Virus record (IMG/VR): IMGVR_UViG_3300035182_002586
Location: 310,001 to 374,000 of that record
Source of the DNA: a virus
Direction: 5' to 3' (one strand)
DNA: 64,000 nucleotides
Shown: in pieces, positions 1 through 64,000 of the stretch
Numbering within the stretch: position 1 is the stretch's first letter
How the letters are laid out: every line of letters begins with the position of its first letter
Translations under genes and position numbers: made by a program
The notes under the pieces: generated by a model
Told to the model about the DNA's origin: nothing
Seen by the model: the letters and a program-made list of their open reading frames with translations, nothing else
Databases searched by the model: none

Positions 1-1009
1 GGGTGGCGTACGCATCCCTCAGAGCCCCGATGCCGGCCTCCATCACGAAGGACAGGTACTCGTAGCTGGAGAGCGTCGTGAGCACGTCGTGGTACTTCTC
101 GCGCAGGTTCGTCTTGAGGCGCTCCACGTGCCCGTGCGCGGCCGAGACGAGCCCCGTTCGGTAGTGCGCCAGGTCATCGTAGATGCGGATGATCACGTCG
201 TTGGGCGCGCGGCCCTGGAAGACCTTCCCGAGCTGTGACTTGAGCGTCTGGAGCTGCTCCGCCTTGCCCTTGTTGCCGCGCTTCGTGAGGATCCCCTGCA
301 CGATCTCCATGACCCCCGTGTTGTCGGAGGAGGGGAGCTTCAACCGGGTCGCGAGCTGACGGATCTCGATGCAGGCGTTGACGGCCTTCATCGCATCGGA
401 GCGCGCTGCGGAGTCGATCTTCAACGCGTTCAGGACTCGAACGCCGTTGTTGACCTCGACCATGTGCTTGAAGATGTGGAAGTCCCCGCCCGTGCCGGCG
501 GCGTGGACCATCGCACGAAGGGAGGCTTCGAGGTCCGCCAGCTCGGAGGACTCGACGATCTCGCCGCCCTTCTGGACCCCCTCCTGCCGCCGCTTGAGGA
601 TCTTGATCTCGTTGGAGATCAGCGAGCGGAGGCGCTCCACGTCGGTCTTGTAGTGGATGTTGAGGAAGTTGACGATGCACTCGGAGCCGATGTGGAGCGT
701 CCGCTTCCGGATCTTGTTCTGGATCGGGAAGTTCCAGGCGATGGGCTCTTTCCCGCACAGCTCACAGTGCGAGTGGGGGGCCCAGTAGGGGGCCCCCTTC
801 CTCGCCCACTCCTTGATCGCCGTGGCGAGATCCTGGCTGGAAGACTCGGAGAGGAGCTTCGCGCGGATGCGCTGCCAGTAGGCGTCCCCTGTCCCGGCCG
901 GGCGTAGGTGGGCGTCGTCCAGCTCTTCGAGAGCCCGCTCGTACTCAGGGAGGTCGTGGACCGTCCCGTGGAGCGGACCCTGGCCTTCGGCGGCGTAGAA
1001 GAGGAACAT
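1..1009 (-). CDS. Hypothetical phage protein with CxxC zinc-knuckle-like segment (3' end cut by window edge)
   Basis: The reading frame stays open from an ATG at 1009 to the left edge, so at least 336 residues are present and the C-terminus is missing. An in-frame TGA lies just upstream, and AGGGAG precedes the ATG, which supports the start. Residues near 80-112 hold HCELCGKEP and, after a basic stretch, SECIVNFL, which could be a small metal-binding site. The rest looks helical and charged. I do not recognise the family. It is the last gene seen of the minus-strand replication and metabolism block, downstream of thyX. Confidence 0.75.
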   Translation of the reverse strand, partial: MFLFYAAEGQGPLHGTVHDLPEYERALEELDDAHLRPAGTGDAYWQRIRAKLLSESSSQDLATAIKEWARKGAPYWAPHSHCELCGKEPIAWNFPIQNKIRKRTLHIGSECIVNFLNIHYKTDVERLRSLISNEIKILKRRQEGVQKGGEIVESSELADLEASLRAMVHAAGTGGDFHIFKHMVEVNNGVRVLNALKIDSAARSDAMKAVNACIEIRQLATRLKLPSSDNTGVMEIVQGILTKRGNKGKAEQLQTLKSQLGKVFQGRAPNDVIIRIYDDLAHYRTGLVSAAHGHVERLKTNLREKYHDVLTTLSSYEYLSFVMEAGIGALRDAYAT

Positions 1010-1103
1010 GTGCGCAGAGGTCTCCCTTCACCTGCCCCGCGATAAGTGCCTTACCAGACAGGCTTTTCCTAGGGGTCCCAGGTGAAGGGTGTGCTCTGAG
1101 GGC

Positions 1104-2450
1104 CTAGCGGTGCTCTCCGATCGCGTCCGGTCTGATCGCCCGGTTCCACGGCATGAGCGTCGGGTAGCAGACCCTTGCCAGCTCAGCCATCTCCCAGGCG
1201 ACGCGGCGATACGAGATGTGGCCCTGCGGCTGCGTGCGCAGCTCGGTGATGTAGTACAGCTCACGCATGTCCATCTGGAAGATGGACCGGTGAAGGTAGC
1301 CGAGCGGTACGGCGTACTGGACGATCGAGGAGGACACGCCAGACGAGATCATCGTCCGGCACGCAGTGCCCACTTCGTCCATCGCCGAGCGGTAGGGGGC
1401 CTCGAACTCCGTGCCTTTGAGGTCGTCCGGCACGAGGTAGCCGTAGTCCGTCCCGAGGGGTTCGACGTACTGCTCGCACCGTCTGTGGCGCTGGAGGTCG
1501 CGGAAGGCGCCATAGTCCATCATCACGTCGAACGTGATCGGGACCGTCTTGAAGATCTCCGGGACCGGGTGCTTGCCCCGCGTCTCCATGAGTGCTCCGA
1601 ACGCCCCCCGGTCGAGCCCGTGCCAGTCGGAGACCCTCTGCCAGAAGCGCGTCTCGTGGCGGAACGCGTCGTCTGCGGTCATGGGGTCCTCGATGGTGAC
1701 CCGCCACTCGCTGCTCTTCGTACGGGGGACTCGACCCCTGCCGAGGTCTCGGATCGGGGGCTCGAACGTGTTCGCCTTCGCCCCCATCGCGAAGACCGGA
1801 GCGAACTTCGAGGCTGCCGCCACCATGCGCTCGCCGATGGCCCTCAGCTCGGGGTTCGAGCTACCGAGGAGGTCAGACATGACGTAGCGGGCATCGCGCG
1901 CGTTGAACACGCCTGCGAGGTTCGTCCCCGTGCCTGCGGGCAGCAGATAGCGGAGGTTGTCGAAGGCGCGGGCCTTGACCGAGGGCTTCTTCATCAGCTC
2001 CTCGATCGGTGCTCCGCCCACGAGCTTCGCCACGTGCTCCAGGACCGGGCGCTCCAGGTCACGGTACGTCCGGTAGGCGACCTTGGCGGCATCCCGCAGA
2101 AGGTCGGGCGCGCCCTGGGGCTCGATGAAGCTCTCTTCTGAGAAGACCTGGTAGCGCGTGGACTTCTCGCTGTACCCGGCCCGCTGATAGCGCTCCAGCA
2201 CCTTGCTCGCGATGATGCTGACCCCCTCGAAGCAGTAGGGCAGCGTGGTCAGCTCGGCGACCGAAGAGTGCCCGTACTCGACCCCCCACTTGCCCTGGAA
2301 TGTGTCTGCGTCTGCGGGGGTGACCCCATGAACGATCTCTTCTGCTGAGAGCGGAGATCGACTGTACTTCGCGAGGACCGTGGCCTGGATTGCGGGCGGG
2401 AGGAGCTTCCCGTCTTCTCCCGTGAGCACGAACACACTTGCCGTCTTCAT
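1104..2450 (-). CDS. thyX: Flavin-dependent thymidylate synthase, double-domain ThyX
   Basis: Probable FAD-dependent thymidylate synthase converting dUMP to dTMP for phage DNA synthesis. Ordinary ThyX is about 220-250 residues; this protein has 448 and looks like two ThyX domains in tandem. The first half holds YSEKSTRY, which resembles the end of the ThyX signature (RHRxxSxNxxSxRY). The second half holds LQRHRRCEQY, which resembles its beginning, so the two halves may complete one active site between them. The C-terminal RTQPQGHISYRRVAWEM stretch is also ThyX-like. Start ATG 2450 follows AGGAAAGGG. It lies beside a deoxyribonucleotidase-like gene, consistent with nucleotide-pool control. Long two-domain relatives are known in bacteria. 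Confidence 0.85.
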   Translation of the reverse strand: MKTASVFVLTGEDGKLLPPAIQATVLAKYSRSPLSAEEIVHGVTPADADTFQGKWGVEYGHSSVAELTTLPYCFEGVSIIASKVLERYQRAGYSEKSTRYQVFSEESFIEPQGAPDLLRDAAKVAYRTYRDLERPVLEHVAKLVGGAPIEELMKKPSVKARAFDNLRYLLPAGTGTNLAGVFNARDARYVMSDLLGSSNPELRAIGERMVAAASKFAPVFAMGAKANTFEPPIRDLGRGRVPRTKSSEWRVTIEDPMTADDAFRHETRFWQRVSDWHGLDRGAFGALMETRGKHPVPEIFKTVPITFDVMMDYGAFRDLQRHRRCEQYVEPLGTDYGYLVPDDLKGTEFEAPYRSAMDEVGTACRTMISSGVSSSIVQYAVPLGYLHRSIFQMDMRELYYITELRTQPQGHISYRRVAWEMAELARVCYPTLMPWNRAIRPDAIGEHR

Positions 2451-2469
2451 CTGAGGGTCCCTTTCCTAA

Positions 2470-3213
2470 TCACTTCATGCCTCGAAGAACTTCGTCGAGT
2501 CTGCATCCAGGCTTGTGTTTTGGAGCCTTGGCCGGGTGCAGGTAGTCCCCCGTCGTCCGGGCCCCGCACTCCTCACAGGTACGAGCCTCGGCGTCGCTCC
2601 CGAGGGAGACGTACGTGAATTCCCGCTCCTTGAGCAGCTCGTACACGTCCTTGCGTGAGGCGAAGGTCTTGGCCTTCTCGATGACCTCGGCCCACGTGTA
2701 AACGCGCCGGTCATCCATCTCGTGCATCATCCGGGTGTTCGGGATGTGCTTGAGCATTGCGAGGCCACCCGGGTGCTTGTTGCCCCAGTCCACGACGTGG
2801 TTGGGCTTGTCGTCGAGCAGACCGTCTGCGAGGACGACCTGCTTCGAGCCTGTGTGGACGACTTCGCCGGGCTTCCACCCGAAGTGCTTCCCGAGCCAGT
2901 AGGTCCGCTCGTACATCCACGTGGGGCTGTGGAAGGGGGAAGTCACCGGGAACACGTCTACGATCGTGCGCAGCTCCGCGACGGCCTCGATGGCGCCTTC
3001 CGTCGGCTGGAGGGCGGCGCACCAGCCAGGGCGCTCGATCTCAGCGAAGACCTCTCTCTTCTCGTCCTCGCTGAGGACCGAGAAGATGTCCCACACCACG
3101 AAGTCCTCGGGGCGGTACGCTCTCCCCGTGACCTTCTCCATGATCTGGAGGGCGGGGGTCTGAAAGTCCGCGAGGACTTCATCAACGTCGCTGGCCAGGG
3201 TCCTTCGTCGCAT
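2470..3213 (-). CDS. 5'(3')-deoxyribonucleotidase-like HAD phosphatase with C-terminal zinc motif
   Basis: Predicted 247-residue haloacid dehalogenase phosphatase of the NT5C type, which dephosphorylates deoxynucleoside monophosphates. The N-terminal ASDVDEVLADF matches the DxDxV/T nucleophile motif, TSPFHS fits the second motif (Ser/Thr), and LADGLLDDKPNHV fits the last motif with paired aspartates. A C-terminal extension has CEECG and a later HKPGC, possibly metal binding. Start ATG 3213 was chosen because the nucleotidase motif begins right after it and GGAG lies 6 nt upstream; the longer frame upstream is overlap with the preceding gene. With ThyX just downstream it suggests a nucleotide salvage pair. 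Confidence 0.75.
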   Translation of the reverse strand: MRRRTLASDVDEVLADFQTPALQIMEKVTGRAYRPEDFVVWDIFSVLSEDEKREVFAEIERPGWCAALQPTEGAIEAVAELRTIVDVFPVTSPFHSPTWMYERTYWLGKHFGWKPGEVVHTGSKQVVLADGLLDDKPNHVVDWGNKHPGGLAMLKHIPNTRMMHEMDDRRVYTWAEVIEKAKTFASRKDVYELLKEREFTYVSLGSDAEARTCEECGARTTGDYLHPAKAPKHKPGCRLDEVLRGMK

Positions 3214-3379
3214 GAGCACTCCGGCCAACCGTAGTGCCTTGCAGGTCCAACTCATCGAGGTCGTACGACCAGCAGAGTGCCGGTTCATCGACATCGAAGT
3301 AGCGGGTTTCCTTGAGCGCGGCGTTGGTGGCGGAGCGCGCCGGTACACCAGAACCGGCAGGGGTCGACAGCTCGGACAT
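3182..3379 (-). CDS. Small hypothetical protein
   Basis: A 65-residue frame from ATG 3379 (AGGA 9 nt upstream) that runs 32 nt into the start of the nucleotidase gene, an overlap typical of coupled phage genes. The middle (KETRYFDVDEPALCWSY) looks like real protein; the end is Arg/Lys rich. No family recognised. A TATACT sequence lies about 25 nt before the start but no good -35 partner is visible. A GGTGTACC sequence inside the frame at 3344-3349 resembles the control motif seen elsewhere and could belong to the nucleotidase gene. Confidence 0.5.
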   Translation of the reverse strand: MSELSTPAGSGVPARSATNAALKETRYFDVDEPALCWSYDLDELDLQGTTVGRSAHATKDPGQRR

Positions 3380-3387
3380 GACGTTTC

Positions 3388-3621
3388 CTACGACGGTGCG
3401 CGAGTATACCCGTGCCTCACCCCGAAAGCACTTGCCTCCTCGGGCGTCAGCAGGCGCAGGTAGCCTTCTCTCACAAGGTCCAGGACAAGAGCTTCCGTCT
3501 CTTCGACGGAGATCCACCACCCAAGGTGCAGGGCGAGCTTCCCTACGAGGATAGGCCCTTGGGCTCGTTGTATGAACCCAAGGGCCATCGCACGGACTTC
3601 ACCGGCGGTCAGGCGCCTCAT
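3388..3621 (-). CDS. Small hypothetical protein, possible winged-helix fold
   Basis: A 77-residue protein. The pattern of short helices with Leu/Val spacing (VRAMALGFIQRA, LALHLGWWISVEETEALVLDLVREGYLRLL) resembles a winged-helix DNA-binding fold in which ISVEETEALVLDLVREGYL would be the later helix and wing. This is inference from pattern only. Its ATG at 3621 overlaps the 3' end of the gene before it (stop at 3599), suggesting translational coupling. Confidence 0.6.
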   Translation of the reverse strand: MRRLTAGEVRAMALGFIQRAQGPILVGKLALHLGWWISVEETEALVLDLVREGYLRLLTPEEASAFGVRHGYTRAPS

Positions 3622-3916
3622 CGGCCAACCCTACCGAAGCGTTCACCACCTGCCCGACGTCGATGTGACACAGGCGCGGAGGGGAGGGTGGTGACGCGAG
3701 CGCGAGCAACATCTCGGGCTCAGCGGGCACGGGCTCGAACTGGTCGAGGGTGTTGCACTGAACGATACGTGCTCCGCTCTCCCTCAGGAAGGCGGTGAGT
3801 TCGTCGATGTCGTCGACCTCGACGTTGAAGGTGTTGACCCCGGGATCGAGCAGAACTCGACGTGCCTGGATCACGATCTCTGTCGGGGTCCACACGACCA
3901 GCGAGTAGTAGGCCAT
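3599..3916 (-). CDS. Hypothetical protein, 105 aa
   Basis: Starts MAYYSLVVWTPTEIVIQ and has an alternating hydrophobic pattern with an acidic centre (NVEVDDIDELTAFLRESGARIV) like a small alpha/beta protein. The C-terminal third is proline rich and of lower quality. No clear ribosome site is visible before ATG 3916. It lies between an unknown 390-aa gene and a possible winged-helix protein, all in the same direction. Family not recognised. Confidence 0.5.
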   Translation of the reverse strand: MAYYSLVVWTPTEIVIQARRVLLDPGVNTFNVEVDDIDELTAFLRESGARIVQCNTLDQFEPVPAEPEMLLALASPPSPPRLCHIDVGQVVNASVGLADEAPDRR

Positions 3917-3942
3917 CCACTAGGAGGGCCCGCATCAAAGGG

Positions 3943-5115
3943 CTAGGTGACGGAAGCCGTCCGGGTCACCCCGGACAGGGGCAGAGCACGCACCTTCTCC
4001 GGGTCCAGGTGCACCGCGAACTCGAACGTCGCGATGATCTCCCACCTGTCGTAGACTTCCCTCTCTTCACACCGGAAGCTCAAGGGGTCCACGACGATGG
4101 CCCCTGCCTTCGCGCCCACTCCTACGGGGAGTACGTCGCAGATGAGGCAAGAAGCCTCGGGCGAGACGGCTCGTAGAGCCTTCGCATCGTCGGCTCCCGC
4201 GACCCACAACAGAGCCGGGTCGACATCCCCCGGCTGGAGCGTCCTCACGTCCACAGGGGAGAAGCTCCCCGTGTGGGCGAGAGTCGACACCTCGTGGGCG
4301 ATCTCGGCCACCCATCCGAGCCCGATGGCGGCCTGGAGATGGCGAACGCGGTCGAACGAGAGGTTGAAGGTCGTGGGGTCGCTGATGGGGACACGCGCAC
4401 GCGCAACCCCGGCGCAGCGGATCGCAGACTGAACCTTGTAGGTAGTGGTGGGTTCGTCCTGCCGTACGTCGAAGCGGTCGAGGAACTCCTTGGCCGTCCC
4501 CTGCACCAGGCCCAGGCCCAGGGTTTCGGGGAGCATCTCGCGGATGTGGTTGAACACGCTGCGACGCCCACCGGCCGTAACCGGCAGGAGTCTACGATCG
4601 CCCATCTCCCGCAGCATCGGAGTCTGCGTCGAGCGGGCCAGCATCTCCGCGTGGATGCGCTTGTCGCGCTCCCTGTCGAACTGCCACCGGACGAGGAACC
4701 CCTCCACCTCGGGGCGAAGACGAGGGAGAGGCTTCGCCATGCCCCCGCCTTCACGAGGCACGGGGGCCGGCTGCCAGATGTCTTCCTCCGTCACACGGGT
4801 GACGGCGCGACCGGTCTCCCGGTCGATGATGAGGATCGCGTCCCCGATCTGCGAGTACTCGTCGGCCAGGTATTCGGTGGCCTGTTGGACATCACCCTCG
4901 TGCGTGTCCAACGTTTCGGCCATGATGGGGAGCACGGCTTCGATGAGGCGGTCTCGGCCCCAATGCTCTTCCTTGGACCACCGGAAGATGTCCTTGAGGA
5001 GGGAGCTGCGCTCGATGGCCCCACGGGCCGCCAAGAGCCCCGTAGCCGAAGGGTTGGCCTTCGTATCGACGGTGATGGCCCCGGCTTCGGGCCCGAGGTG
5101 TGCGAGGTCCGCCAT
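3943..5115 (-). CDS. Hypothetical protein, 390 aa, downstream of the Ycf46-like ATPase
   Basis: A clean 390-residue frame, 9 nt after the stop of the Ycf46-like ATPase gene and so probably in its operon. Visible features are an N-terminal helical region with SLLKDIFRWSKEEHWGRDRLIEAVLP, a Pro-rich linker near residue 115-130, a charged middle with RWQFDRERDKRIHAEMLARS, and a C-terminal half with several beta-like stretches and CLICDVLPVG. I do not recognise a family. Its position suggests a function linked to the AAA+ cassette but nothing in the sequence proves this. Confidence 0.75.
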   Translation of the reverse strand: MADLAHLGPEAGAITVDTKANPSATGLLAARGAIERSSLLKDIFRWSKEEHWGRDRLIEAVLPIMAETLDTHEGDVQQATEYLADEYSQIGDAILIIDRETGRAVTRVTEEDIWQPAPVPREGGGMAKPLPRLRPEVEGFLVRWQFDRERDKRIHAEMLARSTQTPMLREMGDRRLLPVTAGGRRSVFNHIREMLPETLGLGLVQGTAKEFLDRFDVRQDEPTTTYKVQSAIRCAGVARARVPISDPTTFNLSFDRVRHLQAAIGLGWVAEIAHEVSTLAHTGSFSPVDVRTLQPGDVDPALLWVAGADDAKALRAVSPEASCLICDVLPVGVGAKAGAIVVDPLSFRCEEREVYDRWEIIATFEFAVHLDPEKVRALPLSGVTRTASVT

Positions 5116-5124
5116 GTTGGTCTC

Positions 5125-6723
5125 TCAGCCCCCGCTGACCGAGGTGAACTTCGGCTTGTTCCGCTTGGGCGGCGCCGCGAAGCGGGCACGGATCCCGTCG
5201 TTCGTATCCTGGTCGTAGCCGACCCACTCCTCCAGCTCCTTGATCTCGTCGGGCATCGTACGGACGATGCGCGGCTTGCGCTGGAGGACTTCGGCCAGGA
5301 TCTCCTCGTCGAGGTTCTCCCGCCCCTGGTGGAAGCTCTCGATCATCGCCGCGCCGACCGCCTGCTCGATCTCGCGGCCCACGAGGTCCTTCGCCTTGTC
5401 GGCGAGAGCCACGAGATCGTGGAACCGCACCGGGTCCTGGCCCGCCTTGCGAAGGTGGATCTTGAGGATGTCAACGCGATCTTCGTCGTTCGGGAGCGAG
5501 AAATAGAACCGCTCGTCCATGCGGTTGACGAACTCGACCGGCAGGGTCTTGAGCCCGTTGGCCGTCATCGCGAGACAGACCGGGGCGTTCGTCTCCTGGA
5601 GCCAGGTAGAGAAGATGCCGATGATGCGGGCCGTGATGCCGCTGTCGGTCTGCGCCGACGACTGCATGCCGGAGAGGCTCTTCTCGGCTTCGTCGATCCA
5701 CACGACGCAGGGGGCCGCCGCCTCGATGATGCGAAGGGCCCGGTAGATGTTGCCCTCGCTACCGCCGACGGTCCCGGACCGGAGCCGCCCCATTTCGAGC
5801 TGGACCACCGGCATCCCCCACGCATGGCCGAGCGCCTTGACGGAGAGAGACTTGCCACAGCCCCAGATCCCCACGCAGAGGACCCCCTTGGGCGGCTTGA
5901 GCCCGAACTTCTTGCCCTCGGGCGTCCACGCCGCGCGGGTCTTGGTCGCCCAGTGCTTGAACCACTGCGCCCCGCCCACGTTCTCGAACGTCTCGTGCGA
6001 CGTGTCGATGTACTGCACGAGGTCGGTGCGCTGGATCGCCTGCTTCTTGAAGTCGTGGAGGAGAGCAGGGTTCAACCCGTTGAGGGGGAGCCCGTCGTTC
6101 TTGGCTCGGATCACGCTCTGCGCGATCGCAGTCTTGATCTCGAACGTGGTCATGCCCCGGAACAGGTCGCCGCACTCGTCGGGCGACGGAACGGGCATCT
6201 TGAGCGGCCCGCACGCTTCGGTGACCAGCTCGTGGATCTCCTCGCTCGTGAGCCCCTTGTCGTGCACGACCTGCACGTAGCGCTGGAGGCTCGGCGGGAT
6301 GTACTTCGCCGTCCCCACGAAGATGAGGATCTTGATGTTCCGGATGTCGGCGTTGAGCTGGTGGATGATACGCAGCACGCGGCGCTGGACGTGCTTGTTC
6401 TCCAGGTGTACTTCCGGATCGGTGAAGACGTAGAAGTTGATGAAGTTCTTCGGGTCCGCCTTGTAGACCTCGATGAGCGCCTGGTTGATGTTCATCAACT
6501 TGTCTTCGGCGGTCTCGTGCTTGCGCGACTTCCAGTCGTCCACGTACTCCGTCAGAGGCCGCAACCCCACCGCCGCGTCGAAGACGAACGTGTGATCGAT
6601 CGACTTCTTGAGCACGGCGCGGAGTTTCAGAAGGAACTGGTCCTCCTCGTCCGTGACGAAGTAGATCACACGCGAGAGGGCGCGGATCTGGAGGTTCAGC
6701 TCGGGATTCATCTTACCAGCCAT
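5125..6723 (-). CDS. AAA+ ATPase of the Ycf46 type
   Basis: A 532-residue AAA+ ATPase. The N-terminal domain (about 1-270) begins with IRALSRVIYFVTDEEDQFL, the start seen in plastid and cyanobacterial Ycf46 proteins. The AAA+ core follows: Walker A GIWGCGKS near 285-292, Walker B VVWIDEAEKS near 340, sensor 1 TANG near 387, and arginines in NRMDERF near 400. Length is close to Ycf46 (about 490-500). Upstream lie DUF1257 (Ycf35-like) and DUF2997-like genes, the same partners found with Ycf46-like ATPases in bacteria. A GGTGTA element sits 41 nt before ATG 6723 and a terminator separates it from the upstream gene, so it may be transcribed alone. Substrate unknown. Confidence 0.85.
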   Translation of the reverse strand: MAGKMNPELNLQIRALSRVIYFVTDEEDQFLLKLRAVLKKSIDHTFVFDAAVGLRPLTEYVDDWKSRKHETAEDKLMNINQALIEVYKADPKNFINFYVFTDPEVHLENKHVQRRVLRIIHQLNADIRNIKILIFVGTAKYIPPSLQRYVQVVHDKGLTSEEIHELVTEACGPLKMPVPSPDECGDLFRGMTTFEIKTAIAQSVIRAKNDGLPLNGLNPALLHDFKKQAIQRTDLVQYIDTSHETFENVGGAQWFKHWATKTRAAWTPEGKKFGLKPPKGVLCVGIWGCGKSLSVKALGHAWGMPVVQLEMGRLRSGTVGGSEGNIYRALRIIEAAAPCVVWIDEAEKSLSGMQSSAQTDSGITARIIGIFSTWLQETNAPVCLAMTANGLKTLPVEFVNRMDERFYFSLPNDEDRVDILKIHLRKAGQDPVRFHDLVALADKAKDLVGREIEQAVGAAMIESFHQGRENLDEEILAEVLQRKPRIVRTMPDEIKELEEWVGYDQDTNDGIRARFAAPPKRNKPKFTSVSGG

Positions 6724-6764
6724 GATTTCGGAGCCTCGTGGAGAGTTGCGGTCCTTCCCTCTGA

Positions 6765-6770
6765 TACACC
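6765..6770 (-). promoter_or_regulatory. GGTGTA element before the AAA+ ATPase gene
   Basis: GGTGTA on the minus strand, 41 nt before ATG 6723 and just downstream of the terminator hairpin. The gap is longer than the usual 10 nt. Confidence 0.45.
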
Positions 6771-6802
6771 GGAGGACCCTAAGTAGAGACGAGAGACCAA
6801 CG

Positions 6803-6845
6803 AAAAAGGCCCCACCGCTACAGCTCGTAGGGTTGGGGCCTTTTC
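6803..6845. terminator. Hairpin terminator between DUF1257-like and AAA+ genes
   Basis: Inverted repeat AAAGGCCCC ... GGGGCCTTT with an 18-nt interval, flanked by A runs on one side and T runs on the other, so it can work on both strands. It lies directly after the 112-aa DUF1257-like gene. Confidence 0.8.
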
Positions 6846-6873
6846 GGACCGCCTTGCGGCGCCGTTGGGGAGT

Positions 6874-7212
6874 TCAGCCCAACTGCGCTTCGGACTGGCG
6901 GACGACGATGACGATTCGATCGGCGGTCTCGGTCCGATCGTTGACCGACCCGCCACGGAGCTGCACGTCGTTGCGGAGCTTCGCTTCGGCGTAGAACGCC
7001 GAGACGCTCGCGAGGACCTCCGGGTTGTGGCGGTAGTCCGTGTCGCCCGACACGATGCCCGTGCCGAGGTCGATGAACGCTCGGTTCAGCGGCCCGCTGG
7101 TGATGCGGATGCCGTTGCCCTCGGCAGCGAAGGTGCTGCCCATCTGGCGCAGCGCGGCCTCGGCGAGCTTGCGATCCTTGATCTCGGTCTGCGTGGTGAC
7201 TCTGTGGGACAT
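6874..7212 (-). CDS. DUF1257 (Ycf35-like) protein
   Basis: A 112-residue protein whose start MSHRVTTQTEIKDRKLAEAAL matches the DUF1257/Ycf35 opening (MSHF...T.I.D...L..AL). The centre has a glycine at ADYRHN-like positions and predicts a compact alpha/beta domain. Start ATG 7212 follows AGAGGAAG at a good distance; the longer frame upstream is Arg-rich and non-coding in appearance. Function of Ycf35 is not established; it is encoded near Ycf46 in algal plastids and cyanobacteria. Here it sits between a DUF2997-like gene and the Ycf46-like ATPase, forming one cassette. Confidence 0.75.
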   Translation of the reverse strand: MSHRVTTQTEIKDRKLAEAALRQMGSTFAAEGNGIRITSGPLNRAFIDLGTGIVSGDTDYRHNPEVLASVSAFYAEAKLRNDVQLRGGSVNDRTETADRIVIVVRQSEAQLG

Positions 7213-7262
7213 GCTTCCTCTTCGCGTGGCTGGGGTTCTCGTACCCCCGACTCGTGGTCGGG

Positions 7263-7439
7263 CTACTCCGTGGTGATCTCGTTCGCGCCGTCGCACGACG
7301 GACCCGTACGCTCGTCGGAGATCTGCCGGCCGAACTCCGCGGCGTAGGCGACGACCTTCTCGCAGTTCTCGCCTTCACGGTCGAGCACCTCGGCCACCAC
7401 CTGTCCCGTCTTCTTCATGATCGTGTACTGGATGATCAT
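7263..7439 (-). CDS. DUF2997-like small protein
   Basis: A 58-residue protein (MIIQYTIMKKTGQVVAEVL, then GENCEKVVAYAAEFGRQI). The pattern of a short beta hairpin, a G-x-x-C motif and a helix fits DUF2997, a family of about 50-65 residues that commonly neighbours DUF1257. A GGTGTA element begins 29 nt before ATG 7439, likely the first promoter of the cassette. It ends 50 nt before the DUF1257-like gene. Confidence 0.65.
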   Translation of the reverse strand: MIIQYTIMKKTGQVVAEVLDREGENCEKVVAYAAEFGRQISDERTGPSCDGANEITTE

Positions 7440-7462
7440 CGTCGTCGCCTCCGTGGGCTTTG

Positions 7463-7468
7463 TACACC
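7463..7468 (-). promoter_or_regulatory. GGTGTA element before the DUF2997-like gene
   Basis: CCGGTGTAC on the minus strand, 23 nt before ATG 7439. Same core as the start-associated element in the accessory region. Confidence 0.5.
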
Positions 7469-7483
7469 GGCCCGGGTCACCAC

Positions 7484-8134
7484 CTACTCTTTCAATCGAA
7501 TCTTCGCACCTCTAGGGACGACGCGCTCGTCTCCAGGTCCGTGAGCAGGGGCAGGGGCGTTCCAAGGGTCCGCAGGCGGAGGCTTTGCCGTCCACGGGTC
7601 TGCGGGAGGGGCTTTCGCTTGTGCAGGAGCCCCATCCAACATTCGAGGCGCTACCCGAGGAGTGTTGAGAGCGCTGGAGAGGGGGTTGTTGGAGACCCCC
7701 CTTGCCCCCGGAGCCGCTGTCCGAGGTGCCTCTGCCGGAGGTTGGGGCCCGGCTGTGGGGGGCTCCGGCAGAGCCTTCGTCTCCGTAGGGAGGTCTGCCG
7801 GAGGAGCCGCAGCCGCAGCCGCAGCCGCAGCCGCGAGATCCCGAGGGTCGTGCCACTCGGAGGGCACGGAGATCATCGCCTTCCGAGTGACAGGGACCTC
7901 TGCGAAGAACTGCTGTGCGATCGTCGGAAAGCGCGGGTCGCTCTCAGACATCTTCGGAGGATTGAGGAAGAGGCGCTCCTCCCAGTTGAGCACGCGCTGC
8001 TCGAACGGCCCCCGGGCGAACGTGGCCCGGGTGCAATCCGAGTTGAAACAACGCTTACAGCAGCCCTCTACGAAGGCGTCGAGCGGAGCACCGTCGACGT
8101 TGCATTCCGCGTAGAGGTCGAGCTGAGCAGCCAT
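7484..8134 (-). CDS. Cys-rich N-terminal domain protein with Ala/Pro-rich tail
   Basis: 216 residues. The first 35 residues hold a cysteine cluster (ECN, EGCCKRCFNSDC) that probably binds zinc or another metal. After a central segment (VLNWEERLFLNPP, WHDPRDL) comes a run of ten alanines encoded by GCx repeats, then a Pro/Ala-rich tail with two copies of a PPADPW motif. The gene start overlaps nothing but follows the DNA polymerase stop by 25 nt. Function unknown; the tail resembles the linker in the adjacent DNA polymerase, so a replication role is possible. Start ATG near 8134 chosen because the Cys cluster begins there. Confidence 0.65.
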   Translation of the reverse strand: MAAQLDLYAECNVDGAPLDAFVEGCCKRCFNSDCTRATFARGPFEQRVLNWEERLFLNPPKMSESDPRFPTIAQQFFAEVPVTRKAMISVPSEWHDPRDLAAAAAAAAAAPPADLPTETKALPEPPTAGPQPPAEAPRTAAPGARGVSNNPLSSALNTPRVAPRMLDGAPAQAKAPPADPWTAKPPPADPWNAPAPAHGPGDERVVPRGAKIRLKE

Positions 8135-8159
8135 GGCGTAGGGAAGGATAATACCTCGA

Positions 8160-11100
8160 TCACTCGGCGTCGATGGCCACCCCATCACTGAGCGCCAAGT
8201 TCCGAAGCTCCCGAGCGAACGTTTCGGGGTCGACGAGAACCCCGAAGGACGGGTCGATCAAGATGTTCCCGAAGGGGTCGATCAGTCGAAGAGGGGACCC
8301 ACGGTCCACGTCCCGAGCGATACCACAGCAGACGCCCTGCACGATTTTGACCGTCTGGCGAGAGACGTTGTTCAGGCGGATCGTGAAGGGCTTCCTCCCC
8401 GCCGCTGGAACCGGAGCCTTGGCGGGGGCCCGAGGGGCGTCCCAGACGTTCGGCTTGGCCGGGGTCATGACGATGGGGGCCGAAGCCTGAACGGGCGCTG
8501 ACGGGGCGCTGATGGGCGCCGGGGCAGCACTGGAAGGGGTCGGAGCTGCCCCTCCGGCGTTCACGGGAGCCGTCTGAGGCTGCATCCCCGCTACTTCCGG
8601 GTCCGTCTCCCACCCCGGCTTGAGGATGCCTTCGAGCCACGGTGGGACCTTGTGGTACAGCTTGTCCCCGACCTGGACGTGGAAGTCCTTCTCGTTGTCC
8701 TTGAGGTCCGAGAGCTTCCCCTTCTTCCCGCGGGTCAGCATGTCCCAGTTGTACTGACCGCCCCACGACTGACCGAGCAGGGGCTCTACGATCAGGGGGA
8801 CCCTCCACTTCGGAGAGAGCGGAGGCGAAGGCATGCTCGTCGGGGCCTCCATGATCCGCACAAGAACCGGCAAGACGACCGGCACGCGGTCGTTGCGGAT
8901 CTCGAAGACGATTTCGTCGTGCACCGTGAGCAGCATCCTCACGGTGTCGTCACCACCCTGCTTGAGCCACCCACGCTTGTAGAATTCCTTGTGCAGCAGG
9001 ATCATCACGATCTTCATGATGTCTGCGCCGGACCCCTGGATCGCGTAGTTGACCGCGTGGCGCTCGCACGCTGCTTTGATGGCGTTCTCGGGCGAATCGA
9101 TGTCGGGGATGGCGATCCACCGACCGAAGGCCGTGTAGACGCCCTTCTTCTCCTTGACCGTGGCGTGCTGCTTCTTGATCCACTTGGCGAACTCGGGGAC
9201 CGCCTTGTCGAAGAGCTGCTTCTTGCGAGCCGCTTCCTCACGCGTGCACCCGGGGATGGCGCGCATGATCGCTGCGGGTCCGCCGCCGTAGAGCAGTGCG
9301 AAGTTGGCGATCTTGCCGGCCTTGCGTTGTTCCTTGGTCGGCTTGTCCACGCCGAAGAACGCGCGCGCCGTGATGGTGTGGAGGTCCCCTTCCCCTTCGA
9401 GGAACTCCTTGATCCACACTGGCTCGCCCGAGACGTTCGTGGCGATGCGGAGTTCCTCGCCTGCGTAGTCCGACTTCACCATCGTGTAGCCGGGACGGGC
9501 GATGAACCCGTTGCGGAGTGCCGAGGCGCCAGGGATGCCGTGGATCGGCACGGCAGCGAACCCCTGCTCTGCGTCACCCTGCGGTGCGGAGAAGCGTCCC
9601 GTCGCGGCCCCGGTCTCTTTGAACTGGAACCGCATCTCGTGTGAGTCGGGGTCGAAGTTGGTCGTGAGCTTTTCGAGGTAGGTGCCGATCACCTTGTCCT
9701 CTTCACGCCAGTTCACGATCCACTGAAGCACCGGCGGGGCGTTGTCCCCCATCTCTTCGACGAGCGCTTCGAGCGTCTTGGCGTCGGTCTTGTACTGCCC
9801 ACTCTTCTCGTTGATCGGAGGCTTCCCCTTCGGCCAGTCCAGACTCTCGGTGACCGTGATGTTGAGGCCACGCTCCCCGGAGAAGAGGAAGTCACTGAGC
9901 TGCTTGGGTGACCCGGGCTCGAACCCGTGGAACCCCTTGCTCACCGCGAAGTCAATGATGCGCTTGTGCAGCTCGTCCCGCTTCTCGATGTGGACGACGA
10001 GCAGGCGACGGAAGCACTCCACGTCGATCTTGACGCGGTTGCGCTCCATGGTGCGCACGACCTGGATGACCTGCTTCTCGATGCGGTAGGTGCCTGAGAG
10101 GTCCTTCCGCTTCTTGACCTTGGGGATGATGTCGGGGATGTCGCAGAGACGACGCGTGCAGATGGCGTCCGAGCACGCGTACTTCTTGACCCCCTCTTCG
10201 TCCGGCGCGAGGGTGTCGAACTGGATGCGTCGCCCCTGCGTGAACAGATCCTTGAGCTTGATCATCTCGTACGCGTTCCCCTCGGGATCGCGCAGCAGCT
10301 CCATGGACTTGAACTTGAGACCGAGGGCCTTGTCCGCCGAGTAGATGACGAAGGACGCGAGCAGCCCGTCCTCGAAGCTCTCCGGGTGCCACCAGTCGAT
10401 GCCGGTAACCGGGTAGAGCATCTCCTGGTCAAACTTCGCGTTCCAGAAGTCGATGACGACCTGCGGGGGCTTCTCGAACACGCGGAACGAGAGGGGGTCC
10501 GTCTGGTCCGGCCCGGGCGTCGGCTGAGCCGCCCAGCAGAGGCGTGAGATCGCTTCCTCGACCTGCGTAACCGGGAGGTTGCCTGCGGGGCCGTCGTCGA
10601 TCGGGTTGTGGCGGACCGGGATGTAGTAGCCAGTCTTCGCGTCACCGACTGCGATGCAGAAGCCGACGATCTGGTGGACCGTGCGCGGCTTGCCCTTGGC
10701 GTCGTAAAAGATGCGGGTGTCGAGCCCTTGGGTCTCCAGGTCGAGCGCGCACCGCCCGACTCTGATCGCCTCGTCCACGATCTCGTTGACCTGCTCGATG
10801 CTCTTCACGAGGACGAAGTTGTGGTGCTTCATCCACGGCATCGTCGGGTTGGGGACCTGCCTCTCCGGCTGGATACCCGCGTTGAACATGAAGTCGTCCG
10901 GGCTATCCCCGTCGTCTTCCGGCAGCGGCGTGCCTGCATGTGCAGCAGCCACCTCTTCCGGGGGCGGCGGGTGTCCGTTGACCCGTTCGTAGAGCGCGGC
11001 CGCGCGCTGTTCCAGGCTCTCAGCATCCTGGCTCGGACCCGGGAGAGGGTCTCCCGGCAGATCGTCCGTCTCCCCCACCGCAGCCACAGGCGCGGGCGCG

Positions 11101-11213
11101 GGAGGGGCCGCAGCCGGGGTCGGCTCTGAGGGGCCGCTGAGCCCGAGGAAGGCGAGGGTGTCTTCCAGGTCGTCGTCTGCACTCGTGTTGGTTGTCACCG
11201 GCGTATCGCTCAA
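8160..11213 (-). CDS. polA: Family A DNA polymerase (Pol I-like) with 3'-5' exonuclease and extra C-terminal domain
   Basis: 1017 residues, the probable replicative polymerase. An acidic, Pro/Ala-rich leader of about 125 residues precedes the 3'-5' exonuclease domain (Exo I CALDLETQG near 156-163, so D158 and E160 are present). There is no 5'-3' exonuclease domain. Polymerase motifs: A, KSDYAGEELRI near 578; B/O-helix, RKAGKIANFALLYGGG near 629; C, LTVHDEIVFE near 763. After the palm comes a Pro/Ala-rich linker and an extra domain of about 90 residues (from RKPFTIRLNNVS) that I do not recognise. The phenylalanine in NFALLYG predicts normal discrimination against dideoxynucleotides. Confidence 0.95.
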   Translation of the reverse strand: MSDTPVTTNTSADDDLEDTLAFLGLSGPSEPTPAAAPPAPAPVAAVGETDDLPGDPLPGPSQDAESLEQRAAALYERVNGHPPPPEEVAAAHAGTPLPEDDGDSPDDFMFNAGIQPERQVPNPTMPWMKHHNFVLVKSIEQVNEIVDEAIRVGRCALDLETQGLDTRIFYDAKGKPRTVHQIVGFCIAVGDAKTGYYIPVRHNPIDDGPAGNLPVTQVEEAISRLCWAAQPTPGPDQTDPLSFRVFEKPPQVVIDFWNAKFDQEMLYPVTGIDWWHPESFEDGLLASFVIYSADKALGLKFKSMELLRDPEGNAYEMIKLKDLFTQGRRIQFDTLAPDEEGVKKYACSDAICTRRLCDIPDIIPKVKKRKDLSGTYRIEKQVIQVVRTMERNRVKIDVECFRRLLVVHIEKRDELHKRIIDFAVSKGFHGFEPGSPKQLSDFLFSGERGLNITVTESLDWPKGKPPINEKSGQYKTDAKTLEALVEEMGDNAPPVLQWIVNWREEDKVIGTYLEKLTTNFDPDSHEMRFQFKETGAATGRFSAPQGDAEQGFAAVPIHGIPGASALRNGFIARPGYTMVKSDYAGEELRIATNVSGEPVWIKEFLEGEGDLHTITARAFFGVDKPTKEQRKAGKIANFALLYGGGPAAIMRAIPGCTREEAARKKQLFDKAVPEFAKWIKKQHATVKEKKGVYTAFGRWIAIPDIDSPENAIKAACERHAVNYAIQGSGADIMKIVMILLHKEFYKRGWLKQGGDDTVRMLLTVHDEIVFEIRNDRVPVVLPVLVRIMEAPTSMPSPPLSPKWRVPLIVEPLLGQSWGGQYNWDMLTRGKKGKLSDLKDNEKDFHVQVGDKLYHKVPPWLEGILKPGWETDPEVAGMQPQTAPVNAGGAAPTPSSAAPAPISAPSAPVQASAPIVMTPAKPNVWDAPRAPAKAPVPAAGRKPFTIRLNNVSRQTVKIVQGVCCGIARDVDRGSPLRLIDPFGNILIDPSFGVLVDPETFARELRNLALSDGVAIDAE

Positions 11214-11647
11214 GGCTTCTTCTCCTGCGTAACGACGACCACGTACACCCCTTCACGCCACAGGTTGATCGCCTCGGAGACGAGACGACGAAGTTCGTCG
11301 TCTACGAGACCTCCGGGCGTGTAGCACCAGGGCATTTTCTTCGCCGTGGGGTGACACTCGTTGGGGGCATACAGAGAGCACCGCGTACGCGTGTCACACT
11401 CACGGGCAACCACAGGGAGCTTTCTGAGAGCCCCTTGCGGTTGTACCCCGAGCGCATCAACGAGGGGTTTCGTCCACCCGACGAGAGCCTGGTCCATCAC
11501 CGTCTTCGTCACGACGGTGAAGAGGGCCGCGACCTCGTGATCTTGGAGGGCTCGCCAAGAAGACTCCCACTCCCCTGCTGTGTTGTAGATGAGGTACAGC
11601 TCCAGCTTCCCAAGCTCGCGCGGGCGGAGCGTCAACCGTCGGGGCAC
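11210..11647 (-). CDS. Hypothetical protein in the replication block, GTG start
   Basis: 145 residues from GTG 11647, preceded by AGAGGGAG and overlapping the end of the primase zinc-protein gene by 16 nt; it in turn overlaps the polymerase start by 4 nt. The middle holds cysteines CDTRTRCSLYAPNEC and a later WCYTPGG, which could bind metal. The rest is mixed alpha/beta. No TOPRIM or polymerase motif is visible. The tight overlaps put it in the replication operon; its role is unknown. Confidence 0.75.
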   Translation of the reverse strand: MPRRLTLRPRELGKLELYLIYNTAGEWESSWRALQDHEVAALFTVVTKTVMDQALVGWTKPLVDALGVQPQGALRKLPVVARECDTRTRCSLYAPNECHPTAKKMPWCYTPGGLVDDELRRLVSEAINLWREGVYVVVVTQEKKP

Positions 11648-12285
11648 GAACGCTCCCTCTCCCCGATCTTGTCGAGGATTTTCCGCAGGATGGGGATGGC
11701 ATCCGTTGGCGTACGTGCTCCGTTGTTCAGCTCGTATGCCAGACGATCCAGAGCAGAACCGAGGGTGAGGTAGGGCCGCAGCTCGAAGCAGCGCTTGGCG
11801 CTGAGCAGGCGCCGCTCGCACACCTCGAAGAGCTTCCGCACTTCGTCGCTAGACTCGTCGTGAATCGCCTCCTCTTCGTAGCTCCCTCCGAAGGCCGGCG
11901 GTTCTGGCGGGGTGATGCCGTACGACTTCTCGATGTCTCGCAAGAGCCCCGTGAACCGGCCCTCGAAGTTGGTGAACTTCTTCCACAGCCCGATGCAGTC
12001 CCATCCGGGCTCCTGGCAGACGAAGCACCACATGTGCGAGGAGCCCTTCACGGACTCCGGGTAGAAGCGGCACGAGGGTTTCTTGTCCGCCCCGTGGAAC
12101 GGACAAGAGATCTGCTCCTCACGCGTGCCGTTGAAGCGAAGCTCGATCCCGTTGCGGGCGAGAACGTCGTACGCCGTCACCCGGTTGTGGATCAGCTCGA
12201 TTCGCTTCTTGACCCACTGCTTCGCCGCATCGGATTGCTCTACCTCGCGACGAGCCTCTCCTGCGAAGTCTCGTGCTCGTGCCAT
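11632..12285 (-). CDS. CHC2-type primase zinc-binding protein without catalytic domain
   Basis: 217 residues. The N-terminal region has the DnaG zinc-finger pattern: AYDVLARNGIELRFNG, then SCPFHGADKKPSCRFY and MWCFVCQEPGWDCIGL, with C-x2-H ... C-x2-C ligands. A DnaG primase would continue with a TOPRIM catalytic core of some 200 more residues; here the protein ends with a helical segment. It may be a template-recognition subunit for a separate catalytic protein, or a repurposed zinc domain. Start ATG 12285 follows a GGTGTA element by 13 nt; the six extra codons upstream overlap that element and are unlikely to be used. Confidence 0.8.
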   Translation of the reverse strand: MARARDFAGEARREVEQSDAAKQWVKKRIELIHNRVTAYDVLARNGIELRFNGTREEQISCPFHGADKKPSCRFYPESVKGSSHMWCFVCQEPGWDCIGLWKKFTNFEGRFTGLLRDIEKSYGITPPEPPAFGGSYEEEAIHDESSDEVRKLFEVCERRLLSAKRCFELRPYLTLGSALDRLAYELNNGARTPTDAIPILRKILDKIGERERSCPDG

Positions 12286-12298
12286 CGGTTGCACCCCG

Positions 12299-12304
12299 TA
12301 CACC
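12299..12304 (-). promoter_or_regulatory. GGTGTA element before the primase zinc-protein gene
   Basis: GGTGTAC on the minus strand, 13 nt before ATG 12285; no good ribosome site lies between. Confidence 0.55.
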
Positions 12305-12307
12305 AGA

Positions 12308-13765
12308 TCAGACGTTGAGCAGGTCGGTGAGCTGGCTCGTGTGCTCCTCGACGCTCATGCCCTTGGACGCAGAGTTGTACGAGGTGATGTTGTAGATGCG
12401 GCGGCACGCGAAGGCGACCGATGCCTTGAACGGCTCGAACAGCGGGTTGTCGCGGTTCTTGAGGTTGCAGATGAACGTTGTCCCGTCCCGCCTATGGTCC
12501 TCGTTGAGGTAGGTCGTCGAGATCACGTCGGCGCTCTTCTCTGCCTCGTTCGCGTACGTGAGGGCCCGCATCTTGTACTTGCCCCCGTCCTTGTCCGCTG
12601 CGTCCTTCCCATCGCGGTTGATCTGGAAGAGCATCAGCACGGGGATCTTCTCGCCGTGGTTGAAGTGCAGCGCGAGCTTCTTGGCGTCGCGGATGACGCT
12701 GTTCAGCTCGACGGTGTAGTTGACGTTCCGCTTCTTCTTCCGGGCCTCGATGAGCTGTCCGTGGTCGAGGACGATCAGCCCGAGTTCCTTCTGCTTGTGG
12801 AGAAGCTCGGATTCGAGCTTCACGTCGTCCATCGTGACCTCGTGGTCCGGTGAACGCACCTCCAGAGCGCAGTACTCGGGGTTGTTGTTGAAGTCGTGGA
12901 TGACCTCTTGGAAGAACGCCTCTTCCTCCGGTGACAGCTCGCCGTCGCGCACCTTGCGGTAGTCGAGCGGCTTGTGCCCCTTCGCGAGCCAGATCTGGTT
13001 GGCCGAGTGCAGGACGTGGAGCTGGAGGCAGATCTGCTCGTAGGGCATCTCGAACGACCAGTAGAGGACGTTCGTGCGGTAGCGCGTGACGAGGTTGTAC
13101 GCCCAGTTCAGGGCGAAGGTCGTCTTCAACTCGCCCGGGAACGCAGCGTGGATCCACAGCTCGCCGCGCTTGATGCCGTGACACACCTTGTCGATGTCGT
13201 TGAGGCCAGTGAACTTGCCCCACATCTTGCTCTTGTCGCTCTTCGACCGGACGTACTCGTCCCACACGCGCTGACCGTCCGTCAGGACGTTGCCTGCGGT
13301 CTTCGCGTTCTGGTCGGGGACGATGAGGTCGTTGGCGCGTGAGGCGAAGTGTGTGAGGCCGTCTCGGACGCCGAACTTGCGGTCGCCGTCGATCTCCAGG
13401 CCCTTGGAGATGATCTCCTGAGACTCCTTGAGGAGCTGGACGGCCTTGTGCCGCATCCGCTCCGCCACCGCGTTGTCGAGGAGGTAGGCGAAGTTCGTGC
13501 GGACGAAGGGCTCGGCCCCCGCGATGTCCTTGAGGCGTTCCTCGATCTCGACATCCTTGAGCGCCCCGAAGTAGTGCGCGATGGTGCCCGCCGAAGGCAG
13601 CTCCATCCGGCGCTGGAAGTACTCCTTGACGAAATCGTAGATGCGCTGGTCGTCGGGACGATCCCACTCGAACTGCGAGGTGATGAGCTTCTGGAAGTTG
13701 AGGATCAGGTTCTCTTGCGAGATTGACCCTCCGTAGTCGACGATGCTGCGGAGGAGCTGTTTCAC
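12308..13765 (-). CDS. Replicative DnaB-like helicase
   Basis: 485 residues. The N-terminal third is helical, as in DnaB. The RecA core starts near 190: an unusual Walker A, FPGELKTT near 207-214, where the usual GxxxxGKT has Leu instead of Gly before Lys. Walker B is LGLIVLDHGQLI near 325; LYWSFEM near 235 matches the DnaB/RadA H2 region; MLFQINRDG near 390 fits the sensor loop. The gene overlaps the helicase-loader-like gene by 4 nt and precedes the primase zinc protein, a classic loader-helicase-primase order. Predicted to unwind DNA at the phage fork. Confidence 0.88.
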   Translation of the reverse strand: MKQLLRSIVDYGGSISQENLILNFQKLITSQFEWDRPDDQRIYDFVKEYFQRRMELPSAGTIAHYFGALKDVEIEERLKDIAGAEPFVRTNFAYLLDNAVAERMRHKAVQLLKESQEIISKGLEIDGDRKFGVRDGLTHFASRANDLIVPDQNAKTAGNVLTDGQRVWDEYVRSKSDKSKMWGKFTGLNDIDKVCHGIKRGELWIHAAFPGELKTTFALNWAYNLVTRYRTNVLYWSFEMPYEQICLQLHVLHSANQIWLAKGHKPLDYRKVRDGELSPEEEAFFQEVIHDFNNNPEYCALEVRSPDHEVTMDDVKLESELLHKQKELGLIVLDHGQLIEARKKKRNVNYTVELNSVIRDAKKLALHFNHGEKIPVLMLFQINRDGKDAADKDGGKYKMRALTYANEAEKSADVISTTYLNEDHRRDGTTFICNLKNRDNPLFEPFKASVAFACRRIYNITSYNSASKGMSVEEHTSQLTDLLNV

Positions 13766-14691
13766 CAGTCACCTCCCCCGCGGTTGTTGCCCTTTTTCTT
13801 CTTCTCCCACGGTTTCTTCTTCGTCTTGTTCTCGCCGGGGAAAGCGGTCGCCACAGCCGTAGTGGCGAGACTCGGCTCCGGGGGCGGCCTCATCCCGCCC
13901 GTGCGTTTGGCCGTGGGGGCCTCGACTTGCCCGTGACCCTCCGGCACCGGCTCCTCACCGAGGCCCACTTCCTCCACGGCGGAGGCCGTAGGCTGACCCC
14001 ACTCGCTATACCCTTGGGGTGCAACACCCTCGTCTCGACCCTCATCGAAGTGGGACACCTCGACGACCTCGAAGCGGTTCTTGATGTACTCGTACACGTC
14101 TTCCGAGTAGGCGAAGTGGCCCATCGTGAACGGGGACTGCGGGGAGTCGATCAGCCAGGTTGGCTTGAGCGCCACCTCCCGGAGCATCAGCGCTTCCTTC
14201 AAGATTCCGGGCATGGCGACGTTCTTGTACCCCAAGTGCCCGAGTCGGATGATGACGAGATCGAAGTCACGCCCCACGATGTCCGCGAGCGTGTTGAAGG
14301 TCTGCATGTCGTCGCGCTTGCTACGTGCACGAGAGCTGTAGGACTCAGCGCCCACGTAGACCGTGCGGAGTCTCTCGTCGGTCAGCATCGTGTACTTGGG
14401 GAACACCCCTGAGGACCGGTCGGCCAAGGCACCGAGCGCCCACTTGATGTGAGGCATCACGTCGGTCCAGTAGCCGCGGATGACGAGGTTCTTTTTCGTC
14501 AGGTCCTCTGGCTCCCCGTTCGGAACGTGGACGAAGAGGGGGCTCCCCGGAGGCGTGGGCACGGCACACAGCTCCGGTCCGAGATAGGTTCTGATGGCCC
14601 GCTTCCGAGCACACCGACACTCCCGGACGTTCAGGTCATCTACCGGGATGACCCCCGCACCACCGCAGATCTCGCAGACCGGATCAGACAT
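13762..14691 (-). CDS. DnaC/DnaI-like helicase loader with missing P-loop
   Basis: 309 residues upstream of and overlapping the helicase gene. Residues 6-29 have a zinc site CEICGGAG ... CRCARK, as at the start of DnaI-type loaders. The central part keeps a Walker B-like strand DFDLVIIRLGHLGYK and an REVALKPTWLIDSP segment that matches the AAA+ fold of DnaC. However no GxxxxGK[ST] P-loop is visible where Walker A should be (about residues 70-85), and the Walker B acid is replaced by RLG. The C-terminus is a long disordered, Lys/Gly-rich tail. Likely a non-ATPase loader relative. The start overlaps the preceding stop by 8 nt. Confidence 0.6.
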   Translation of the reverse strand: MSDPVCEICGGAGVIPVDDLNVRECRCARKRAIRTYLGPELCAVPTPPGSPLFVHVPNGEPEDLTKKNLVIRGYWTDVMPHIKWALGALADRSSGVFPKYTMLTDERLRTVYVGAESYSSRARSKRDDMQTFNTLADIVGRDFDLVIIRLGHLGYKNVAMPGILKEALMLREVALKPTWLIDSPQSPFTMGHFAYSEDVYEYIKNRFEVVEVSHFDEGRDEGVAPQGYSEWGQPTASAVEEVGLGEEPVPEGHGQVEAPTAKRTGGMRPPPEPSLATTAVATAFPGENKTKKKPWEKKKKGNNRGGGDW

Positions 14692-15157
14692 CGCGAAGGG
14701 TCTCCGTGTCTCCCGCTTGGTCGATGGCGGCCTGCATGCGCAGACCCCACGTGTACGCCGAGCGCTTCCGCCGCTCCACCTCTTCGTGATTCTCCTGTGA
14801 GTACCCCTCTTCGAGGTTCTTGAGGAGACGGTTGCGAAGAAGCTCCAGTAGGGTGGTGGGTGTGTCTCCGCACGGTCCCCTGTCCCACGGGAGGACCGTG
14901 CAGGACGAGGGCAACTGCAACTCTGTCAGCTTCCTGAACAGGAGGTGCACCATGTCCTTGTCGGTCAGCTCGGTGTCGGCCGACGAGGGGTCCCCCATTC
15001 TGGCCACGGCGTCGAGGACCTTGAAGACGCGCGCATCCTCGTACTCGCAGATACTATCGAGACCCACCGCATTCGTCGCCCCTCGGAAGACGCGGGCGTC
15101 TGACGTCGTGACTTCGAGCACGAGTCGCATCGACTGTACTTTGGGGTAGTCGGACAT
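14684..15157 (-). CDS. Hypothetical protein, 157 aa
   Basis: Begins MSDYPKVQSMRLVLEVTTS at ATG 15157, chosen because a GGTGTA element precedes it by 16 nt; the longer frame upstream is compositionally poor and overlaps the next gene. The sequence has an N-terminal beta-rich portion and a charged helical C-terminal part (EEGYSQENHEEVERRKRSAYTWG). It lies between the MazG-like gene and the loader-like gene. No family recognised. Confidence 0.65.
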   Translation of the reverse strand: MSDYPKVQSMRLVLEVTTSDARVFRGATNAVGLDSICEYEDARVFKVLDAVARMGDPSSADTELTDKDMVHLLFRKLTELQLPSSCTVLPWDRGPCGDTPTTLLELLRNRLLKNLEEGYSQENHEEVERRKRSAYTWGLRMQAAIDQAGDTETLRDV

Positions 15158-15173
15158 GAGGTGGGCCTCGTCG

Positions 15174-15179
15174 TACACC
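15174..15179 (-). promoter_or_regulatory. GGTGTA element before the 157-aa gene
   Basis: TGGTGTACG on the minus strand, 16 nt before ATG 15157. Confidence 0.5.
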
Positions 15180-15188
15180 AGGTGGGGG

Positions 15189-15449
15189 TCAGCCCTTCTC
15201 GTGCTTCTCTCCGTCGCGATCGACCCACTCGATCGCGGCCACGGCGACGGCTGCGACGATGACCATCTGGTGGCGGAACGTGCGGACGTTCCACGGCCAG
15301 TGCACGGCCCGACCAACGTGCTTCGTGAGGAGCCCGATCCAGTCGTTCGGCGCGTTGCACTCGTCGTGGTCGGGACCGCCCCACAGACGATCCTGCTTGC
15401 TGCGCTCGATGTTGATCTCGTTGTAGATGCCTTCGCGATCGTGGTTCAT
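15189..15449 (-). CDS. Small MazG-like phage protein
   Basis: 86 residues. The pattern EINIERSKQDRLWGG, HDECNAPNDWIGLL, then VAVAAIEWVDRD is common in small phage proteins that resemble part of the MazG / nucleotide pyrophosphohydrolase fold (ExxER.QD..WG, then a helix ending in EW.DR). Function not proven; the assignment rests on the pattern. The ATG at 15449 overlaps the stop of the SNF2 helicase gene (ATGA), so translation is coupled. Confidence 0.7.
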   Translation of the reverse strand: MNHDREGIYNEINIERSKQDRLWGGPDHDECNAPNDWIGLLTKHVGRAVHWPWNVRTFRHQMVIVAAVAVAAIEWVDRDGEKHEKG

Positions 15450-17191
15450 TGGCCTCGTTCCTCTTGCTGCATGCTGCGGATCAGGTCACGCGCAGACTGC
15501 TTCTCGGCGCCGAATTCCAGCGCCCCGACCGCCGCCTCGCCGAGCACCTTGTCGACGAGCCCCTTTTTGCCGCCGAGCAGCTTGAGGACGTGGTGGTCGA
15601 TAGTCTTGTTCGACTTGTACTTGCCCTCCGGCCGCTCTGCGATCAGGTGGTAGACGACCACCGTGTCGTGGACCGAGCCGATGCGCATCGAACGCCCGAG
15701 GAGCTGCACGTAGTTGCCCCAGCTCCACGGCGCGTCGTAGAAGATCATCGCTGACGCGGACTGTAGGTTGATGGCCTCGCTCCCGGCGTCCGTGATGAAG
15801 ATGACCTTCGTGTCGGAACTCATGTCCTGGAACGTCTGCTGCGCGGCGCGACGCTTGAGGTCCGACTCCTTGCCCGTGATGCGGACGCTCTTGATGTTCG
15901 CGTCCTTGAGGATCTGCTGGAGACGCGTGACGAGCTTCTCGAAGCGTGTGTAGATGATGATCTTTTCGTCGTCCAGCTCGCCCGTGATGAGGTCGAGAAG
16001 GGCCTCTTCCTTGCTCCCCTTCTCTTTGACCTTCGTGGACTCGTCGAAGTAGAACCCCGTCGAGATCTCTTGTCCGTCCTCGAACTTGAGGGTGTGGAGG
16101 GAGTTGACGATCTGCTGGCAGTAGATGAGAGAGGTGAGAGCCTTGGTCTCCGTGAACTCTTTCATCTCCCCGTCGCCGAGTTCGAGGATGCCGTCCAGGG
16201 CCTCCTTGTACTTCACGTCCTCCGCGAGGGACATCTCCACGGGGACCTCACGCGTCACGAGCTTCGGGAGTTCGTCTGAGACCATGTGCTTGGGCCTGCC
16301 GAGGAAGTAGGGGTCGATACGCTCACGGAAGATGTCGAGGTGCTTGTACCCAGTGATAATGGGGATCCGGCGCGCCCCGAATTTCTGGAGCACGACGTGG
16401 CAGAAGTCGTCCATGAACTTCTGCTTCGTGGTGAAGAGAGGCGGAACGACAGCCTTGTAGATCGAGAAGCCCTCGATCAAGTTGTTCTTCAACAGCGTGG
16501 CCGTCAGCCCGTAACACCGCTTCGAGCGATCCGAGAGGAAGCGGCACGTCTGCCACGTCTTCGTTCGCATGTTCTTGAACGCGGTCGCTTCGTCGAAGAC
16601 CGTCACCAGACTCGGGATGCCGGAGGTGAGCCGATCGAGCAGGCCGGGGGTCACCGGCTTCTTGGGGTCCGGGTGCCCGTTCGGGAGCAGAGGTACGTGG
16701 CCCCCGGCGTCCCAATCGCGTTGCAGGATGGGGTAGCTCAGGAGAAGGACCGCCTTCTCGCAGTTGGGGCCCGTAGGTGCCGCCTTCCACTCCTCATACA
16801 CGGCCCGTCGCTTCTCGGGGGTGCCCGAGACCACGTAGCACCGGACCCCGACCGTGAAGCGGGCGATCTCCCCTGCCCACTGGCGGAGCGCCGACTTCGG
16901 CGTGACGACGATCACCTTGTTGTGAGGCTCCTTGTTCGGCGCCCACAGGTGACACAGCGCCCCAATGACCTCGACGGTCTTGCCTAGGCCCGTGCCGTCC
17001 CCGAGCACCATGCGTGGCTGCACGAGCAGGTGGAAGATCCCTTGCGCCTGGTAGTAGCGAAGTCGCAAGGGCTGCGGCTTGCCGTCCTGCCCGATGATCT
17101 CCGTACGGAGCAAGGGCGTGGGCTTCAGCTCCAGCGTCTTGCTGGTTCGGATCTTCTTGAGCTTCTCGTGCAGCTCGCGGATGTCAGCCAT
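15446..17191 (-). CDS. SNF2-family DNA helicase
   Basis: 581 residues of SF2 SNF2-type helicase. Motif I GDGTGLGKT near 62-70; motif II VFDEATAFKN near 195, DEAT in place of DEAH; motif III YGLTATLLKN; C-terminal lobe with IIYTRFEKLV, motif V GSEAINLQSA near 472 and motif VI QLLGRSMRIGS near 497. Phage SNF2 proteins are linked to DNA repair, replication restart or protein displacement. Start ATG 17191 was chosen over a longer frame because a GGTGTA element lies 13 nt upstream and the extra 27 residues are Arg/Thr rich. First gene of the replication operon. Confidence 0.9.
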   Translation of the reverse strand: MADIRELHEKLKKIRTSKTLELKPTPLLRTEIIGQDGKPQPLRLRYYQAQGIFHLLVQPRMVLGDGTGLGKTVEVIGALCHLWAPNKEPHNKVIVVTPKSALRQWAGEIARFTVGVRCYVVSGTPEKRRAVYEEWKAAPTGPNCEKAVLLLSYPILQRDWDAGGHVPLLPNGHPDPKKPVTPGLLDRLTSGIPSLVTVFDEATAFKNMRTKTWQTCRFLSDRSKRCYGLTATLLKNNLIEGFSIYKAVVPPLFTTKQKFMDDFCHVVLQKFGARRIPIITGYKHLDIFRERIDPYFLGRPKHMVSDELPKLVTREVPVEMSLAEDVKYKEALDGILELGDGEMKEFTETKALTSLIYCQQIVNSLHTLKFEDGQEISTGFYFDESTKVKEKGSKEEALLDLITGELDDEKIIIYTRFEKLVTRLQQILKDANIKSVRITGKESDLKRRAAQQTFQDMSSDTKVIFITDAGSEAINLQSASAMIFYDAPWSWGNYVQLLGRSMRIGSVHDTVVVYHLIAERPEGKYKSNKTIDHHVLKLLGGKKGLVDKVLGEAAVGALEFGAEKQSARDLIRSMQQEERGQ

Positions 17192-17204
17192 GGGAGCGCG
17201 CCCG

Positions 17205-17210
17205 TACACC
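17205..17210 (-). promoter_or_regulatory. GGTGTA element before the SNF2 helicase gene
   Basis: CCGGTGTACGGGCGCGCTCC on the minus strand, 13 nt before ATG 17191. It shares the long form GGTGTACnGGCGCGC with sites at 19597 and 23969. Confidence 0.6.
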
Positions 17211-17222
17211 GGGCCGTACAGC

Positions 17223-17636
17223 TCAGGTGTCGCTCGGCGCGCTTTCGTCGTTCTGCGGCGGTTCCGGGGCATCCTCCGGCGTCTCGACCTTCACGAACGG
17301 GAACCGGCGCAGCATGTGCGCGTACTCCCGAACGGATACCTGCATACGATCCGAGCAGGTCGTGAACGTGGTCTTAGGCATCCCCTCAGCGAAACGAGCC
17401 GTGATCTGCGGCAGGGGCGCGTCGGCCGAGAGGCGCATGTCGAACGAGGACAGTACGCCGATCTGTCTCTCCCCCGCGTAGATCTTCGAGACGACGGAGT
17501 AGGTCTGCCCCGTGGCGTCCGCGTCCGCTCGCCCCTCGCGCTTCATCCGCTCCAGGTCGTCGGCCGGGACGGTACCCCTGCGCTGGCTGATCACCACCAC
17601 GAGGTCGTCGTCCCCCACTTCGATCGTCTTCGGCAT
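17223..17636 (-). CDS. Hypothetical protein, 137 aa, paralogue of the 59105 gene
   Basis: Begins MPKTIEVGDDDLVVVIS at ATG 17636, with GGAGGATC right upstream. The middle and end (VLSSFDMRLSAD, RFAEGMPKT, RRFPFVKVETP) match VSSLEMRMSEA, RFAEGMTPE and CFPFVRIESP in the protein at 59105-59407, so the two appear to be distant copies. The tail is Pro/Glu rich. Function unknown. It is divergent from the plus-strand gene at 17734. Confidence 0.7.
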   Translation of the reverse strand: MPKTIEVGDDDLVVVISQRRGTVPADDLERMKREGRADADATGQTYSVVSKIYAGERQIGVLSSFDMRLSADAPLPQITARFAEGMPKTTFTTCSDRMQVSVREYAHMLRRFPFVKVETPEDAPEPPQNDESAPSDT

Positions 17637-17733
17637 CTGATCCTCCATCCCGGGCGGGGCCCGTACCCCTCGGAAGAGCGAAAAAGAGATCCTCCGGGAT
17701 GGATCAGACCCACCCACGCACGGTAGGAGGGAC

Positions 17734-18126
17734 ATGAGCGTCACTTTCAGCATCATCGGCGGGGAAACGGACATCGACAGCATGATCGACAGCATGCCGG
17801 AGGACGAGGACGCCATGTACGACAACATGGTGAACGTCTCCAACGCCAACGCGCGGGAACTCCTCATCGCCCTCGGCGCCCCCGGCGCCGACGAGTACCA
17901 GCCGTGTGGGTCGCTTCCGTCCCCCGAGTTCGCCCGCCTCTGCATGCAGGTGGTGAACAGCAACGTGGAAGACCCCGGCCGTGATGCCGTGGAGCCCCTG
18001 CGCAGCGCCGACCAGGCCCGCTTCATCATCTGCGGGCGTCGTCCCGACTACATCAAAGACACGGTGCGTCGTCTGTGGGCTCTGGCGCTCACGGCCCCCG
18101 CCGGCAGTGTAATCTCTTGGGGGTGA
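17734..18126 (+). CDS. Conserved phage hypothetical protein, 130 aa
   Basis: First plus-strand gene of the accessory region, with GGAGGGAC directly before ATG 17734. The pattern MSVTFSIIGG ... NVSNANARELLIALG ... FIICGRRPDYIKDTVRRL is one I associate with small unannotated proteins of large phages; no function is known to me. Followed 2 nt later by a second plus-strand gene. The 97-nt divergent space to 17636 lacks the GGTGTA element and shows no clear promoter. Confidence 0.75.
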   Translation: MSVTFSIIGGETDIDSMIDSMPEDEDAMYDNMVNVSNANARELLIALGAPGADEYQPCGSLPSPEFARLCMQVVNSNVEDPGRDAVEPLRSADQARFIICGRRPDYIKDTVRRLWALALTAPAGSVISWG

Positions 18127-18128
18127 CC

Positions 18129-18374
18129 ATGATCGACATCGACGACGAACGCATCGAGATGCTCAAAGAGCTGCACGCAGACGCCCGGGCCGAGATGCTC
18201 GACGAGCTGTACGCAGAGGCCCAAGAACAGGCCGCGAAGGAAGCGTACGAAGCCGAGTTCGAGGGCTGCGAGCCGCCGATGTCATTCGAGGAGTTCTTCG
18301 CTGCTTGGCGCAAGCGCGTGTCCACTCTGCCTGCACCCCCGCCGGTCGACGAGGACGACGACATCCCGTTCTAG
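18129..18374 (+). CDS. Small acidic coiled-coil protein
   Basis: 81 residues, very acidic and helical (MIDIDDERIEMLKELHADAR, EAQEQAAKEAYEAEFEG), ending in a Pro-rich and Asp-rich tail. GGGGGTGACC before the ATG provides a ribosome site. Probably co-transcribed with the gene before it. Overlaps the end of the convergent gene at 18371 by 4 nt. Family unknown. Confidence 0.7.
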   Translation: MIDIDDERIEMLKELHADARAEMLDELYAEAQEQAAKEAYEAEFEGCEPPMSFEEFFAAWRKRVSTLPAPPPVDEDDDIPF

Positions 18375-18640
18375 CGACGGGGCCTGCGTTCGACAACTTG
18401 CAGAAGGGGGTCCAGAGGAACGTTCTCGTATATCGTCCCTGCCTCCATGAGGGCGACGAGATCCTCGTCCTCGACGTAGTACAGGGGAGCGTTCGGGTGC
18501 AGACCAGGCGCCTTGTTCACGATGAGCTGCCCCAACCTGGAGTGTGGCTGCATCAACCAGATCTGGAGCAACTTCTCGATGATAGCGCGCTTCTGCTCGG
18601 GGGTTTCGGCGCGTCCATGGATCGGGCGGTCGGCAGGCAT
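18371..18640 (-). CDS. Hypothetical protein, 89 aa
   Basis: Sequence MPADRPIHGRAETPEQKRA, a helical stretch IIEKLLQIWLMQPHSRLGQLI and an acidic strand YYVEDEDLVALMEAG. A GGTGTA element ends 11 nt before ATG 18640, and no Shine-Dalgarno is visible, which suggests a leaderless or SD-independent start. No family recognised. Confidence 0.7.
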   Translation of the reverse strand: MPADRPIHGRAETPEQKRAIIEKLLQIWLMQPHSRLGQLIVNKAPGLHPNAPLYYVEDEDLVALMEAGTIYENVPLDPLLQVVERRPRR

Positions 18641-18651
18641 GGGGTCGGATC

Positions 18652-18657
18652 TACACC
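18652..18657 (-). promoter_or_regulatory. GGTGTA element before the 89-aa gene
   Basis: CCGGTGTAGATCCG on the minus strand, 11 nt before ATG 18640. The next 7 bases are identical at the 19035 site. Confidence 0.6.
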
Positions 18658-18664
18658 GGGCACG

Positions 18665-19024
18665 TTAGAAGTTGTCATCCGTGCGGAGCCGGTCCCACAG
18701 AGTTGGCCGAAAGATGGCGCTCAGCGTGATCATGGGAGCTGGAGCCAAGGGTTCCATGTCGATCCGCAAGTTCGCGAGGGCGCTCGGATCGATGAAGGCG
18801 CCACGCTCCGTCAAAATGGGCAGGATCTCCCTCATCTGACGCTCGATCCGACGCTGGACATCGGACACGAGCGTCAGACGTGCCAGGAGCAGATCCTCCC
18901 TCGTGAGAAGATACCGCAGACGCCCCCACTCCTCGTGCACTTGACGCGCATCTGTGGCGGCCAGGAACCGTTGCACGGTCGAAGTGAGTGCGTTCAGAAG
19001 CTCTTCGGCGTCTTTGGGGTCCAC
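18665..19024 (-). CDS. Hypothetical helical protein, 119 aa, GTG start
   Basis: Starts with GTG 19024 (GTG GAC CCC AAA), exactly 10 nt after a GGTGTA element. Mostly helical with a long charged helix (REDLLLARLTLVSDVQRRIERQM). The end (ITLSAIFRPTLWDRLRTDD) is typical of small phage proteins. Function unknown. The start-codon choice rests on the spacing to the control element, since no ribosome site is visible. Confidence 0.7.
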   Translation of the reverse strand: MDPKDAEELLNALTSTVQRFLAATDARQVHEEWGRLRYLLTREDLLLARLTLVSDVQRRIERQMREILPILTERGAFIDPSALANLRIDMEPLAPAPMITLSAIFRPTLWDRLRTDDNF

Positions 19025-19034
19025 CCTACGGATC

Positions 19035-19040
19035 TACACC
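19035..19040 (-). promoter_or_regulatory. GGTGTA element before the 119-aa gene
   Basis: GGTGTAGATCCG on the minus strand, 10 nt before GTG 19024. Confidence 0.6.
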
Positions 19041-19042
19041 GC

Positions 19043-19573
19043 CTAGACGCTCCAATAGAAGGTGAGGAACAGCTCGAACTCAGGGTTGGTGATGCCGAGG
19101 TCGGCCGCGACCTGAGGGAGCCCCCGAATCGCACAGTCGAGTTCGGTGTGGGGGACGGAACAGACCGGGTTGCTGCCTTGGGCTTCTCCGGTCTGGCGCA
19201 TCAACTTGAACCCCACCGCGAGAGGGCCCGACGGGTCCCGGATGCTCGACTCCACAGCTCCTACATCGTGGATGCCAAGGTCACAGTAGTCCCGATCCAC
19301 GAACTCGTAGATGCCGCTCTCTCGCAAGTCTGCCCAGCAGTCCTCGGCGTTGTTGTAGCCCGCGATGCTCTTCGCGAACTTGCGGAACCGCGCGGAGAAG
19401 ACTTCCTTTGGCTTTTCGGTGAAGGGGCCACCACACGAGGGGCAGAACTTCTGCCCCTCGGATTCCGGTGTGTGACCCCTGCTGCACAGCATCTCCGTGC
19501 CCTTCTTCTCGAAGAACTGGTCCCGCGTCACGCGAAAACCGTAGACGACGTACGCACTTCCATCCGCGCCCAT
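19043..19573 (-). CDS. Zinc-ribbon protein, 176 aa
   Basis: Residues 30-50 contain CSRGHTPESEGQKFCPSCGG, a zinc ribbon with C-x2-H or C-x2-G-H and C-x2-C ligands. The N-terminus (YVVYGFRVTRDQFFEK) and the remainder (YCDLGIHDVGA, VGFKLMRQTG) are beta rich. It may bind nucleic acid or a host protein; no family recognised. Divergent from the acetyltransferase gene, sharing the palindromic control site at 19597-19613. GGAGGTC lies 7 nt before ATG 19573. Confidence 0.7.
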   Translation of the reverse strand: MGADGSAYVVYGFRVTRDQFFEKKGTEMLCSRGHTPESEGQKFCPSCGGPFTEKPKEVFSARFRKFAKSIAGYNNAEDCWADLRESGIYEFVDRDYCDLGIHDVGAVESSIRDPSGPLAVGFKLMRQTGEAQGSNPVCSVPHTELDCAIRGLPQVAADLGITNPEFELFLTFYWSV

Positions 19574-19596
19574 GCTGTGACCTCCGAGCGCGCCGG

Positions 19597-19613
19597 TACA
19601 CCACGTCGGTGTA
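19597..19613. promoter_or_regulatory. Divergent palindrome TACACC-N5-GGTGTA
   Basis: Two GGTGTA copies back to back. The plus copy (19608-19613) ends 10 nt before ATG 19624; the minus copy ends 23 nt before ATG 19573. Could be two promoter cores, an operator, or both. Confidence 0.65.
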
Positions 19614-19623
19614 TTCCTAGAGC

Positions 19624-20172
19624 ATGAGAGCCGCTCCGATGCTGCACCTGGTCCCCCTCCACGAGTCCCACCTGGACCACGTGATGACGTGGGTGAACGA
19701 CCACGAGGTGATGGCGTACTTCGCGGCACGCCAGAAGGACATCACGCGAGAGGAAGAGGCGGCGTACCTCAAGACGCTCATCGCGTCGAAGAACGACCGG
19801 GCGTTCTCGATCTTCGCCACGGACCGCAAGCTCTTCGCCGGGGACGATCTGAACCCCGGCACGTACGTCGGCCAGTGCTCGATCAACCAGATTCACTGGC
19901 CCTCCAAGAACGGCCGTCTCTTCCTCACGATCCGCAAGGAGATGCAGGGGCAGGGGTACGGGGCAGCCGCCATCGACGAACTCCTGACCCACCACGCCTT
20001 CAACCCCAAGCGACTCGGACTGCACAAGGTCTGGCTGATCGTCCAAGCGGAGAACCTGGCGGCGCAAGCGATGTACCTCAAAGCAGGCTTCGCGTTCGAG
20101 GGTCTGCTGAAAGACGAGTACCTCGTCGGAGACAAGTACTACGACATGGTGCGCATGGGCCGCATCGCCTGA
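19624..20172 (+). CDS. GNAT-family N-acetyltransferase
   Basis: 182 residues of the RimJ/RimL-type GNAT fold: acetyl-CoA loop KEMQGQGYGAAAIDELL near 105-120 (Q-x2-G-x-G/A), then a helix, KVWLIVQAENLAAQAMYLKAGF and EGLLKDEYLVGDKYYDMVRMG, the standard end of this family. Predicted to acetylate an amine, such as a protein N-terminus, a small molecule or an antibiotic; the target cannot be told. Directly preceded by the GGTGTA element at 10 nt. Followed 2 nt later by a gene of unknown function in the same direction. Confidence 0.88.
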   Translation: MRAAPMLHLVPLHESHLDHVMTWVNDHEVMAYFAARQKDITREEEAAYLKTLIASKNDRAFSIFATDRKLFAGDDLNPGTYVGQCSINQIHWPSKNGRLFLTIRKEMQGQGYGAAAIDELLTHHAFNPKRLGLHKVWLIVQAENLAAQAMYLKAGFAFEGLLKDEYLVGDKYYDMVRMGRIA

Positions 20173-20174
20173 TC

Positions 20175-21110
20175 ATGCCGCGCCTGCTCATCGACTGGCT
20201 CCACGATGGGGAACTCCCCATCTTCCGTGCCCCGGGTGCCGTGTACCACGTCCTGCCCTACGAGGGCGACGTGCCTAGCTGGCAGCCGACCTTCAACCTC
20301 AGGGAGAAGGTCATCGTCCCCCTACGTGAAGTCCTCATCCAAGACCTAGTGCCCTTGCTCCGGGCCCTGCTCGACGAAGCCCCGGAGGAGGCCCTCGTCA
20401 TCGTCACATTCCGCACGTACTGCGAAGAGTTCGAGTTCACGTGCATGGGTGTCGCTTCCATCGACCCCTGCCCAGAGGAGCTGGCCTCCGGCACCGAGGA
20501 GCGAGGACCGCCTCCCCTGTCTTGGCGGGTCGACCCCGCCTCGTGCGGAACGCCAGAAGAGCTGGCCCCGCTGGTCCTCGATACCATCCGTGGTCGTGGG
20601 GGCCGGAACGTCGCGCGTCTTCACCCGGTCACCCGCGAGATGTATCGACGGATGATCGCGAAGCGTGAGGACCACCAGCGACGCCTCGACTGGAGCAGGG
20701 AGAACCCGGACCACGAAGAGAACGCGTGGTTTGAGGCCATGGCTCAGGGGTTGATCGACAGGTTCGAGCAGAGCCGTCTCGCGCGCGTGGAGAAAGAGCG
20801 GCAGGAAGCCAGGGCCCGAAGCCTCCTCCTGGAAGTGCTCTCCCCGGCACAGGCAGCGTCCCTACAGGAACACGGACACTTCGAGGTGCGGGGGCGAGAC
20901 GGGCGGAACTACCGCATCAAGAACGGCTTCGCCCACAACGTGTTCCTGCTCGACGAGGCCGGCACTGCCAAGGTCGAGTACTGCATCATCACGCGGGACC
21001 CTACGCCCCTCTCGGATCACATGCTCGCGCAGAAGCTCCTCCTGGAGTCCTGCCCCGAGGTGTTTCACGAGATCGCGAACTTCCGCGACCTGACGGCTCC
21101 GAGCCCCTAG
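20175..21110 (+). CDS. Phage protein with conserved C-terminal alpha/beta domain
   Basis: 311 residues from ATG 20175, 2 nt after the acetyltransferase stop. The C-terminal 90 residues (LSPAQAASLQEHGHFEVRG, YRIKNGFAHNVFLLDE, PLSDHMLAQKLLLES, EIANF) match a domain I have seen in many large phage proteins without known function. The central region is a charged helix (RRMIAKREDHQRRLDWSREN). No catalytic motif evident. Ends 4 nt into the convergent gene at 21107. Confidence 0.75.
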   Translation: MPRLLIDWLHDGELPIFRAPGAVYHVLPYEGDVPSWQPTFNLREKVIVPLREVLIQDLVPLLRALLDEAPEEALVIVTFRTYCEEFEFTCMGVASIDPCPEELASGTEERGPPPLSWRVDPASCGTPEELAPLVLDTIRGRGGRNVARLHPVTREMYRRMIAKREDHQRRLDWSRENPDHEENAWFEAMAQGLIDRFEQSRLARVEKERQEARARSLLLEVLSPAQAASLQEHGHFEVRGRDGRNYRIKNGFAHNVFLLDEAGTAKVEYCIITRDPTPLSDHMLAQKLLLESCPEVFHEIANFRDLTAPSP

Positions 21111-21394
21111 TGCGCCTGCGCCTTCCGGCGGGACACCTTCTTGGTGACCTTGCGCTCCCGGGCGCGCTTCTCCCGGTGCTCGTTGCCGACCAGGTGGCCG
21201 ATGACGTGCGCCGTCCCGTTCGTCTGGTCGAGGATCTTCCTCCAGCGAGCGTCGACCTCCACGAAGCGCTGAACCCTTGGGTTGCGCAGGAGGCGGTCTC
21301 GCTCTTTCAGCAGCTCGACCCCCTCCTCGAAGAGGTCGGCGAAGCGGTCCACGGCCTCTTCGACGGCCACGGTCCGACCGGTCTTGCGGGCCAT
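21107..21394 (-). CDS. Small basic protein, 95 aa
   Basis: Start ATG 21394 follows AGGAGGGTTG, an excellent ribosome site, and overlaps the preceding stop as TGATG. Helical (VDRFADLFEEGVELLKERDRLL) and strongly basic at the C-terminus (REKRARERKVTKKVSRRK), compatible with nucleic-acid binding. Family unknown. Confidence 0.7.
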   Translation of the reverse strand: MARKTGRTVAVEEAVDRFADLFEEGVELLKERDRLLRNPRVQRFVEVDARWRKILDQTNGTAHVIGHLVGNEHREKRARERKVTKKVSRRKAQAH

Positions 21395-22074
21395 CAACCC
21401 TCCTCGCTGCGCTTGTAGCCTTCCACGTCGAACAGCTCGAAGGGCTCGCCGCCGTAGATGCGCTTCTTGCCAACGTCCTGGTCGAAGTTGTAGGGGCGGT
21501 GTTCGTACTGGAGTTCGTCGGCCTCGCCCTCTTCGCTGGGAGGCTGTTCGACGAGTCCCGTGGCAGCGAGGAACGCTGCCTGCTCCGTCTTGTTCATCTC
21601 GCCGTAGCGGACGACCCAAGGGTTCTCGTTCGCCGAGCAGAGGTTGAAGCACGCGCCACGGTGCGTCTCGTCCTTCGCCACCTCGTCGAGGAGCTTCGCC
21701 ACCCCGAGCATCGTCTCGGCCACTTGGGTCCGCTCAGTGCGCCACGGCTTGGACGGATCCATTTCAATCCACGAGTGCTCCTCGTAGAAGCTACGCAGCG
21801 CGGCCGCCAACGCACCGAGGTTCTCGCGCGCCACCCACACGCGGTCGTAGGTCGAGCCGAGGACCAGGTTGTCCCTCTCGGAGAGCTTCCCGGAGTTGAA
21901 GAGAGGCCAGAACTTGGCTAGCTTCGCCTTGTCGTTCCACGGGAAGTCGCCGAACCCGGTCTTCTTGGCGATCACGTCCCACGCATGGGGAGCGTAGGCG
22001 TGGTTGTTCCGGGCAGCGCCCACGTAGACCACATCCCCCTGCTTGTTGATGGCGTAGACCGAGCTGTAACTCAT
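21394..22074 (-). CDS. Hypothetical protein, 226 aa
   Basis: Start MSYSSVYAINKQGDVVYVGAA at ATG 22074, 9 nt after a GGTGTA element; the longer frame upstream runs through the terminator hairpin. Contains TYDRVWVAREN, a helix ALAAALRSFYEEHSW and GACFNLCSANENPW. No catalytic motif recognised. Coupled to the next gene by stop-start overlap. Confidence 0.75.
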   Translation of the reverse strand: MSYSSVYAINKQGDVVYVGAARNNHAYAPHAWDVIAKKTGFGDFPWNDKAKLAKFWPLFNSGKLSERDNLVLGSTYDRVWVARENLGALAAALRSFYEEHSWIEMDPSKPWRTERTQVAETMLGVAKLLDEVAKDETHRGACFNLCSANENPWVVRYGEMNKTEQAAFLAATGLVEQPPSEEGEADELQYEHRPYNFDQDVGKKRIYGGEPFELFDVEGYKRSEEG

Positions 22075-22083
22075 GCCCTCTAA

Positions 22084-22089
22084 TACACC
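22084..22089 (-). promoter_or_regulatory. GGTGTA element before the 226-aa gene
   Basis: GAGGTGTATTAGAGGGC on the minus strand, 9 nt before ATG 22074, abutting the terminator hairpin. Confidence 0.6.
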
Positions 22090-22135
22090 TCGGCCCGCAG
22101 ACCGACCCATCCGAAGATGGGGGTTGCGGGCCGAG
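22089..22135 (-). terminator. Long hairpin with TTCG loop
   Basis: CTCGGCCCGCA pairs with TGCGGGCCGAG, and inside it CCCATC-TTCG-GATGGG forms a second stem with a stable tetraloop as read on the minus strand. It sits 21 nt after the stop of the 269-aa gene. There is no T run, so termination strength is uncertain. Confidence 0.7.
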
Positions 22136-22155
22136 AGGCGCTTGAGCGCGGTGGG

Positions 22156-22965
22156 TCACTCGTCGTCGTGGAGCTTGAGGTAGCGCTCGATGGCCGGCGT
22201 CACCTTCTTGCGCTTCCAGTTGTCGAAGGACTTCATCGCGAGGTCCCCCGTGAACTGCTTGGCGAACCCGGGCAGCAGGCCCTTGTTGATGATGTCCTTC
22301 GCCGTCAGACCTTCCGAGGTCATGTGGAAGAACTGCGGCAGGTCCGGGTGGATCGTCTTGAGGAACTCCATGAACTTGTGGAGCTGCTCGGCCGTCATGG
22401 CCTGATCCATCTTCTTGAAGGCGTTCGGATCCTCCGGGTCGATCTGAACGAAGTGCCCCTCGTCGTCCTCGTGCCCGCCGGGCCCGTGGTACTTCTGACG
22501 GCGCTTGTTCTTCGCCATCTTGTTGAGGGCGAACTTCTTGAGCCCATCGAGCACGTAGCTCTCGGCCTGATGGACGTTATAGCTGCCCGAGAAGCTGTGC
22601 CCGTGGAGCAGTTCGAGCTGGTAGTCGCTCAGCGTGTCGTGCACGTCGGGCGTCTTGAACCCGAGGGCGTAGAGCATCTTGGCGGCTCGATCCCCGAGCG
22701 TGGCTCCGTACCCGTGGGGAAGCTTGTTCATGAGACGCGGGCTCGACGTGTCGAACTCCGCAGCCGGGGTCCCGTGGATGTCGGGCATGTTCTTGACGCC
22801 CGCGCGGAGGAACTCGGCGTAGACGAGAAGACCGAACGCCTGCGCGACGGAATCCGTCGCGAGACGCATGAAGCCGAGCATCAGGCGGTAGCCCCTCGGC
22901 ATGGAGGCACCGATGCGGCGCTGGAGGTCGAGGGCGGCCGAGGCAAGGCGGCGCTGAAGGCTCAT
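22156..22965 (-). CDS. Hypothetical protein, 269 aa
   Basis: Start MSLQRRLASAALDLQRRIG at ATG 22965 with AAAGG upstream. Helical N-terminus, a His/Gly/Asp-rich loop (KYHGPGGHEDDEGHF) and a C-terminal basic part (SFDNWKRKKVTPAIERYL). Family unknown. The GATACGCCTTTTATC sequence about 15 nt before the start is an inverted-repeat-like stretch of unknown meaning. Confidence 0.75.
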   Translation of the reverse strand: MSLQRRLASAALDLQRRIGASMPRGYRLMLGFMRLATDSVAQAFGLLVYAEFLRAGVKNMPDIHGTPAAEFDTSSPRLMNKLPHGYGATLGDRAAKMLYALGFKTPDVHDTLSDYQLELLHGHSFSGSYNVHQAESYVLDGLKKFALNKMAKNKRRQKYHGPGGHEDDEGHFVQIDPEDPNAFKKMDQAMTAEQLHKFMEFLKTIHPDLPQFFHMTSEGLTAKDIINKGLLPGFAKQFTGDLAMKSFDNWKRKKVTPAIERYLKLHDDE

Positions 22966-23006
22966 GCCGTGCCTTTCCGATAAAAGGCGTATCAGCCGGG
23001 ACCCCA

Positions 23007-23246
23007 TTACTGCGCGGCTTCGTCGGAATACACCTCGTCTTCGACGAGCTTCGCGGGCACACCCCCCTTTTTCGGCCGTTTCGCGTACTGCGAAGGCCGG
23101 AAGAGGAAATCCGCCGCTGTGTCCAGAATGACGCTCGCCGGCACGTCTCGCTCCAGGGCCACCCCGTCGGCGTTCTTCCCGACGACAATCCACCCCCGGC
23201 GGAGGAGGACCTGTGCCGCCTTGAGGTTCTTGACCCTGATCTGCAT
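23007..23246 (-). CDS. Small hypothetical protein, 79 aa
   Basis: Starts MQIRVKNLKAAQVLLRRGW at ATG 23246, 10 nt after a GGTGTA element and lacking a Shine-Dalgarno. Has a beta-alpha-beta look and a basic-acidic tail. Family unknown. Confidence 0.65.
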   Translation of the reverse strand: MQIRVKNLKAAQVLLRRGWIVVGKNADGVALERDVPASVILDTAADFLFRPSQYAKRPKKGGVPAKLVEDEVYSDEAAQ

Positions 23247-23255
23247 ACCTGGGGG

Positions 23256-23948
23256 TTACACCGGGAAAAGCGCGTCGACGAACGGTTCGTGATCCCCGTG
23301 GAGACAGCGCACGTACAGAGAGTTCGAGAGAGCCAGGGCTCGTGTGCTCTGGATGGTTCGTACCACCTGGTCCCCCTTCCACCCCGTCACCAGGTGGAGA
23401 GCCGTACCGAGCACCAGGCCCGATCGATTGTGCCCAAACTCACAGGTGACCAGCACGGTCTTGCCCGCCTCGACCAACGCGGCTGCACGTCGTGCCGCCG
23501 ACACAACGAAGCCGAGGTCCCCCGAACGAAACCCCTCGTCCGTATCCAAGAAGGGTGCGCGGATGACTTCGACGCCCGGGAACTCCTCGTTGCGAGGCTG
23601 GTACTGCTCGGCACAGAGCACGACCGCGTGAAAACCCGCCTCCCACAACGCGGGCCCAATCGGAGGACGGCCTCCCTGCCAGAGGCGTGGATGGATCTCT
23701 GTTGCGTCGATGGACGTTCGGGTCTCGACCAAGGTGCTCGTGCAGAGCCAGTGGTCCTTCAAGTCGGGCTCCAGGATATACAGCGCCCCACCCTGCGTGT
23801 GAGCCCGGGCTTGCTCCCAGCCCATCGCGGTCACCCGTGCCCGCTCCCCCGCAATGAGCACCTCGTCCCCTGCCGCCAAGTCCCCACGAAGAGCCGGTTC
23901 TCGGCCTCCATCCTGACGGATTCGAGCCACAGAAAGCGCACGGAGCAT
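23256..23948 (-). CDS. Dual-specificity protein phosphatase-like protein
   Basis: 230 residues. The signature VTCEFGHNRSGLV gives C169 and R175 of the Cx5R phosphatase loop, and DATEIHPRLWQGGRPP matches the entry strand of dual-specificity phosphatases. APFLDTDE near 131-138 can supply the general acid aspartate. The residue before the catalytic cysteine is Thr rather than the usual His. An N-terminal beta extension of about 80 residues precedes the domain. Predicted to dephosphorylate a phosphoprotein or a nucleotide or RNA 5' end in the host. Divergent from the gene at 23987 across a palindromic control site. Confidence 0.8.
   Translation of the reverse strand: MLRALSVARIRQDGGREPALRGDLAAGDEVLIAGERARVTAMGWEQARAHTQGGALYILEPDLKDHWLCTSTLVETRTSIDATEIHPRLWQGGRPPIGPALWEAGFHAVVLCAEQYQPRNEEFPGVEVIRAPFLDTDEGFRSGDLGFVVSAARRAAALVEAGKTVLVTCEFGHNRSGLVLGTALHLVTGWKGDQVVRTIQSTRALALSNSLYVRCLHGDHEPFVDALFPV
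23257..23262 (-). promoter_or_regulatory. GGTGTA element before the 79-aa gene
   Basis: CCGGTGTAACCCCC on the minus strand, 10 nt before ATG 23246. It lies within the last codons of the phosphatase gene. Confidence 0.55.
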
Positions 23949-23958
23949 GGGCCGAGAC

Positions 23959-23974
23959 TACACCAGCCGGTGTA
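23959..23974. promoter_or_regulatory. Divergent palindrome TACACC-N4-GGTGTA
   Basis: The minus copy ends 10 nt before ATG 23948; the plus copy ends 12 nt before ATG 23987 and has the long form GGTGTACCGGCGCGC. Confidence 0.65.
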
Positions 23975-23986
23975 CCGGCGCGCCCG

Positions 23987-24364
23987 ATGACCCGCATCTT
24001 CCACGCCGTTCTCACCAAGAGACTGCACGTCACCGTCGCCGGAGAGTCCCTCGAAGAGGTCGAAGGGGCCCTGCGTAAGGCCGAGAAGGAAGATGAGATC
24101 GAGGACCTCCAGAAGACCGGGTGGTCCATCGAGGTCGACGACCCCATCGCGAACACGCTTCGGAGGACCACCGCCCGACCGGACGCCGTACCTACCACCT
24201 TCGACCCGCCGGACCACGGTGTTGTGAACGGCTACTGCGTCCCCCTCGGGGCGTACGTGAGGCAGAAGCCTGACTACCTGACCGAGGTGGAGAAGGACGC
24301 GCACGAGGCCGCACAGCAGCTCCACGCCAGGGTCCACAACGCAAAGCTGCCGGGGATCAAGTAG
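23987..24364 (+). CDS. Hypothetical protein, 125 aa
   Basis: Starts MTRIFHAVLTKRLHVTVAG after the GGTGTA element. The first 60 residues look like a small alpha/beta fold (LEEVEGALRKAEKEDEIEDL, WSIEVDDP), and the C-terminal half is a charged extension. Family unknown. It ends 2 nt before the convergent ATPase gene. Confidence 0.7.
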   Translation: MTRIFHAVLTKRLHVTVAGESLEEVEGALRKAEKEDEIEDLQKTGWSIEVDDPIANTLRRTTARPDAVPTTFDPPDHGVVNGYCVPLGAYVRQKPDYLTEVEKDAHEAAQQLHARVHNAKLPGIK

Positions 24365-24366
24365 GG

Positions 24367-25077
24367 CTACTTCTCCCTCTTGTTCGCGTTGATCGCCGCC
24401 TGGATCGCCTGGTAGCGCTTGCGCGAGATGTCAGCGAGCTTCTCGATCGACCGGGACCTGACCGGTTTGTTGCACCACGCGGTCAGGTCCGCCGGGTGCT
24501 TCTTGTCGTCCCCGAAGTGCACATAGTGGTGGGGGACCGAGAGGAGCTGCGTGACCAACGCCTTCGAGTGCGTGACCACGAAGACCCCCTTGGTCATCTC
24601 CGGGAGGCTCTGCGAGAACTCTGCGATGGCCACCCCCACCCCGGCCGCCCATGAGTCCGAGAGCCCGAGGTCCGGCTCGTCCCAAAACACCATGTGTGGG
24701 TTCTTGCGGTTCCGACACGTGGCGATGCCAGTGGTCACGGTGCGCGCCGAGACCTGACCGGTCGACTCGAAGCCCTCGTCCCCGTAGATGAAGGCGTTCG
24801 CCATCCCGCCACCGGTGCGGCCCTGCATCGAGACCGCCATCGGCTCGATCCTCGGTTCCACCTCACGGCAGATCTGCGAGATGATTCGCCGGGCTACGCT
24901 CTTGCCAGAGGCGTTGTCCCCCACGAGGATGACGAGGTTCGACTCCGACTTCGCGGGGATCCACAGGTGGGGGACCGGGACTTTCCCGTCCGCCTGCGGG
25001 TGGAACATCACGAACTCGTCGAAGAGGATCTTGAGGATGTCCCCCGCCCCCTTGGCTTTCCACTTGCGGTCGCTCAT
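24367..25077 (-). CDS. Stand-alone ABC-type ATPase
   Basis: 236 residues with Walker A LVGDNASGKSVARR near 50-63, Walker B HMVFWDEPDLGLSDSW near 127-143 and a switch FVVTHSKAL near 163-171. The WDEPDLGLSD wording is typical of ABC or Rad50-like ATPases rather than transport proteins; no coiled coil and no membrane segments are present. May act on nucleic acids or in a toxin-antitoxin or defence-like role. Start ATG 25077. Confidence 0.8.
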   Translation of the reverse strand: MSDRKWKAKGAGDILKILFDEFVMFHPQADGKVPVPHLWIPAKSESNLVILVGDNASGKSVARRIISQICREVEPRIEPMAVSMQGRTGGGMANAFIYGDEGFESTGQVSARTVTTGIATCRNRKNPHMVFWDEPDLGLSDSWAAGVGVAIAEFSQSLPEMTKGVFVVTHSKALVTQLLSVPHHYVHFGDDKKHPADLTAWCNKPVRSRSIEKLADISRKRYQAIQAAINANKREK

Positions 25078-25134
25078 CTCCCCCTACTACTTCGTGGCGG
25101 GCCGCTGATCCATCGAAGGCTTCGCCTTGGCCGG

Positions 25135-25671
25135 CTGCCCTTCGAGCTTGCGCTTCTCCAATACGAGTCGACCTGCTCGAAGTGTCGACACCGCTGGCAG
25201 TGGACCGGCTACAAGACCGGGCTCGGCAAGACGGCCGCGCAGCTCGAAGAGATGCGTACGGCGGGCAAGACCTGCCCCCGCTGCGGTGGACCTGCGACGG
25301 TCGGCCTCGACAACACGAGCGAAGGGGCACAGGCGTTGAACGGTACGCTCGGGAGTCTCTTTGGCGCGCTCGTTCAGAAGCCCGCCCCGTCGCACGGCCT
25401 CCCCCCTCCCCCCTCCGCTTTCTCCACGGCGGAGCCTGTGGTCTTTCCACCCTCGCCATCGCCGCCCTCCCCGACGACGGAGATGTTTCACAGCGGTAGG
25501 CTAGCGCTGGAGACGTTCCACGCCGTCCAAGCCGCCCTCCTGAACTCGGAGTGCAGCCCCCGCGAGGCTGTCGCCGCCGCCCTCAAGGCCGTCGCGCAGT
25601 TCGCCGATGCCGAATCCGTCCTCGGATTCACCGACCTCGCCCGTACGGCGTGGGTGCACAAGGACGGCTGA
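25135..25671 (+). CDS. Zinc-ribbon protein with Pro-rich linker; start codon unclear
   Basis: The frame encodes a clear zinc ribbon, STCSKCRHRWQWTGYKTG ... KTCPRCGGPA (two CxxC pairs), a Pro/Ser-rich linker and a C-terminal helical region (EAVAAALKAVAQFADAE). Between the first Cys and the ATPase start at 25077 there is no ATG, GTG or TTG in this frame; the CTG at 25135 is the nearest candidate, and the listed start is only that. It could use a non-canonical start, contain a sequence error, or be a decayed 5' end. The stop at 25671 is certain. Confidence 0.55.
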   Translation: MPFELALLQYESTCSKCRHRWQWTGYKTGLGKTAAQLEEMRTAGKTCPRCGGPATVGLDNTSEGAQALNGTLGSLFGALVQKPAPSHGLPPPPSAFSTAEPVVFPPSPSPPSPTTEMFHSGRLALETFHAVQAALLNSECSPREAVAAALKAVAQFADAESVLGFTDLARTAWVHKDG

Positions 25672-25697
25672 AAAGCCTCTTGTGCGGCGGGCCGTGT

Positions 25698-27029
25698 ATG
25701 AGCCCGCCCCCGGTTGCCCCCATGCCGATCCGCGTCCTCGACCGCTACGCGGCCGAGACGAAACTCGCGGAAGACCTGACAAAGGGGTGGCTCCTCAAGG
25801 TCAAGAAGCTCTGGAACGACACCCTCAAGAACAACTGGTCGGCCTACAAGACGTTCCAAACACTGGAATACCTGGTGAAGGGCCTCCGTGAGCAGGTGGT
25901 CTTCCAGCGCCAGGGGTACAACACCAAGCACGACTTCTTCGCCCTCCGTCGGAAGATGGAAGCCGCTGTCGAGAAGGTGCTGCACGAGATCCAGGTCAAG
26001 AGCGCCGAGTACGAGAAGCTCAACAACGAGCACACGCACGCTTCGTACGCCGTGCAGGACGCTCGCCTCAAGATCGAGGACGAGACCGGGGACCGCCTCC
26101 AGAAGTTGGGGCCCGAGGAGTACTTCGCGAAGCACCCCGAGGTGAAGCCGCTCAAGGAGAAAGAGGACGCCCTCTACGACCGCCTCAAACCGTTCTCGTA
26201 CGGGCACCTCGTCAAGACACTCGCCCCCGTCACGCGCCACTTCGACGAGCTGATGAAGATCCTCTACGAGGACGCGGCCGACCTCGCCGATGCTCGTAGC
26301 AAGGGTGTAGATGTCGCGGACAAGACCGCGGATCGGGTCTTCGACATCTACGGGATGAAGGTCATCGTCATCGACCCCGAGCTGACGGCCACCGACGTCC
26401 GCAAGTACATCGGCTTCATCGACCAAGCCTATGCAGAGCTGTCGAGGAAGAAGCTGACGCAGGCCGTCTGGAAGGGAAAGTGCTTCATCGACCTCGGGAA
26501 GAATAAGGTCTACACCCCCGAGGAGATGGAGTTCCGCAAGCAGTGGGGGTACACGAACGACGGGGAGGCCGCCCACTACCTATACGGGAAGGACGAGATC
26601 CACCTCACGATGCCGGCGACGAACCACGTTGCCTACACGATCGTGCACGAGATGGGGCACCGCTACTGGTTCAAGGTCATGACCCCCGAGCAGCGGGCCG
26701 TCTTCAACAACCTCGTCCGCACGAAAGAGACCGTGCACAAGCGGGACTTCCCGCAGGGCCCGACGGACGACGAGGGGTACAAGAAGCCCGTGGCGCCGCT
26801 GAACGACTACGCCTCCTCCAACATCGAGGAGGCGTTCGCCGAGGTCTTCGAGGCGTTCGTGATGGGCGGGGAACTCGACCGGGACCAGTTGGAGTCGTTC
26901 AAGAGCGTCCTCCAGCACAAGTTCGCGAGCATCACCGCTCGCGTCCTGGCCCGCTACTTGGCCGCCGGTTCGACGTTCGCGTGCGTCGACCAGAACCACG
27001 CGGACTCCGCCCACTCCTCGGGCGTGTAG
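25698..27029 (+). CDS. HExxH zinc metallopeptidase-like phage protein (1)
   Basis: 443 residues from ATG 25698 (ATG 25722 is possible). A long helical N-terminal region (about 1-200) leads to a metallopeptidase core: YTIVHEMGHRYWF gives HExxH near 315-319, and SSNIEEAFAEVFEAFV can supply the third zinc ligand (Glu). No signal peptide. The C-terminal ARVLARYLAAGS resembles a short motif seen in other proteins of this window. It may process virion or host proteins. Its last 76 nt overlap a convergent gene. Confidence 0.75.
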   Translation: MSPPPVAPMPIRVLDRYAAETKLAEDLTKGWLLKVKKLWNDTLKNNWSAYKTFQTLEYLVKGLREQVVFQRQGYNTKHDFFALRRKMEAAVEKVLHEIQVKSAEYEKLNNEHTHASYAVQDARLKIEDETGDRLQKLGPEEYFAKHPEVKPLKEKEDALYDRLKPFSYGHLVKTLAPVTRHFDELMKILYEDAADLADARSKGVDVADKTADRVFDIYGMKVIVIDPELTATDVRKYIGFIDQAYAELSRKKLTQAVWKGKCFIDLGKNKVYTPEEMEFRKQWGYTNDGEAAHYLYGKDEIHLTMPATNHVAYTIVHEMGHRYWFKVMTPEQRAVFNNLVRTKETVHKRDFPQGPTDDEGYKKPVAPLNDYASSNIEEAFAEVFEAFVMGGELDRDQLESFKSVLQHKFASITARVLARYLAAGSTFACVDQNHADSAHSSGV

Positions 27030-27541
27030 AGCCGCTGGAACGTCCCGCCAGTCTTCTGGAGCTGGTTACGCGCCATCGTCGTCGGGTCCATCGGGATGGG
27101 CCCGTCGTACGGACTCGCGTTGATCGAGACGACCTCCCAGTCCGCATCCGTCGAGGCGTCGGAACCGAGCGCGTCCCGGTGGTAGAGGATGATCTCCACG
27201 TGCTTCGCCGGGACCTTCACCCCCGTCATCACCGTACGCAGTACGGCCTCTTCCCCGGGGGCACGAGGCGCGAACGTGGTCCGAACCACGTCGCCCTCCT
27301 GGAGGGGGCGCACAGCCGTCCAGAAGCCCTCCACGGGCACCGAGACACGGAGGATGGTCCGCTCCTTGTTCACGGGGATCGCCTTCCCTAAGTGCTCTCG
27401 CACGAGCAGGAGAAGGTCGTAGTCCGTCTCGTCAGGTGTGGGGCCGGTGAAGTGGGCGAAGCTCGACTCCGGGGTCTGGCGACGCGCGAAGCCGATCTCG
27501 AACGAGGCGCCCATGCCGGGGGGACAGTTCATCATGCTCAT
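26954..27541 (-). CDS. DUF3228-like protein
   Basis: 195 residues. The opening NCPPGMGASFEIGF, then REHLGKAIPVNKERTILRVSVP and near the C-terminus PMDPTTMARNQLQKTGGT and TPEEWAESAWFW, fit the pattern of DUF3228, a bacterial family of unknown function. Assignment from memory of the motif, moderate confidence. GGTGTA lies 37 nt before ATG 27541. Its 3' end overlaps the end of the metallopeptidase gene by 76 nt on the opposite strand. Confidence 0.65.
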   Translation of the reverse strand: MSMMNCPPGMGASFEIGFARRQTPESSFAHFTGPTPDETDYDLLLLVREHLGKAIPVNKERTILRVSVPVEGFWTAVRPLQEGDVVRTTFAPRAPGEEAVLRTVMTGVKVPAKHVEIILYHRDALGSDASTDADWEVVSINASPYDGPIPMDPTTMARNQLQKTGGTFQRLYTPEEWAESAWFWSTHANVEPAAK

Positions 27542-27578
27542 GGCCCTAGAGACGCGTGAGGAATGCGCTGTCTGACAC

Positions 27579-27584
27579 TACACC
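27579..27584 (-). promoter_or_regulatory. GGTGTA element before the DUF3228-like gene
   Basis: CGGTGTAGTG on the minus strand, 37 nt before ATG 27541. Confidence 0.4.
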
Positions 27585-27616
27585 GAGCAGAACCCTCTTG
27601 TCCGCCACCCCTGGTG

Positions 27617-28390
27617 ATGGACACGGCTACCCGCGTGGCGACGCGCTTCCTCCTCGCCACCACCGACATCACGAAGGAATACGTCGAGGAGTTGCTCCAC
27701 ACCAAGGGCTTGTCCCCGATGGCGCTGAGCAAGCTCAAGTCCGTCGCCTACCAGCTCGACATCGGGGGCATGGACGCCTTCCCGGCTGTGGAGTTGCCCG
27801 CCTTCCTGGAGGAGCGCGGTGTTGATGAGGAGTCCATCGAGACACTCAAGAAGGCGCTCACCAAGAAGCCACCGAAGCCGAAGACCGGGGTGTCGTTCAA
27901 CGACGCCTGGATGCAGCTCGGGCGAGCCACCGGCAAGAGCGTCATCTTCCAGGGCGGGCTGGAGCACCAGAAAGACGCAGCGAAGGGCGTCCTCGGTTGG
28001 ATCAAGGCCCTCAAAGGCTTGAAACCAAAGGCAAAGAGCGTCTTCGACAACATGGTCCACAAGATCCGCCTCCGCTCCGGGCGGGGCTCGGAAGACGCTT
28101 CGTGGGACAGCGGGGGCGTCCTTAGCCTCGTCGTCGAGAGCGGTACGCACTCCTCGGGCACCCTCGCGTTCTTCGTCACCCACGAGCTGGGCCACGCCGT
28201 CGAAGAGCACGCCCACGTGCACACACACGAGGCCCCGTGGGGGGCCCCGCCGTTCATCTCTGAGTACGCCGCCTCCAAGCCCTTCGTCGAGGACTTCGCC
28301 GAGTGCTTCCGTGCGTACGTCTTGGAGCCGAGTGCCTTGAAAAAGGCCAGCCCGGCGAAATTCGACGCGGTGAAAGCCCTCGTTGGGTAG
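27617..28390 (+). CDS. HExxH zinc metallopeptidase-like phage protein (2)
   Basis: 257 residues from ATG 27617. Core motif FFVTHELGHAVEEH (HExxH) near 190-200, followed by FVEDFAECFRAYVLEP, where an acidic residue can complete the zinc site. The N-terminus DTATRVATRFLLATTD is basic and hydrophobic, similar in style to RVATRFALYSS in the 1403-aa virion protein. Shares the HExxH layout with the gene at 25698 but little other sequence. Substrate unknown. Confidence 0.75.
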   Translation: MDTATRVATRFLLATTDITKEYVEELLHTKGLSPMALSKLKSVAYQLDIGGMDAFPAVELPAFLEERGVDEESIETLKKALTKKPPKPKTGVSFNDAWMQLGRATGKSVIFQGGLEHQKDAAKGVLGWIKALKGLKPKAKSVFDNMVHKIRLRSGRGSEDASWDSGGVLSLVVESGTHSSGTLAFFVTHELGHAVEEHAHVHTHEAPWGAPPFISEYAASKPFVEDFAECFRAYVLEPSALKKASPAKFDAVKALVG

Positions 28391-28618
28391 TCAGCCGGGG
28401 CCGAAGCTCGCCGTCGTACCCCCAAAGAGCGCTTTCACAAGGCGATAGGTCACACTCCCGCTGAGCCCGGCGAACGCGCCGAAAGCGATACGGGTTACCC
28501 CGGCCACCCCCGGCAGCATGAAGCCAGGGGAGAACACGAGCGCTCCCGTGAGAGGCAAGAGCAAGGGCTCGCAGAGGATGACCCACCGAGGCATGCGCCA
28601 CGGCACCTCGACAACCAC
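28391..28618 (-). CDS. Small membrane protein, holin candidate
   Basis: 75 residues from GTG 28618, starting within the TGA-GGTG junction after the gene before it. Two hydrophobic stretches, VILCEPLLLPLTGALVF and GVTRIAFGAFAGLSGSV, could be transmembrane segments, followed by a short Lys/Thr tail. Size and layout fit a class II holin. No endolysin is recognisable nearby, so the role is inferred only from topology. Confidence 0.6.
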   Translation of the reverse strand: MVVEVPWRMPRWVILCEPLLLPLTGALVFSPGFMLPGVAGVTRIAFGAFAGLSGSVTYRLVKALFGGTTASFGPG

Positions 28619-28619
28619 C

Positions 28620-28766
28620 TCACGGTAGGTGTCGATCCCACGCGGAGGCTCCCGCTTGCTTAGCGTCCCGCGCGAGAACGTGAAGCAGCCTGCGCAGCCA
28701 GAAGCCGATGAAGCTCGCGATCCCGAACAGGATCAGCGTGGGCCACGAAAGCAGCAGGTCTGGCAC
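28620..28766 (-). CDS. Very small membrane protein, GTG start
   Basis: 48 residues from GTG 28766, exactly 10 nt after a GGTGTA element. PDLLLSWPTLILFGIASFIGFW is one clear membrane helix, followed by a basic tail (LRRLLHVLARDAKQAG). Precedes the holin-like gene with a 1-nt gap, so the two probably work together. Confidence 0.6.
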   Translation of the reverse strand: MPDLLLSWPTLILFGIASFIGFWLRRLLHVLARDAKQAGASAWDRHLP

Positions 28767-28776
28767 GCCTCTACTG

Positions 28777-28794
28777 TACACCGTCTGTGGTGTA
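28777..28794. promoter_or_regulatory. Divergent palindrome GTACACC-N6-GGTGTAC
   Basis: A perfect 7-bp inverted repeat with a 6-bp centre, TACACC at 28777-28782 and GGTGTA at 28789-28794. The minus copy ends 10 nt before GTG 28766, the plus copy 11 nt before ATG 28806. Confidence 0.7.
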
Positions 28795-28805
28795 CCTGCC
28801 GGCGC

Positions 28806-29057
28806 ATGGGCTACCACCTGCGTGAGATCGAGACGAAGGGCTTCTACGGCGACCCCTCCAAGATCCGTGAAGAGCTGGAGGAACTCGAAGAGTCGCTCGA
28901 CCAAGACAACCGCATCCTCGCCCTCGTCGAGCTGTCAGACCTGTACGGCGCCCTCGAAGGGGTCGCCGAGAAGCTCGGTTCCAACATGGAGGAGCTGCGC
29001 AAGATGTCGGACGCGACGAAGCGGGCCTTCCGTGATGGCTCCCGGAGGTCGAAGTGA
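28806..29057 (+). CDS. MazG-like / nucleotide pyrophosphohydrolase-like protein
   Basis: 83 residues. FYGDPSKIREELEELEE, then ALVELSDLYGALEGVAEK, fits the conserved helices of small phage MazG-like (all-alpha NTP pyrophosphohydrolase) proteins, where the ExxE and ExxD acids bind Mg2+. Start ATG 28806 follows the GGTGTA element by 11 nt. Overlaps the next gene's GTG start by 4 nt (GTGA). Confidence 0.7.
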   Translation: MGYHLREIETKGFYGDPSKIREELEELEESLDQDNRILALVELSDLYGALEGVAEKLGSNMEELRKMSDATKRAFRDGSRRSK

Positions 29058-29623
29058 TCAACTGGAGCGCCATCGGGGAGGCCGTCCAGTACTACCGACG
29101 TCACGGCTTCACGTACGTCGAGGTCCCATGGATCGTTCCCCGTGCAGTGATCGACGTCACCATCCCCCCGGGACACGTTCCCCACGAGACCACGGGTGGG
29201 GCCCTCGTCGGTTCCGCAGAGCAGTCTTTCGTCGCGATGATGCTCGACGGCCAGCTCAAGCGAGGCGAAAGCTACGTGGCTGCATCCCCCTGCTTCCGGG
29301 ATGATCCCCCGGACCGTCTCCATCAGACCACGTTCTTCAAGGTCGAGCTGGTCTACATCTCCGATGGCCAGGACCCGTGGGACGAAGACCTCAAGAGAAA
29401 GTTCGCGCACGGGATGGCGCTGACCGCACAGAGGTTCTTCCACTCCACCCTGCTCCCTAAGGGCTCTCCGGCTACAAGCATCGTCCAGACAGCAGACGGC
29501 TACGACATCGAGTACCAAGGCATCGAGCTTGGGAGCTACGGCGTCCGGGGACACAACGGCTGGACGTGGGTTTACGGCACCGGCCTCGCCGAACCTCGCT
29601 TCTCCATCGCCACCAAGGGCTGA
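29054..29623 (+). CDS. Class II aminoacyl-tRNA-synthetase-like protein
   Basis: 189 residues from GTG 29054. Residues 15-100 resemble the catalytic core of class II synthetases: YVEVPWIVPRAV, LVGSAEQSF (substrate loop) and YVAASPCFRDD with HQTTFFKVELVYI, the motif 2 arginine and its strand. The anticodon-binding and motif 3 regions are not recognisable, so it may be a paralogue without tRNA ligase activity. Paired with the MazG-like gene. Confidence 0.7.
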   Translation: MINWSAIGEAVQYYRRHGFTYVEVPWIVPRAVIDVTIPPGHVPHETTGGALVGSAEQSFVAMMLDGQLKRGESYVAASPCFRDDPPDRLHQTTFFKVELVYISDGQDPWDEDLKRKFAHGMALTAQRFFHSTLLPKGSPATSIVQTADGYDIEYQGIELGSYGVRGHNGWTWVYGTGLAEPRFSIATKG

Positions 29624-29658
29624 CCGTACCCGCACACACGGCACGGGATGATGCGCAT

Positions 29659-29805
29659 TCAAGACGGGAGCGGTCGCCCCGTCTCGTGCGAGATCCCGTT
29701 GTCCGTGCAGACGCAGGCGCTCTCGTTCCCCGCCCACACCCCGCACGTCGACGACATGGGGTCCAGGGTGCACGGGCACAGGGAGGCAGTGGCGTCGCTC
29801 TTCAT
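29659..29805 (-). CDS. Small Cys-rich protein
   Basis: 48-residue frame MKSDATASLCPCTLDP, with five Cys in CPC, C and CVC spacing. The GGTGTA element ends 10 nt before ATG 29805, the standard spacing, which is the main support. The TGA stop is followed at once by ATG in the same frame (28 more codons, MRIIPCRVCGYGQ), with another CxxC. Either two coupled peptides or readthrough is possible. The plus strand here has no gene of its own. Confidence 0.45.
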   Translation of the reverse strand: MKSDATASLCPCTLDPMSSTCGVWAGNESACVCTDNGISHETGRPLPS

Positions 29806-29815
29806 GGGAGAGAAG

Positions 29816-29821
29816 TACACC
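29816..29821 (-). promoter_or_regulatory. GGTGTA element before the small Cys-rich gene
   Basis: CCGGTGTACTTC on the minus strand, 10 nt before ATG 29805. Confidence 0.55.
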
Positions 29822-29861
29822 GGCCGCGTCAGAGATCGCTCCGCCCCTGCGTCTCTCGGGC

Positions 29862-30359
29862 ATGACCCACAACCCCCGCCACAACCCCTTCGGTTACTAC
29901 GCCCGCCTGGAAGACCCCACCCTGCTGCAAGCCAGCCTCGTGGGGGTCGTCCAAGGGCTTGCCGAGGATAGCTCCCCCGCCAAGAACCCCAACGAGTTCT
30001 CCCTGCCCATGGTGGTGGCCGGGGATACCATCCGCGCTCACTTCGAGGTCCCTGAGGTTCTCGAAGAGTGGCTCCTGAGCCACTCCGATGACGGCCCGCG
30101 TACGGCCGTCTCCCTCCACACGCGACTGATCGCGGACGGGGTGCTGCACCTCACGCTCTCGACTGCGGCCCTCGACGCAGAGACGCTCTACCTCCTCACG
30201 GAAGAGTTGCAGAGCATGCTCACCACCCTGGTGGTCATCTACGACGTGCCCGACAACGACCCGCTGGTGATGACGGCCGAGCAGGTCATCTCGGTCGCGA
30301 ACCGGGTTCTGGCGAAGTACGTGACCGACCTTCTCATCCGCGAGTTGACCTCGAACTAG
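29862..30359 (+). CDS. Hypothetical protein, 165 aa
   Basis: Starts MTHNPRHNPFGYYARLEDPT. A beta-rich centre (GDTIRAHFEVPEVLEEWLLS) and a helical C-terminus (VMTAEQVISVANRVLAKYV) suggest a small alpha/beta protein. Family unknown. Divergent from the Cys-rich frame at 29659-29805. Confidence 0.7.
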   Translation: MTHNPRHNPFGYYARLEDPTLLQASLVGVVQGLAEDSSPAKNPNEFSLPMVVAGDTIRAHFEVPEVLEEWLLSHSDDGPRTAVSLHTRLIADGVLHLTLSTAALDAETLYLLTEELQSMLTTLVVIYDVPDNDPLVMTAEQVISVANRVLAKYVTDLLIRELTSN

Positions 30360-30408
30360 AGACGGGTAGGATTCCCCTATGCCCTCGCTGCCCCACCTGC
30401 GGCCCTCC

Positions 30409-30440
30409 GTCACTCTCGCGCGCCTGACGGGCGCGCGGAG
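30409..30440 (+). promoter_or_regulatory. GC-rich hairpin before the zinc-protein ribosome site
   Basis: CACTC-CGCGCGCC-TGAC-GGGCGCGCG-GAGTG stem-loop that ends right at the GGAGGAAATC ribosome site of the gene at 30452. It could end the upstream transcript or mask or present the ribosome site. No T run follows. Confidence 0.5.
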
Positions 30441-30451
30441 TGGAGGAAATC

Positions 30452-30748
30452 ATGTCGCATCGAGGGGATCGAAGGGATCGGACCACCCGCTACGCTAGAC
30501 GTGCGCGTCAGGTCTGGGTGTCGTTCGGCTACAAGCCCCACCCCATCGGGTGGTTCGCCAAGGGAAAGGCCATCGGCTGCCGGTGCCGGCGTAGCCCGAA
30601 AGGTAACCCCAAGGTGCCGGGGTCGCTCTGCCACGTGGGCAACCATCGCTTCCATGAGACCGTGATGGAGCGCATCGAGGGCAAGCGCCTGTGCCGCGCA
30701 TGGCAGCGGAAGCTACTGGCGGAGGACCCGCTAGACGTGGAGCTGTGA
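30452..30748 (+). CDS. Small basic Cys/His protein
   Basis: 98 residues from ATG 30452, 10 nt downstream of GGAGG. N-terminus very basic (SHRGDRRDRTTRYARRARQ), then GCRCRRSPKGNPKVPGSLCHVGNHRFHE, a C/H-rich segment that could bind zinc. Compatible with an RNA- or DNA-binding role. Overlaps the convergent zinc-protein gene by 18 nt. Confidence 0.65.
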   Translation: MSHRGDRRDRTTRYARRARQVWVSFGYKPHPIGWFAKGKAIGCRCRRSPKGNPKVPGSLCHVGNHRFHETVMERIEGKRLCRAWQRKLLAEDPLDVEL

Positions 30749-30976
30749 GACCGCTCCGGGGCCGCCGCTGAGGTCCTGAACGGGCTCCCCACACACAGGA
30801 CACGGCTTGGTGCGCGCCTGCCACGCCTTGATCTGTGCTTCCGTGTACCACACGCCGCCCGCCATGTAGATACGCTCCCCATCGACCTTGTAGCTGCACC
30901 CACCGCAGCGGAACGGGGAGATCATGTGGAGCGCGATGTGACGGCGCTCTTCGGGGGTCGTCTTCGATAGGTCCAT
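30731..30976 (-). CDS. Small zinc-ribbon protein
   Basis: 81 residues, ATG 30976, 11 nt after a GGTGTT variant of the control element. Contains FRCGGCSY, MAGGVWYTEAQI and KPCPVCGEPV, two CxxC sites typical of a zinc ribbon. Divergent from the gene at 31016. Function unknown. Confidence 0.7.
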   Translation of the reverse strand: MDLSKTTPEERRHIALHMISPFRCGGCSYKVDGERIYMAGGVWYTEAQIKAWQARTKPCPVCGEPVQDLSGGPGAVSQLHV

Positions 30977-30987
30977 GGCCTCACTGT

Positions 30988-31005
30988 AACACCGGGTCTG
31001 GTGTA
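30988..31005. promoter_or_regulatory. Divergent palindrome AACACC-N6-GGTGTA
   Basis: The minus copy (GGTGTT) ends 11 nt before ATG 30976, the plus copy (GGTGTA) 10 nt before ATG 31016. Confidence 0.65.
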
Positions 31006-31015
31006 AGGGAGAGGC

Positions 31016-31762
31016 ATGAAGAAGCACCTGGAAGAAGCTCTCCGACGTTTCGAGGAGGACTGGAAGCCGCTCACGGAGAGGGTTCTCGACAAGGTGCTGC
31101 CCCTCCCCGGCCCGAAAGAGCTGGGGCGCTCGGAGTACAACGCCCTCCCCATGGAGGACTTCCTCGACGAGATGGAGGGAGAGGTCTACACGTGGGAGGC
31201 GTGGGGGGCCGAGATGCGCCGGGACTACCCCGTGGCGTGGTTCTTTCGCAAAGAAGTCCCCAAGCCCTTCCGTCGTGCGTGGAGAAGGGTCGACGACACC
31301 ATCTACTGGCTCAAGTGCCACACGCTTCCGAGCTACCGCTTCCACATCCTCGACCTTCGCAACCCCGGGGGTGGAGACGAGTGGGAGTACGGCTGGCGTG
31401 ACCGGAGTGCGGTGATGCTCTGGGCCTGCTTCAAGATTCTCGTCGAGTTCGTGGAGAAGGAAGAGCCGAGCGACCTGGAGTCCTACTGCGCGGGCAAGAC
31501 CGAGGAGCAGATCCGAGAAGAGGTCGGAAGCCAGCTCGATACTCACCGGGAGATGATGTCCCTCTACCGCTGGTGGAAGACGGAGCGGGAGGCGGAAGCG
31601 AAGCAGGTCGATGAGATGTTCGAGCGCTCGAAAGCGGCGCCGGACAAGAAGACGAGCCGCGCGCTTCGAGATGCTTGGTTCGAGGCGGACCAAGCCCGGG
31701 ACAGGAAAGATCAGGTTCAGCTCCAGAGGCTCGTCGCGATTCGAGGGTACCTCTGGACGTGA
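31016..31762 (+). CDS. Conserved phage hypothetical protein, 248 aa
   Basis: The middle segment SYRFHILDLRNPGGG, WEYGWRDRSAVMLWACFKILVEFVEKE matches a widespread phage family of unknown function as I recall it. The rest is charged helix. Start ATG 31016, 10 nt after the GGTGTA element, with AGGGAGAG between. Confidence 0.75.
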   Translation: MKKHLEEALRRFEEDWKPLTERVLDKVLPLPGPKELGRSEYNALPMEDFLDEMEGEVYTWEAWGAEMRRDYPVAWFFRKEVPKPFRRAWRRVDDTIYWLKCHTLPSYRFHILDLRNPGGGDEWEYGWRDRSAVMLWACFKILVEFVEKEEPSDLESYCAGKTEEQIREEVGSQLDTHREMMSLYRWWKTEREAEAKQVDEMFERSKAAPDKKTSRALRDAWFEADQARDRKDQVQLQRLVAIRGYLWT

Positions 31763-31898
31763 GAGGTTCGGCGCCGTAGAACTGAGTCAATCCGCGGGGG
31801 TCACGATCCTATTGCCCCTTCGGGGTTGTCTTCGGGTCGGCTCGGGCCTGAGACGAACGCGGGCTGCGATCACTCCCTGGTACTGTCCCGTGCTCACG

Positions 31899-31930
31899 AA
31901 GGTCACTCACAACGCGTTGTGAGTGACCTT
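31899..31930. terminator. Perfect 16-bp inverted repeat, bidirectional terminator
   Basis: AAGGTCACTCACAACG pairs exactly with CGTTGTGAGTGACCTT between convergent genes ending at 31762 (plus) and 31940 (minus). The stretch 31763-31898 holds no gene and nothing else notable. Confidence 0.75.
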
Positions 31931-31939
31931 CGGCTTATT

Positions 31940-32887
31940 TCAGGGGAGGGTTCGGGGGCGCCCCACCTGACGAGGGTGTTGGATGCCGTGTTCGACGAGA
32001 TGCCGTCGCACGGTCGTCTCGGTCTGTCCTAGCTCCCGCGCGATGCGCTTGATGGGGACTCCCTTCGCGGACATCTCCCGGAGCACCTTCGGCGTGAGCA
32101 CCTGCCTGACCTGGTAGTGCGGCCCCTGAAAGCCGAAGGTGAGCTTGTGGGTCATGCACTCTGGCATGTGGGGCTTCACGAGGGCGATGAACCGGAGAGC
32201 CTGCTCTTCCCCCTCCAGGTGGAAGACTCCAGTGTTCCCCTTGCAGACCTCCCATCGGGGACGAAAGCCAAACTGGTCGAAGACACCCATCGCGATGCCC
32301 TGACTCACGGGGTCCATGCCGAAGGTGATGCGAGGCCACCAGCCTACCGAACCGTCGTCCATGAACCACACGGCTAGGACGAGACTGTCTACGACGTGGA
32401 GGACCTCCCGGGTAAGGTGCTTCGGGCCATCCCCGTCATAGAAGCGCTCATGCCACTCGACCAGGCTCGCATGGGAAACTGTGTGGAAGCGCCACCCGGG
32501 GAATTCACGCCCTTCCCTGCGCCACACAACAGGGGCTAGAGGGGCTTGCACCCACTGACCCCACTCCCTGGCTTTCCACTCGATGTACGCGTGCTGCGCG
32601 TCAGAGTGGTTCTCCTGATAACGAGCTGCATGAGGCGTTCGCGAGAGACGGCCATCACCGAGCATCGATCCCACCAGGATGGACTGGAGGCGCCCCTCAA
32701 TAGGCGTGACGGTGTTCCTCTCTGCACGCTCCAGCGTCCGAATGCCATAATGCTTCCGCCAAGAACGCACCCTTTTCAGGGTCGTGGGTTCTCCGAGGCG
32801 AGTGACGATCTCTTCGTCGGTCAGCTTCTCTTCGATGTACAGGCGAGCGAGTTCTTCGGGGGGTACGGGGCACTCGATACGACGCAT
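31940..32887 (-). CDS. Free-standing LAGLIDADG homing endonuclease
   Basis: 315 residues. Two LAGLIDADG helices: ILVGSMLGDG near 71-80 and LAVWFMDDGS near 171-180, a monomeric layout. Helix-turn-helix-like segments flank the core (LTDEEIVTRLGEPTTLKRV at the N-terminus, KRIARELGQTETTVRRHL near the C-terminus), which bind DNA next to the cut site. Start ATG 32887, 10 nt after a GGTGTA element, chosen over a frame 6 codons longer. It sits at the border of the accessory and virion regions. Confidence 0.88.
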   Translation of the reverse strand: MRRIECPVPPEELARLYIEEKLTDEEIVTRLGEPTTLKRVRSWRKHYGIRTLERAERNTVTPIEGRLQSILVGSMLGDGRLSRTPHAARYQENHSDAQHAYIEWKAREWGQWVQAPLAPVVWRREGREFPGWRFHTVSHASLVEWHERFYDGDGPKHLTREVLHVVDSLVLAVWFMDDGSVGWWPRITFGMDPVSQGIAMGVFDQFGFRPRWEVCKGNTGVFHLEGEEQALRFIALVKPHMPECMTHKLTFGFQGPHYQVRQVLTPKVLREMSAKGVPIKRIARELGQTETTVRRHLVEHGIQHPRQVGRPRTLP

Positions 32888-32897
32888 ACCGATAGTG

Positions 32898-32903
32898 TAC
32901 ACC
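32898..32903 (-). promoter_or_regulatory. GGTGTA element before the LAGLIDADG gene
   Basis: GTGGTGTACACTATCGGT on the minus strand, 10 nt before ATG 32887; TACACT could be a -10 hexamer placing the mRNA start at the ATG. Confidence 0.6.
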
Positions 32904-32963
32904 ACGTTGACGCTTTCGTCCTCAAGTGCTGTGACGAAAGCGTCTGGCGCCTTTTCAAAACGT

Positions 32964-32994
32964 CGAAGGCCGGTCCCTTTCGGAACCGGCCTTC
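32964..32994 (-). terminator. Strong hairpin terminator after the major capsid gene
   Basis: CGAAGGCCGGT pairs with ACCGGCCTTCG with a 9-nt loop, followed on the minus strand by ACGTTTTG. It ends the virion transcript 33 nt after the capsid stop. Confidence 0.85.
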
Positions 32995-33026
32995 GGAGCT
33001 TCTAGCCTGTTCTCAGGCCACTTCTA

Positions 33027-33959
33027 TCAGAAGCGGCTGATCACGAGACGGGTCAGGCCACGGGGGTTGAACGCCCCAATGCCGATGTTTTCGAAGCAAG
33101 AGAATCCGATCGTCCGGTTCTTCGGGTCGTCGGCGCTGAGCACGGTCAGCTCCGTACGAACCGGGAAGCGGCCGAAGTTCTCCGGCTCTGCGCACACGTA
33201 CACGAACCCGACCGGCACGAGGCGGCTCGTGATGATCTGCGCGCCCCAGAGGACGGCCTGGAGGCCCGTCTTGAGGAGGGTTGCCTGCGACTCGATGTCG
33301 AGGATGTCGCGGCCGAACTTGCGGATGTCCGCGTAGTCGACTGCGTTCATGTAGATGCGTGCCACGCGGAGGTCGTGGCGCTCGATCTCGGCGAACGCGT
33401 CCGCGAGGACCGACGGCGAGATGGGGGCGACCACGGCCACGTCCGGGTTCGTCTGACCCGGGAGGGTGTCGAAGCCCGACACCGCGATGCTGTCGAGGAC
33501 TGCGAAGACGCGCTCGTCTTCCGCCGCCTGGATCTGCGCCTTCGCGAGGTCCTGGCTGCGCTCGATCAGGTCGAAGCGACGCTCCTTGATCTGCGTGAGC
33601 GGGATCTCCGGGTTCGAGGCGATCTCGAACAGCGGGAAGATCACGCGGCGCGGCTTCTGGACGGCGAGGATGTTCTCGCCTTCCTCGCCGACGACGAAGG
33701 CCGTGACGTCCGGGTCCTTGTCATAGATCGGGAGTGCCCCGTCCGGAAGCTGCTCCACGAGGAAGGTCTTGCGACCGACCGCCGTGTAGTCGCGACGGAG
33801 GCGGAGCGGCTGGATCATCGATGCTGCGAGCTTCGCGCGGCCAGCGGCCGTCTTGATGTACTCGCTGATGATCGCCTGCTTGGTCTCGTTGGAGACCACC
33901 ATCTGCTGCTGGGCGACCGGGGAGAAGCCGCCCATCATCTGCTGCTGCGTCTGGAACAT
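33027..33959 (-). CDS. Major capsid protein (HK97 fold)
   Basis: 310 residues. The N-terminus is Gln/Met rich and, after a helix with YIKTAAGRAKLAASMI, leads to the E-loop region and the P-domain (IERSQDLAKAQIQAAEDERVF), then A-domain strands ending FGRFPVRTELTVLSADDPKNR and FSCFENIGIGAFNPRGL. This arrangement is the pattern of short HK97-type capsid proteins of large myoviruses. It is the last gene of the virion operon, followed by a terminator, as expected for the most abundant product. Confidence 0.85.
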   Translation of the reverse strand: MFQTQQQMMGGFSPVAQQQMVVSNETKQAIISEYIKTAAGRAKLAASMIQPLRLRRDYTAVGRKTFLVEQLPDGALPIYDKDPDVTAFVVGEEGENILAVQKPRRVIFPLFEIASNPEIPLTQIKERRFDLIERSQDLAKAQIQAAEDERVFAVLDSIAVSGFDTLPGQTNPDVAVVAPISPSVLADAFAEIERHDLRVARIYMNAVDYADIRKFGRDILDIESQATLLKTGLQAVLWGAQIITSRLVPVGFVYVCAEPENFGRFPVRTELTVLSADDPKNRTIGFSCFENIGIGAFNPRGLTRLVISRF

Positions 33960-34006
33960 GTTCTGGTCCTTTACCTTTCAGCCGGGTCTGGGTTGATCGG
34001 GACCGA

Positions 34007-34636
34007 TCAGACCCGAACGTCCAGGACGAGGAGAGAGTTGTTCGCGTCGGGGGCGACCTTGCAGACGCCCATGAGGGTCACGAACTTGAGGTCGTTCTGA
34101 CCGGCGACCTGATACTCGTACGCGTCTTCGAGGACGTTCGTGAGCAGGCCGTTGACCGAGGCGAAGAGCATGTCGCCCGGCTGGAAGGTGATCGCGGCCG
34201 AGCCGGTGATCTGGTGCTTCGTCTCGTAGACCGAGACGCCGATCGTCGAGCCCGAGCCGCAGACGTACGGGCCACGGCCCGATGCGACGCCGGGGGTGTT
34301 CTCGAACGCGTTGCCGAGCGCGTCGTTGATGAAGAACCCGAGGGGCTTCATGCGCGCGTCGTACGCCGACGAGACCTTGACCGGACCGCCGACGAATCCG
34401 TTGCCGAAGTCGTAGCGGGGGAAGGCGATCGAACCGCCGAGAACGCCAGCCTTGACGATCCCTGCGAGAGTGGTGGACTTGTTGGCCGCCGCGGTGACGA
34501 TGGGGGGGTTGGCCTGCGTGAACGCATCCGGCGTCAGAACACCCTGCGAGTTGCGGGTGACGACGTAGAAGAGCTGCACGCGACCAGAGGTCTCCCGAAA
34601 GTCACCCGAGGACTGGCCGCCGAGGGGGGATGCCAT
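34007..34636 (-). CDS. Putative head decoration protein
   Basis: 209 residues from ATG 34636, preceded by GGAGATTC. Beta-rich and Gly/Ser/Thr rich (VVTRNSQGVLTP, YVCGSGSTIGVSVYETKHQI, KFVTLMGVCKVAPDANNSLLVL), in the position of head decoration or cement proteins between scaffold and capsid genes. No known family recognised, so the role is inferred from position and composition. Confidence 0.6.
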   Translation of the reverse strand: MASPLGGQSSGDFRETSGRVQLFYVVTRNSQGVLTPDAFTQANPPIVTAAANKSTTLAGIVKAGVLGGSIAFPRYDFGNGFVGGPVKVSSAYDARMKPLGFFINDALGNAFENTPGVASGRGPYVCGSGSTIGVSVYETKHQITGSAAITFQPGDMLFASVNGLLTNVLEDAYEYQVAGQNDLKFVTLMGVCKVAPDANNSLLVLDVRV

Positions 34637-34770
34637 TGTTGAATCTCCTGCGACAGTGGAACTGGGGTGGCTTTTGATTCGATTCGATCTTAGCACCCAC
34701 TAAGTGGGTGATTGACTCGTCGTGATGAAGGGCGGCGCGCCGAAGCGGGACGCCCTTCATCCCGGGGCGG

Positions 34771-36282
34771 TCAGGAGTTCCTGGGGAGTCCGAACGCCTC
34801 GCTGACGTCGGGGGCCGACGACCAGAGGGACGTGAGCTTGCCGATCTCGCCACCGCCGCTCGGAGCTGCGGGGGCTCCACCGACGCCGCCGATCTTGGCG
34901 ACGCCACCGGTCGGGCGAGTGCCGACGGTGCGGTTCGAGGCAGTGCGCATCGCGTGCTGCGAGGCCGTCTTCTGACCCTGCGCCTGCTGTGCTTCCTGCA
35001 CTTCCTGCTGGCCGGCGAAGAGGGTCTTGAGCACGTCGTCGTCGCTGGAGAGGACGACTTCGCCCACGTCCATCGAAGCCGGTTCGAGCTGGATCTCGCC
35101 CATCATCTCGGCAGCCGGAGCCGGCCCACCGAGCATCTGGTCGAGGAGCTGGTCATCGGCGTTGGTGAACGCCTGCTGACCCTGCTGCGCCTGCTGCGCC
35201 TGCTGCGCGTAGGTCGCGGCCTGCTGCGCAGCCTGCTGCGCGGCCTGCTGTGCCTGGATGGCAGCCTGCTGCGCCTGCTGTGCCTGCTGCTGGAGCGCGG
35301 CCTGCTGTGCCTGCTGTGCCTGCTGTGCCTGCTGTGCCTGCTGTGCCTGGATGGCGACCTGATCCTGCTGCGCCATCACCTGCTGACCGCCGGACTGCAC
35401 GGCGACCATCGGCTGCTGCCCGGCCATCGCCTGCTGGAGCGCCTGCTGAACCATCGACTGGATGGCGGCCTCCATCTGCTGAGCCTGCTGAGCCTGCTGA
35501 GCCTGCTGAGCCTGCTGAGCCTGCTGAGCCTGCTGAGCCTGCTGAGCCTGCTGCTGGAGCGCGGCCTGCTGGCTCGCCATCACGGGGGCCTGCTGCTGCG
35601 CCTGGAGCTGCGCCTGGACCATCGACTGGATGGCGGCCTGGATGGCCGTCATGTCGCCCGACTGGATGGCAGCCTGGAGCTGGGCGTTGGTGAACGCCTG
35701 CTTCTGACCCTGCTCCTGCTGGCCCTGGTCCTGCTGGCCCTGGTCCTGAGCCTGCTTCGCCTGCTCCTGACCCTTCGCCTGCTCCTGACCCTTCGCCTGC
35801 TGGTCCTGAGCCTGCTTCTGGCCCTGGTCCTGCTGGGCCTGCTGGCCCTGGTCCTGCGCGAGACGCGCGTGCGTCGCGATCAGGTTGGCGTCGGGGAGGT
35901 ACATGAGGGCGACGGCCTGATCCTCGACGGCGGCCTCGGTGGCCTTCGAGCCGAGCATCATCCGCGCGGTCGTCGTCGCGAGGTCCGCCTTCTTGATGAG
36001 GAGGCCCTGATCGGCCGCCGTCTTCTCCGGGTGGTTGAACGTCTCGGGACGGAAGGCCGGGAGGCCGATCTCGTCACGCTTCGTCTGACCACCTGCGTAC
36101 TCGACGGACCAGTCGTTGGGGTGGACGTCCTCGGCGAAGGTCGAGGGGTCACCCGTCACGTACTTGTCTGCCGGCGGCTGGACCTTCACGTGGTCCTGGT
36201 TCATGAGGTACGGATCGGCGGTCTTCACCACCGAAGCCTTCTTGGCGATCTCCTGATCGTTCCAGGTCGAGCGGACGCGCAT
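34771..36282 (-). CDS. Gln/Ala-rich protein, possible scaffold
   Basis: 503 residues. Residues 1-145 are ordinary and polar. From about 145 to 370 the protein is nearly all Gln and Ala with Gly and Lys (repeats such as QQAQQAQQAQ), broken by short acidic or Met-containing pieces. The end is acidic and then Gly/Pro rich. Encoded by long CAG/GCx arrays. Its place between the prohead protease and the decoration and capsid genes fits a scaffold or core protein that the protease removes. Start ATG 36282 after GAGGAAAGG. Confidence 0.6.
   Translation of the reverse strand: MRVRSTWNDQEIAKKASVVKTADPYLMNQDHVKVQPPADKYVTGDPSTFAEDVHPNDWSVEYAGGQTKRDEIGLPAFRPETFNHPEKTAADQGLLIKKADLATTTARMMLGSKATEAAVEDQAVALMYLPDANLIATHARLAQDQGQQAQQDQGQKQAQDQQAKGQEQAKGQEQAKQAQDQGQQDQGQQEQGQKQAFTNAQLQAAIQSGDMTAIQAAIQSMVQAQLQAQQQAPVMASQQAALQQQAQQAQQAQQAQQAQQAQQAQQAQQMEAAIQSMVQQALQQAMAGQQPMVAVQSGGQQVMAQQDQVAIQAQQAQQAQQAQQAQQAALQQQAQQAQQAAIQAQQAAQQAAQQAATYAQQAQQAQQGQQAFTNADDQLLDQMLGGPAPAAEMMGEIQLEPASMDVGEVVLSSDDDVLKTLFAGQQEVQEAQQAQGQKTASQHAMRTASNRTVGTRPTGGVAKIGGVGGAPAAPSGGGEIGKLTSLWSSAPDVSEAFGLPRNS
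35205..35860 (-). repeat. Tandem CAG-type codon arrays inside the Gln/Ala-rich gene
   Basis: Runs of 9-nt units TGCTGTGCC and TGCTGAGCC on the plus strand (35280-35350 and 35480-35550) and TGGTCCTGC-type units near 35700-35830. They encode QAQ steps and drift in the third base, as in repeats grown by slippage. Confidence 0.7.
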
Positions 36283-36325
36283 TTTCAGGTAACCTTTCCT
36301 CGCACTGAGAGTCTGATAAAAGGAT

Positions 36326-37993
36326 TCACGATGACCCCAACGCGAAGAGCCGACCCTTGGCGAGTAGGGCAGCCTTCTCTGAGTCTGTGAGGTTCCGGCC
36401 CATGGCCTGGCGGCAGGCCGTCAAATAGCTGTCAGCGTTACGGAAAGACCCGATTCCGCCGACAGCCATCACAGTTCGATAGATTCGCCCTTCCCCCGCC
36501 TGGGAAGCGCGCCTCGTGGCAAGGTCGAGGACCCGAGAGACAGCAAGGACTTCACGACCCGTGAGGGCACCTGAGGTCTGCACTGCCTTCCAACCCCCAG
36601 CCTTGTGGAGAACCAGGCCGAGGAACACCTTCCGCGCTGTCTCTCCGCCGCCCGTCATGGCGACCACCGTGCGGGCGATCTCTTTCCATGCAGCGTGCTT
36701 CAGCGCGGACTTGATCAAGCTGTCGTTCGTGGGGTTGGGCTCCAGAAGATCACGGACCTTCTCGCCTTCACCCTTGTTGATCTCGCCGCGCAGCTTCTCC
36801 ATGGCGCGTTCACGGAGAGCGCCTGCGAGGTCGTCGACGATCTTTGCGAGAGGATCCTTGTCCTCTGCGGCGGGGGCGGCATCGGCCTCAGGACGGGCAG
36901 GGAAGCCTTCACCCTGCTGCTGTTCGCCTTGTGCGATCCTGGGGGTCGCAACGATCTGGTCCTGGTTCCACTCCGCAGCGCGAGCTACGACCATCTCCTC
37001 GATGCGAGGATCACCCGCAGGGAGTTCCGTGGCGGCAAACTCGCGCGGGATGAGAAGAGCACCCTGGTGGTTCTCTTTGGTGATGAGCTTGGCCGTCTCT
37101 GCGTCCGGCGGGAAGAGATGTGCGGCGGCCTTCTGGATGGCGCCCGTGTCTGCCGTGCGCGGACCCTGTGCAATGGCCGACGCGAGGTAGACGCTCATGC
37201 GGGCTGCGTCTTCCTCCGAGAGGATGTTGCGGAGCACGGCGCCCGTGAAGGCGGGGTTCGCAACCCACGACGCCTCGATGAACTTGACCGAGCCGGGCTC
37301 CTCTGACAGGTGCCCGCACAGCTCCGCGATCTTGCGCTTCTGGCCAAGCTCGTCGATGAACTCGGAGCCCTTGAAGTACTTGATGTGCGGACAGAGCTGC
37401 GTCTCGTCGTAGGCGACGTTGCCGCACCGCGAACAGATCGTGAACTGCACCTGGCAGCCCATCGAGAGGGTCTGGAGCTGACCGCTCGTGATCGCCGAGA
37501 TGAGCGGGCGGTGTTCCTTCTTCGTCGCAACGAGGATGTCGACGTAGATGGAGTCGCCGATGTCGCGCGCTGCTGCGTCGATGATCTTCCCCTTCGACAG
37601 CTCGGGGATCTGGATGTGCTCGACGTAGTTCTCACCGCCCACGAACGTCTTGAAGCAGGCGAGGAGCAACTTGCGCTCCCACGCGTCCTGGTTGTTGTTG
37701 ACGTACTTCGTGGAGGGCAGTGTGATGTAGTAGTCGCCGTACTTGCGGTCGATCTGGAAGCCGTCGACCATCTGCTTACCGAGCTTCGAGGCCGGCGTCT
37801 CCGTGTCGACGGAGGCGATGATCGTGCAGTGCGTGAGCAAGTAGTCCTTGGGGTCGTACTTCTCGATTGTGACCTTGGAGGCTTCCTTCGAGAGAAGCGA
37901 CACCCCGCCCGTAGACGCAATACGATCCTGCCACCCCTGGTGGTGGATCGTCGGCTTCACGATCGCCGCTTTCGCGTACTTGAGGAATGCCAT
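36326..37993 (-). CDS. Prohead maturation protease-like protein with internal zinc site
   Basis: 555 residues from ATG 37993. The N-terminal 280 residues have the look of capsid maturation proteases of large phages: SIYVDILVATKKEHRPLISAI, LQTLSMGCQVQF, then a zinc site CSRCGNVAYDETQLCPHI inserted in the fold, and FIEASWVANPAFTGAVLRN. LSMGC carries a candidate catalytic Ser. The C-terminal half is an acidic linker and helices that may act as core. Lies just before the scaffold, decoration and capsid genes, as in many phages. Protease class is inferred. Confidence 0.65.
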   Translation of the reverse strand: MAFLKYAKAAIVKPTIHHQGWQDRIASTGGVSLLSKEASKVTIEKYDPKDYLLTHCTIIASVDTETPASKLGKQMVDGFQIDRKYGDYYITLPSTKYVNNNQDAWERKLLLACFKTFVGGENYVEHIQIPELSKGKIIDAAARDIGDSIYVDILVATKKEHRPLISAITSGQLQTLSMGCQVQFTICSRCGNVAYDETQLCPHIKYFKGSEFIDELGQKRKIAELCGHLSEEPGSVKFIEASWVANPAFTGAVLRNILSEEDAARMSVYLASAIAQGPRTADTGAIQKAAAHLFPPDAETAKLITKENHQGALLIPREFAATELPAGDPRIEEMVVARAAEWNQDQIVATPRIAQGEQQQGEGFPARPEADAAPAAEDKDPLAKIVDDLAGALRERAMEKLRGEINKGEGEKVRDLLEPNPTNDSLIKSALKHAAWKEIARTVVAMTGGGETARKVFLGLVLHKAGGWKAVQTSGALTGREVLAVSRVLDLATRRASQAGEGRIYRTVMAVGGIGSFRNADSYLTACRQAMGRNLTDSEKAALLAKGRLFALGSS

Positions 37994-37997
37994 AGGA

Positions 37998-38204
37998 CTA
38001 CGCGACCCTCCGCACCTCGGTCGAGGAGACCGTCGTGGGGTCGTCATCACCGTCGTAGAGAACGCTGAGGGTCAACCCGTGCGCTTCCACGACTGCGCCC
38101 TTCTTGCCCGCTGCGCCCATGACGCGCTCACCGGCTTGGATCGACATGGCTTCCGCCACGTTCGATCGCACCTGCGCAGGACTTCCGAACTTCGCGAAAG
38201 CCAT
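37998..38204 (-). CDS. Small virion-region protein, 68 aa
   Basis: Starts at ATG 38204, sharing the A of TGATG with the preceding stop. Sequence with a glycine-rich turn (GAAGKKGAVVEAHGLTLSVLYDGDD) and SH3-like beta pattern. Unknown function. Confidence 0.6.
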   Translation of the reverse strand: MAFAKFGSPAQVRSNVAEAMSIQAGERVMGAAGKKGAVVEAHGLTLSVLYDGDDDPTTVSSTEVRRVA

Positions 38205-38947
38205 CACCACCCCACCGGGTTGCCGTCGGGGCCGAGAAGGTTGTCCATCTTGATCAGATAGAGGTCCTTCGGGCAGGCGAAGAGACGGTGCCTCTCACCC
38301 TTTGACATCTTGTATGTCGTGCGTCGCATCTGCGTCCCGCAACGGGGGCAGGACGGACGCTTCGACAGGGACTCTTGCTGCGTGACGCGGTACTGGCGGT
38401 TCTGCGCGACCCAGTAGGCGGCGATCTTTGTGTGCGCCGACGCTACGATCGTGGACTCCACCGCTTGCTGGAGGAGCACGTCCACGAAGTTCGACCCCAC
38501 GAGGTAGAACTTCTGCACCTCGTCACGAAGCACATGGTCGGGGACGACTGAAGCGTGGCGGCGCCACAGCTCGTCGTACGCAGCGACCTCACTGGCCGAC
38601 CGGGACCAGAGGTGCGCTAGCTCACGGTGGAACGTGGGCGGGACTTCCGTAGTCCGCCAGAGGCGCGGAGTGCGTGATGCCTGACGGGCCTTCTCGATCT
38701 CGTACGAGCTATACGACTGGTCGAGGGTGGGCGGGAGGAACCGCTGGATCTTCGGGTTGACGATGACCAGCTCGTCTGCGGACACCCTCTCGTTGCCGTG
38801 CGGGAACTGCACGTCGACGAAGCCGATACCCGGCATGACCGCAGTGACCCTACCGACGAACGGTGAGAGTGCGGCGTACCCCGGGAAGAACTTCTGGACG
38901 GTATCCCCGACCGAAAAGTCCTTGCTCAGCTTCCAGTAGTCGATCAC
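38204..38947 (-). CDS. Virion-region protein with KOW/SH3-like start and C-terminal zinc ribbon
   Basis: 247 residues from GTG 38947 (GAGGGATT upstream). N-terminus KDFSVGDTVQKFF ... FVGRVTAVMPGIGFVDVQFP fits a KOW/SH3-like barrel; the C-terminus has CPRCGTQMRRTTYKMSKGERHRLFACPK, a zinc ribbon. Role unknown. Translation is coupled to the 68-aa gene. Confidence 0.65.
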   Translation of the reverse strand: MIDYWKLSKDFSVGDTVQKFFPGYAALSPFVGRVTAVMPGIGFVDVQFPHGNERVSADELVIVNPKIQRFLPPTLDQSYSSYEIEKARQASRTPRLWRTTEVPPTFHRELAHLWSRSASEVAAYDELWRRHASVVPDHVLRDEVQKFYLVGSNFVDVLLQQAVESTIVASAHTKIAAYWVAQNRQYRVTQQESLSKRPSCPRCGTQMRRTTYKMSKGERHRLFACPKDLYLIKMDNLLGPDGNPVGW

Positions 38948-39041
38948 GTCAATCCCTCACGTCTTCTGGGGGTCGCACGGCCACGGGACGGTCGGACCAG
39001 CCGACCGTCCCTTCCCATGGAGGCCGAGGAAGAGCCGGGCG

Positions 39042-39443
39042 TCAGGGAGCGAGCGGACGGCCCGTCGTCGACTTGCCGTGGTGGACTGCGCTCGACTGGT
39101 CGTCCTTGTAGGCGGCCATGTACGGCTCGTCGCCCTCGACCTGAACGGGGGCCATCGGGTTCGCGAAGCCCTTCATGTACGCCTCGTCGGCGTCCTGCTT
39201 GATGACCTCGGCGGTCTTCGTACGGGCGGTGACTTCCTTCACCTGACGCGTCTCGAAGGACTCCTTGCCGAAGGTCGCGATCTCGATCTCGTCCGCCGTC
39301 TTGTCGAGGACGTTGACGATCGCCTTGGCTGCCTCGAAGGGCATCCCCCAGGACTTGTAGTTGAGCTGGATCTCGTGGGCGCACTTGTCGAGGGACTGAA
39401 GGGTCTCCTCGGCCTCTTCGGCTGCGAACTTGGGCATGGGCAT
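39042..39443 (-). CDS. Virion-region protein, 133 aa
   Basis: Starts MPMPKFAAEEAEETLQSLDKC with AAGGAGAC upstream, mostly helical, and ends in a polar tail (YMAAYKDDQSSAVHHGK). Likely a minor head or core protein from its place between the 1403-aa protein and the protease. Family not recognised. Confidence 0.6.
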   Translation of the reverse strand: MPMPKFAAEEAEETLQSLDKCAHEIQLNYKSWGMPFEAAKAIVNVLDKTADEIEIATFGKESFETRQVKEVTARTKTAEVIKQDADEAYMKGFANPMAPVQVEGDEPYMAAYKDDQSSAVHHGKSTTGRPLAP

Positions 39444-39505
39444 GTACGTGTCTCCTTGGGGTCTCGGCGTGCCGAGCGATGACTTTGACGAAGAGGGCGA
39501 GTCGA

Positions 39506-39850
39506 TCAGCCGATCTGCTTGATGAGCTGGAGGACGGGCTTGAGCGCCTCGCGGACGAGCGGGTCGGCGGCTGCGGTGCGGATCACGGAGCTGCGGATCT
39601 GCGCGTAGGCGGACGCCTGCTTCTGCTGCTCCTCGGTGGCCTGCTGCACGACTTCCTGCTGCGCGGCCTGCTTCTTCTCGCCCTCTTCCTTCTTCGCCTC
39701 GGCCTCTTCCTTCTTCTTCTCCGCGTTCTCACGGAACTGCGGCGGCATCTCGCCGGCCTCGCGCGCGAACGCAACGAGGTCGTAGGCGATTTCCGGGTGG
39801 GTCGAGGCGATCTTGCTGGCGTAGTTCGAGAGCTTGACGGAAAGCGACAT
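39506..39850 (-). CDS. Possible nested C-terminal product of the 1403-aa protein
   Basis: ATG 39850 inside the large frame has GAGGAGACCCCC just upstream, the same type of site used before the tail sheath gene. The 114-residue product would be a helix (SLSVKLSNYASKIASTH) plus a Lys/Glu/Gln coiled coil, like phage scaffold proteins made from internal starts. Confidence 0.4.
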   Translation of the reverse strand: MSLSVKLSNYASKIASTHPEIAYDLVAFAREAGEMPPQFRENAEKKKEEAEAKKEEGEKKQAAQQEVVQQATEEQQKQASAYAQIRSSVIRTAAADPLVREALKPVLQLIKQIG

Positions 39851-42800
39851 GGGGGTCTCCTCGTTCTTCTCCTCGTGGGCATAAGGAGAAGTTGCAGTCA
39901 CGCTGTTCGCCTGGACGGTAAGAAGGGTTCCCCCCTCTTCACCCGCCAGTTGGGCGAGCAGCTTGTTGTAGGTCGGAGGGTCGACCCCCGCCGAGTAGCG
40001 TCCATCACCGTGCGTACGGATTGCGAGGTCGAGAGCCGCACGGAGCTGCATGTCTCGCACGATCCCGTCGATGGCGACTGACAGAACGGGCGTCTTGAGC
40101 CAGTCCTGCGCCGCAGTCAGGAGGGACTGGAAGTCCGCCTGGCCGAAGTCTCGCTGGTGCGCCTGTGTCCACGGCACGTACGCAGCAAAGCCTTCGTGGC
40201 CCTTGGGGTAGGGCTCAACGCCATGGTAGACCGCTTCGCGGACGTGTGTGGTGGTCTCCGAGCCCATCGCCCAGACGAGGGGATAAGAAGAATACAGGGC
40301 GAAGCGTGTAGCGACTCGGGCGGCTGTCTTACCTAGACCCATCCGACCAAGCTGCTCTTCGAGCAGCTTGGCACTGTCCCCCTTCCCCTTCCCACGGTAG
40401 CCCGCAGGTGCCACAGGGGGTTCGGGGGGCGGAGCGGTTCGGTAGGGATCAGCAGAACCCTTCGCCCGTGCCTTCTCGTACCTCGTCCGCGCCTTCTCGT
40501 ACTCTTTGAGCTTCCGCTCGTAGTCCTTGTTCTCAAAGCCCTGGAGCTTCTTTCGGACCGCCTCAGCCTTCTCCGGGACGAGGATCTTGAGCTTGTCGAC
40601 GATGTTCCCGCGAAAGAGCTTTGCGGGGTCGAGAACGCTCTCCCCCTCGTACAGACTCTCACGGTCCCGCAACGCCTCACTGGCATCGATGAGACCTCTC
40701 GCGATGTCACTCGGGGAAGAGTGCTCGCTGATGCCGTTCTTCGGATCCCGGAACATCTCAGTCGCCCGCATGTAGTCGTTGGCTTGGAGGTAGCCGATGG
40801 CGAGCTTCTTGACGGCCGGGTCGGGGATACCAGAGAGCAGCTTCTTCGCTTGCCCATCCGAGATCTTCTTCGTAACGCCGCTGTCGATGACGTTCTCGTA
40901 GACACTACGAGCTTCATCCGAGAGGCGCTTGGCACGGGCCCCTCCATCCTCGCCCGACTTGTGGGACAGGATCGCGGAGGAAAGAGCGTTCGCCAGCTCT
41001 GTGGGTGCCCCGGACTTCTCGTAGTGCTCCCCGAGCCGGTGCTTGTTCGCAAGGGACAGAGCAACCGTTTGGATCTGGTGTTTGCGGTACTCCTCGGCCT
41101 GGCGCTCCGGCGGGAGTGACGAGAAGTCCTCCCAGTCCCCCTTGTTGTTCCGCACCTTCTCCGGCGGACGCACCTTCTCCGGGTCGGTCTCGTAGTACTC
41201 GTGCGCCGAAGACAGGAGGTGTTCGGTGTTCTTCGGGTTGAGGGGGATGGACCGGGCTGACTGGTAGGCTTCCAACGCCGCATCCATGTCATCGGGATGC
41301 ATCTCGGACAGGTGCCCGAGAAATTCCATTGTCTGCGCATCCTTCAGCTCGTGTGGGATGCTGTTCGAGATGCGGTGGTACGCCTCGTCCGCCTCCTCTT
41401 CGTCATACTCCCGACGCTTCGGCTTCGGGATCGGGGGGTGCAGCTTCTTCGCAGCTTCGGTCAACGCATCGACCGTGGCGTACCGGCCAGAGAGCCCCAT
41501 GCCCTTTAGCTCGGGGATCACCTTCTCGACGAGATGTCCGCCGGACTCCCGATCCTCCGAGAGGCGCTGTGATAGCTCACTCTCGGGGTTAGAGAGATCT
41601 TGGAGAATGTGCCGCAGCTTGGGGTTGTCCTTCTGAATCGTCCGAAGCCCATCGAGGTGCTTATGCTCCTCGAAACGATCCGCCACGTCCTGCTGTGCAC
41701 GCTCGTCCAGCTTCTCGAAAGGCACGAACTTCTTCGACGAAGCGTCGTAAAAGGCCGGCTTACCGCCTTCCATCGACAAGTCCTTCGACTTGTCTACGAA
41801 CTCCCGAAACGCGTCGGTGCTGAGTTCGCTCTTCGCAAACTCAGCCATGCGATCCTTGGCAGGGTGGATCTTCTTAGCGGCCTCGGACAGACCATCGACC
41901 GTCGAGTAGCGGGCCGGGAGCCACACCCCCTTCAACTCCGGGATGACTCTCTCCACAAGATGGTCACCAGACTCGCGATCCTTTGAGAGGCGCTGAGACA
42001 GATCGCTGTTCGGATCGGATAGGTCCTTGAGAACCTGTTGGAGATTGGGATGGTCCCCCTGTAGGACCTTCAACCCTTCGAGGTGCTTGTGCTCCTCGAA
42101 TCGGTCGACGATGCTCTTCTTCCCCCTCTCGTCGAGCTGATCGAAAGGCACCAACTCTTTGGTGGACTCGTTATGAAAGAGGGGTTGAGCTTCCCCTTCT
42201 TCATCGAACGAGATGTCCTTGGACCCCTCCGCAAAGGTGCGGAACTGCTTCGACTTGAGGACGTCTCGTTTGAAGCTCTCCGCCTCTTGCTTTTCGGTGT
42301 CAAACCCATCGGGGTTGACCGAAACCAGCTTCTTGAGATCGCCGATAGTGTGTACGCCCTTGGGCATGCGAATGCCTTTGAGCTGCGGTACACGCTCGAT
42401 CGCCACGTCGTCAGGAGTGATACGGTCTTCGGAGCTGGCGTTCTCGATGACCTTCACAACCGCCTTCGAGATGCTGCTCATCGAGTCGTCCAGACCCGAG
42501 ATCAGATCCTTCTGCTCCTTGTGGAGGCCGTTGGCGAATTCGTCCGCCTTCGTACGGAGTTCCGACCATTCCTTAGCCCTGGTCTTGAGCGCTTCTTGCT
42601 CTTCGGGCGGGAGCTTGTCGAAGGGGACGTACTTCTCAGCGGGGCCCTTCTTTCTTGCCCCCGGGTTCAGGAACACCGGACGACCCGTCGCTGGGTCGGT
42701 CCTGCTTGTAGGGAGAGCGTTGATGAAAGCGTCCGGTAGGGGGGTCTTGCCCCTCTCCCCCATCGCTTCCGGGGCGTTCGTCTTTGAGCCCTCTTCCGCG

Positions 42801-43717
42801 TCCGGGGCCTTCTTCGGCTTGTCTAGCTTGACAGTCTTGCCGGGGTCGCCAGCTTCCGGCTTGGCCGGAGCCCACCCTTCCTCTTTACCGAGGTCTTCCC
42901 ACTCCTGTGAGTAGTCGGGCTTCTTCGCCTCCTGCTTGGGAGCTGCCTCCTGCTTGGGAGCTGCCTCCTGCTTGGGAGCTGCCTCCTGCTTGGGAGCCAC
43001 AGGCTTCGCCTTAGGCGTCTTAGGCGCTTTGGCCTTGGTCTGCTGCTTGTCCCACTTCTCGACGGTTTTCATGGCAGCCGCCATGGCAGCCGCTTCGGTG
43101 AAGTCCTTCGCACCCCAGAACTGGTCGCGCTTCGCCTCGGGGATGGGGACCCGGTTCTTGGGATTGCCCGGGTGGGCCATCTGGTAGAACTGGTCGCCCG
43201 GCGTCAGAAGGGCATTGGCGAACTGCTTCGCCTTCGGGTCGCTCTTGACGGCCTGCAACGCCTTGCGGGCACCTTCGAGGATGTCCGGGTGGACGCCTTC
43301 CGGCCCCTCGGGCTTCGCTTCTTCGCGGGGCTCCCTCTCTTCGTCGTCCTCGTCCTCGCCCGCCTCGGGCTCCTCGTCCTCTTCGCCGTGGGTGTCTTCC
43401 TCTTCGTCCCGGATGACCTCATACTTCGCGGCGTCCGGCCCCTTGAGGGTCTCTTCGTTGATGTGGACGAGCGCCCCCGTGTCCTTCTTACGGACCGTAA
43501 CCAGCTCGGACTGCTTCTTGGCGATGACGTACAGGGCCGCAACGCGCAGCGCCGCATCCTTGATCTTATAGTCCGGGTCCTCTTCGAGGTCCGGGTCCTT
43601 CATCGTCTCGCGTCGAAGATCGCGACGAGGCGGCTTCGTCTTCGGCGAGGGGCGGACGAGGCGCTCCGCCTCTTCCTGCTCACGCTCGTACCTGTCCTTC
43701 GTCGCCCAGATGTCCAC
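39506..43717 (-). CDS. Very long virion-associated repeat protein, 1403 aa
   Basis: GTG 43717 starts a 1403-residue frame (ATG 43603 is an alternative). Layout: acidic N-terminus; four APKQEA-type repeats near 245-270; three tandem repeats of about 135 residues in the middle, each with an F-EHKHL-x-GL motif, a DLS-P-S-LSQRLS-DRESG stretch and VIPELKG; a helical region; a globular part near 1200-1330 (AARVATRFALYSSYPLVWAMG); and a Lys/Glu/Gln-rich coiled tail. An in-frame ATG at 39850 follows GAGGAGACCCCC, an excellent ribosome site, so a 114-residue C-terminal product may also be made. Role unknown; probably an ejected or head-tail protein. Confidence 0.65.
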   Translation of the reverse strand: MDIWATKDRYEREQEEAERLVRPSPKTKPPRRDLRRETMKDPDLEEDPDYKIKDAALRVAALYVIAKKQSELVTVRKKDTGALVHINEETLKGPDAAKYEVIRDEEEDTHGEEDEEPEAGEDEDDEEREPREEAKPEGPEGVHPDILEGARKALQAVKSDPKAKQFANALLTPGDQFYQMAHPGNPKNRVPIPEAKRDQFWGAKDFTEAAAMAAAMKTVEKWDKQQTKAKAPKTPKAKPVAPKQEAAPKQEAAPKQEAAPKQEAKKPDYSQEWEDLGKEEGWAPAKPEAGDPGKTVKLDKPKKAPDAEEGSKTNAPEAMGERGKTPLPDAFINALPTSRTDPATGRPVFLNPGARKKGPAEKYVPFDKLPPEEQEALKTRAKEWSELRTKADEFANGLHKEQKDLISGLDDSMSSISKAVVKVIENASSEDRITPDDVAIERVPQLKGIRMPKGVHTIGDLKKLVSVNPDGFDTEKQEAESFKRDVLKSKQFRTFAEGSKDISFDEEGEAQPLFHNESTKELVPFDQLDERGKKSIVDRFEEHKHLEGLKVLQGDHPNLQQVLKDLSDPNSDLSQRLSKDRESGDHLVERVIPELKGVWLPARYSTVDGLSEAAKKIHPAKDRMAEFAKSELSTDAFREFVDKSKDLSMEGGKPAFYDASSKKFVPFEKLDERAQQDVADRFEEHKHLDGLRTIQKDNPKLRHILQDLSNPESELSQRLSEDRESGGHLVEKVIPELKGMGLSGRYATVDALTEAAKKLHPPIPKPKRREYDEEEADEAYHRISNSIPHELKDAQTMEFLGHLSEMHPDDMDAALEAYQSARSIPLNPKNTEHLLSSAHEYYETDPEKVRPPEKVRNNKGDWEDFSSLPPERQAEEYRKHQIQTVALSLANKHRLGEHYEKSGAPTELANALSSAILSHKSGEDGGARAKRLSDEARSVYENVIDSGVTKKISDGQAKKLLSGIPDPAVKKLAIGYLQANDYMRATEMFRDPKNGISEHSSPSDIARGLIDASEALRDRESLYEGESVLDPAKLFRGNIVDKLKILVPEKAEAVRKKLQGFENKDYERKLKEYEKARTRYEKARAKGSADPYRTAPPPEPPVAPAGYRGKGKGDSAKLLEEQLGRMGLGKTAARVATRFALYSSYPLVWAMGSETTTHVREAVYHGVEPYPKGHEGFAAYVPWTQAHQRDFGQADFQSLLTAAQDWLKTPVLSVAIDGIVRDMQLRAALDLAIRTHGDGRYSAGVDPPTYNKLLAQLAGEEGGTLLTVQANSVTATSPYAHEEKNEETPMSLSVKLSNYASKIASTHPEIAYDLVAFAREAGEMPPQFRENAEKKKEEAEAKKEEGEKKQAAQQEVVQQATEEQQKQASAYAQIRSSVIRTAAADPLVREALKPVLQLIKQIG
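42930..43001 (-). repeat. 18-bp tandem repeat, four copies
   Basis: Four copies of GGAGCTGCCTCCTGCTTG (plus-strand reading) encode the APKQEA repeats of the 1403-aa protein. Confidence 0.85.
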
Positions 43718-43876
43718 ACCGTGTGCGGGCGATAAGAGAAGATTTCACAGACGTTCCGGGTGGTTCCGTGAGGACACGAAAAACGACACGAGCTTTGCAC
43801 GGTGATCCACGAGACCCCGACGATTTTGTGCAACACGAGAGGGCCGTACGGGCCTTGTACCTAGAGGAGGCCCACC

Positions 43877-44239
43877 ATGCCGAAGATCTCTCGTAACCGT
43901 GCGCGCATTCTCGCCCTGCTGCTCGACGAGATGCCCCCGAACATCTCGATCTCGAAGACGTTTTCTGCTCGCTACCCCGTCATGGATGACGACTTCCCCC
44001 CGTTCGCAAAGTGGGAGGACACGGACCCCCTCGCATGGGAGGGGCTGGACCTCGACTTCGACACGGAGCTGTCACCCAAACTGTTCAGCTCGAAGGACCT
44101 GAACGAGATCGTGTGGGAGGTGGAGTACGCAGAGGAAGGCGAAGAGGGGTCCCTGATCGCGGAGGGTACGGACCTTGTAAGGGCCCTGCTTCTCGCGAGG
44201 AACCGGATCCGGCTCGCCTTCAAACGCCGGGTCGCCTAA
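43877..44239 (+). CDS. Hypothetical protein, 120 aa, plus-strand island in the virion block
   Basis: Starts MPKISRNRARILALLLDEMPP after AGAGGAGG, a strong ribosome site. The first part is helical and the middle acidic (WEDTDPLAWEGLDLDFDTEL). Overlaps the convergent gene's end by 4 nt. Unknown function. The 159 nt upstream (43718-43876) are AT-richer and may carry divergent promoters; I see no clear consensus. Confidence 0.7.
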   Translation: MPKISRNRARILALLLDEMPPNISISKTFSARYPVMDDDFPPFAKWEDTDPLAWEGLDLDFDTELSPKLFSSKDLNEIVWEVEYAEEGEEGSLIAEGTDLVRALLLARNRIRLAFKRRVA

Positions 44240-44745
44240 GAGCCGAGGTGCACACCATAGGTGCCCGGAGGATAGATCCGGATCACCCGTTTGCGCAGGT
44301 CAGGCGGGTTGACGAGTCCCTCGAAGACGCACCCTCCCTCCTGTGCGACCTCGCGGACACGGACTGCCAGGGACATCCAGGCGCTTCGTGGTACGGGGGT
44401 GGTGTCTGCCTCCCACGCGAGGATGGTCGCGGCCCCTCCAGGCTCCCCGAGGTACGCCGCACACTCGATGGGGTTGAAGGGGACGGCCATACGCATGAAC
44501 TGGAACGTCTGCCCGTCGATCAGCCCCATGTCCGCGAGACGGGCGGCCGCAGACCACACGGTCTTGATCACCAGATCCTCGTTGAACATCGGGATCCCGT
44601 GGTCGAGCAAGACACACGGAAGAGCTGCCACGAACTTGATGCCCGTCGTCCCTACCGGCATCTCGTAGTCCGCAATGGACCGCATGACGTTCGGGGCCGG
44701 GGGTACCGGACACTGACAGACCCTCTTCGGGAAGCGGACGGTCAT
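44236..44745 (-). CDS. Hypothetical protein, 169 aa
   Basis: Starts MTVRFPKRVCQCPVPPAP. Contains a Cys pair near the start and a beta-rich body (TTGIKFVAALPCVLLDHG, TVWSAAARLADMGLIDGQ). No family recognised. Lies downstream of an endonuclease gene. Confidence 0.65.
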   Translation of the reverse strand: MTVRFPKRVCQCPVPPAPNVMRSIADYEMPVGTTGIKFVAALPCVLLDHGIPMFNEDLVIKTVWSAAARLADMGLIDGQTFQFMRMAVPFNPIECAAYLGEPGGAATILAWEADTTPVPRSAWMSLAVRVREVAQEGGCVFEGLVNPPDLRKRVIRIYPPGTYGVHLGS

Positions 44746-44769
44746 GCTTGATGCGTTCCGACAAGGAGA

Positions 44770-45744
44770 CTACTTCCCCGGGTCAAACATCCCTTCGTCG
44801 ATCAAACGGTCCCGAAGATAGTCTGGGTCAGCGTAGGGCTCGTTTTCTCGCACCAGGAAGTACCGAAGGGTAGGATCCTCGTGGATCAGGTTCTCTTTGA
44901 TCCGGTCCCGCTCCTGTAGTGCAAAGTACCGCTCCTCGCACTTGATGTAAACGCTAGGGAAAACGTAGTGCTGGTAGCCGTGGAACTCCACGATGAGGTG
45001 GTGGGAGGGGAAGAAGCCATCGAAGCGGAAGAAGCCATCGAAGCGGAAGCGATGGCCGGTCGAGGGGTTGACGAAACGGCGAGGACTCCACTCCTGCTCG
45101 TACACGACACCCCCGAGAGCCCTCGACACTGCATCGAGGCAGAGAGTTTGACGGAGGCGGTGGCTGAATGTCTCCAGACCGTGGCGTTCGCACTCACGCT
45201 TGATGACCTTGAAGTCGCGCCCGAGTGCCGCCATCGCTTGAGCGATGACCACCCGGTTCCATCCTGCGCTGGCAGACATCTTTGCCCGGGTCTCGGCGGA
45301 GAGGGTGCGGCCCTTGCGGGTTGCCTTATCCCTGATCGCAGACCTGCGGGAGATGACGTCCCCTTCGTACTGGCCTTCGTGCTCTGGGTGCTTGGATCGG
45401 ATGTGACTCACCAGGCTCTCTGCGCGGTGACCGCAGAGGTGGCATGTCACATAGTCTTCCCTTTCGATCTTGCCCTGCCACACGACCTCATCATCTTGGG
45501 TCTTACACGACGGACACCGAAGATCCTTCGATGCGAAGGTCAACCCCACTTGATGGGAGGCACCACACGGGCAAGTGACGATCTTTTTCTGTCCCGTTCG
45601 GGGATTCTCAGCGTGAGCCCGTGTGATAGCGACTCGTCGGTTTGCTTCACATGTCTCGGACCGGATGCGGGCGTCAGGATACTGTGCCCGATATGCGTCG
45701 GCCGTGACCCCATGCGTAGCCTTGAGGTGGCTAGCCAGAGTCAC
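44770..45744 (-). CDS. Homing endonuclease-like protein with zinc-finger codons before the start
   Basis: 324 residues from GTG 45744. Features: TLASHLKATHG-type start, two further zinc-binding segments (CPCGASHQ ... CPSCK; CHLCGHRAESLVSH), a helical DNA-binding part (KATRKGRTLSAETRAKM) and a C-terminal nuclease-like region with HHLIVEFHGYQHY and RYFLVREN. In frame just upstream of GTG 45744 the codons read ETVTCRICGHSA, the usual first zinc finger of such proteins, but there is no ATG, GTG or TTG between the in-frame TAG and those Cys codons. The 5' end may be truncated. Confidence 0.7.
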   Translation of the reverse strand: MTLASHLKATHGVTADAYRAQYPDARIRSETCEANRRVAITRAHAENPRTGQKKIVTCPCGASHQVGLTFASKDLRCPSCKTQDDEVVWQGKIEREDYVTCHLCGHRAESLVSHIRSKHPEHEGQYEGDVISRRSAIRDKATRKGRTLSAETRAKMSASAGWNRVVIAQAMAALGRDFKVIKRECERHGLETFSHRLRQTLCLDAVSRALGGVVYEQEWSPRRFVNPSTGHRFRFDGFFRFDGFFPSHHLIVEFHGYQHYVFPSVYIKCEERYFALQERDRIKENLIHEDPTLRYFLVRENEPYADPDYLRDRLIDEGMFDPGK

Positions 45745-45847
45745 GGCCGAGTGCCCACAGATACGACAGGTGACGGTTTCTCCCGCGGTTCCGAGCCTAC
45801 GCTCAGACTACCAACCAGTCAACCTTTTCTTTAGATTGTGCTGGACC

Positions 45848-48800
45848 CTAGATCTGTGCTCTAAGGTTGAACGTGAGGACGAGGTAGAGCAGCGGGAAGA
45901 TCGGCTGATAGCTGGCCGAGAACCGGAGGATCGTGGGATCGCTCGGGTCCACCGCTGCGGTCACGTTCGCGAAGGCGCCGATGATCTCCGCCTGGATGAG
46001 CGTCTTGAAGAGCGCCGTCATCGAGACTTCGACTTCGTTGACGCGGTTCGAGAGGAACTTCGTCCCGACGAACGAGTCGAGGGTGCCGCGCGACTGCTGC
46101 TGCACGAAGTCGGCGATCTGCGTCACCGTCGGCAGACGCGTGAGCACATCCTGCATGTTGGTCGTGAAGCCCTGGCGGATGCGCAGGAACGTCACGAGGT
46201 CTTCGAGCAGGGTGACGCCCGCCACGGCCGTCTGGTTCGCTTCGACCGGATCCAGGATGCGCGGGATGCGCGTGAAGCCCTGGATGCGGCGCCGCGAGTA
46301 CGGGGTGGCCACGTCGACTGCGGGCGAGACCACCGCGCCGGCCACGGCCGCCGCGAAGAAGGTCCCGTCCACCAGGCTCTCGAACGAGTTCCCCACCTCG
46401 TCGGTCAGGGTGATGACCGCCGTGTCCGGGTAGAAGGCGACGATGCGATTCGAGAGCAGCGACTTGGCGACGCTCTGTGCCGCGGTCGGCGTGGTCCCAC
46501 CGGCGAAGCCGATGAAGCCCATGCGCTCGTTCTGGTAGCGAGCCCCCGACTGGACTTCGCAGTGGTTCGTCAGCGCCGTGTAGATCGACGTCGACGTACC
46601 GAGCGGGATGATGATGTCGGGCTTCACGTTCCCGGGGAGCGGCGTCGCCAGCGCGTTGATCGCGTTGATGAAGTCGGTGTCGCTCGCCTGGTTCGTGTTC
46701 GGGACCTTCGGCACCTGCTTGATCCCGACGAGGATGGCCCCGTTGAGGATCGCGAGGTAGGCGCCGAGGGTGACGCGGTTCTCTGCGCTCGTCGTGCCGA
46801 AGTTGGCTTCGACCGTCTTGAGCTGCTGGAAGAGCCGAGTCGAGAAGTCCTGCTTGAGGAAGCGGTACGAGATGAAGTAGAAGTCGCCGTTCTTCGGCTC
46901 GACGCCCGAGGGGGCGAAGGTGAAGAGGGTCGAGGTGTCGTTGACACCGATTCCCACCGTGTTCGCGACGATCAGCTCCAGGCCGCCGATCGCGTAGGTC
47001 GGGACGTTCGGCGAGACGTGGAACGTCTGCGAGACCGTCATGTTGAAGGACCCGCCCGGCGAGTAGCTGCCGGTCGTCGCCGGGAGCACCGTGAAGCGGA
47101 GACCCGTCACCGGATCCGTGTAGGTCTGGCCCGGGGTGCCCGTGCCGCTCGACCCGTTCGGGTTGGTGGACGTGACGGTGTAGTTGTCCTGTGCGTCCTC
47201 GCCCACGTCACCAGAGGTGCCCGGGATGATGCCCGTACCCGACTGGATGTTGAAGGCCGAGTTCGCGCTGTTCGTGAACCCGATCGACGAGGTGGCCGCG
47301 CCGGTCGTGAGCGACTCGAACGTGATGTACGTGTGACCCGCGACCGCTGCGGTGTAGGCCACCGCGCCGGCCGTGAAGGCACCGTCACTCATGAGCACGT
47401 CGACGACTTCCTGAGCCGCCACGAGGGTCTGGCTGGCCTGTGCCCCCTGCGTGAAGCCGAGGACCGTGTTGGCCGAACCCGACCCGATGATGATCGCGCT
47501 CGACGTGTCGTTCGTCGGGCTCGTGAGGCGCACCTTGTTGACGTTCGCGAGGGTACCCGCCGCCGCGACGCCCGAGAGGCCCGGGACCAGGTTGATGGCG
47601 GCTGCCACTGCGGCTGCCGTCACTGCTGCACCGCCGGGGAGGGTGACCGAGTAGTCGACCCCGTTGACCCGGACGAGGAGCGTGTCGTTGAGGCCCGTCG
47701 TGATGTTGAACGGACCGACGCTGGTGCCGAGGATGGTCGCCGGCTTGTTGACGGCGCCCGGGGTGCCGTCCGCACGGGCGAAGGTCGTGAACCCGAGGAG
47801 GGTCTCGGCCGTGCCCTGACGGACGCGCACGTAGCTCGCGGCGTCGAATCCGCCCGGAAGGGCAGCCGGCGTCGAGTAGCTCTGGATGGCGAAGAACACC
47901 GGACCGCCCGCGCCGCCGATCTGGAACGACGTGGCGAGGTTGTTCGGCGCCGTGCCCGCGAAGGCCGGGGCAGCGTCGATGGCGGCGTTGATGTCCGTGA
48001 GGATCTGCGCGACCGTACGGACGCCGGACGTGAGGGCCACCGACACGTCGGTGCCGTCGATCGTCAGGTTCAGCACGTTGTTCGGCGAGGCCGGCACCGT
48101 GATCTGGTTCAGACCCGTGACCGACACGCGCGCGCCGACGAGCCAGCCCTTCGAGGCGGTCGCGAGGTTGTCCGTGATGTCGACGCCGTTGACCTTCGTG
48201 ACCCACGTTGCCGAGGTCGAGGCGAAGAAGTTGTACGGCGAGCCGCCCGCGATCGTGTACGCGGCGTTCGTGGCCGATGCGGTCCCGAAGGTGACCGTGA
48301 CGGTCTCGGACACTGCCGTACCCGCACCCGTGTGGTACGCGTCGGGGATCGTCTCCGAACCACGCGGCCACTGGACCGTCTGCGACAGGCCCGACTTCGT
48401 GCCGAAGCGCACCTGGTAGAGACCCGCGTTCTTCAGCGTCGAGAAGAGCGTGTACTGACCCGACCCCACCGGCCCTGCGACCGTGTTGGTGAGGATGAAC
48501 GTGTCGTCCGAGACCTTGTTGTAGTAGAAGGTCGCGTAGACGTTCCAGTCCGGCGGCAGTGCGTTCTTGAGGGTGATGCGGCGGTTCACGCCGTCGACTG
48601 CCGTGACCGTCTGCACCGGACGGTTGAGAGCATCACGGAGGTTGCGACCCGCATAGACCACCACGAGGTCCGGGCGGTTCGTCACGAGGTCCTGACGCGC
48701 GTTCGCCACCGCGTTGTAGAGCGGGAGGCCGAGCGGCGTGTTGCGACCGTTGCCGGTCGTCGGGATCTCGGGGAGGAGGAAGTCCGTCGTCGAGGTCACC

Positions 48801-50116
48801 GCGGGGATGACCGAGGTGTCGACCACCGGCACGCAGGCCGCGAGCCACATCTTCTGGTCGATGAGGGTCGGGATGATCTGCTGCGTCCCGAAGGGCGTCG
48901 CACCCGGGGTCGTCGTGGTCGGCGTGACCGAGTAGCCGACGCCCCAGTTGACGATCGAGACCGTCGGGCTCGGGTTCGCGATCACGAAGTCCTGGCCCTG
49001 GAGGAAGTCGTTGCGGCCTGCCGAGATGCCGCAGCGGATCACGCTCGTGATCGAGGTGTTCGGCAGGTAGTCGAACGTCCCCTGCCAGGTGTTCGCCCAG
49101 TACTGGATGGTGACGCTGCTACCCGGGGCGGGCGGCGAGGCGAGGGTCACGATGCCGTTGGCACCGTCGACCGCCGTGGGGATCACCTGGATGTTGTTCA
49201 CCTTGACGACGACCTTCGAGGGGTCCGTCGTCGTCGTGCCGGCGCTCGTCCCGTCCACGATCGGACGCTGGAAGACGCGGAACGCGGCGTTGCGGCCGGT
49301 GCTCGCGCCCGACGTGAAGCCGAGCGGACCGTTCGCGTTGCCGTCTCCGATGAGGAGGGAGACCGTCGAGGTGAACTGGAGGTGGTTGCGGCCCTGCGGG
49401 TCGATGTAGACCGAGGTGGAGAGCCCCGGCACCAGCGCCGCATCGATCATCGCCTTGAGCGAGACCGCGGTGGTGGACGAACCAGGGGTCAACACGATGG
49501 TGGCCGTGCCACCGTTCACCGTGATGACGAACGTGTCGCTGATGCCAGCCTGGATGTTGAAGGGCTCGTAGCCCGGGCCGATCAGCGTCGCGTTGGTCGA
49601 GGTGACCTGCGACGACACGTCGTCGGTGAAGCTCGTGTCACCGCGGTGGAAGAAGTAGGTGCAGCGCACCGTGTCGGTCGGCTGGGTGGGCACCTGGAGG
49701 GTCACGAGACCCTTCGCGCCCTGCACCGAACCGATGGCGACCGGCGTGCCGTTCACCGTCACGACCACGCTGCGGACGTCGTTGGTGACGCGCCCGAAGC
49801 CCTGACCGTCGACGAGCGGGAAGTTGCGGACCCGGAAGGTCGAACGCGTGCCGTCCTGCGCACCGAGGACGAGGTTCTGAGGGTTCGTCGCATCGACGAC
49901 CCAGCTCAGGCTCACGTCTTCTGCGGTGACCTCGGTGTCGACCGTGGAGCTAGATCCACGGACCATCTCCAGGTCGAGCTGCTCCAGCTCTTCCTGACCG
50001 ACACCGATGATCGCCGGGATACGCAGACCCGCGACCACGTTCTGGAGGTTGACCTCCGCAAGGGTTCGCGTGTAGACGCCGGGCGGGACGTAGCTGATGA
50101 ACGGACCCAAGGCCAT
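45848..50116 (-). CDS. Contractile tail sheath protein, unusually long (1422 aa)
   Basis: Start MALGPFISYVPPGVYTRTLA at ATG 50116 after GAGGAGACC; YVPPGVYTR is the typical sheath opening. The C-terminal 450 residues (from about AIGGLELIVANTVGIG) contain the sheath core, ending FSASYQPIFPLLYLVLTF. Ordinary sheaths are 400-700 residues; here about 800 residues between the ends carry at least three Gly/Thr/Ser-rich repeats with the pattern FNI-x-G-x-N/SDT-x(2)-V-x-VNG ... V-LT-x-G ... LGF, like flagellin hook IN motifs. They probably form decorations on the outside of the tail. Most highly translated virion gene by its ribosome site. Confidence 0.88.
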   Translation of the reverse strand: MALGPFISYVPPGVYTRTLAEVNLQNVVAGLRIPAIIGVGQEELEQLDLEMVRGSSSTVDTEVTAEDVSLSWVVDATNPQNLVLGAQDGTRSTFRVRNFPLVDGQGFGRVTNDVRSVVVTVNGTPVAIGSVQGAKGLVTLQVPTQPTDTVRCTYFFHRGDTSFTDDVSSQVTSTNATLIGPGYEPFNIQAGISDTFVITVNGGTATIVLTPGSSTTAVSLKAMIDAALVPGLSTSVYIDPQGRNHLQFTSTVSLLIGDGNANGPLGFTSGASTGRNAAFRVFQRPIVDGTSAGTTTTDPSKVVVKVNNIQVIPTAVDGANGIVTLASPPAPGSSVTIQYWANTWQGTFDYLPNTSITSVIRCGISAGRNDFLQGQDFVIANPSPTVSIVNWGVGYSVTPTTTTPGATPFGTQQIIPTLIDQKMWLAACVPVVDTSVIPAVTSTTDFLLPEIPTTGNGRNTPLGLPLYNAVANARQDLVTNRPDLVVVYAGRNLRDALNRPVQTVTAVDGVNRRITLKNALPPDWNVYATFYYNKVSDDTFILTNTVAGPVGSGQYTLFSTLKNAGLYQVRFGTKSGLSQTVQWPRGSETIPDAYHTGAGTAVSETVTVTFGTASATNAAYTIAGGSPYNFFASTSATWVTKVNGVDITDNLATASKGWLVGARVSVTGLNQITVPASPNNVLNLTIDGTDVSVALTSGVRTVAQILTDINAAIDAAPAFAGTAPNNLATSFQIGGAGGPVFFAIQSYSTPAALPGGFDAASYVRVRQGTAETLLGFTTFARADGTPGAVNKPATILGTSVGPFNITTGLNDTLLVRVNGVDYSVTLPGGAAVTAAAVAAAINLVPGLSGVAAAGTLANVNKVRLTSPTNDTSSAIIIGSGSANTVLGFTQGAQASQTLVAAQEVVDVLMSDGAFTAGAVAYTAAVAGHTYITFESLTTGAATSSIGFTNSANSAFNIQSGTGIIPGTSGDVGEDAQDNYTVTSTNPNGSSGTGTPGQTYTDPVTGLRFTVLPATTGSYSPGGSFNMTVSQTFHVSPNVPTYAIGGLELIVANTVGIGVNDTSTLFTFAPSGVEPKNGDFYFISYRFLKQDFSTRLFQQLKTVEANFGTTSAENRVTLGAYLAILNGAILVGIKQVPKVPNTNQASDTDFINAINALATPLPGNVKPDIIIPLGTSTSIYTALTNHCEVQSGARYQNERMGFIGFAGGTTPTAAQSVAKSLLSNRIVAFYPDTAVITLTDEVGNSFESLVDGTFFAAAVAGAVVSPAVDVATPYSRRRIQGFTRIPRILDPVEANQTAVAGVTLLEDLVTFLRIRQGFTTNMQDVLTRLPTVTQIADFVQQQSRGTLDSFVGTKFLSNRVNEVEVSMTALFKTLIQAEIIGAFANVTAAVDPSDPTILRFSASYQPIFPLLYLVLTFNLRAQI

Positions 50117-50315
50117 GGGGGTGGTCTCCTCGGAGGGGCGGCAGAGCTTCTTTGATCCAGATTTCGGGTCAAACAATGACCCACACAACCGTCAAGCCGT
50201 CCCCACTTGGACGACCAGCCTTTGATCCCATCCGTTATGAATCCGATCTTGCCGCTGGTGAGGCGGCTACGACTCGGCGTACCGAGCCGTACAGCACACG
50301 GCCCGCATAAGACGA
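50117..50315. other. Non-coding stretch before the sheath gene
   Basis: 199 nt without a gene. The minus strand reads TTGACG near 50190 and has two GGATCAAAG copies (about 50151 and 50220), possible promoter parts for the sheath gene; no convincing -10 partner is seen. Confidence 0.4.
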
Positions 50316-50756
50316 CTATTTGGCCACAGCGCCTTTCGGAGCTTTCCCGGATCGAAGCGTCTCGATGGCCTGCTTCGCCAACCGACGGCGAGCATCGCGG
50401 CCGGCTTCGCCCATGGGGCGGTACTCCGTCGCCTCGGAGGAGTCCTCTCGCATGAGGGCGTGGGTTCCCGCCGCCTCACGGGCCGCCTGCTTGATCTTGT
50501 CCCGCTCCTCGTTGAACTCCCGCTTTTTGTCCGCGTCCCTCCCGATCAGCTTGTCGGCCGTCGGGTAGTCGTGGTCGTGGACGCCCGAGTTGGCCGTCGC
50601 TGACCCCCCGGGAGCGAAGGCGAACGAGAACCCCTCGATGACCCTCGGCGCCCCTTCCTTACAAGAGGGGCAGGGGTGGCTCTCGTGGTCCCCCATCTTC
50701 AGGTTGCGGTCGAACTTGACGTTGCAGTCCTGGCACTCGAACGTGTACACGGGCAT
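50316..50756 (-). CDS. FmdB-type zinc-ribbon protein
   Basis: 146 residues, start MPVYTFECQDCNVKFDRNL, then HPCPSCKEGAPRVIEGF: the FmdB/CxxC_CXXC regulatory zinc ribbon layout (VYxFxCxxCxxxF ... CPxC). The rest is charged helix with an acidic HD-rich loop. Small FmdB-like proteins occur in phage virion clusters; role unknown. GGAGAAGTCCC precedes the ATG. Confidence 0.75.
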   Translation of the reverse strand: MPVYTFECQDCNVKFDRNLKMGDHESHPCPSCKEGAPRVIEGFSFAFAPGGSATANSGVHDHDYPTADKLIGRDADKKREFNEERDKIKQAAREAAGTHALMREDSSEATEYRPMGEAGRDARRRLAKQAIETLRSGKAPKGAVAK

Positions 50757-50786
50757 GGGACTTCTCCGATCTTCATCTGATGTAGG

Positions 50787-51965
50787 TCACAGGATGCGCT
50801 CGAACTTGTCGTTCCTCCCCACGGCGATGGGGACGGTCGCGAAGTAGAGCCCGCCAGGAATGTCGCTCACGAGGCCAGGCGGGCTCCCGTCCCTGGCTCC
50901 GGTGTAGCCAGGCGTGAGCTTGCTGATGGTCAGCGGGAGCGGGATGTGGATCTCCCAGTCCGACTGGAACGTCGCGGACAAGGAAGCCGTGTAGTACCGA
51001 ATGTCCGCCGTTTCGTCGTAGGACTCTTCGGCCTCACCACCCATGGAGAAGTCCGTCAGCTCGATCCCGTCGAAGGACAGGTTGGCTCGCTTCTCGCCCC
51101 ACATGTACATGATGGCGAGGTCTGCGACTTCTTCCATCGCGTTGGTGTCGTTCGCCACGATCACGGAGAGGTCGAAGTTGATGTCCCATCGACCGCCGTA
51201 GGCGTTCGCGGTGTCGACACGATCGGGGTAGACGACGATCGCCACCTTGTCCCCGACCTTCGACCGCTTGCCGAAAGCGAGCACGACCCCAGGAAGGGTC
51301 TTGAAGTCCGCGTTATTCCACTGGTACGGGACAGGACCGATCGACTGTGTGGCATAGCGGTAGTCCGCCGTCACGATCGCGTCCGGGGGGAACTGCCCGA
51401 TGAATCGGATCGCACCCGTCCTGTAGTCGACAGTGTAGTCGGCCCCCTCTTCGAGTAGGAACCGTCTGTCCTGCCACAGGCGCAGGGTGTTCTTCACTGG
51501 CACCTGCTGGAGTTGCGCCTCACGCTCGACGCCCGAGATGAAGTGCAGCAAAGCCTCGTCCGTGACCGTGAGAAGCGGGTCGATGACGAACGTGCCCGTG
51601 TCGTTGACGTTATCGGGAACCGTCAGGATCTCCAGGTAGTAGACCCCGGGCGGCGTGGGCATCACATCCCCGTTCGCCTTCACCGCTTCGAGGTCCTCTC
51701 GGACCCACTCGATCGGGTTGGCGATCGGGGGGACGTACGCGAGCATCACATAGCTCTTGACCGTCCCGATGAAGTTGTCGGCCGAGAGTTGGACCTTGTT
51801 GGCCGTCGACCCCTTCACCACGATGCCGAGCTGCGGCCGCTCATCGAAGGCGAACCGGTTCTGGATGAAGGGGGTGATCTTCTCGTAGATGGGGTGCCGG
51901 GAGAAACTGTCCTGCAACTCCGCGATCAGGCGACGCTTGAGGGAGTTGATGAGGTAGTAGAACAA
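50787..51965 (-). CDS. Virion structural protein, tail or neck, 392 aa
   Basis: Best start is TTG 51965 after AGAGG. The N-terminal helix (FYYLINSLKRRLIAELQDSF) is followed by beta-rich regions with LLTVTDEALLHFISGVER, DYTVDYRTGAIRFIGQFP and GKRSKVGDKVAIVVYPD. The end (IHIPLPLTISKLTPGYTGA) looks like a tail-completion or sheath-stabilizer protein, but no named family is recognised. Lies between the actin-like gene and the FmdB-like and sheath genes. Confidence 0.6.
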   Translation of the reverse strand: MFYYLINSLKRRLIAELQDSFSRHPIYEKITPFIQNRFAFDERPQLGIVVKGSTANKVQLSADNFIGTVKSYVMLAYVPPIANPIEWVREDLEAVKANGDVMPTPPGVYYLEILTVPDNVNDTGTFVIDPLLTVTDEALLHFISGVEREAQLQQVPVKNTLRLWQDRRFLLEEGADYTVDYRTGAIRFIGQFPPDAIVTADYRYATQSIGPVPYQWNNADFKTLPGVVLAFGKRSKVGDKVAIVVYPDRVDTANAYGGRWDINFDLSVIVANDTNAMEEVADLAIMYMWGEKRANLSFDGIELTDFSMGGEAEESYDETADIRYYTASLSATFQSDWEIHIPLPLTISKLTPGYTGARDGSPPGLVSDIPGGLYFATVPIAVGRNDKFERIL

Positions 51966-52035
51966 GGGGGCCTCTGGCTTGCGCGGTGGAGGACCCGGCC
52001 AAGGGAAGCCTTACAGCCTCACCCCCAGGTCCCGA

Positions 52036-52449
52036 TCAACGAACGGTGAGATTGTCCGGGTTGAGCCGGGTGATGTGGCCGTGAACGAGGTTCGCGAGAT
52101 TGCGGCCCATCTCGTTGGCATCGATGAAGACGCTTCCGCCCCCGTGGACGTCGAATCGACCTTCCACGAGGATGGCCGACGCGATCGCCTTCACGGCCTT
52201 ACCGTCGGCGAAGAGGGACACGGAGATCTGGCCCCGCGTCTTGGGGTTCTCGATGATGAACGCCCCTGTCAGCTCGGTGTTCGAGGTCGTCACGCGACGA
52301 TCGAGCTTCCAGCCGAGGCCCATGGATGCCTCGAACGAATAGGCCAACGTCTGTGCGAACGAGGCGAAGTAGTCCGCCATGCTTGCACCCGAAGCCGTCT
52401 TCGGATCCGAGGCCGTCTTCCATGCAGGGTGGTTGGGGGCGTAGTGCAT
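52036..52449 (-). CDS. Virion-region protein, 137 aa
   Basis: Starts MHYAPNHPAWKTASDPKTAS, with GGAGACC 6 nt before the ATG. Beta-rich C-terminal part (GAFIIENPKTRGQISVSLFADG, GRFDVHGGGSVFIDA). Possible tail or baseplate component; family unknown. Follows the actin-like gene by 11 nt. Confidence 0.6.
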   Translation of the reverse strand: MHYAPNHPAWKTASDPKTASGASMADYFASFAQTLAYSFEASMGLGWKLDRRVTTSNTELTGAFIIENPKTRGQISVSLFADGKAVKAIASAILVEGRFDVHGGGSVFIDANEMGRNLANLVHGHITRLNPDNLTVR

Positions 52450-52460
52450 CGAACGGTCTC

Positions 52461-53474
52461 CTACTCCGAGTGGGCATCACGCGCGAGAACCAGCAGGCCC
52501 TCGGCTACGGCGGTCATCGGGTCCTTCGCCTGACGGACCTCGCTGATCGGGATCGGGAAGCCGCGCTTCTTCACGGCCTCGAACTCTTCCTTGAAGATGT
52601 CCATGAACCCGTCGGCCTTCGACGTACCGCCGGAGACGACGAACGGGATGGCATCGGGGAGGTCGATCTTCGTTTGGCTCTTGCGGAACTGCGCTGCGAT
52701 GTTGTCGAGGCAGTACGTGATGAGGGCGCGGATGTAGAGCGCGATCGCCTCCTGCTCACGGCCAACCGGCTTCGTGAGATTGACGCCCTTCTCCTTGATC
52801 GCGCACATGCGGGCCGGCGTTGAACCCATCGCCTTGGCTGCGTGGGCGTCGACCCAATCACCGCCACGTGCGAGGGCGAACGAGAGACCCTCGACCGTCT
52901 GGTACGAGAGGGCCACGTTGCACATACCCGACCCGAAGCTCACCGCGAGACCTGAGAAGCCGTCGTCCGCGCAGTTCGAGTAGACGATGGCCATCGCCTC
53001 GTTCGTCGGGACGGCCTTGTACCCGTGCTCGGTGATGATCTTCCGGAAGATCTCAGTGTGGTACACGATGTCCTGGCCTTCGTCGTCGACCGGGGCAGCG
53101 GGCACGCTGTAGTAGCAGTTCTCGCCGGAGACGACCGGATCCTCCAGGACCTTGTAGACGAGAAGGCTCAGGATCTCCTGCGCGTCCACCTCGGCGGAGG
53201 ACACGACACCCCGTGCCAGCGGACGGCGCACGTCACGCTTGAACAGGTTTGCCATCGTAAGGGCACTGTCCCCGATGACGATGATCTGCCCATCCTTCTC
53301 GATGTACGAGACCTTGGACATCCTGAGAGAGCGTTTCGCCTCCGGGTCTAGATCCAGGAAGGCGTCGCGGACCCTCTGTGTCACGGTTTTGTCGTTGTCG
53401 TTCGTGCGAGCAGAAACCAAATTCATGGTTCCCACGTCGAGTCCGACCCCAGGTCTCATTTTCGCGTCGCCCAT
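52461..53474 (-). CDS. Actin-like ATPase (ParM/MreB superfamily)
   Basis: 337 residues. Phosphate-1 motif GVGLDVGTMNLV (10-20), connect-1 TNEAMAIVYSN near 157-167, phosphate-2 LAVSFGSGMCNVALSY (176-191) and adenosine motif FVVSGGTSKADGF (278-290). In phosphate-2 the usual Asp is replaced by Ser. Length is close to ParM and phage Alp proteins. Such proteins polymerise into filaments that move DNA or position phage factories. Start ATG 53474 has GGGAGAAG 5 nt upstream; ATG 53459 is possible. It lies in the tail gene cluster, next to a homing endonuclease that overlaps its start. Confidence 0.8.
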   Translation of the reverse strand: MGDAKMRPGVGLDVGTMNLVSARTNDNDKTVTQRVRDAFLDLDPEAKRSLRMSKVSYIEKDGQIIVIGDSALTMANLFKRDVRRPLARGVVSSAEVDAQEILSLLVYKVLEDPVVSGENCYYSVPAAPVDDEGQDIVYHTEIFRKIITEHGYKAVPTNEAMAIVYSNCADDGFSGLAVSFGSGMCNVALSYQTVEGLSFALARGGDWVDAHAAKAMGSTPARMCAIKEKGVNLTKPVGREQEAIALYIRALITYCLDNIAAQFRKSQTKIDLPDAIPFVVSGGTSKADGFMDIFKEEFEAVKKRGFPIPISEVRQAKDPMTAVAEGLLVLARDAHSE

Positions 53475-54238
53475 TTGATCTTCTCCCTGATTCGATTTTC
53501 ACATGCTGCGGGGTCTGTCTGGATGTCACGTTCCCACAGACGAAGCACAGACAGCCCTCGCATCAAAGCCTGCTTGTCGGCCAAAGTGTCCAGCCCCTTG
53601 CGTTGTCTCTGCCTCGGGCTGAGTTGCTTGTAAACGGCTGGATTACCGTGCCAGTAATCTCCGGTTTGGATCACAACTCCCAGGGAGGGGATAAGAAAGT
53701 CCACGGTGAAGTCCCCCACCTGTCCCTGTGCGACGAAATCCACCGTGAGGCGTTCTAGTACCCCTCTGACCCAAGCCTCAATTTTCGTCTCCCGTCGTTG
53801 AAACTTGCGAAGCCTCTCTGGTGAGGCAGCTCGGAGCTTGGCCTTGTACTCCTCTGCCTGAGTTGGACCGTACGTTTCTTCGTAGGAGCGCCCCGCTTTA
53901 GACTGGACGTGTGCTCTGATCCCACGTGTGATCTCAGCGACGTACTTGGGATCTTGGTAGAGGTGTTTGACCCTGTGGACAGGGTTCGCTTCACCTCGCT
54001 GCTGCTCTCCGAACTCGGGGTGCACACGATGCCATCGACAAAGAGGGTTTCGGTCCCCCTCCAACCATGGCTTGTCCCTCTCAGAAAGCGTCTTGGTACG
54101 TAGCCCATGCCGACGTAGTTCACGCTGGATCGTTGCGGACCCGCAGTGGAAAAACGTCTTCAAATCTGACAGCCGTGCGTCTGGATTCGCAGCCAGTACG
54201 GCTTCCAGTTCGGCTTTGGGTATCTCTCGCCCAGGCAT
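53456..54238 (-). CDS. Free-standing homing endonuclease, Vsr-like fold
   Basis: 260 residues from ATG 54238 (TAGGAAC upstream; ATG 54262 also possible). A helix-turn-helix-like segment (DLKTFFHCGSATIQRELRRHG) and basic spacer lead to a C-terminal nuclease of the Vsr/PD-(D/E)XK type: VDFVAQGQVGDFTVDFLIPSLGVVIQTGDYWHGNPAVY and LRLWERDI. It overlaps the actin-like gene start by 19 nt. Confidence 0.8.
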   Translation of the reverse strand: MPGREIPKAELEAVLAANPDARLSDLKTFFHCGSATIQRELRRHGLRTKTLSERDKPWLEGDRNPLCRWHRVHPEFGEQQRGEANPVHRVKHLYQDPKYVAEITRGIRAHVQSKAGRSYEETYGPTQAEEYKAKLRAASPERLRKFQRRETKIEAWVRGVLERLTVDFVAQGQVGDFTVDFLIPSLGVVIQTGDYWHGNPAVYKQLSPRQRQRKGLDTLADKQALMRGLSVLRLWERDIQTDPAACENRIREKIKWATRK

Positions 54239-54273
54239 TGTTCCTACATCTGAGCCTGGCATAAGAGCAATCT

Positions 54274-55002
54274 CTAGCGGCAGTCGTACTTGTAGCCCGA
54301 CTGAGAAGCCGTCTTCGCCGTCCTCTGGTTCAGGAGGTAGACGAACTCCTCGTGCTTGTCGGCGATGCCCTGGAGCATGTTGTCCGTGCCCGACGAGAGC
54401 ATGTTGAGGGCCGTCAGGTCCGCCCTCACAGCCTCGACGAGCGCGATGGCCATCTTCACGACCGCCAGACTGCACGCAGGGAAGTTCGCAGGCCCTTCGA
54501 GACCTTCCGGCTGCGCGTAGGCCACGAGAACCGCCTGGTGGGCCATCTGGATGACCGGACCCACGTACTCGACGCCCCCCGTGCTGACCGTGCGCTCGGC
54601 CCACGAGTCGATCAGCCCGTTCGTGTCGTTGTAGAGGCGATCGAAGAGAAGGTGGTCCCCGTAGTAGTCCGGGCCCCTCGTCTGCCAGTGGTGCGTCTGG
54701 TGGATGACGGTCTCCGCCCGGAGCATCGACAGCAGCACGCCCATGAGCCCGAAGGGACCCGCGTACTGCGCCTTCAAGAGCCCGAAGACCTTCTCCGGAG
54801 ACGCTCCCGCAAGCCACTGTGACGGCGGCAGCATGAGCGGCGTGTCTGCGCCGACCGCCGCCGTCTTCGGACGTGCGGATGCAATCGGAGCCCCATCGAC
54901 GGTCTGACCGGGGAGGTAGGGCGGACCGTGCGCGAAGTGGTTGTACTGCGTAGGGTCGTGCCAGATCGCGTAGGCTGCCGCGCCGTTGGGATCGTGAGCC
55001 AT
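54274..55002 (-). CDS. Dps/ferritin-like protein in the tail cluster
   Basis: 242 residues from ATG 55002 (stop-start overlap TGATG). The core has TVIHQTHHWQTRG, YYGDHLLFDRLYND, LIDSWAERT and near the end GTDNMLQGIADKHEEFVYLL, the fingerprint of Dps. The ferroxidase ligands keep E. coli Dps spacing exactly: H105, H117, D121, D132, E136. Ordinary Dps is about 160-190 residues; here an N-terminal extension of about 75 residues (WHDPTQYNHFAHG) is added. Dps binds iron, scavenges peroxide and can bind DNA. Its place among virion genes suggests a virion component. Confidence 0.82.
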   Translation of the reverse strand: MAHDPNGAAAYAIWHDPTQYNHFAHGPPYLPGQTVDGAPIASARPKTAAVGADTPLMLPPSQWLAGASPEKVFGLLKAQYAGPFGLMGVLLSMLRAETVIHQTHHWQTRGPDYYGDHLLFDRLYNDTNGLIDSWAERTVSTGGVEYVGPVIQMAHQAVLVAYAQPEGLEGPANFPACSLAVVKMAIALVEAVRADLTALNMLSSGTDNMLQGIADKHEEFVYLLNQRTAKTASQSGYKYDCR

Positions 55003-55334
55003 CACTTCACCGCCTTGTCCTTCAGCAGCGTACGGAGGTGCTCGATGTCGCCCGGGAAGATCCAGCCTTCCCACGCCTTCGTGAGCTTGGCCTCCGCCGC
55101 CTTGAACGCGGGACCAACCTTCGGATCGAGCGCGATGGGAGAGTCGGACTCCAGGGCACTCAGCTCGATGTGGGCGTCCTGGAGGAGCTTCCCCGCTTCC
55201 TTGAGGGCGTGCTCGATCTTCGCGAGCTGCGCGAGGTACTTGGGCACGTTGGCCTGGAGCTGCTCCGGGTGCGGGACGACCCTGGCAAGGACCTCTCGCG
55301 ACTGCTGAATGAGACTGGCCTGACGAGCGTGCAT
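55002..55334 (-). CDS. Helical virion-region protein, 110 aa
   Basis: Starts MHARQASLIQQSREVLARVV after GGAGAG. Helical throughout, with heptad-like stretches (LAQLAKIEHALKEAGKLLQDA), and ends KDKAVK just before the Dps-like start, with which it shares TGATG. Likely translated together with it. Function unknown. Confidence 0.65.
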   Translation of the reverse strand: MHARQASLIQQSREVLARVVPHPEQLQANVPKYLAQLAKIEHALKEAGKLLQDAHIELSALESDSPIALDPKVGPAFKAAEAKLTKAWEGWIFPGDIEHLRTLLKDKAVK

Positions 55335-55373
55335 GGGGGCTCTCCTACAGGGCGTCTTTGACAAGGAACTTTA

Positions 55374-56000
55374 TCAAGACGGCCCCTTCTCGCGGATCTT
55401 CCGGAGAGCAGCGGAAGCTGCCCCAACCCCACCAGCCTGCCCCTCGTCCTTCTGGACGTTCACGTAGTCCTTCACGTCGGTGGGCTTGATGGTGGACGGG
55501 ATGAAGAGGGGGGCGTCTCCCGAGGGGGCATCCGAGGCCGGCTTTTCGGCACGCGCAGCCGAGGAGGCTCCTCCACTGCCGGCGGAAACCCCGCGGATGA
55601 GCGCCGCCATCTCGTTGAAGCGTTCCTGCTGCACGATCAGCACGGCCGCAAATGCCTGGTCACGGTGCGACATCTCTTCGCGAAGCAGACGGTTCTGCTC
55701 CTCCAGGGCCGAAACGAGAGCCGTGGGAGGTGCTGCCGCCGTGGGGACGGGGGGTGGGGGTGCAGCCACCGTAGGAACGGGAAGCGGAGCGGGGTGAGGC
55801 ATTCCGTGAGGTGCCGCCGAATGAATCGACCCCCCGTGGAACTGGAACAAGAGACGCTGGCTGATGAGACGCCACAGGTCCTTGGAACGGTGAGCCTTCT
55901 CTGCGGAGATGGACACCACCACACCATGTGGCACGTCAACGAAGATATCCTCGATGAGGATCGTCCCTGTCTTCGTGTTGATCACCTTCACATCGTTCAT
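55374..56000 (-). CDS. Virion-region protein, 208 aa
   Basis: Start MNDVKVINTKTGTILIEDIF at ATG 56000, sharing TGATG with the gp10-like gene. N-terminal beta domain, then Pro/Ala/His-rich linker, a coiled helix (EEQNRLLREEMSHRDQAF) and an acidic-Gly-rich end. Possibly a tail or neck protein. Family unknown. Confidence 0.6.
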   Translation of the reverse strand: MNDVKVINTKTGTILIEDIFVDVPHGVVVSISAEKAHRSKDLWRLISQRLLFQFHGGSIHSAAPHGMPHPAPLPVPTVAAPPPPVPTAAAPPTALVSALEEQNRLLREEMSHRDQAFAAVLIVQQERFNEMAALIRGVSAGSGGASSAARAEKPASDAPSGDAPLFIPSTIKPTDVKDYVNVQKDEGQAGGVGAASAALRKIREKGPS

Positions 56001-56512
56001 CACTTGGACCTGAATGCGGCTGCGACCTGGCGTTGAAGGTCTCGTTTGATGGCCTTCTTGATGTGCTCGCGAGCTTCCTTGCGAGCCTTCTCGATGATGG
56101 TCGTCGGCTCGTGACCCGGGTGGATCCACTTACCGTTCTTCATCGACCGCGGCGTAGCCGAGCGGAAAATCAGCTCTCCCTCTTCCGTGATGATCGGGAT
56201 GGGAGCCCGAGCCTTTACGAGCCACCGCATCTGCCCACCCTCGCGACCCATGAGAAGGGGTCGGAACGCCGGGTGGTTTGCCGTGATCTGAATGCTCGAT
56301 GCTTTCGCGACGACCTTCAACGCCCGACTGAGCGCGGCCCGCGCGCGCGTCGAGAAGGTCGTCTGCATCATGATGTTGTTCTTGACCCTCTTCATCACGT
56401 CAGCCCGGAGCTTGCGGAGAACCGCTTCCGGGTCGATCTTCCTCAGGGCTGCCGCTGAGGTGACGAGGGGCTTGAGGTTGATCTGCCCAACGGTGACGAA
56501 CGGGTGCGCCAC
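56000..56512 (-). CDS. Neck protein-like (HK97 gp10-like), 170 aa
   Basis: Helical basic N-terminus (EAVLRKLRADVMKRVKNNI), middle HPAFRPLLMGREGGQMRWLV, and a C-terminal helix with KARKEAREHIKKAIKRDLQ. The pattern of a basic alpha/beta fold with a terminal helix is that of HK97 gp10-type neck proteins. Moderate confidence. Lies between the 451-aa structural protein and the 208-aa protein. Confidence 0.6.
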   Translation of the reverse strand: MAHPFVTVGQINLKPLVTSAAALRKIDPEAVLRKLRADVMKRVKNNIMMQTTFSTRARAALSRALKVVAKASSIQITANHPAFRPLLMGREGGQMRWLVKARAPIPIITEEGELIFRSATPRSMKNGKWIHPGHEPTTIIEKARKEAREHIKKAIKRDLQRQVAAAFRSK

Positions 56513-56515
56513 GGG

Positions 56516-57871
56516 CTAGTACTCCAGGTTCTCCCAAGCGATCGTGCGGCCGCGAAGCTGCTGCTCACTCGGGATGTTGGGCTTGTTGGTGACACCAGAG
56601 GACGCCTCGTTCTCTGGGCCGTCCGGTGCGAACTGCACCGCGGGCGCGTGTAGAGGAGATCCCACCGGCACCTTGTATCGGATGTCCTTCTCGTCGAGGT
56701 GCCCGACCGTGAAGTGCTGCTGGATGATGTTCCCGCGGTTGTTCGGGAAGCGCACCCCGCCCACCGAGTAGCGCTCGCCGTTCACCTTCACGATGAAGTC
56801 GCGATGCGCGAGGATGGGGGTGGGCCCGGTCCAGGTCTCGTAGGAGTGCTCGACCGTTCGACCCAGTTCCGTCTGCGAGATCTTCCGTTCGGCGTCGTCG
56901 GGGGCAACGATGAGGTCGTACGGTCCCTCATACCCCCCAAGAATGCCCGTGCCGTAGCAGTTCAGGCAGTCGTTCTGCGGCTGCTTGTGCTGCTCGCTAG
57001 GGTCACAGGGGCACGGTACCCCAACGTTCTTGCGAAGGAACGCCTTCACACGCTCGCCGCCCTGCTCCAAGATCCACCGGTTGCGACGAACCGCTTCGCG
57101 CCAGATGTAGTCGAGCTTCTCAACTTCGTAGGACGAGGCAGCGGCCGCACTCTCCAGAGGGGTCTCCACGAGGTCCTGAGGTTGAACCGTGGCGAGGTCG
57201 AGGTTGATCGGGATGCCGACCGTGGCCACCCGCCAGAACACCCTCTGCGCCAGGTCCGTCTTGAGGAGGGTCCGGGTGTAGCGGTAGTAGCAGACCACCC
57301 GGCTGTTCGGACCCGGAATCACCGCCGGGGTGAGGCTCTGCGTCCCGACCTCCGGGAACATGCGAGGGTCAATTTCGACCTCCCCCGCCTTCCCGAAGAC
57401 ACGGAGCACCCGCGCCTCCACACCGTCCACGAAGACACGAACGTCGAGCGGGTAATCCGCAGGGATCTGCTGCGACCCCTCCTTGACGATCGGCGAGTGG
57501 AGGGTCCGGAAGACGTACCTCGGCGCATCCTGCCCGGAAGCCGTCGCCAGACCCTTGAGGATGAACTGGTCGGAGACGTCCTCCTCCAAGAGCACGTTGT
57601 CCGTCTGGTCACGCCAGAACGTCGCCCCCACAGGTAGGTCGGTCACCCGCTCGAACGGGCCGAACTCCGAGTCGAACGACCGGTACACGTTGACCCCGAG
57701 AATCCGGAACCGCCCGTTCACGGGGAGTTGGGCAGGGTCATCCCACTGGAGATCGAACACACCCGCGTGATACCCGCTCGACGAGAACAGGTTCAGCGGG
57801 GCCGCCGGCCAAGGCGCGCGTTCGATCTCCAGGGGCCCGGGGGTCCGGTCTCGTTGCGTCGAGTAGGGCAT
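56516..57871 (-). CDS. Virion structural protein with Cys motif, 451 aa
   Basis: Beta-rich and Pro-rich throughout (WDDPAQLPVNGRFRILGVNVYRSF, ERVTDLPVGATFWRDQTDNV). Near 290 it has GVPCPCDPSEQHKQPQNDCLNCYGTG, a Cys cluster that may bind metal or form disulfides. The end is polar. Fits a neck or baseplate wedge protein; family not named. Upstream space holds no other gene. Confidence 0.65.
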   Translation of the reverse strand: MPYSTQRDRTPGPLEIERAPWPAAPLNLFSSSGYHAGVFDLQWDDPAQLPVNGRFRILGVNVYRSFDSEFGPFERVTDLPVGATFWRDQTDNVLLEEDVSDQFILKGLATASGQDAPRYVFRTLHSPIVKEGSQQIPADYPLDVRVFVDGVEARVLRVFGKAGEVEIDPRMFPEVGTQSLTPAVIPGPNSRVVCYYRYTRTLLKTDLAQRVFWRVATVGIPINLDLATVQPQDLVETPLESAAAASSYEVEKLDYIWREAVRRNRWILEQGGERVKAFLRKNVGVPCPCDPSEQHKQPQNDCLNCYGTGILGGYEGPYDLIVAPDDAERKISQTELGRTVEHSYETWTGPTPILAHRDFIVKVNGERYSVGGVRFPNNRGNIIQQHFTVGHLDEKDIRYKVPVGSPLHAPAVQFAPDGPENEASSGVTNKPNIPSEQQLRGRTIAWENLEY

Positions 57872-57907
57872 CGGGCCTCCTCAAACCGGCCCGGACAAGT
57901 GGAAACG

Positions 57908-58240
57908 TCAGGAAGCGGCGGCCGCCTGCGCAGCCTGACCGTTCGGGGCATCTCCCTGGGGGACGAGAACCCGGATCTTGCCCGTACCCGCGTCGATCTC
58001 GACCGGCGTGGAGGGCGCGACGCCACGGTCGCTGAGGACCTTCTCGAAGAGCCGCTGACGCTCCACGTCGATCTGACGCGCCGCGACCATGATCTTGACC
58101 TTCTCGGCCTCCACATCGAGGAGCTGTGCTCCGAGGCGCATCCGCGCCGACTCCAGATCGCCGAAGCGCTGGAGGATGGCCGGGTCGATGGGGTCTTCGA
58201 CGGACAGGCGCTTGGTGTTCGGATCCACTTCGGTGCTCAT
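57908..58240 (-). CDS. Virion-region protein, 110 aa
   Basis: Start MSTEVDPNTKRLSVEDPIDP at ATG 58240, with GGAGATCGAA before it. Helical centre (LESARMRLGAQLLDVEAEKVKIMVAAR) and Ala-rich end. The frame continues upstream but lacks coding quality. Function unknown. Divergent from the plus gene at 58323. Confidence 0.65.
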   Translation of the reverse strand: MSTEVDPNTKRLSVEDPIDPAILQRFGDLESARMRLGAQLLDVEAEKVKIMVAARQIDVERQRLFEKVLSDRGVAPSTPVEIDAGTGKIRVLVPQGDAPNGQAAQAAAAS

Positions 58241-58294
58241 TTCGATCTCCATCTGGATGGATCGGTGCGGGGGCCGATCGGTAGTCCGCAGTAG

Positions 58295-58300
58295 GGTGTT
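58295..58300 (+). promoter_or_regulatory. GGTGTT variant element
   Basis: GGGTGTTTC, 22 nt before ATG 58323. Weaker match to the control motif. Confidence 0.35.
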
Positions 58301-58322
58301 TCTACAAGGAGAACCTCGACCG

Positions 58323-58616
58323 ATGGACCTTATGACCATGCCCAAAGGGGCACCTTCTCTGCACGCACTGAACAACGCAACCTCCGGAAATCTATTGGAT
58401 TTCGCGGGGTATTGCCGACAGCACGGCTTCACGGCGTCGGTCGTCGTTCAGACGGAAGGTCTGCATGACGACGAGGCGGTCCTGCACCTGCACGCAGCCA
58501 ACGCCTTCGGGCGGACCACGCACTTCGAGTCCCATCAGCTCACGGGGCGAGCGGCGAAGGCCGCCCGGGACCTCAAGAACCTGTCTCCGGATCTGACCTT
58601 CCGCTTCCGCCTGTAG
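58323..58616 (+). CDS. Hypothetical protein, 97 aa
   Basis: ATG 58323 (AAGGAG 14 nt upstream; ATG 58332 is also possible). Sequence MDLMTMPKGAPSLHALNNAT, then ASVVVQTEGLHDDEAVLHLHAA, ends DLTFRFRL. Small alpha/beta look. Unknown. Overlaps a convergent zinc-finger gene by 44 nt. Confidence 0.6.
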   Translation: MDLMTMPKGAPSLHALNNATSGNLLDFAGYCRQHGFTASVVVQTEGLHDDEAVLHLHAANAFGRTTHFESHQLTGRAAKAARDLKNLSPDLTFRFRL

Positions 58617-58974
58617 ACGGAGGAGGGACCTCAGCCTTCGTCTCGTACCTCTTCGCCAAAACGATCAGGACCCGCCGCCACACACGTAACGGGATCCCGT
58701 GCTGACGGATCAGCTCCCTGCGGGCTCGCTCCGACTGCGAGTTCGGGCAGGTGTGGAGGTGATGGTCGGAACGACGGCGACACAAGCGGCAGACCGGCTC
58801 TTTTGGCGGCCCGACAGCTTCCTGTGCCTCTCTCGTCAACTGGTGGCGTGCCTTGCGGATCGCCTTCGGATCCGAACGATTGACCCATGGGACGCAGGCC
58901 CGCCGATGTCGCCGCATCTGCGGGTACGTCCGGCAGGTGAACCCGCAGATGCAGGGGTGGATCCTGGTGGCCAT
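58573..58974 (-). CDS. Zinc-finger protein, 133 aa
   Basis: From ATG 58974 (or GTG 58983). Residues 7-24 hold CICGFTCRTYPQMRRHRRAC, a C2H2-like finger of the type found at the start of phage endonucleases, followed by basic helix and a second C-x2-C ... HLHTC site (CRLCRRRSDHHLHTC). No nuclease domain is present. It could be a regulator or a remnant of an endonuclease. Confidence 0.65.
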   Translation of the reverse strand: MATRIHPCICGFTCRTYPQMRRHRRACVPWVNRSDPKAIRKARHQLTREAQEAVGPPKEPVCRLCRRRSDHHLHTCPNSQSERARRELIRQHGIPLRVWRRVLIVLAKRYETKAEVPPPSTGGSGRSDPETGS

Positions 58975-59089
58975 GGCTCGCACTTCCCAAGGGAGCTACC
59001 CCTCGTCGCAGCATGGTGATTCCCGGGTGCTTGTGCACCCGGGAACCGTCCCACCAAGCCGCAAAGTGCCCTCCATTCAAGGCGTTAGG

Positions 59090-59095
59090 TACACC
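59090..59095 (-). promoter_or_regulatory. GGTGTA element downstream of the 59105 gene
   Basis: TGGTGTACC on the minus strand, 9 nt before a TTG at 59080 and about 115 nt before the zinc-finger gene start. Confidence 0.4.
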
Positions 59096-59104
59096 AGCTT
59101 CACG

Positions 59105-59407
59105 CTACGCGTTCAGGAACGGCGACTCGATGCGGACAAACGGGAAGCACCGAAGCCCCCGGATCGCGTACACGATCGCGTCACGCATCGCAGGCGGAGC
59201 CTTCCGCGCCTCTTCCGGAGTCATCCCCTCCGCGAACCGGATGACCAGCAAGTGCTCGCCTGCCTCGGACATCCGCATCTCCAAGGACGACACGTGCTCC
59301 ACCTTGTGTCCGTCCACGAGCAGGTCGCCCGAGACTTGAAAGGGGAACGCTCCTGGTGCCACGTGTAGGTCCAGGTTCACAGAGATACGATGGGCGAGGG
59401 AAGACAT
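59105..59407 (-). CDS. Hypothetical protein, 100 aa, paralogue of the 17223 gene
   Basis: ATG 59407 follows TAGGAG. Segments VSSLEMRMSEA, IRFAEGMTPEEA and RCFPFVRIESP match the protein at 17223-17636, so the two are related. Small beta-alpha fold with unknown role. Divergent from the gene at 59436. Confidence 0.7.
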   Translation of the reverse strand: MSSLAHRISVNLDLHVAPGAFPFQVSGDLLVDGHKVEHVSSLEMRMSEAGEHLLVIRFAEGMTPEEARKAPPAMRDAIVYAIRGLRCFPFVRIESPFLNA

Positions 59408-59419
59408 GAACTCCTAGAC

Positions 59420-59434
59420 GGTGTAGTAGACACC
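59420..59434. promoter_or_regulatory. Control palindrome GGTGT-N5-ACACC
   Basis: The plus GGTGTA (59420-59425) ends 10 nt before ATG 59436; the minus-strand GGTGTC of the other arm is 21 nt before ATG 59407. Here the two arms face each other rather than apart. Confidence 0.55.
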
Positions 59435-59435
59435 C

Positions 59436-59900
59436 ATGAGCCAAGGTGTGTTGGTCGTGTCTCTGGCCGATGGGAAGGTGGTGGTTTCTGCTGGGGATGA
59501 AAAGCGTACCTTTGCCCACGAGGACACGGAGAAGATCGGAGATTTCCTAGCGGAGCAAGAGCCGCACCGCATCATGTACTCTTCGTCGGTGAGCCACCCC
59601 GACGAGTACGGGTTCCCCGAGGACTTCAACCTGGACCCGTTTCTCGCGAAGGCCGAAGCACACGCCAGGATGAAGACGGCGGTGAGGTTCCCACCCCACC
59701 CTCTACAGGAGGCCACCGAAGCTCTCGAAGCGGCCACCGCCTCGGCACCCAAGGACAGACCTGTCGCGGTGCTGTTCCTCCAGGCGGGCAAAGAGGGTCA
59801 GGACGCCCTCGTCGAGTTCGCAGGCGAGTCCGAGCTGGAGATGTTCCTTGGGGGTATGCGGTACGCGAGGAACCTCGCCAAGCTCACGTCGAAGGACTAG
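59436..59900 (+). CDS. Hypothetical protein, 154 aa
   Basis: Starts MSQGVLVVSLADGKVVVSAG, 10 nt after the GGTGTA element. Beta start, then an acidic region (EDTEKIGDFLAEQEPH), a Pro/Glu linker and a helical end (ESELEMFLGGMRYARNLA). Unknown family. Overlaps the convergent endonuclease end by 4 nt. Confidence 0.65.
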   Translation: MSQGVLVVSLADGKVVVSAGDEKRTFAHEDTEKIGDFLAEQEPHRIMYSSSVSHPDEYGFPEDFNLDPFLAKAEAHARMKTAVRFPPHPLQEATEALEAATASAPKDRPVAVLFLQAGKEGQDALVEFAGESELEMFLGGMRYARNLAKLTSKD

Positions 59901-61369
59901 GGCTTGTGTAGTTTCGACAGGAACTCTGCGACGCGCCCCTGTACTTCTTGGGGGTCTGCCTTGAGGTCGGACTCCCACACGACCAAGCAAGACACCCCGA
60001 TGTCTGCGTAGGCTCCGATCAGCTCTTGTTCGTGATCGAAGTTCGCTTTGCCCGTGAACATTCGGGAGTGCCAAAAGTCCCCAAACAACTCGACCGCTTT
60101 CGTAATACCCATTTTCGGGCGTGCGAGGTCCGGGCCGGGAAGAAGAAAATCGGGGTTCTTGTGTTGCCCCAGCTTAGGCAACCACCGCCAGAATGTACCG
60201 TTCCCCGTGTAGAGAAGCTGTGGGACGAGTGCATGAAGCATCCGTTCGGACAGGTTCGGCCCCGATCGTACATTCGCACAGAGGGCTTTGAAAGCCACAC
60301 CGGGGTCCATCATGGCATTGGGGACACCGTAGGTGTCCATACACGTAGCTTTGTACGACTCGACTGCCTTCACGTAGACTTCTGGGCTCTTCATGGGGTT
60401 ATCGAACCCATACCGTTCCAAGCATACGGTGCGTCGTTTCTCCAGCACCTCTGCAAGTTGCAGAGGGTGTGTCACGCCGTACTTGCGCAAGAAAGTCTCA
60501 ACGGCCCTATCCCAAAACCCGTCGATCTTTGCAGGATGATCGACCCCATACCTTTCTATGAGTGCCTCTCGGATCTTCGCTCGACCTTCATCCGAGGCTA
60601 GAAAGTGGCTGCCGTACCGTCCTTCCATGGTGTCGTACTGTTGCTGACGCACACCAGGATGTTGTGCGGTCCAGTCTACACCCCAGCGCTTCTGGTTCGT
60701 CTGGCGTGTACGCCCCACAACCTCTGCCGAGGCACCAGGAGATGGCCCCCCGTACCGTTTAGTGTTGGTCGCAATGATACGCGCCCGCACCTCAGGAGAA
60801 GCTAACACCTCCCCCACGCCATACCTATCCAAGTTCGTAGCGCGTGTCTGTGCCCGAACGACAGGTGACTGCTGAGGGTTCTCCGCTCCACGACGTGCGA
60901 GATGTGTAGCTCGGATCTTAGCTTTTACGTCAGCACGAGAGAAAGGATTGTCCTCCCCCGTAAGCGACCGGTGGTTCGCTTTCGACGCTGCTTGTACTTG
61001 AGCGAAAAGTGCGGACTCACGTGCGAAGTTGTTTTCCGCTCCGTACCTCTCTCTTAGCGTGGCTTTACGTCTTTCTTCAGCAGACGTAATGCTTCGGGGG
61101 TTTACCACACCTTCGCCATGATTTCGTTGGAGGGTCTCCGCAAGACGCTCCATCTGCACCTCCCCCCGATCGCGCTCCGCCCAACGTGTACACGATGTTC
61201 GATGGCGCTTCATCTGCGTAGCAGACATCGCCTCAAACCCACACAGACAGGGCCTTGGTCTGCGATCACCCAGTGCCTCTCGCCAGCCCTCACACACAGA
61301 CTTGTGGCGAGAGTTGATCACGTCAGAGGTAGCGAAGTGCTTTTGGCAGTGGGGGCAAGTGACGGGCAC
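59897..61369 (-). CDS. Homing endonuclease with many RYG repeats and Vsr-like nuclease domain
   Basis: 490 residues. Two zinc fingers at the N-terminus (VTCPHCQKHFATSD ... HKSVC; PCLCGFEAMSATQMKRHRTSC), then about ten copies of a 25-40-residue repeat with core RYG[AVF] (RERYGAENN, LDRYGVGEV, IERYGVDHP, LERYGFDNP and others), and a C-terminal nuclease: KNPDFLLPG, VELFGDFWHS and CLVVWESDL. This is the layout of a known group of phage endonucleases with DNA-binding repeats. Lies 27 nt after the split-intein gene. Confidence 0.85.
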   Translation of the reverse strand: MPVTCPHCQKHFATSDVINSRHKSVCEGWREALGDRRPRPCLCGFEAMSATQMKRHRTSCTRWAERDRGEVQMERLAETLQRNHGEGVVNPRSITSAEERRKATLRERYGAENNFARESALFAQVQAASKANHRSLTGEDNPFSRADVKAKIRATHLARRGAENPQQSPVVRAQTRATNLDRYGVGEVLASPEVRARIIATNTKRYGGPSPGASAEVVGRTRQTNQKRWGVDWTAQHPGVRQQQYDTMEGRYGSHFLASDEGRAKIREALIERYGVDHPAKIDGFWDRAVETFLRKYGVTHPLQLAEVLEKRRTVCLERYGFDNPMKSPEVYVKAVESYKATCMDTYGVPNAMMDPGVAFKALCANVRSGPNLSERMLHALVPQLLYTGNGTFWRWLPKLGQHKNPDFLLPGPDLARPKMGITKAVELFGDFWHSRMFTGKANFDHEQELIGAYADIGVSCLVVWESDLKADPQEVQGRVAEFLSKLHKP

Positions 61370-61396
61370 ACAGGTGTTGTACCGTAGGGCCCTACG

Positions 61397-62341
61397 TTAG
61401 GCAAGGTGTGGGGACAGCATATCGAGAATAACCTTACAAAACAGGAACAAGGGGATGACGAATCCTACGAACTTTCTAGGTGTGAGTACACCTGCACCTA
61501 CATAGGGTCCAAAACTCGACCTGATTCCCGTTCCGAACTTCGGCTGCTGAAGACCACGGACGAAGTTGACGGTGGCTTTCGCGCGATCAAGCTGCTTGTC
61601 GAATTGGTCAGCCGCCGCGTTCATCGCCGCTTCGTACTTGCTTGCCTTGTCGATGCCGAGCGAAACGCCGCCGATGGAGTAGTCGAACTCGTCCGCCACC
61701 CAGTTGATGCGGAGCGCCTGTAGGGCGTGAATCTGCGCGGCCGTGAGCAGGAGCGTGGTCCACTCGCGTCGCTCACGCACCATCACATCGACGCTCGGGA
61801 AGGGCGTGCGCGGCGGTGCCGAGACGATCATATCCAGACCGCGCTGGATGTACTCGTTCAGCTCTTCCTCTTCCCAGATGAAGCCGAAGACCCGGTTGAA
61901 CTGCCGGATGGTCGTCTCGTGGGTCGGGGGGCGGAAGTGGTAATTGCGGTCAGGGGAGTTCGAGACGAGCATCCCGGATCGGTGGAGAACGAAGTTGTGC
62001 CAGTCCTCCGCTGTCAGATCATACATGTACTGTCTGGAGGGCAGACGTTCCACAGAGAGAACCTGTACAGAGGCACTGTGACTCGCAACCTTGGTGTCTG
62101 TGCTCAGTCTCTCCGTCTCTACCTTGGTGCGCGGGGTCAGAAACACCCGGTGACCACCAGTCAGGACAGACGAACCCTTGGAGGTCGTCACCTTGAGGAT
62201 CGATTCCGGACCCACCTCAGCTCGATGAACGTGTAGGACGCGCTTCCACTCCGACTGACCCTCGGGGGAGACAGACTGCACACGCAACGACCCTTGTTCA
62301 AAGGCCGCTCGGATCTTCTCGCGTTGCAAGGGGCTCAGCAT
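61397..62341 (-). CDS. Split-intein C-half (IntC) fused to the C-terminal part of a baseplate/neck protein
   Basis: 314 residues from ATG 62341 (AGAAGGAC upstream). Residues 1-128 are the C-part of an intein: block B LTGGHRVFLT near 60-69, block F YMYDLTAEDWHNF near 105-117 and the end SGMLVSN. Ser129 begins the extein SPDRNYHFRPP. Penultimate His is Ser here. The extein (186 residues) continues the protein whose first 133 residues are encoded at 63220-63726, with FGFIWEEEELNEYI and a hydrophobic C-terminus. The order matches a trans-spliced phage structural protein. Confidence 0.85.
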   Translation of the reverse strand: MLSPLQREKIRAAFEQGSLRVQSVSPEGQSEWKRVLHVHRAEVGPESILKVTTSKGSSVLTGGHRVFLTPRTKVETERLSTDTKVASHSASVQVLSVERLPSRQYMYDLTAEDWHNFVLHRSGMLVSNSPDRNYHFRPPTHETTIRQFNRVFGFIWEEEELNEYIQRGLDMIVSAPPRTPFPSVDVMVRERREWTTLLLTAAQIHALQALRINWVADEFDYSIGGVSLGIDKASKYEAAMNAAADQFDKQLDRAKATVNFVRGLQQPKFGTGIRSSFGPYVGAGVLTPRKFVGFVIPLFLFCKVILDMLSPHLA

Positions 62342-63263
62342 CGAAGTCCTTCTCCGTCCAGATGAGGAAGTCCCACCCCATGCGCGCTGCATAGGAAGAA
62401 GCTGCTTCGAGCCTGCGCGTCACACGGTGGTCCGGGGGGAGGCTCAGGGTCCAGCTCGCCTTCACTTCGACCAGAACGATGGACCCGTCATGGTGGGTCA
62501 CAAAGAAGTCGGGAAGGATCCAACGACCATCTGGCAGCTCTACCCGTGGCTCAAACAAGTACTCTTTCACAGACGGGTCACGATCCAGAAGGCGCACCAC
62601 AACCCGCTCATAGCTGCTGCGCGTCCAAATGAGTGCCCGTGTGCACTTCTTGGGGGACACCCACTCGCCGCGACCCCGCTGCCACTTTTCGGGGTTGTCC
62701 AACATACGTTGTGTCTGCGCCGCAGACCGGAGCGCCCGCACATCCTCTCGGTGATGATACGCCAGAAGACGGCCACGCTCCTCAGGACGTTGCCACCTGC
62801 GAAGCGCGGATTCACGGCGGCGATGCTTTACATCGGGCCTCTGTGCGACAAGGCGTAGCGTTTCCCGCTCCTCAACAGACCGAATACGACCACGGTGAAA
62901 GTCGAACGAGCCGGCCTCCCACGCTTTCTGCATCCGCAATGAGAGCCACGGCTTCTCTCGGCCCTTACCTGCACGGCCAACGACAGCAGCGTTTGCGGCC
63001 CGGTTAGCTCTGGAGGCGTCGTTCCACGCTGCCTTGGTCAGTCGTTGTATGGCAGCGAGTGACAAGCCGGTCAGAGACATCATCCGCTTCCAGGGGGTCC
63101 CTGCGGCATGTAACTCTGTGACCAAAGCACTGCGTTTCTGGGCAACCCCCAAAGGAGGGCGACCGGGCTTTCGAAACACCTCCCAAGAAATACCGTGCTT
63201 CGCAAGCAACGGTACCAGTTCAGGGGGCGGGAGTAGTTCCGTGGATCGCCTCGTAGAGATCAC
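62298..63263 (-). CDS. Endonuclease gene between the two intein halves
   Basis: 321 residues. Start is unclear (GTG 63263 used; overlaps the N-half gene by 44 nt). N-terminal helix-turn-helix-like part (GTPWKRMMSLTGLSLAAIQRLT), a basic spacer, and a C-terminal nuclease domain with LPDFFVTHHDGSIVLVEVKASW, the D-x-E/K core of PD-(D/E)XK enzymes, then AASSYAARMGWDFLIWTEKDF, as in TnsA-like proteins. Its end overlaps the C-half gene start by 44 nt. Similar arrangement is known from fractured split-intein genes with a free-standing endonuclease. Confidence 0.8.
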   Translation of the reverse strand: MISTRRSTELLPPPELVPLLAKHGISWEVFRKPGRPPLGVAQKRSALVTELHAAGTPWKRMMSLTGLSLAAIQRLTKAAWNDASRANRAANAAVVGRAGKGREKPWLSLRMQKAWEAGSFDFHRGRIRSVEERETLRLVAQRPDVKHRRRESALRRWQRPEERGRLLAYHHREDVRALRSAAQTQRMLDNPEKWQRGRGEWVSPKKCTRALIWTRSSYERVVVRLLDRDPSVKEYLFEPRVELPDGRWILPDFFVTHHDGSIVLVEVKASWTLSLPPDHRVTRRLEAASSYAARMGWDFLIWTEKDFDAEPLATREDPSGL

Positions 63264-63726
63264 GGATAGTAACTACCATTTTCTCGCCCCCCACGTCAAG
63301 TTCGACCTCTTCCTCCCCACCTACACAGTTGTCGCGGAGCAGGATGCGCAGGCGGCGCATCAGGTCGCTCTCGATCTGCGTGAACGTCGAGGTGCCCATG
63401 AGCGAGGCGGTCACCTTGTCGACGACCTCGAACTCCTGGAGCACCTGCTGGATCGCTGCCCCGACCGACTGCCTGAACGTCCATCGGATGCGGTAGCTGC
63501 CGATGTTGGCGTCGAGAGGGATGATGATCGACGAGTAGTACTCGCCGACCGACGGGTTCACCGGCGTCCGCTTCGCGGGACCGAGGAGGACCTCCATCCC
63601 CGTCGTGTAGTCGTAGAGGGCGTAGGAGATCTCCGCGGCGTTCACCGGCACGTCAGACGACGAGACGAGGAAGATGTTGAGGTCCTCCCGCCCGAGCTGC
63701 TGACCCTTGTAGAACGCCGTGGACAT
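63220..63726 (-). CDS. N-terminal part of a baseplate/neck protein fused to a short split-intein N-half (IntN)
   Basis: 168 residues. Residues 1-133 are the N-extein (MSTAFYKGQQLGREDLNIFL ... IESDLMRRLRILLRDN). Cys134 starts the intein with CVGGEEEVELDVGGEKMVV, matching block A, and the protein stops at residue 168 after only 35 intein residues. The second block (B) is not here but in the C-half gene, so the intein is split between A and B, as in atypically split inteins with a short N-part. Confidence 0.85.
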   Translation of the reverse strand: MSTAFYKGQQLGREDLNIFLVSSSDVPVNAAEISYALYDYTTGMEVLLGPAKRTPVNPSVGEYYSSIIIPLDANIGSYRIRWTFRQSVGAAIQQVLQEFEVVDKVTASLMGTSTFTQIESDLMRRLRILLRDNCVGGEEEVELDVGGEKMVVTIRDLYEAIHGTTPAP

Positions 63727-63730
63727 CGAT

Positions 63731-64000
63731 TCACTCTTCCGACATGCTCTTGAGCCCGTCGATCACCGACTTGATCTTTTTGTGATCGACCTTCTGCGGG
63801 TTTGCTCCGGGAAGCTTCATGCCCTCCGGCAGGTCGAGATGCTGCTCCAGACTCTTGATCGTCGAGTCGATCTTCTTCTTGGAGACTGCTTCGCCCTTTT
63901 CGAGCGCACGGGCGATCTCGTTCATCGAGCCGCCGCCCTGCGAGAATTCGTACAGCTTGTTCGAGAGGTCGCGCACTGCACCAGCATCACCCTTGTGCTT
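63731..64000 (-). CDS. Hypothetical virion-region protein (5' end cut by window edge)
   Basis: The frame stays open to the right edge; 89 residues are visible, ending SVIDGLKSMSEE 4 nt before the N-half gene. Helical, with Lys/Glu-rich segments (SKKKIDSTIKSLEQHLDLP). An internal GTG at 63976 is possible but coding continues upstream. Function unknown. Confidence 0.6.
   Translation of the reverse strand, partial: KHKGDAGAVRDLSNKLYEFSQGGGSMNEIARALEKGEAVSKKKIDSTIKSLEQHLDLPEGMKLPGANPQKVDHKKIKSVIDGLKSMSEE

Follow-up and report, generated by a model that had tools for sequence, protein, structure and literature searches.

T4-type late promoters depend on gp55, consist of a −10 element only, TATAAATA, and are clamp-coupled. 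Leaderless genes of Actinobacteria display a −10 TANNNT element with a conserved T at −7 and no −35 box. Leaderless transcripts are described in mycobacteria (PMC4633059). The start-associated sequences (SAS) of cluster K mycobacteriophages are short asymmetric repeats positioned just before many start codons, mostly of non-structural genes; their consensus, GGGATAGGAGCCC, tolerates up to two mismatches and contains a Shine-Dalgarno-like AGGAG, approximately half of them carry 17-bp inverted repeats and their function is still untested (PMC3203893). In the jumbo phage AR9 the promoters are read by the phage's own multisubunit RNA polymerases, with leaders of 26–491 nt (PMC5312081). For huge phages known only from metagenomes almost no gene regulation was known until now, and the literature collection searched contains no paper tying GGTGTA, phage and promoter together. 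The DNA analysed here, referred to as the window, is a 64,000-nt stretch (positions 310001–374000) of a 528,957-bp (529-kb) huge-phage record, in which a preliminary description had proposed a start-associated GGTGTA element located most often 10 nt before start codons.

The window contains 34 copies of GGTGTA against 10.0 expected, a number reached by 0 of 100 shuffles, and 13 of them end 9–12 nt upstream of an in-frame start, 12 at called genes. The modal spacing is 10 nt, so both the enrichment and the fixed distance originally proposed are confirmed. On the minus strand a 10-nt spacing is displayed by the copies at 19035–19040 (GTG 19024), 23257–23262 (ATG 23246), 23959–23964 (ATG 23948), 29816–29821 (ATG 29805) and 32898–32903 (ATG 32887, a LAGLIDADG endonuclease gene), while those at 18652–18657 and 22084–22089 lie 11 and 9 nt upstream of ATG 18640 and ATG 22074, respectively. 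On the plus strand the spacing is 10 nt at 19608–19613 (ATG 19624), 31000–31005 (ATG 31016) and 59420–59425 (ATG 59436), 11 nt at 28789–28794 (ATG 28806) and 12 nt at 23969–23974 (ATG 23987). The minus-strand copy at 28777–28782, back-to-back with that at 28789, is positioned 10 nt upstream of GTG 28766, which opens a frame of only 48 aa that receives no support from the gene caller. Thus, of the two GTG starts put forward at the outset, 19024 is supported and 28766 is not. Two further minus-strand copies lie 13 nt upstream of their starts, namely 12299–12304 (ATG 12285) and 17205–17210 (ATG 17191, encoding a SNF2-like helicase), the latter distance being 11–12 nt in the orthologues of three of five relatives. 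Leadered copies, all on the minus strand, are found at 7463–7468 and 19597–19602, each 23 nt upstream of its start (ATG 7439 and ATG 19573) with GGAGG as the Shine-Dalgarno (SD) sequence in the spacer, and at 11244–11249, where AGGAG lies between the element and the start of the DNA polymerase A gene. The minus-strand copy at 6765–6770 is 41 nt upstream of ATG 6723, the start of an AAA ATPase gene, and 10 nt from the start in two orthologues.

Approximately 700 genes were called across the whole record from codon usage alone, the motif not being consulted. The record holds 332 copies of GGTGTA, 128 of which are located 9–12 nt upstream of called-gene starts, a position at which 47 permuted hexamers average 2.1 copies and reach 7 at most; this count admits any start from which a called gene's frame can be read, and with start codons picked blind to the motif 98 copies remain against 0.8 expected. 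GGTGTA is the top enriched hexamer in the 60 nt upstream of 596 genes (135 against 10.3 expected), with a peak at 9–12 nt. It marks about one fifth of the genes in this huge-phage family. No more than about 39% of the 332 copies are placed at 9–12 nt; among the others some are leadered and the rest are unexplained or due to chance. The start codon is ATG in 91–94% of element-proximal genes against 70–86% of genes without a nearby element. The element also corrects gene starts, as had been claimed, since 21 of the 128 element-placed starts in this genome (e.g. 23948, 19624 and 32887) differ from those of the codon-usage caller.

The hexamer is strict. In seven genomes pooled, GGTGTA occurs 284 times at the 9–12 nt spacing against 2.9 expected, while each of its 18 single-base variants is near expectation with at most 9 copies. 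GGTGTT (5 against 2.3 in the pooled set, 1 in this genome) and GGTGTC (9 against 2.8, and 0) had been counted as forms of the element and are here rejected: because every single-base variant is near chance, their copies are regarded as noise. A C directly precedes GGTGTA in approximately 75% of the copies of this genome. No −35 box is visible upstream of the hexamer; in one relative, G018, a weak A/T-rich patch occurs 24–27 nt upstream.

The relation between element distance and the SD sequence bears on where transcription starts. SD frequency is 7% when GGTGTA lies 9–12 nt from the start, 27–31% at 14–19 nt, 67–79% at 20–26 nt and 56–63% at 27–40 nt, with a baseline of 29% in genes without the element. 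The lack of an SD noted in the preliminary description is therefore real at 9–12 nt, but it is partly forced, because GGTGTA itself covers the SD site, and tetramers resembling an SD are no rarer within the final 10 nt before the start than in other genes. Since the proximal absence is confounded in this way, the start-site argument is carried by the leadered group, in which the SD begins 9–12 nt 3′ of GGTGTA 18 times against 8.5 expected, whereas a beginning 4–8 nt 3′ of the element is seen just 3 times where 11 would be expected. Because SD frequency and position track the distance of the element, the RNA would start about 9–12 nt 3′ of GGTGTA. No clear initiator-base signal is apparent in the leadered genes. 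With an ATG 10 nt away as +1, the A of GGTGTA falls at −11 and its T at −12, the canonical melting position. The initial suggestion that TA opens a −10 element is thus supported by the spacing, which places A at −11, but a canonical TAnnnT is not recovered: the T at −7 shows no conservation and alignment position 9 carries no strong T.

Tight spacing to the start codon and the rarity of SD sequences where GGTGTA is present could also be expected of a translation-initiation signal, either an unusual ribosome-binding sequence, its GGUG pairing with CACC of the 16S tail, or the site of a phage translation factor. However, GGTGAT, which would match the 16S tail perfectly there, is not enriched (1 against 2.9 expected), so that complementarity does not set the enrichment and a SD variant is ruled out. 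In addition, distal GGTGTA co-occurs with a normal SD located 3′ of it, other genes in the same genomes use AGGAGG, and copies stand back-to-back in the 34–48 bp between divergent genes. A signal for translation is consequently highly improbable, and the data support GGTGTA behaving as a promoter rather than as a ribosome site.

This genome has nine divergent gene pairs with one element per direction. G018 has six, of which the overlapping pair 230037/230054 is an artefact created by the frame rule, and G019 has four. In the nine pairs of this genome the start codons are 34–48 bp apart, and the pair formed in the window by the copies at 23959 (left half) and 23969 (right half) separates starts 23948 and 23987 by 38 bp. 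Similarly, the copies at 19597 and 19608 are arranged back-to-back. Such intervals leave no space for a −35 box except inside the opposing gene. The inverted pairs TACACC-N-GGTGTA resemble the half sites of a regulator, and together with the strict invariance of the hexamer and the two helix-turn-helix stretches of a conserved 215-aa phage protein they would suit an operator that is bound by a repressor or activator of the phage and overlaps a promoter not recognised by other means. Their spacing is, however, variable and they occur at divergent gene pairs, most copies being single and pointing at a gene, and no other conserved −10 adjoins GGTGTA; an operator is accordingly very unlikely.

The most probable reading, held with good confidence from the sequence statistics, is that GGTGTA forms the core of a −35-less phage promoter. 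It would act at the DNA level as an extended −10-type element lacking a conserved −35 box, read by the host RNA polymerase together with a phage-determined specificity factor. Transcription is predicted to begin approximately 10 nt 3′ of the hexamer, a placement that is supported and that in most genes would make the first base of the start codon +1, giving leaderless mRNA, while in a minority of genes a leader opening with the SD would be present. The genes served would be those of replication, nucleotide metabolism and accessory functions, virion genes being excluded.

The element is shared by relatives of this phage. With the 215-aa protein, which resembles sigma region 4, 33 contigs were retrieved, many of hundreds of kb. 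GGTGTA-N8..12-ATG compared with its reversed control occurs 145/8 times in G018, 84/0 in G019, 89/4 in G002 and 65/13 in G007, and among 25 related records it is clearly above the reversed control in nearly all the longer ones, a few short fragments showing no excess. Gene-based counts at 9–12 nt are 94 in G018, 68 in G002, 61 in G019, 35 in G007 and 24 in G011, where permuted hexamers have means of 1.3–2.7. The 9–12 nt spacing is maintained in the six genomes (this one and five relatives), with a mode of 10 in most, and the same hexamer is used by relatives spanning 44–65% GC. Where a gene has GGTGTA within 60 nt, its orthologues have a strongly raised chance of carrying the element as well (odds ratio 6.9, p 2e-17). 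The gene for a 440-aa protein (G000 54555–55877), which may resemble ClpX, has the element at 9–13 nt in six of six genomes, and the DNA polymerase gene has it 26–45 nt upstream in five of six genomes (26–36 nt in four of five relatives' orthologues). A weaker form of the motif, GGTGTAA approximately 8 nt from the start, is present in the distant relative LR745208.1.

Virion genes do not use the element. Between 33 and 58 kb of the window four GGTGTA copies are present, all on the plus strand, antisense to the head and tail genes, and none at a start, in agreement with what was first noticed; genome-wide, virion blocks have it at 0 of 104 gene starts against 128 of 528 elsewhere (p 1e-11). This exclusion implies temporal control. 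Two other motif classes precede genes. A bipartite promoter class, GATGGATCG-N15-TGTAG in this phage, lies upstream of approximately 50 genes, and in the window it is found on the plus strand at 17698–17726 (GATGGATC-N-GTAG, upstream of ATG 17734, the ATGGAT box starting 35 nt before the ATG) and on the minus strand at 25087–25114 (upstream of ATG 25077). Relatives display boxes of equal geometry with other sequences, GGTTGATCC-N-CTGTAGG in G002, GGAAAAAG-N-CGTCTAGG in G019 and TTGAACC-N-TTGTAC in G018; a single clade-wide motif is ruled out, GATGGATC being specific to this phage. The −35 box starts 34–35 nt upstream of the ATG, and in relatives where the ATG lies elsewhere the fixed position is often occupied by an A that belongs either to ACC-ATG or to a leader with A(A)GGAG. 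Box geometry and the fixed A thus place +1 on the start codon independently of GGTGTA. The proposal that the start codon is +1 is supported by the statistics of spacing, of SD against distance, of the divergent overlaps and of this bipartite class. The third motif, TYTTATC, occurs upstream of genes 13 times against 0.7 expected and shows a preference for virion blocks, where 8 of the 13 lie (p 3e-4); its minus-strand copies in the window are TTTTATC at 36315–36321 and TCTTATC at 43731–43737, upstream of the virion-block genes 36282 and 43717. The bipartite class is probably early and the TYTTATC class probably late, and a middle class of GGTGTA genes fits this suggested order.

The enzyme involved is likely the host RNA polymerase, because no RNA polymerase gene was found: the NADFDGD motif of the multisubunit β′ subunit is absent from the six frames of every genome examined. 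A search for the single-subunit family matched neither the phages nor the controls and is therefore uninformative. The 215-aa protein (G000 71524–72171) is the only sigma-like protein found throughout the relatives examined, and has a sigma region 4 helix-turn-helix (PF04545, 2.4e-11; PDB SigF region 4, 2.2e-5). Across 20 phages it shows 60–67% identity and contains two helix-turn-helix stretches that are almost invariant, while most core proteins of the clade are less conserved, at 35–60%. Its gene adjoins the clamp loader gene and a gene fusing a 5′-3′ exonuclease to a stretch with weak similarity to NusG (E 0.0099), which falls short of the cut-off. Sigma region 2 binds the −10 element and core, and its family (PF04542) gave nothing above the cut-off in this genome and seven relatives, where a diverged region 2 is possible. 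Towards identifying the host, a scan of genome contigs with the 215-aa protein yielded no relative, and a megablast against a phage collection yielded no match. The conservation of the protein parallels that of GGTGTA, and it could equally serve the TYTTATC class. As the specificity factor for GGTGTA it is the best, though tentative, candidate. It is rather doubtful that a tandem helix-turn-helix, region-4-like protein devoid of region 2 steers the host polymerase to an invariant, −35-independent hexamer that doubles as an ultracompact bidirectional promoter of leaderless genes, which would be a new mode of initiation. The failure to detect a phage polymerase motif or a region 2 would also suit a promoter specified by an alternative sigma factor of the host. 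Such an origin appears somewhat unlikely, since the identical hexamer is used at 44 to 65% GC, in presumably different hosts, while the bipartite class changes between phages, and since the exclusion of virion genes implies temporal control. The favoured reading, a promoter determined by the phage, would yield a readable three-class promoter map for the whole clade together with corrected gene starts. It implies hosts that translate leaderless mRNA at large scale, and provides both a candidate factor and a promoter that is short and apparently stringent.

The bipartite boxes are reminiscent of ECF-sigma promoters, whose pattern is a −35/−10 pair: GGAAAAAG-N-CGTCTA (G019) and TGATCC-N-GTA (G002) resemble such pairs, although no ECF sigma gene was detected in these phages and the −35 varies from phage to phage. 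The analogy of GGTGTA with the cluster K SAS, drawn from the beginning together with the difference in sequence, is upheld in that form (PMC3203893). GGTGTA is not itself an SAS, as it does not conform to the GGGATAGGAGCCC consensus; it is invariant and without an SD, and the relation of distance to SD points to transcription. Like AR9 and phiKZ-like phages, this clade combines several promoter classes in a jumbo phage with short motifs near +1, but the phage multisubunit polymerase motif of those phages was not found here. T4 late promoters are similar in being a −10-only phage class, and here too the clamp loader gene has a sigma-like gene of the phage as its neighbour; in contrast, the GGTGTA class has another sequence, non-virion genes, predicted leaderless transcripts and a factor in which no region 2 was found. 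Sigma-70-type −10 elements usually vary more than the invariant GGTGTA. The class differs from the actinobacterial TANNNT in having an invariant GGTG ahead of TA and no conserved T at −7. A −10-type element at fixed distance, a start codon that would coincide with +1, the preference for ATG and the absence of an SD are features that this class shares with actinobacterial leaderless genes.

Ahead of about 50 genes across the whole phage record (G000) lies a second, bipartite promoter class of the form GATGGATCG-N15-TGTAG, represented in the window at 17698–17726 on the plus strand and at 25087–25114 on the minus strand. The class displays a constant geometry combined with a phage-specific −35 box (GGTTGATCC, GGAAAAAG or TTGAACC). 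A cluster of these promoters surrounds the gene of a 117-residue protein (G000 479437–479790, plus strand) that consists mostly of sigma region 4 (PF04545, 5.7e-18) and in which region 2 is absent.

A third motif, TYTTATC, is located upstream of virion operons, both in the window (36315–36321 and 43731–43737, minus strand) and at G000 211434, 226070, 240338 and 250946, and is a candidate late promoter. The protein encoded at window 33027–33959 (minus strand) retains 93% identity among five relatives, compared with 55–65% for the head genes next to it.

At G000 72193–74172 (minus strand; loci L030 and L007), with the clamp loader on one side and the region-4-like protein on the other, a single gene fuses a weakly NusG-like N-terminus with a 5′–3′ exonuclease.

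Several GGTGTA copies extend into a longer repeat, GGTGTACCGGCGCGC or a near variant, with continuations of this type at window 3344–3349, 17205–17210, 19597–19602 and 23969–23974. The LAGLIDADG endonuclease gene (window 31940–32887, minus strand) is preceded by a GGTGTA element of its own, 10 nt ahead of its ATG. In LR745208.1, a 485-kb distant relative (loci L036–L041), GGTGTAA is positioned at approximately 8 nt and the further motifs CTAAAAAG and CCGATAGG each occur at fixed distances.

Follow-up and report, generated by a model that had tools for sequence, protein, structure and literature searches.

A full-length volactin-family actin encoded among the neck and tail genes of huge phages

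So far, volactin is known solely from haloarchaea, as a cytoskeletal filament; here we report a full-length member of this actin family encoded in the tail operon of a huge phage. The window analysed comprises 64,000 nucleotides, positions 310001–374000 of a 528,957-base (~529 kb) IMG/VR virus record, and the open reading frame at 52461–53474 on the minus strand starts with ATG and encodes 337 amino acids. For this protein the computation yields the family, the fold, the ATP-site residues, a single copy per genome, strict purifying selection, a fixed operon place within one phage clade (clade 1) and slow co-inheritance with the tail genes. From the presence of full-length volactin in this phage and in hundreds of related giant viral contigs we infer that the infecting viruses probably assemble actin filaments of their own, with the role proposed below. 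No published account of volactins in phages was found in the open-access literature, an earlier description elsewhere being possible; the words phage and virus are absent from the papers on volactin (PMC10869688) and salactin (PMC10746226), jumbo-phage overviews leave viral actins unmentioned, and the 2020 huge-phage paper does not contain the word actin.

Scanned against Pfam with hmmscan, the protein matches Volactin (PF25216; curated cut-off 35 bits) with an E-value of 2.4e-75 and 254 bits, nearly over its full length (residues 10–331 on positions 3–321 of the 321-position profile); archetypal haloarchaeal volactins score 447–466 bits against the same profile. The only other match is to MreB (PF06723, MreB_Mbl), at 15.1 bits and below its cut-off of 27, and the scan returned no ParM (StbA) match. 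The first-pass annotation had likened the product to ParM or phage Alp proteins, which its size does fit; its family, however, is Volactin, and it is a full-length member of that family, not a ParM/Alp protein. PHROGs offers no convincing match or family for it, and reference phage annotation therefore misses the gene. A search of PDB sequences with the single actin sequence gave no match, and a profile search retrieved MamK (E-value 3.7e-7).

The fold was modelled with AlphaFold2 from an alignment of 70 sequences, yielding a mean pLDDT of 95.5, a pTM of 0.92 and a single actin fold that spans residues 5 to 337 of the 337. In the VIA-align comparison the top structure is the MamK filament (Z 28.6, 2.9 Å over 294 residues), with BeeR (27.0), MreB (~25–26), crenactin (25.3), F-actin (~25) and DnaK (24.8) ranking lower; the Foldseek list for the model is also headed by MamK, and in BFVD the model matched nothing beyond distant Hsp70-like proteins and Gp506 of phage G. 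The initial call of an actin-fold ATPase is thereby upheld, and the Hsp70/sugar-kinase-like fold that had been named as the result that would speak against it is not what the model shows: by model and structure comparison the protein has no Hsp70 C-terminal substrate-binding domain, and the Z-score for MamK exceeds that for DnaK, by a modest gap. Nor does the model have the tubulin fold of PhuZ and TubZ. Because the best-matching folds are those of the filament formers MamK, BeeR and MreB, the comparison supports a filament-forming protein. MamK, from magnetotactic bacteria, is thus the closest match both among solved structures and by sequence profile, although it serves to position a cellular organelle.

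The actin regions placed on first inspection are all present and essentially invariant among the relatives. The phosphate-1 motif GVGLDVGTMN (53421–53450, minus strand, as are all features of the window below; D13, G15, T16) keeps D, G and T in 149/149 homologues with residues there, and N158–E159 (52998–53003) is followed by the phosphate-2 motif SFGSGMCN (52917–52940), by G205–D206 and by the adenosine motif VSGGTSKADGF (52605–52637), which contains G282 and G283. Across 152 homologues S179, E159, G181, G183, D206, D209, H139, G282 and G283 are invariant, and N158 is kept in 151. In the profile alignment E159 corresponds to the catalytic E143 of MamK, so that the glutamate is kept, whereas S179 of the phosphate-2 motif takes the place of the usual aspartate (D161 in MamK, and D also in Escherichia coli MreB). 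At the site that aligns with MamK A278, considered for polymer contacts, most clade-1 members have Leu and the other homologues vary, a point weighed against a filament.

The serine, already remarked upon in the first-pass annotation, is therefore no peculiarity of this phage: since it occurs in 152/152 relatives, including both haloarchaeal copies (from Haloarcula and Natrinema plasmids), it is a trait of the Volactin family and not a defect. Judged from the alignment, it implies that ATP hydrolysis would differ from that of MamK or ParM. MamK and other actins lose both their ATPase activity and the dynamics of their filaments when the equivalent aspartate is mutated (PMC5059902), and by this analogy its loss could result in a weak ATPase with static polymers, or in no polymers. 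The Volactin family nonetheless has a member, Haloferax volactin, whose filaments are dynamic in living cells (PMC10869688), the serine itself having been read in the haloarchaeal plasmid copies. Proteins with a phosphate-2 serine provide a testable set for how an actin functions without the usual catalytic aspartate.

A scan of viral contigs with an 11-sequence alignment as query found clade-1 homologues in at least 192 contigs of up to 618,736 bp (~619 kb), contig counts being such that one phage assembled repeatedly may be included. Two homologues only are present in INPHARED, both in metagenome-derived huge phages without annotation, LR745208 (485 kb, actin identity 54%) and LR756511 (595 kb, 31%), the latter being the entry to a second phage clade (clade 2) of at least 108 contigs. 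Exactly one actin copy was found in 31/31 genomes, namely 30 large records and the window's own. Full-strength volactins of non-viral origin were confined to haloarchaea, among them the Haloferax control genome and plasmids of Haloarcula and Natrinema, whose volactins are 38–39% identical to the window actin; a haloarchaeal volactin query found no match among the viral contigs. A cellular origin was rejected for two loci, in an Actinomycetota MAG (L016) and an Altiarchaeales MAG (L017), both contigs carrying phage neck-tail genes; other Altiarchaeota genomes are without volactin, and the remaining Actinomycetota matches score at the level of MreB. A third gene context was noticed in a phage-like contig of an Altiarchaeales MAG (L186, G002:C75), in which 13969–15291 on the minus strand encodes a 440-residue volactin extended at its N-terminus by ~110 residues, near genes that by eye resemble lysis, IMP dehydrogenase and peptidase genes.

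The phage protein thus shares its Pfam family, at full length, with Volactin of Haloferax volcanii (VolA, HVO_2015), and the phosphate-2 serine with the haloarchaeal plasmid copies. Unlike haloarchaeal volactin, it is present as a single copy inside a neck-tail operon, occurs in huge phages with apparently bacterial hosts and occupies a separate branch of the actin tree, in which clade 1, clade 2 and the haloarchaea are distinct and the root is unsure; MreB was rejected as a root, its branch being too long for trust. A bacterium is the likely host of the window's virus because one ORF of the record shows, by eye, a region-4 motif of bacterial sigma-70 and because its cultured relative, Tunturi 5, infects Acidobacteriota. 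The Sigma70_r4 profile as such was discarded as a host marker, since it matches archaeal controls too and is not discriminating.

The location of the gene within a tail cluster is confirmed by annotated homologues of the sheath and terminator and by the conservation of gene order. Clade-1 loci run, on one strand, from the connector through the minor tail protein (p451), p170, p251, a Dps-like gene and the actin to the tail terminator, an FmdB-like protein and the sheath. In the window, p451 (56516–57871, 451 aa) is homologous to the 'minor tail protein' gp322 of Tunturi_5 (E-value 1.7e-59) and to the virion structural family phrog_1004, and p170 (56000–56512, 170 aa) is a neck-region protein conserved in 78 clade-1 loci. 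The Dps-like mini-ferritin (54274–55002; profile A6 versus Dps structures, E-value 8e-13) normally lies directly upstream of the actin, as in 56/84 loci with a median gap of ~28 bases, and a DNA-condensing or iron partner is possible. Downstream, the 392-residue terminator (50787–51965) is homologous to the 'tail terminator' gp324 of Tunturi_5 and weakly matches phrog_123, the FmdB-like zinc-ribbon protein (50316–50756; PF09723, 4.3e-10) corresponds to gp325, and the sheath (45848–50116, ~1422 aa) corresponds to gp326 (E-value 2.8e-189), to phrog_2839 in relatives and to proteins annotated 'tail sheath' in many of the 211 matching phage records. With ~1420 aa, and as many as 1934 in relatives, the sheath is unusually long and contains a DUF2460-like insertion, an element also weakly seen in the terminator.

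Both terminator and sheath lie downstream of the actin on the same strand in 85/85 testable clade-1 loci, p451 lies upstream in 77 of the 78 testable, and in 52/92 loci no more than ~60 bases separate the actin stop codon from the terminator start. When loci were queried from the terminator, the actin was present in 67/67 close and 63/67 more distant ones; no Volactin was found in the records of the four loci that lack it, two of which are short fragments. Such constancy would suit a virion-assembly factor, for instance an ATP-driven switch or short oligomer at the neck-tail junction that aids the joining of terminator and sheath, or a protein built into the particle, and it weakens the case for a cytoskeletal filament. 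We nevertheless regard a role of this kind, which the first-pass annotation had also entertained, as unlikely, ranking second to the filament proposed below, and an obligatory tail part is argued against. To our knowledge, no tail uses an actin. One of the four actin-less loci (L297) keeps p451, p170, p251, terminator, FmdB and sheath, and Tunturi_5 (PP885688) has homologues of the connector, minor tail, terminator, FmdB and sheath genes in the same order as the window phage, with no actin anywhere in its genome by a Volactin model search. Tunturi 5 is a cultured 309-kb phage with a 167-nm contractile tail (PMC11924767). Since both keep the neck-tail module without it, the actin, as read from gene content, would be an extra gene in this module, not required to build the tail type. 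In clade 2, moreover, the actin lies near PKD-domain and tail-fibre-like genes, the neck and sheath genes of clade 1 being absent there, so that its function would be independent of the clade-1 tail-gene neighbours. In 77/81 clade-2 loci the gene immediately before the actin is a conserved 76-aa ORF (11756–11986 in L015), a candidate partner.

The actin nevertheless diverged in step with the module. Its distances correlate with those of the tail genes at Spearman coefficients of 0.74–0.81, a value reached in 0/200 permutations and close to what the tail genes show with one another (0.78–0.82), which favours the virion-assembly alternative; the actin is inherited with the tail module, not as a mobile passenger. 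Relative to the window, the actin has a median identity of 65%, versus 38–63% for its neighbours. Together with dN/dS values of 0.03–0.12 for close pairs, the co-divergence points to a constrained core gene, and the same dN/dS values and the many viral homologues exclude a chance ORF.

We consider the most plausible reading, tentatively, to be a late-made cytoskeletal Volactin filament, a functional analogue of PhuZ by which intermediates of virion assembly or DNA are positioned. Polymerization, timing and cargo we infer as follows: the actin would be translated late together with the tail genes, bind ATP and polymerize into filaments in the bacterial cytoplasm, and the filaments would hold in place or bring together capsids, tails or replicated DNA, enabling the assembly of very large virions. 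This would be the job of the PhuZ tubulin spindle in Chimalliviridae, likewise a virus-encoded cytoskeleton of jumbo phages, although PhuZ is a tubulin and none of the volactin phages checked (0/30) has a PF00091 tubulin in a search that detected the PhuZ of phiKZ and that a more divergent tubulin could escape. A filament is supported by this result together with the single actin copy in all 31 genomes. The understanding of jumbo-phage cell biology derives nearly entirely from PhuZ, a tubulin, and the phage nucleus; with a one-copy, slowly evolving actin fixed in the structural operon and no detectable tubulin, a further large group of giant phages may organize infected cells with actin. If the filament exists, it would be an actin-based counterpart of the PhuZ spindle in a widespread group of huge phages. 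The finding takes volactin beyond haloarchaea and ties it to virus assembly; with some reserve, we suggest that huge phages may use their own volactin cytoskeleton for virion assembly and that haloarchaeal and phage volactins could form one family moving between viruses and cells.

Two further roles were weighed against this cytoskeletal filament. Partition or transport of viral genomes, or of a plasmid-like form, is what known phage and plasmid actins such as AlpC of prophage CGP3 accomplish (PMC4446434), and haloarchaeal salactin affects DNA partition (PMC10746226). The phage volactin resembles AlpC and ParM in being an actin-like protein of a mobile element, but it belongs to a different family and has no centromere-like repeats beside its gene: a search of 49900–56600 for a parC/alpS-like array found nothing but repeats of two or three copies, at a level expected by chance and for the most part within coding sequence. 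Because such an array and a ParM family match are both lacking, a ParM/AlpC-type system is disfavoured, and we consider it improbable; the gene is also packed among structural genes, with only the short median gap to the Dps-like gene, and no conserved adjoining DNA-binding adaptor was recognized as common to both clades, its neighbours being the Dps-like protein, the terminator and a 137-aa ORF, or the 76-aa ORF in clade 2. Similarly doubtful is a host-directed actin that would disturb or replace host MreB or the shape machinery and change cell shape or volume for a 500-kb phage. Haloferax volactin does affect cell shape (PMC10869688) and the fold is close to that of MreB, but takeover of the host early in infection is hard to reconcile with a late structural operon, and the MreB score stays below the family cut-off (15 vs 27 bits).

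Several ORFs of the window interrupt the conserved order. The 137-aa accessory ORF between actin and terminator (52036–52449) has no Pfam or PHROG match and was dropped as a conserved CheX-like partner, homologues being missing from that slot in the clade-1 relatives. An inserted 268-aa ORF (53456–54262), by eye a putative endonuclease with homologues in 7 loci only and no Pfam match, is placed precisely between the Dps-like and actin genes and overlaps the actin start. The connector gene seems interrupted (61397–63726): ORFs at 63220–63726 and 61397–62392 both match gp319 of Tunturi_5, and an intein splicing domain and a TnsA-like endonuclease domain lie between or within them, which suggests that the gene carries an intein. 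A large homing endonuclease (59897–61369; DUF7487, phrog_3339) constitutes a further mobile insertion in the structural region.

What the first reader, a model, noticed from the sequence alone, without database searches (positions are those of the whole stretch)
61397..63726. Fractured gene: atypically split intein with an endonuclease gene between its halves
Seen: a 133-residue N-extein ends RDN, then Cys134 and 34 more intein residues (block A only). An endonuclease gene follows, overlapping both neighbours by 44 nt. The third gene starts with a 128-residue intein C-part (blocks B, F, G), then Ser129 and SPDRNYHFRPP. Joining the exteins gives one 319-residue structural protein. Known: fractured split-intein genes with a free-standing nuclease, and atypically split inteins with short N-parts, have each been described. 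Inference: here both features occur together, with a 35-residue IntN in a phage baseplate/neck gene. The penultimate His is Ser, which may change splicing chemistry.
Basis: partly seen in the sequence, partly recalled or inferred. Interest (0 to 1): 0.92.

Follow-up and report, generated by a model that had tools for sequence, protein, structure and literature searches.

The report
Jumbo-phage connector gene fractured by inteins
A giant phage makes one of its virion-connector proteins from two separate genes whose products are predicted to be stitched together by a split self-splicing protein element, with a gene for a DNA-cutting enzyme lying between them; in related phages the same gene is broken at two places, so that three pieces must be joined.

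Summary
On the minus strand of a 529-kb phage record, a connector-like gene is split into N-extein (133 aa) + IntN (35 aa), a nuclease gene, and IntC (128 aa) + C-extein (186 aa). The joined extein aligns without a gap to an uninterrupted orthologue (72% over 299 aa). Of 114 distinct extein alleles, 22 carry the intein at this site and 92 do not. The splicing nucleophile Ser/Cys at +1 is present in 22/22 occupied and 1/92 empty alleles, and follows occupancy in 17 phylogenetically independent pairs. Joining IntN to IntC lifts intein profiles over their cut-offs. A naturally fused relative folds as an intein (pLDDT 96). The nuclease is TnsA-like by profile and fold. Occupancy is patchy and intein and extein trees conflict, as expected of homing. 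Relatives show an HNH nuclease instead, nuclease remnants or none, one fused intein, and a second atypically split Ser1 intein with a Vsr/DUF559-like nuclease in the same gene. Six alleles have both sites split: natural three-piece proteins. Fractured genes and atypical splits are known; this is a new variant. Splicing and DNA cleavage are not shown experimentally.

The parts
63328..63726 (-). N-extein, residues 1-133 of the connector-like protein, ends RDN
   Evidence: ungapped 72% alignment of the joined extein to uninterrupted orthologue L014
63223..63327 (-). IntN, 35 aa, Cys1, block A to first helix; stop codon 63220-63222
   Evidence: conserved with stop in the other split alleles, 29-37 aa; joining it to IntC raises PF14890 and TIGR01445 above their cut-offs
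62298..63263 (-). TnsA-like PD-(D/E)xK nuclease gene, probable homing endonuclease (GTG start uncertain)
   Evidence: PF08722 2.6e-8 over cut-off; model matches TnsA 1t0f/1f1z E 2e-6; E219, D252, E266-x-K268 invariant in 10 sequences
61958..62341 (-). IntC, 128 aa, block B TGGH, block F WHNF, block G VSN
   Evidence: PF14890 5.8e-7; 20 invariant columns in 16 sequences; Shine-Dalgarno upstream of the ATG
61400..61957 (-). C-extein, 186 aa, begins with nucleophile Ser+1; stop codon 61397-61399
   Evidence: orthologues across the junction; +1 Ser/Cys only in occupied alleles, one exception

Best explanation
A mobile fractured-gene intein. Gene 1 makes N-extein-IntN; gene 3 makes IntC-C-extein. 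The 35-aa IntN (two strands and the first helix) docks on the 128-aa IntC to complete one class-1 intein; Cys1 starts an N-S acyl shift, Ser+1 receives the N-extein, the terminal Asn cyclises, and a 319-aa connector protein results. The gene between the halves encodes a TnsA-like homing endonuclease that would cut intein-free alleles at or near RDN|NPDR, so that repair copies in the whole IntN-nuclease-IntC cassette together with the Ser/Cys +1 codon. Shown from sequence: the split, orthology across the junction, intein identity, exchange of the +1 residue, patchy distribution, conflict of intein and extein trees. Inferred: trans-splicing in the cell, and site-specific cutting by the nuclease.
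For: Ungapped orthologue across the junction. Intein profiles pass cut-off only when the halves are joined. Naturally fused relative L013 models as an intein, pLDDT 96.3, top structural matches are inteins. +1 Ser/Cys in 22/22 occupied, 1/92 empty; 17 independent pairs, none opposed, p about 1.5e-5. dN/dS 0.04-0.17 where finite. Nuclease TnsA-like with conserved catalytic residues. At least 17 changes of occupancy on the extein tree; intein and extein trees reject each other; clean 1347-bp insertion between near relatives L147 and L101.
Against: No splicing or cleavage assay. Penultimate His is Ser, which could slow Asn cyclisation. The nuclease start codon is uncertain. Function of the extein rests on weak annotation. 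Intein tree conflict could also come from ordinary recombination.
Confidence: 0.85

Rival explanations
1. The split intein is real and splices, but the TnsA-like nuclease does not home this cassette; it is a free-standing nuclease that settled there, and the patchiness comes from loss and general phage recombination.
For: The nuclease is decayed, absent or replaced by HNH in several carriers; another nuclease family (P0004-like) sits just downstream of the same gene in 37 of 114 alleles whether or not the intein is present.
Against: All 16 loci returned by one scan for this nuclease family are at this intein; insertion is precise at one codon; no TnsB/C/D context seen.
Confidence: 0.12
2. The intein is dead (penultimate Ser, fracture by the nuclease) and the two halves work as separate proteins.
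For: Penultimate Ser; L150 shows that degraded block F/G sequences exist in the family.
Against: Catalytic Cys1, TxxH, block F His, terminal Asn and the +1 nucleophile are kept; +1 changes from Asn to Ser/Cys only with the intein; purifying selection on both halves; nuclease-less alleles keep both halves; Ser goes with a block F Trp.
Confidence: 0.03
3. The nuclease lies in a self-splicing RNA intron nested in a contiguous intein, so that splicing is at RNA level.
For: Phage nuclease genes often sit in group I introns (general knowledge).
Against: Rfam finds no intron; IntN ends in a stop and IntC has its own ATG in other alleles, with inter-gene spacing of roughly 0.1 kb in L127 and L133, too short for such an intron.
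Confidence: 0.01

Closest known systems
Fractured genes (Dassa et al. 2009, cited in PMC7090010 and PMC6892783; examples AceL NrdHF, PMC7891396, and MIJ3 PolB, PMC6892783)
   Same: Phage gene broken by a split intein with a free-standing nuclease gene between the halves.
   Different: The two examples read are split at the usual endonuclease position or carry blocks A to N4 on the N side (NrdHF IntN 98 aa; MIJ3 blocks A, N2, B, N4), with GIY-YIG or HNH nucleases, in enzymes of DNA metabolism. Here the split is after helix 1, the nuclease TnsA-like, the host a virion connector.
Atypically split inteins AceL TerL (25-aa IntN) and GOS TerL, S2 position (PMC13014065)
   Same: Short IntN ending after helix 1, long IntC; IntN length within the published 15-37 aa range.
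   Different: Other host gene, other sequence; whether those loci have a nuclease between the halves could not be read here.
VidaL (PDB 6vgv) and PolB16 OarG (PMC10189870), S1 position
   Same: Natural short-IntN split inteins; the L013 model matches 6vgv (E 3e-7).
   Different: Split earlier (IntN 15-16 aa, after strand 2).
TnsA endonuclease of Tn7 (PF08722; PDB 1t0f, 1f1z)
   Same: Fold and catalytic residues of the C-terminal domain of the nuclease.
   Different: About 190-residue helical N-terminal part unlike TnsA; found only between these intein halves in our scan.

Membership tests
Class 1 intein | Cys/Ser at position 1, block B TxxH, block F His, terminal Asn, Ser/Thr/Cys at +1 | tested here: met
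   C1, TGGH, WHNF, N128, S+1
Class 1 intein | Penultimate His (common, not universal) | tested here: not met
   Ser in the window and 15 other alleles; His in 6
Class 1 intein | Match to curated intein profiles and HINT fold | tested here: met
   joined halves 37.6 bits to PF14890 (cut-off 35.8) and 27.8 to TIGR01445 (24.5); fold of fused relative L013. TIGR01443 stays just below its cut-off (14.3 of 15.6)
Class 1 intein | Protein splicing activity | not testable with these tools
   needs co-expression
Atypically (S2) split intein | Natural split after first helix, IntN 15-37 aa | tested here: met
   35 aa, stop codon, conserved in other alleles; position in the L013 model
Fractured gene | Host gene broken by split intein with endonuclease gene between | tested here: met
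Homing endonuclease | Nuclease fold and catalytic residues | tested here: met
Homing endonuclease | Cuts cognate intein-less allele site-specifically | not testable with these tools
   needs cleavage assay; patchy distribution and tree conflict are indirect
Vsr-like/EDxHD nuclease of published fractured genes | Match to Vsr/DUF559 | tested here: not met
   site-1 nuclease matches TnsA-like only; the site-2 nuclease of relatives does match DUF559
Head-tail connector protein | Similarity to annotated connectors | tested here: inconclusive
   29% to the Tunturi_5 annotated protein; phrog_17327 E 6e-4 and 1e-4; annotation only

The most novel reading that the evidence does not exclude
TnsA-like nucleases form a new family of homing endonucleases, and this jumbo-phage connector is naturally built from up to three polypeptides joined by two different atypically split inteins (Cys1 at site 1, Ser1 at site 2), with invasion, nuclease exchange, nuclease loss and a fused form all visible among relatives at one codon.
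Probability: 0.55. Interest if true: 0.75.

Novelty: new variant of a known kind. Interest (0 to 1): 0.64.

Why it matters
How split inteins arise is an old question. This one gene gives a comparative series at a single codon: empty alleles, split intein with TnsA-like or HNH nuclease, split with nuclease remnants or none, and a fused intein. It adds about 20 natural atypically split inteins with short IntN, a second family with Ser1 and Ser/Thr +1 that may serve as cysteine-independent tools, natural pairs of split inteins in one protein, and a candidate new homing-nuclease family. The exchange of the +1 residue is a clean genetic signature of splicing.

Tried and rejected
RNA intron carrying the nuclease: Rfam gave only noise. 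C-extein tail as intron read-through: orthologues end at KFVGF or share a similar hydrophobic tail. The second intein-like hit in the same record (C1:399263) is a separate contiguous intein in a ribonucleotide reductase-like gene, not a partner. Two alignments meant for modelling were out of register and dropped. phmmer of the nuclease against PDB sequences found nothing; the fold search did. Dassa 2009 and two papers on atypical inteins are not held. Literature searches for TnsA-like homing endonucleases and natural double split inteins found none; that is not proof of absence. NG86 dS is often saturated; only finite values are quoted. The fused intein L013 by itself gave no Pfam hit, so its identity rests on alignment and fold.

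Full report
OBSERVATION. The window is bases 310001-374000 of a 528,957-bp virus record. On its minus strand lie gene 1 (63726..63220, 168 aa), a nuclease ORF (63263..62298, 321 aa from a GTG) and gene 3 (62341..61397, 314 aa). Gene 1 reads on from RDN into CVGGEEEVELDVGGEKMVVTIRDLYEAIHGTTPAP and stops. Gene 3 starts at an ATG preceded by GAGAAGGA and runs through TGGH, MYDLTAEDWHNF and LVSN to SPDRNYHF. Both overlaps are 44 nt if the nuclease starts at the GTG, for which no ribosome-binding site is evident.

ONE PROTEIN BROKEN IN TWO. The joined exteins (319 aa) align with an uninterrupted 299-aa protein of another phage (L014) at 72% identity with no gap; RDN-S faces RDN-N. Tunturi_5, an isolated phage of 309 kb, has an uninterrupted homologue annotated 'head-tail connector protein' (29%); phrog_17327 'connector' supports this weakly. 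A survey of IMG/VR and two metagenome-assembled genome contigs gave 114 distinct extein alleles: 92 have no insert at this junction (89 of them none at site 2 either) and 22 have the intein. L133, left out of that set for a frame slip in my extraction, is a 23rd.

IT IS AN INTEIN. IntC alone (with its extein) gives 29.9 bits to PF14890, under the cut-off of 35.8; IntN+IntC joined gives 37.6. TIGR01445, the N-terminal intein model, rises from 13.3 bits to 27.8 (cut-off 24.5), matched from residue 1 across the split. In L013 the same intein is fused in frame, with no stop and no nuclease. Its model has pLDDT 96.3, its best structural matches are inteins, and the one less confident loop, after helix 1, is where the others are split. 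This is the S2 position of AceL TerL and GOS TerL as described in PMC13014065.

IT LOOKS ACTIVE. The residue after the intein stays in the product and must be Ser, Thr or Cys (established chemistry). It is Ser or Cys in 22 of 22 occupied alleles; in 92 empty alleles it is Asn (83), Lys (4), Ala (2), His, Asp and once Ser. On an extein tree made without that residue, 17 independent pairs differ in occupancy; the nucleophile follows in 16.8 on average and never opposes. Both halves are under purifying selection (dN/dS 0.04-0.17 where finite). Alleles that have lost most or all of the nuclease keep both halves: L005 (756-bp insert), L077 (623), L011 (614), L133 (582), L127 (571).

PENULTIMATE SERINE. 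Sixteen of 23 alleles, the window among them, end in Ser-Asn and have Trp before the block F His-Asn (WHNF). Six end in His-Asn and have Asn there (NHNL). One (L150) has Trp with Lys and looks degraded. The pairing suggests a compensated active site rather than decay, but the two types may reflect few events, so this is an observation, not a test.

THE NUCLEASE. It matches PF08722, TnsA-like N-terminal, over the cut-off. The C-terminal domain of its model matches TnsA (1t0f, 1f1z; E 2e-6, 2.3 A over 132 columns); overall model confidence is moderate (pLDDT 80, pTM 0.40). E219 (RSSYE), D252 (PDF) and E266-x-K268 (VEVK) are invariant in ten sequences. All 16 loci that one IMG/VR scan returned for this family are at this intein. 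In L010 an HNH nuclease takes its place (PF01844).

MOBILITY. Occupied alleles are scattered over the extein tree: at least 17 changes. Intein and extein trees of 23 alleles reject each other (AU p 8e-11 and 3e-44). L147 and L101, about 90% identical around the site, differ by a clean 1347-bp insertion plus the +1 codon AAT versus TGC. This fits homing with transfer of the +1 codon. Cleavage itself is untested.

A second site in the same gene (NWVADEF|DYSIGG) carries another atypically split intein with Ser1; +1 is Ser or Thr in 10 of 10 occupied alleles and mostly Asp in empties. Its nuclease is DUF559/Vsr-like. It is fused in L047 and L072 and split with no full nuclease in L012 and L127. 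L046 has a contiguous mini-intein at a third site (SFGPF|S...HN|SGRG). In L012, L015, L120, L127, L133 and L140 sites 1 and 2 are both split, so the connector must be assembled from three polypeptides. PMC13014065 (2026) calls PolB16 the only known natural cysteine-less atypically split intein; the site-2 inteins also have no catalytic Cys, though some carry other Cys residues.

KNOWN OR NEW. Fractured genes and atypically split inteins are known kinds (PMC7891396, PMC6892783, PMC13014065, PMC10189870). New as far as could be checked: the two features together with a TnsA-like nuclease, a virion connector as host, and natural double fracture. The founding papers were not readable here, so priority is not settled.

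Noticed in passing
L012, L015, L120, L127, L133, L140: Both site 1 and site 2 of the connector gene are split by atypically split inteins, implying a protein joined from three polypeptides; in L127 no full nuclease remains at either site.
   Followed up: partly
L060, L088, L103 and others, after NWVADEF of the C-extein: Second intein family with Ser1 and Ser/Thr +1, IntN about 31-38 aa, DUF559/Vsr-like nuclease; no catalytic cysteine.
   Followed up: partly
L144, L142, L119, L152 at site 2: No intein at site 2 but +1 is Ser instead of the usual Asp, perhaps a scar of a lost intein.
   Followed up: no
L046:3221-3694: Contiguous mini-intein at a third site of the same gene.
   Followed up: no
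window IntC 62341..61958; alignment A1: Trp in block F goes with penultimate Ser (16 alleles), Asn with penultimate His (6 alleles): a possible alternative arrangement for Asn cyclisation.
   Followed up: partly
window 59897-61369 (-): Free-standing nuclease gene (DUF7487, phrog_3339 homing endonuclease) directly downstream of gene 3; a relative lies just downstream of the connector gene in 37 of 114 alleles, with or without the intein.
   Followed up: partly
record position C1:399263-399361 (L002): Contiguous intein, probably LAGLIDADG type, in a ribonucleotide reductase-like gene of the same phage.
   Followed up: no
window 31940-32905 (-): LAGLIDADG_2 endonuclease gene (PF03161 3e-23) next to a capsid-like gene; 44770-45744 and about 53456-54262 look like further nuclease genes (the latter two had no nuclease Pfam match).
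   Followed up: no
L005, L006, L014, L061 and others, 0.5-2 kb upstream: A gene about 30% identical to the N-extein lies upstream in many loci, a tandem paralogue of the N-terminal domain.
   Followed up: no
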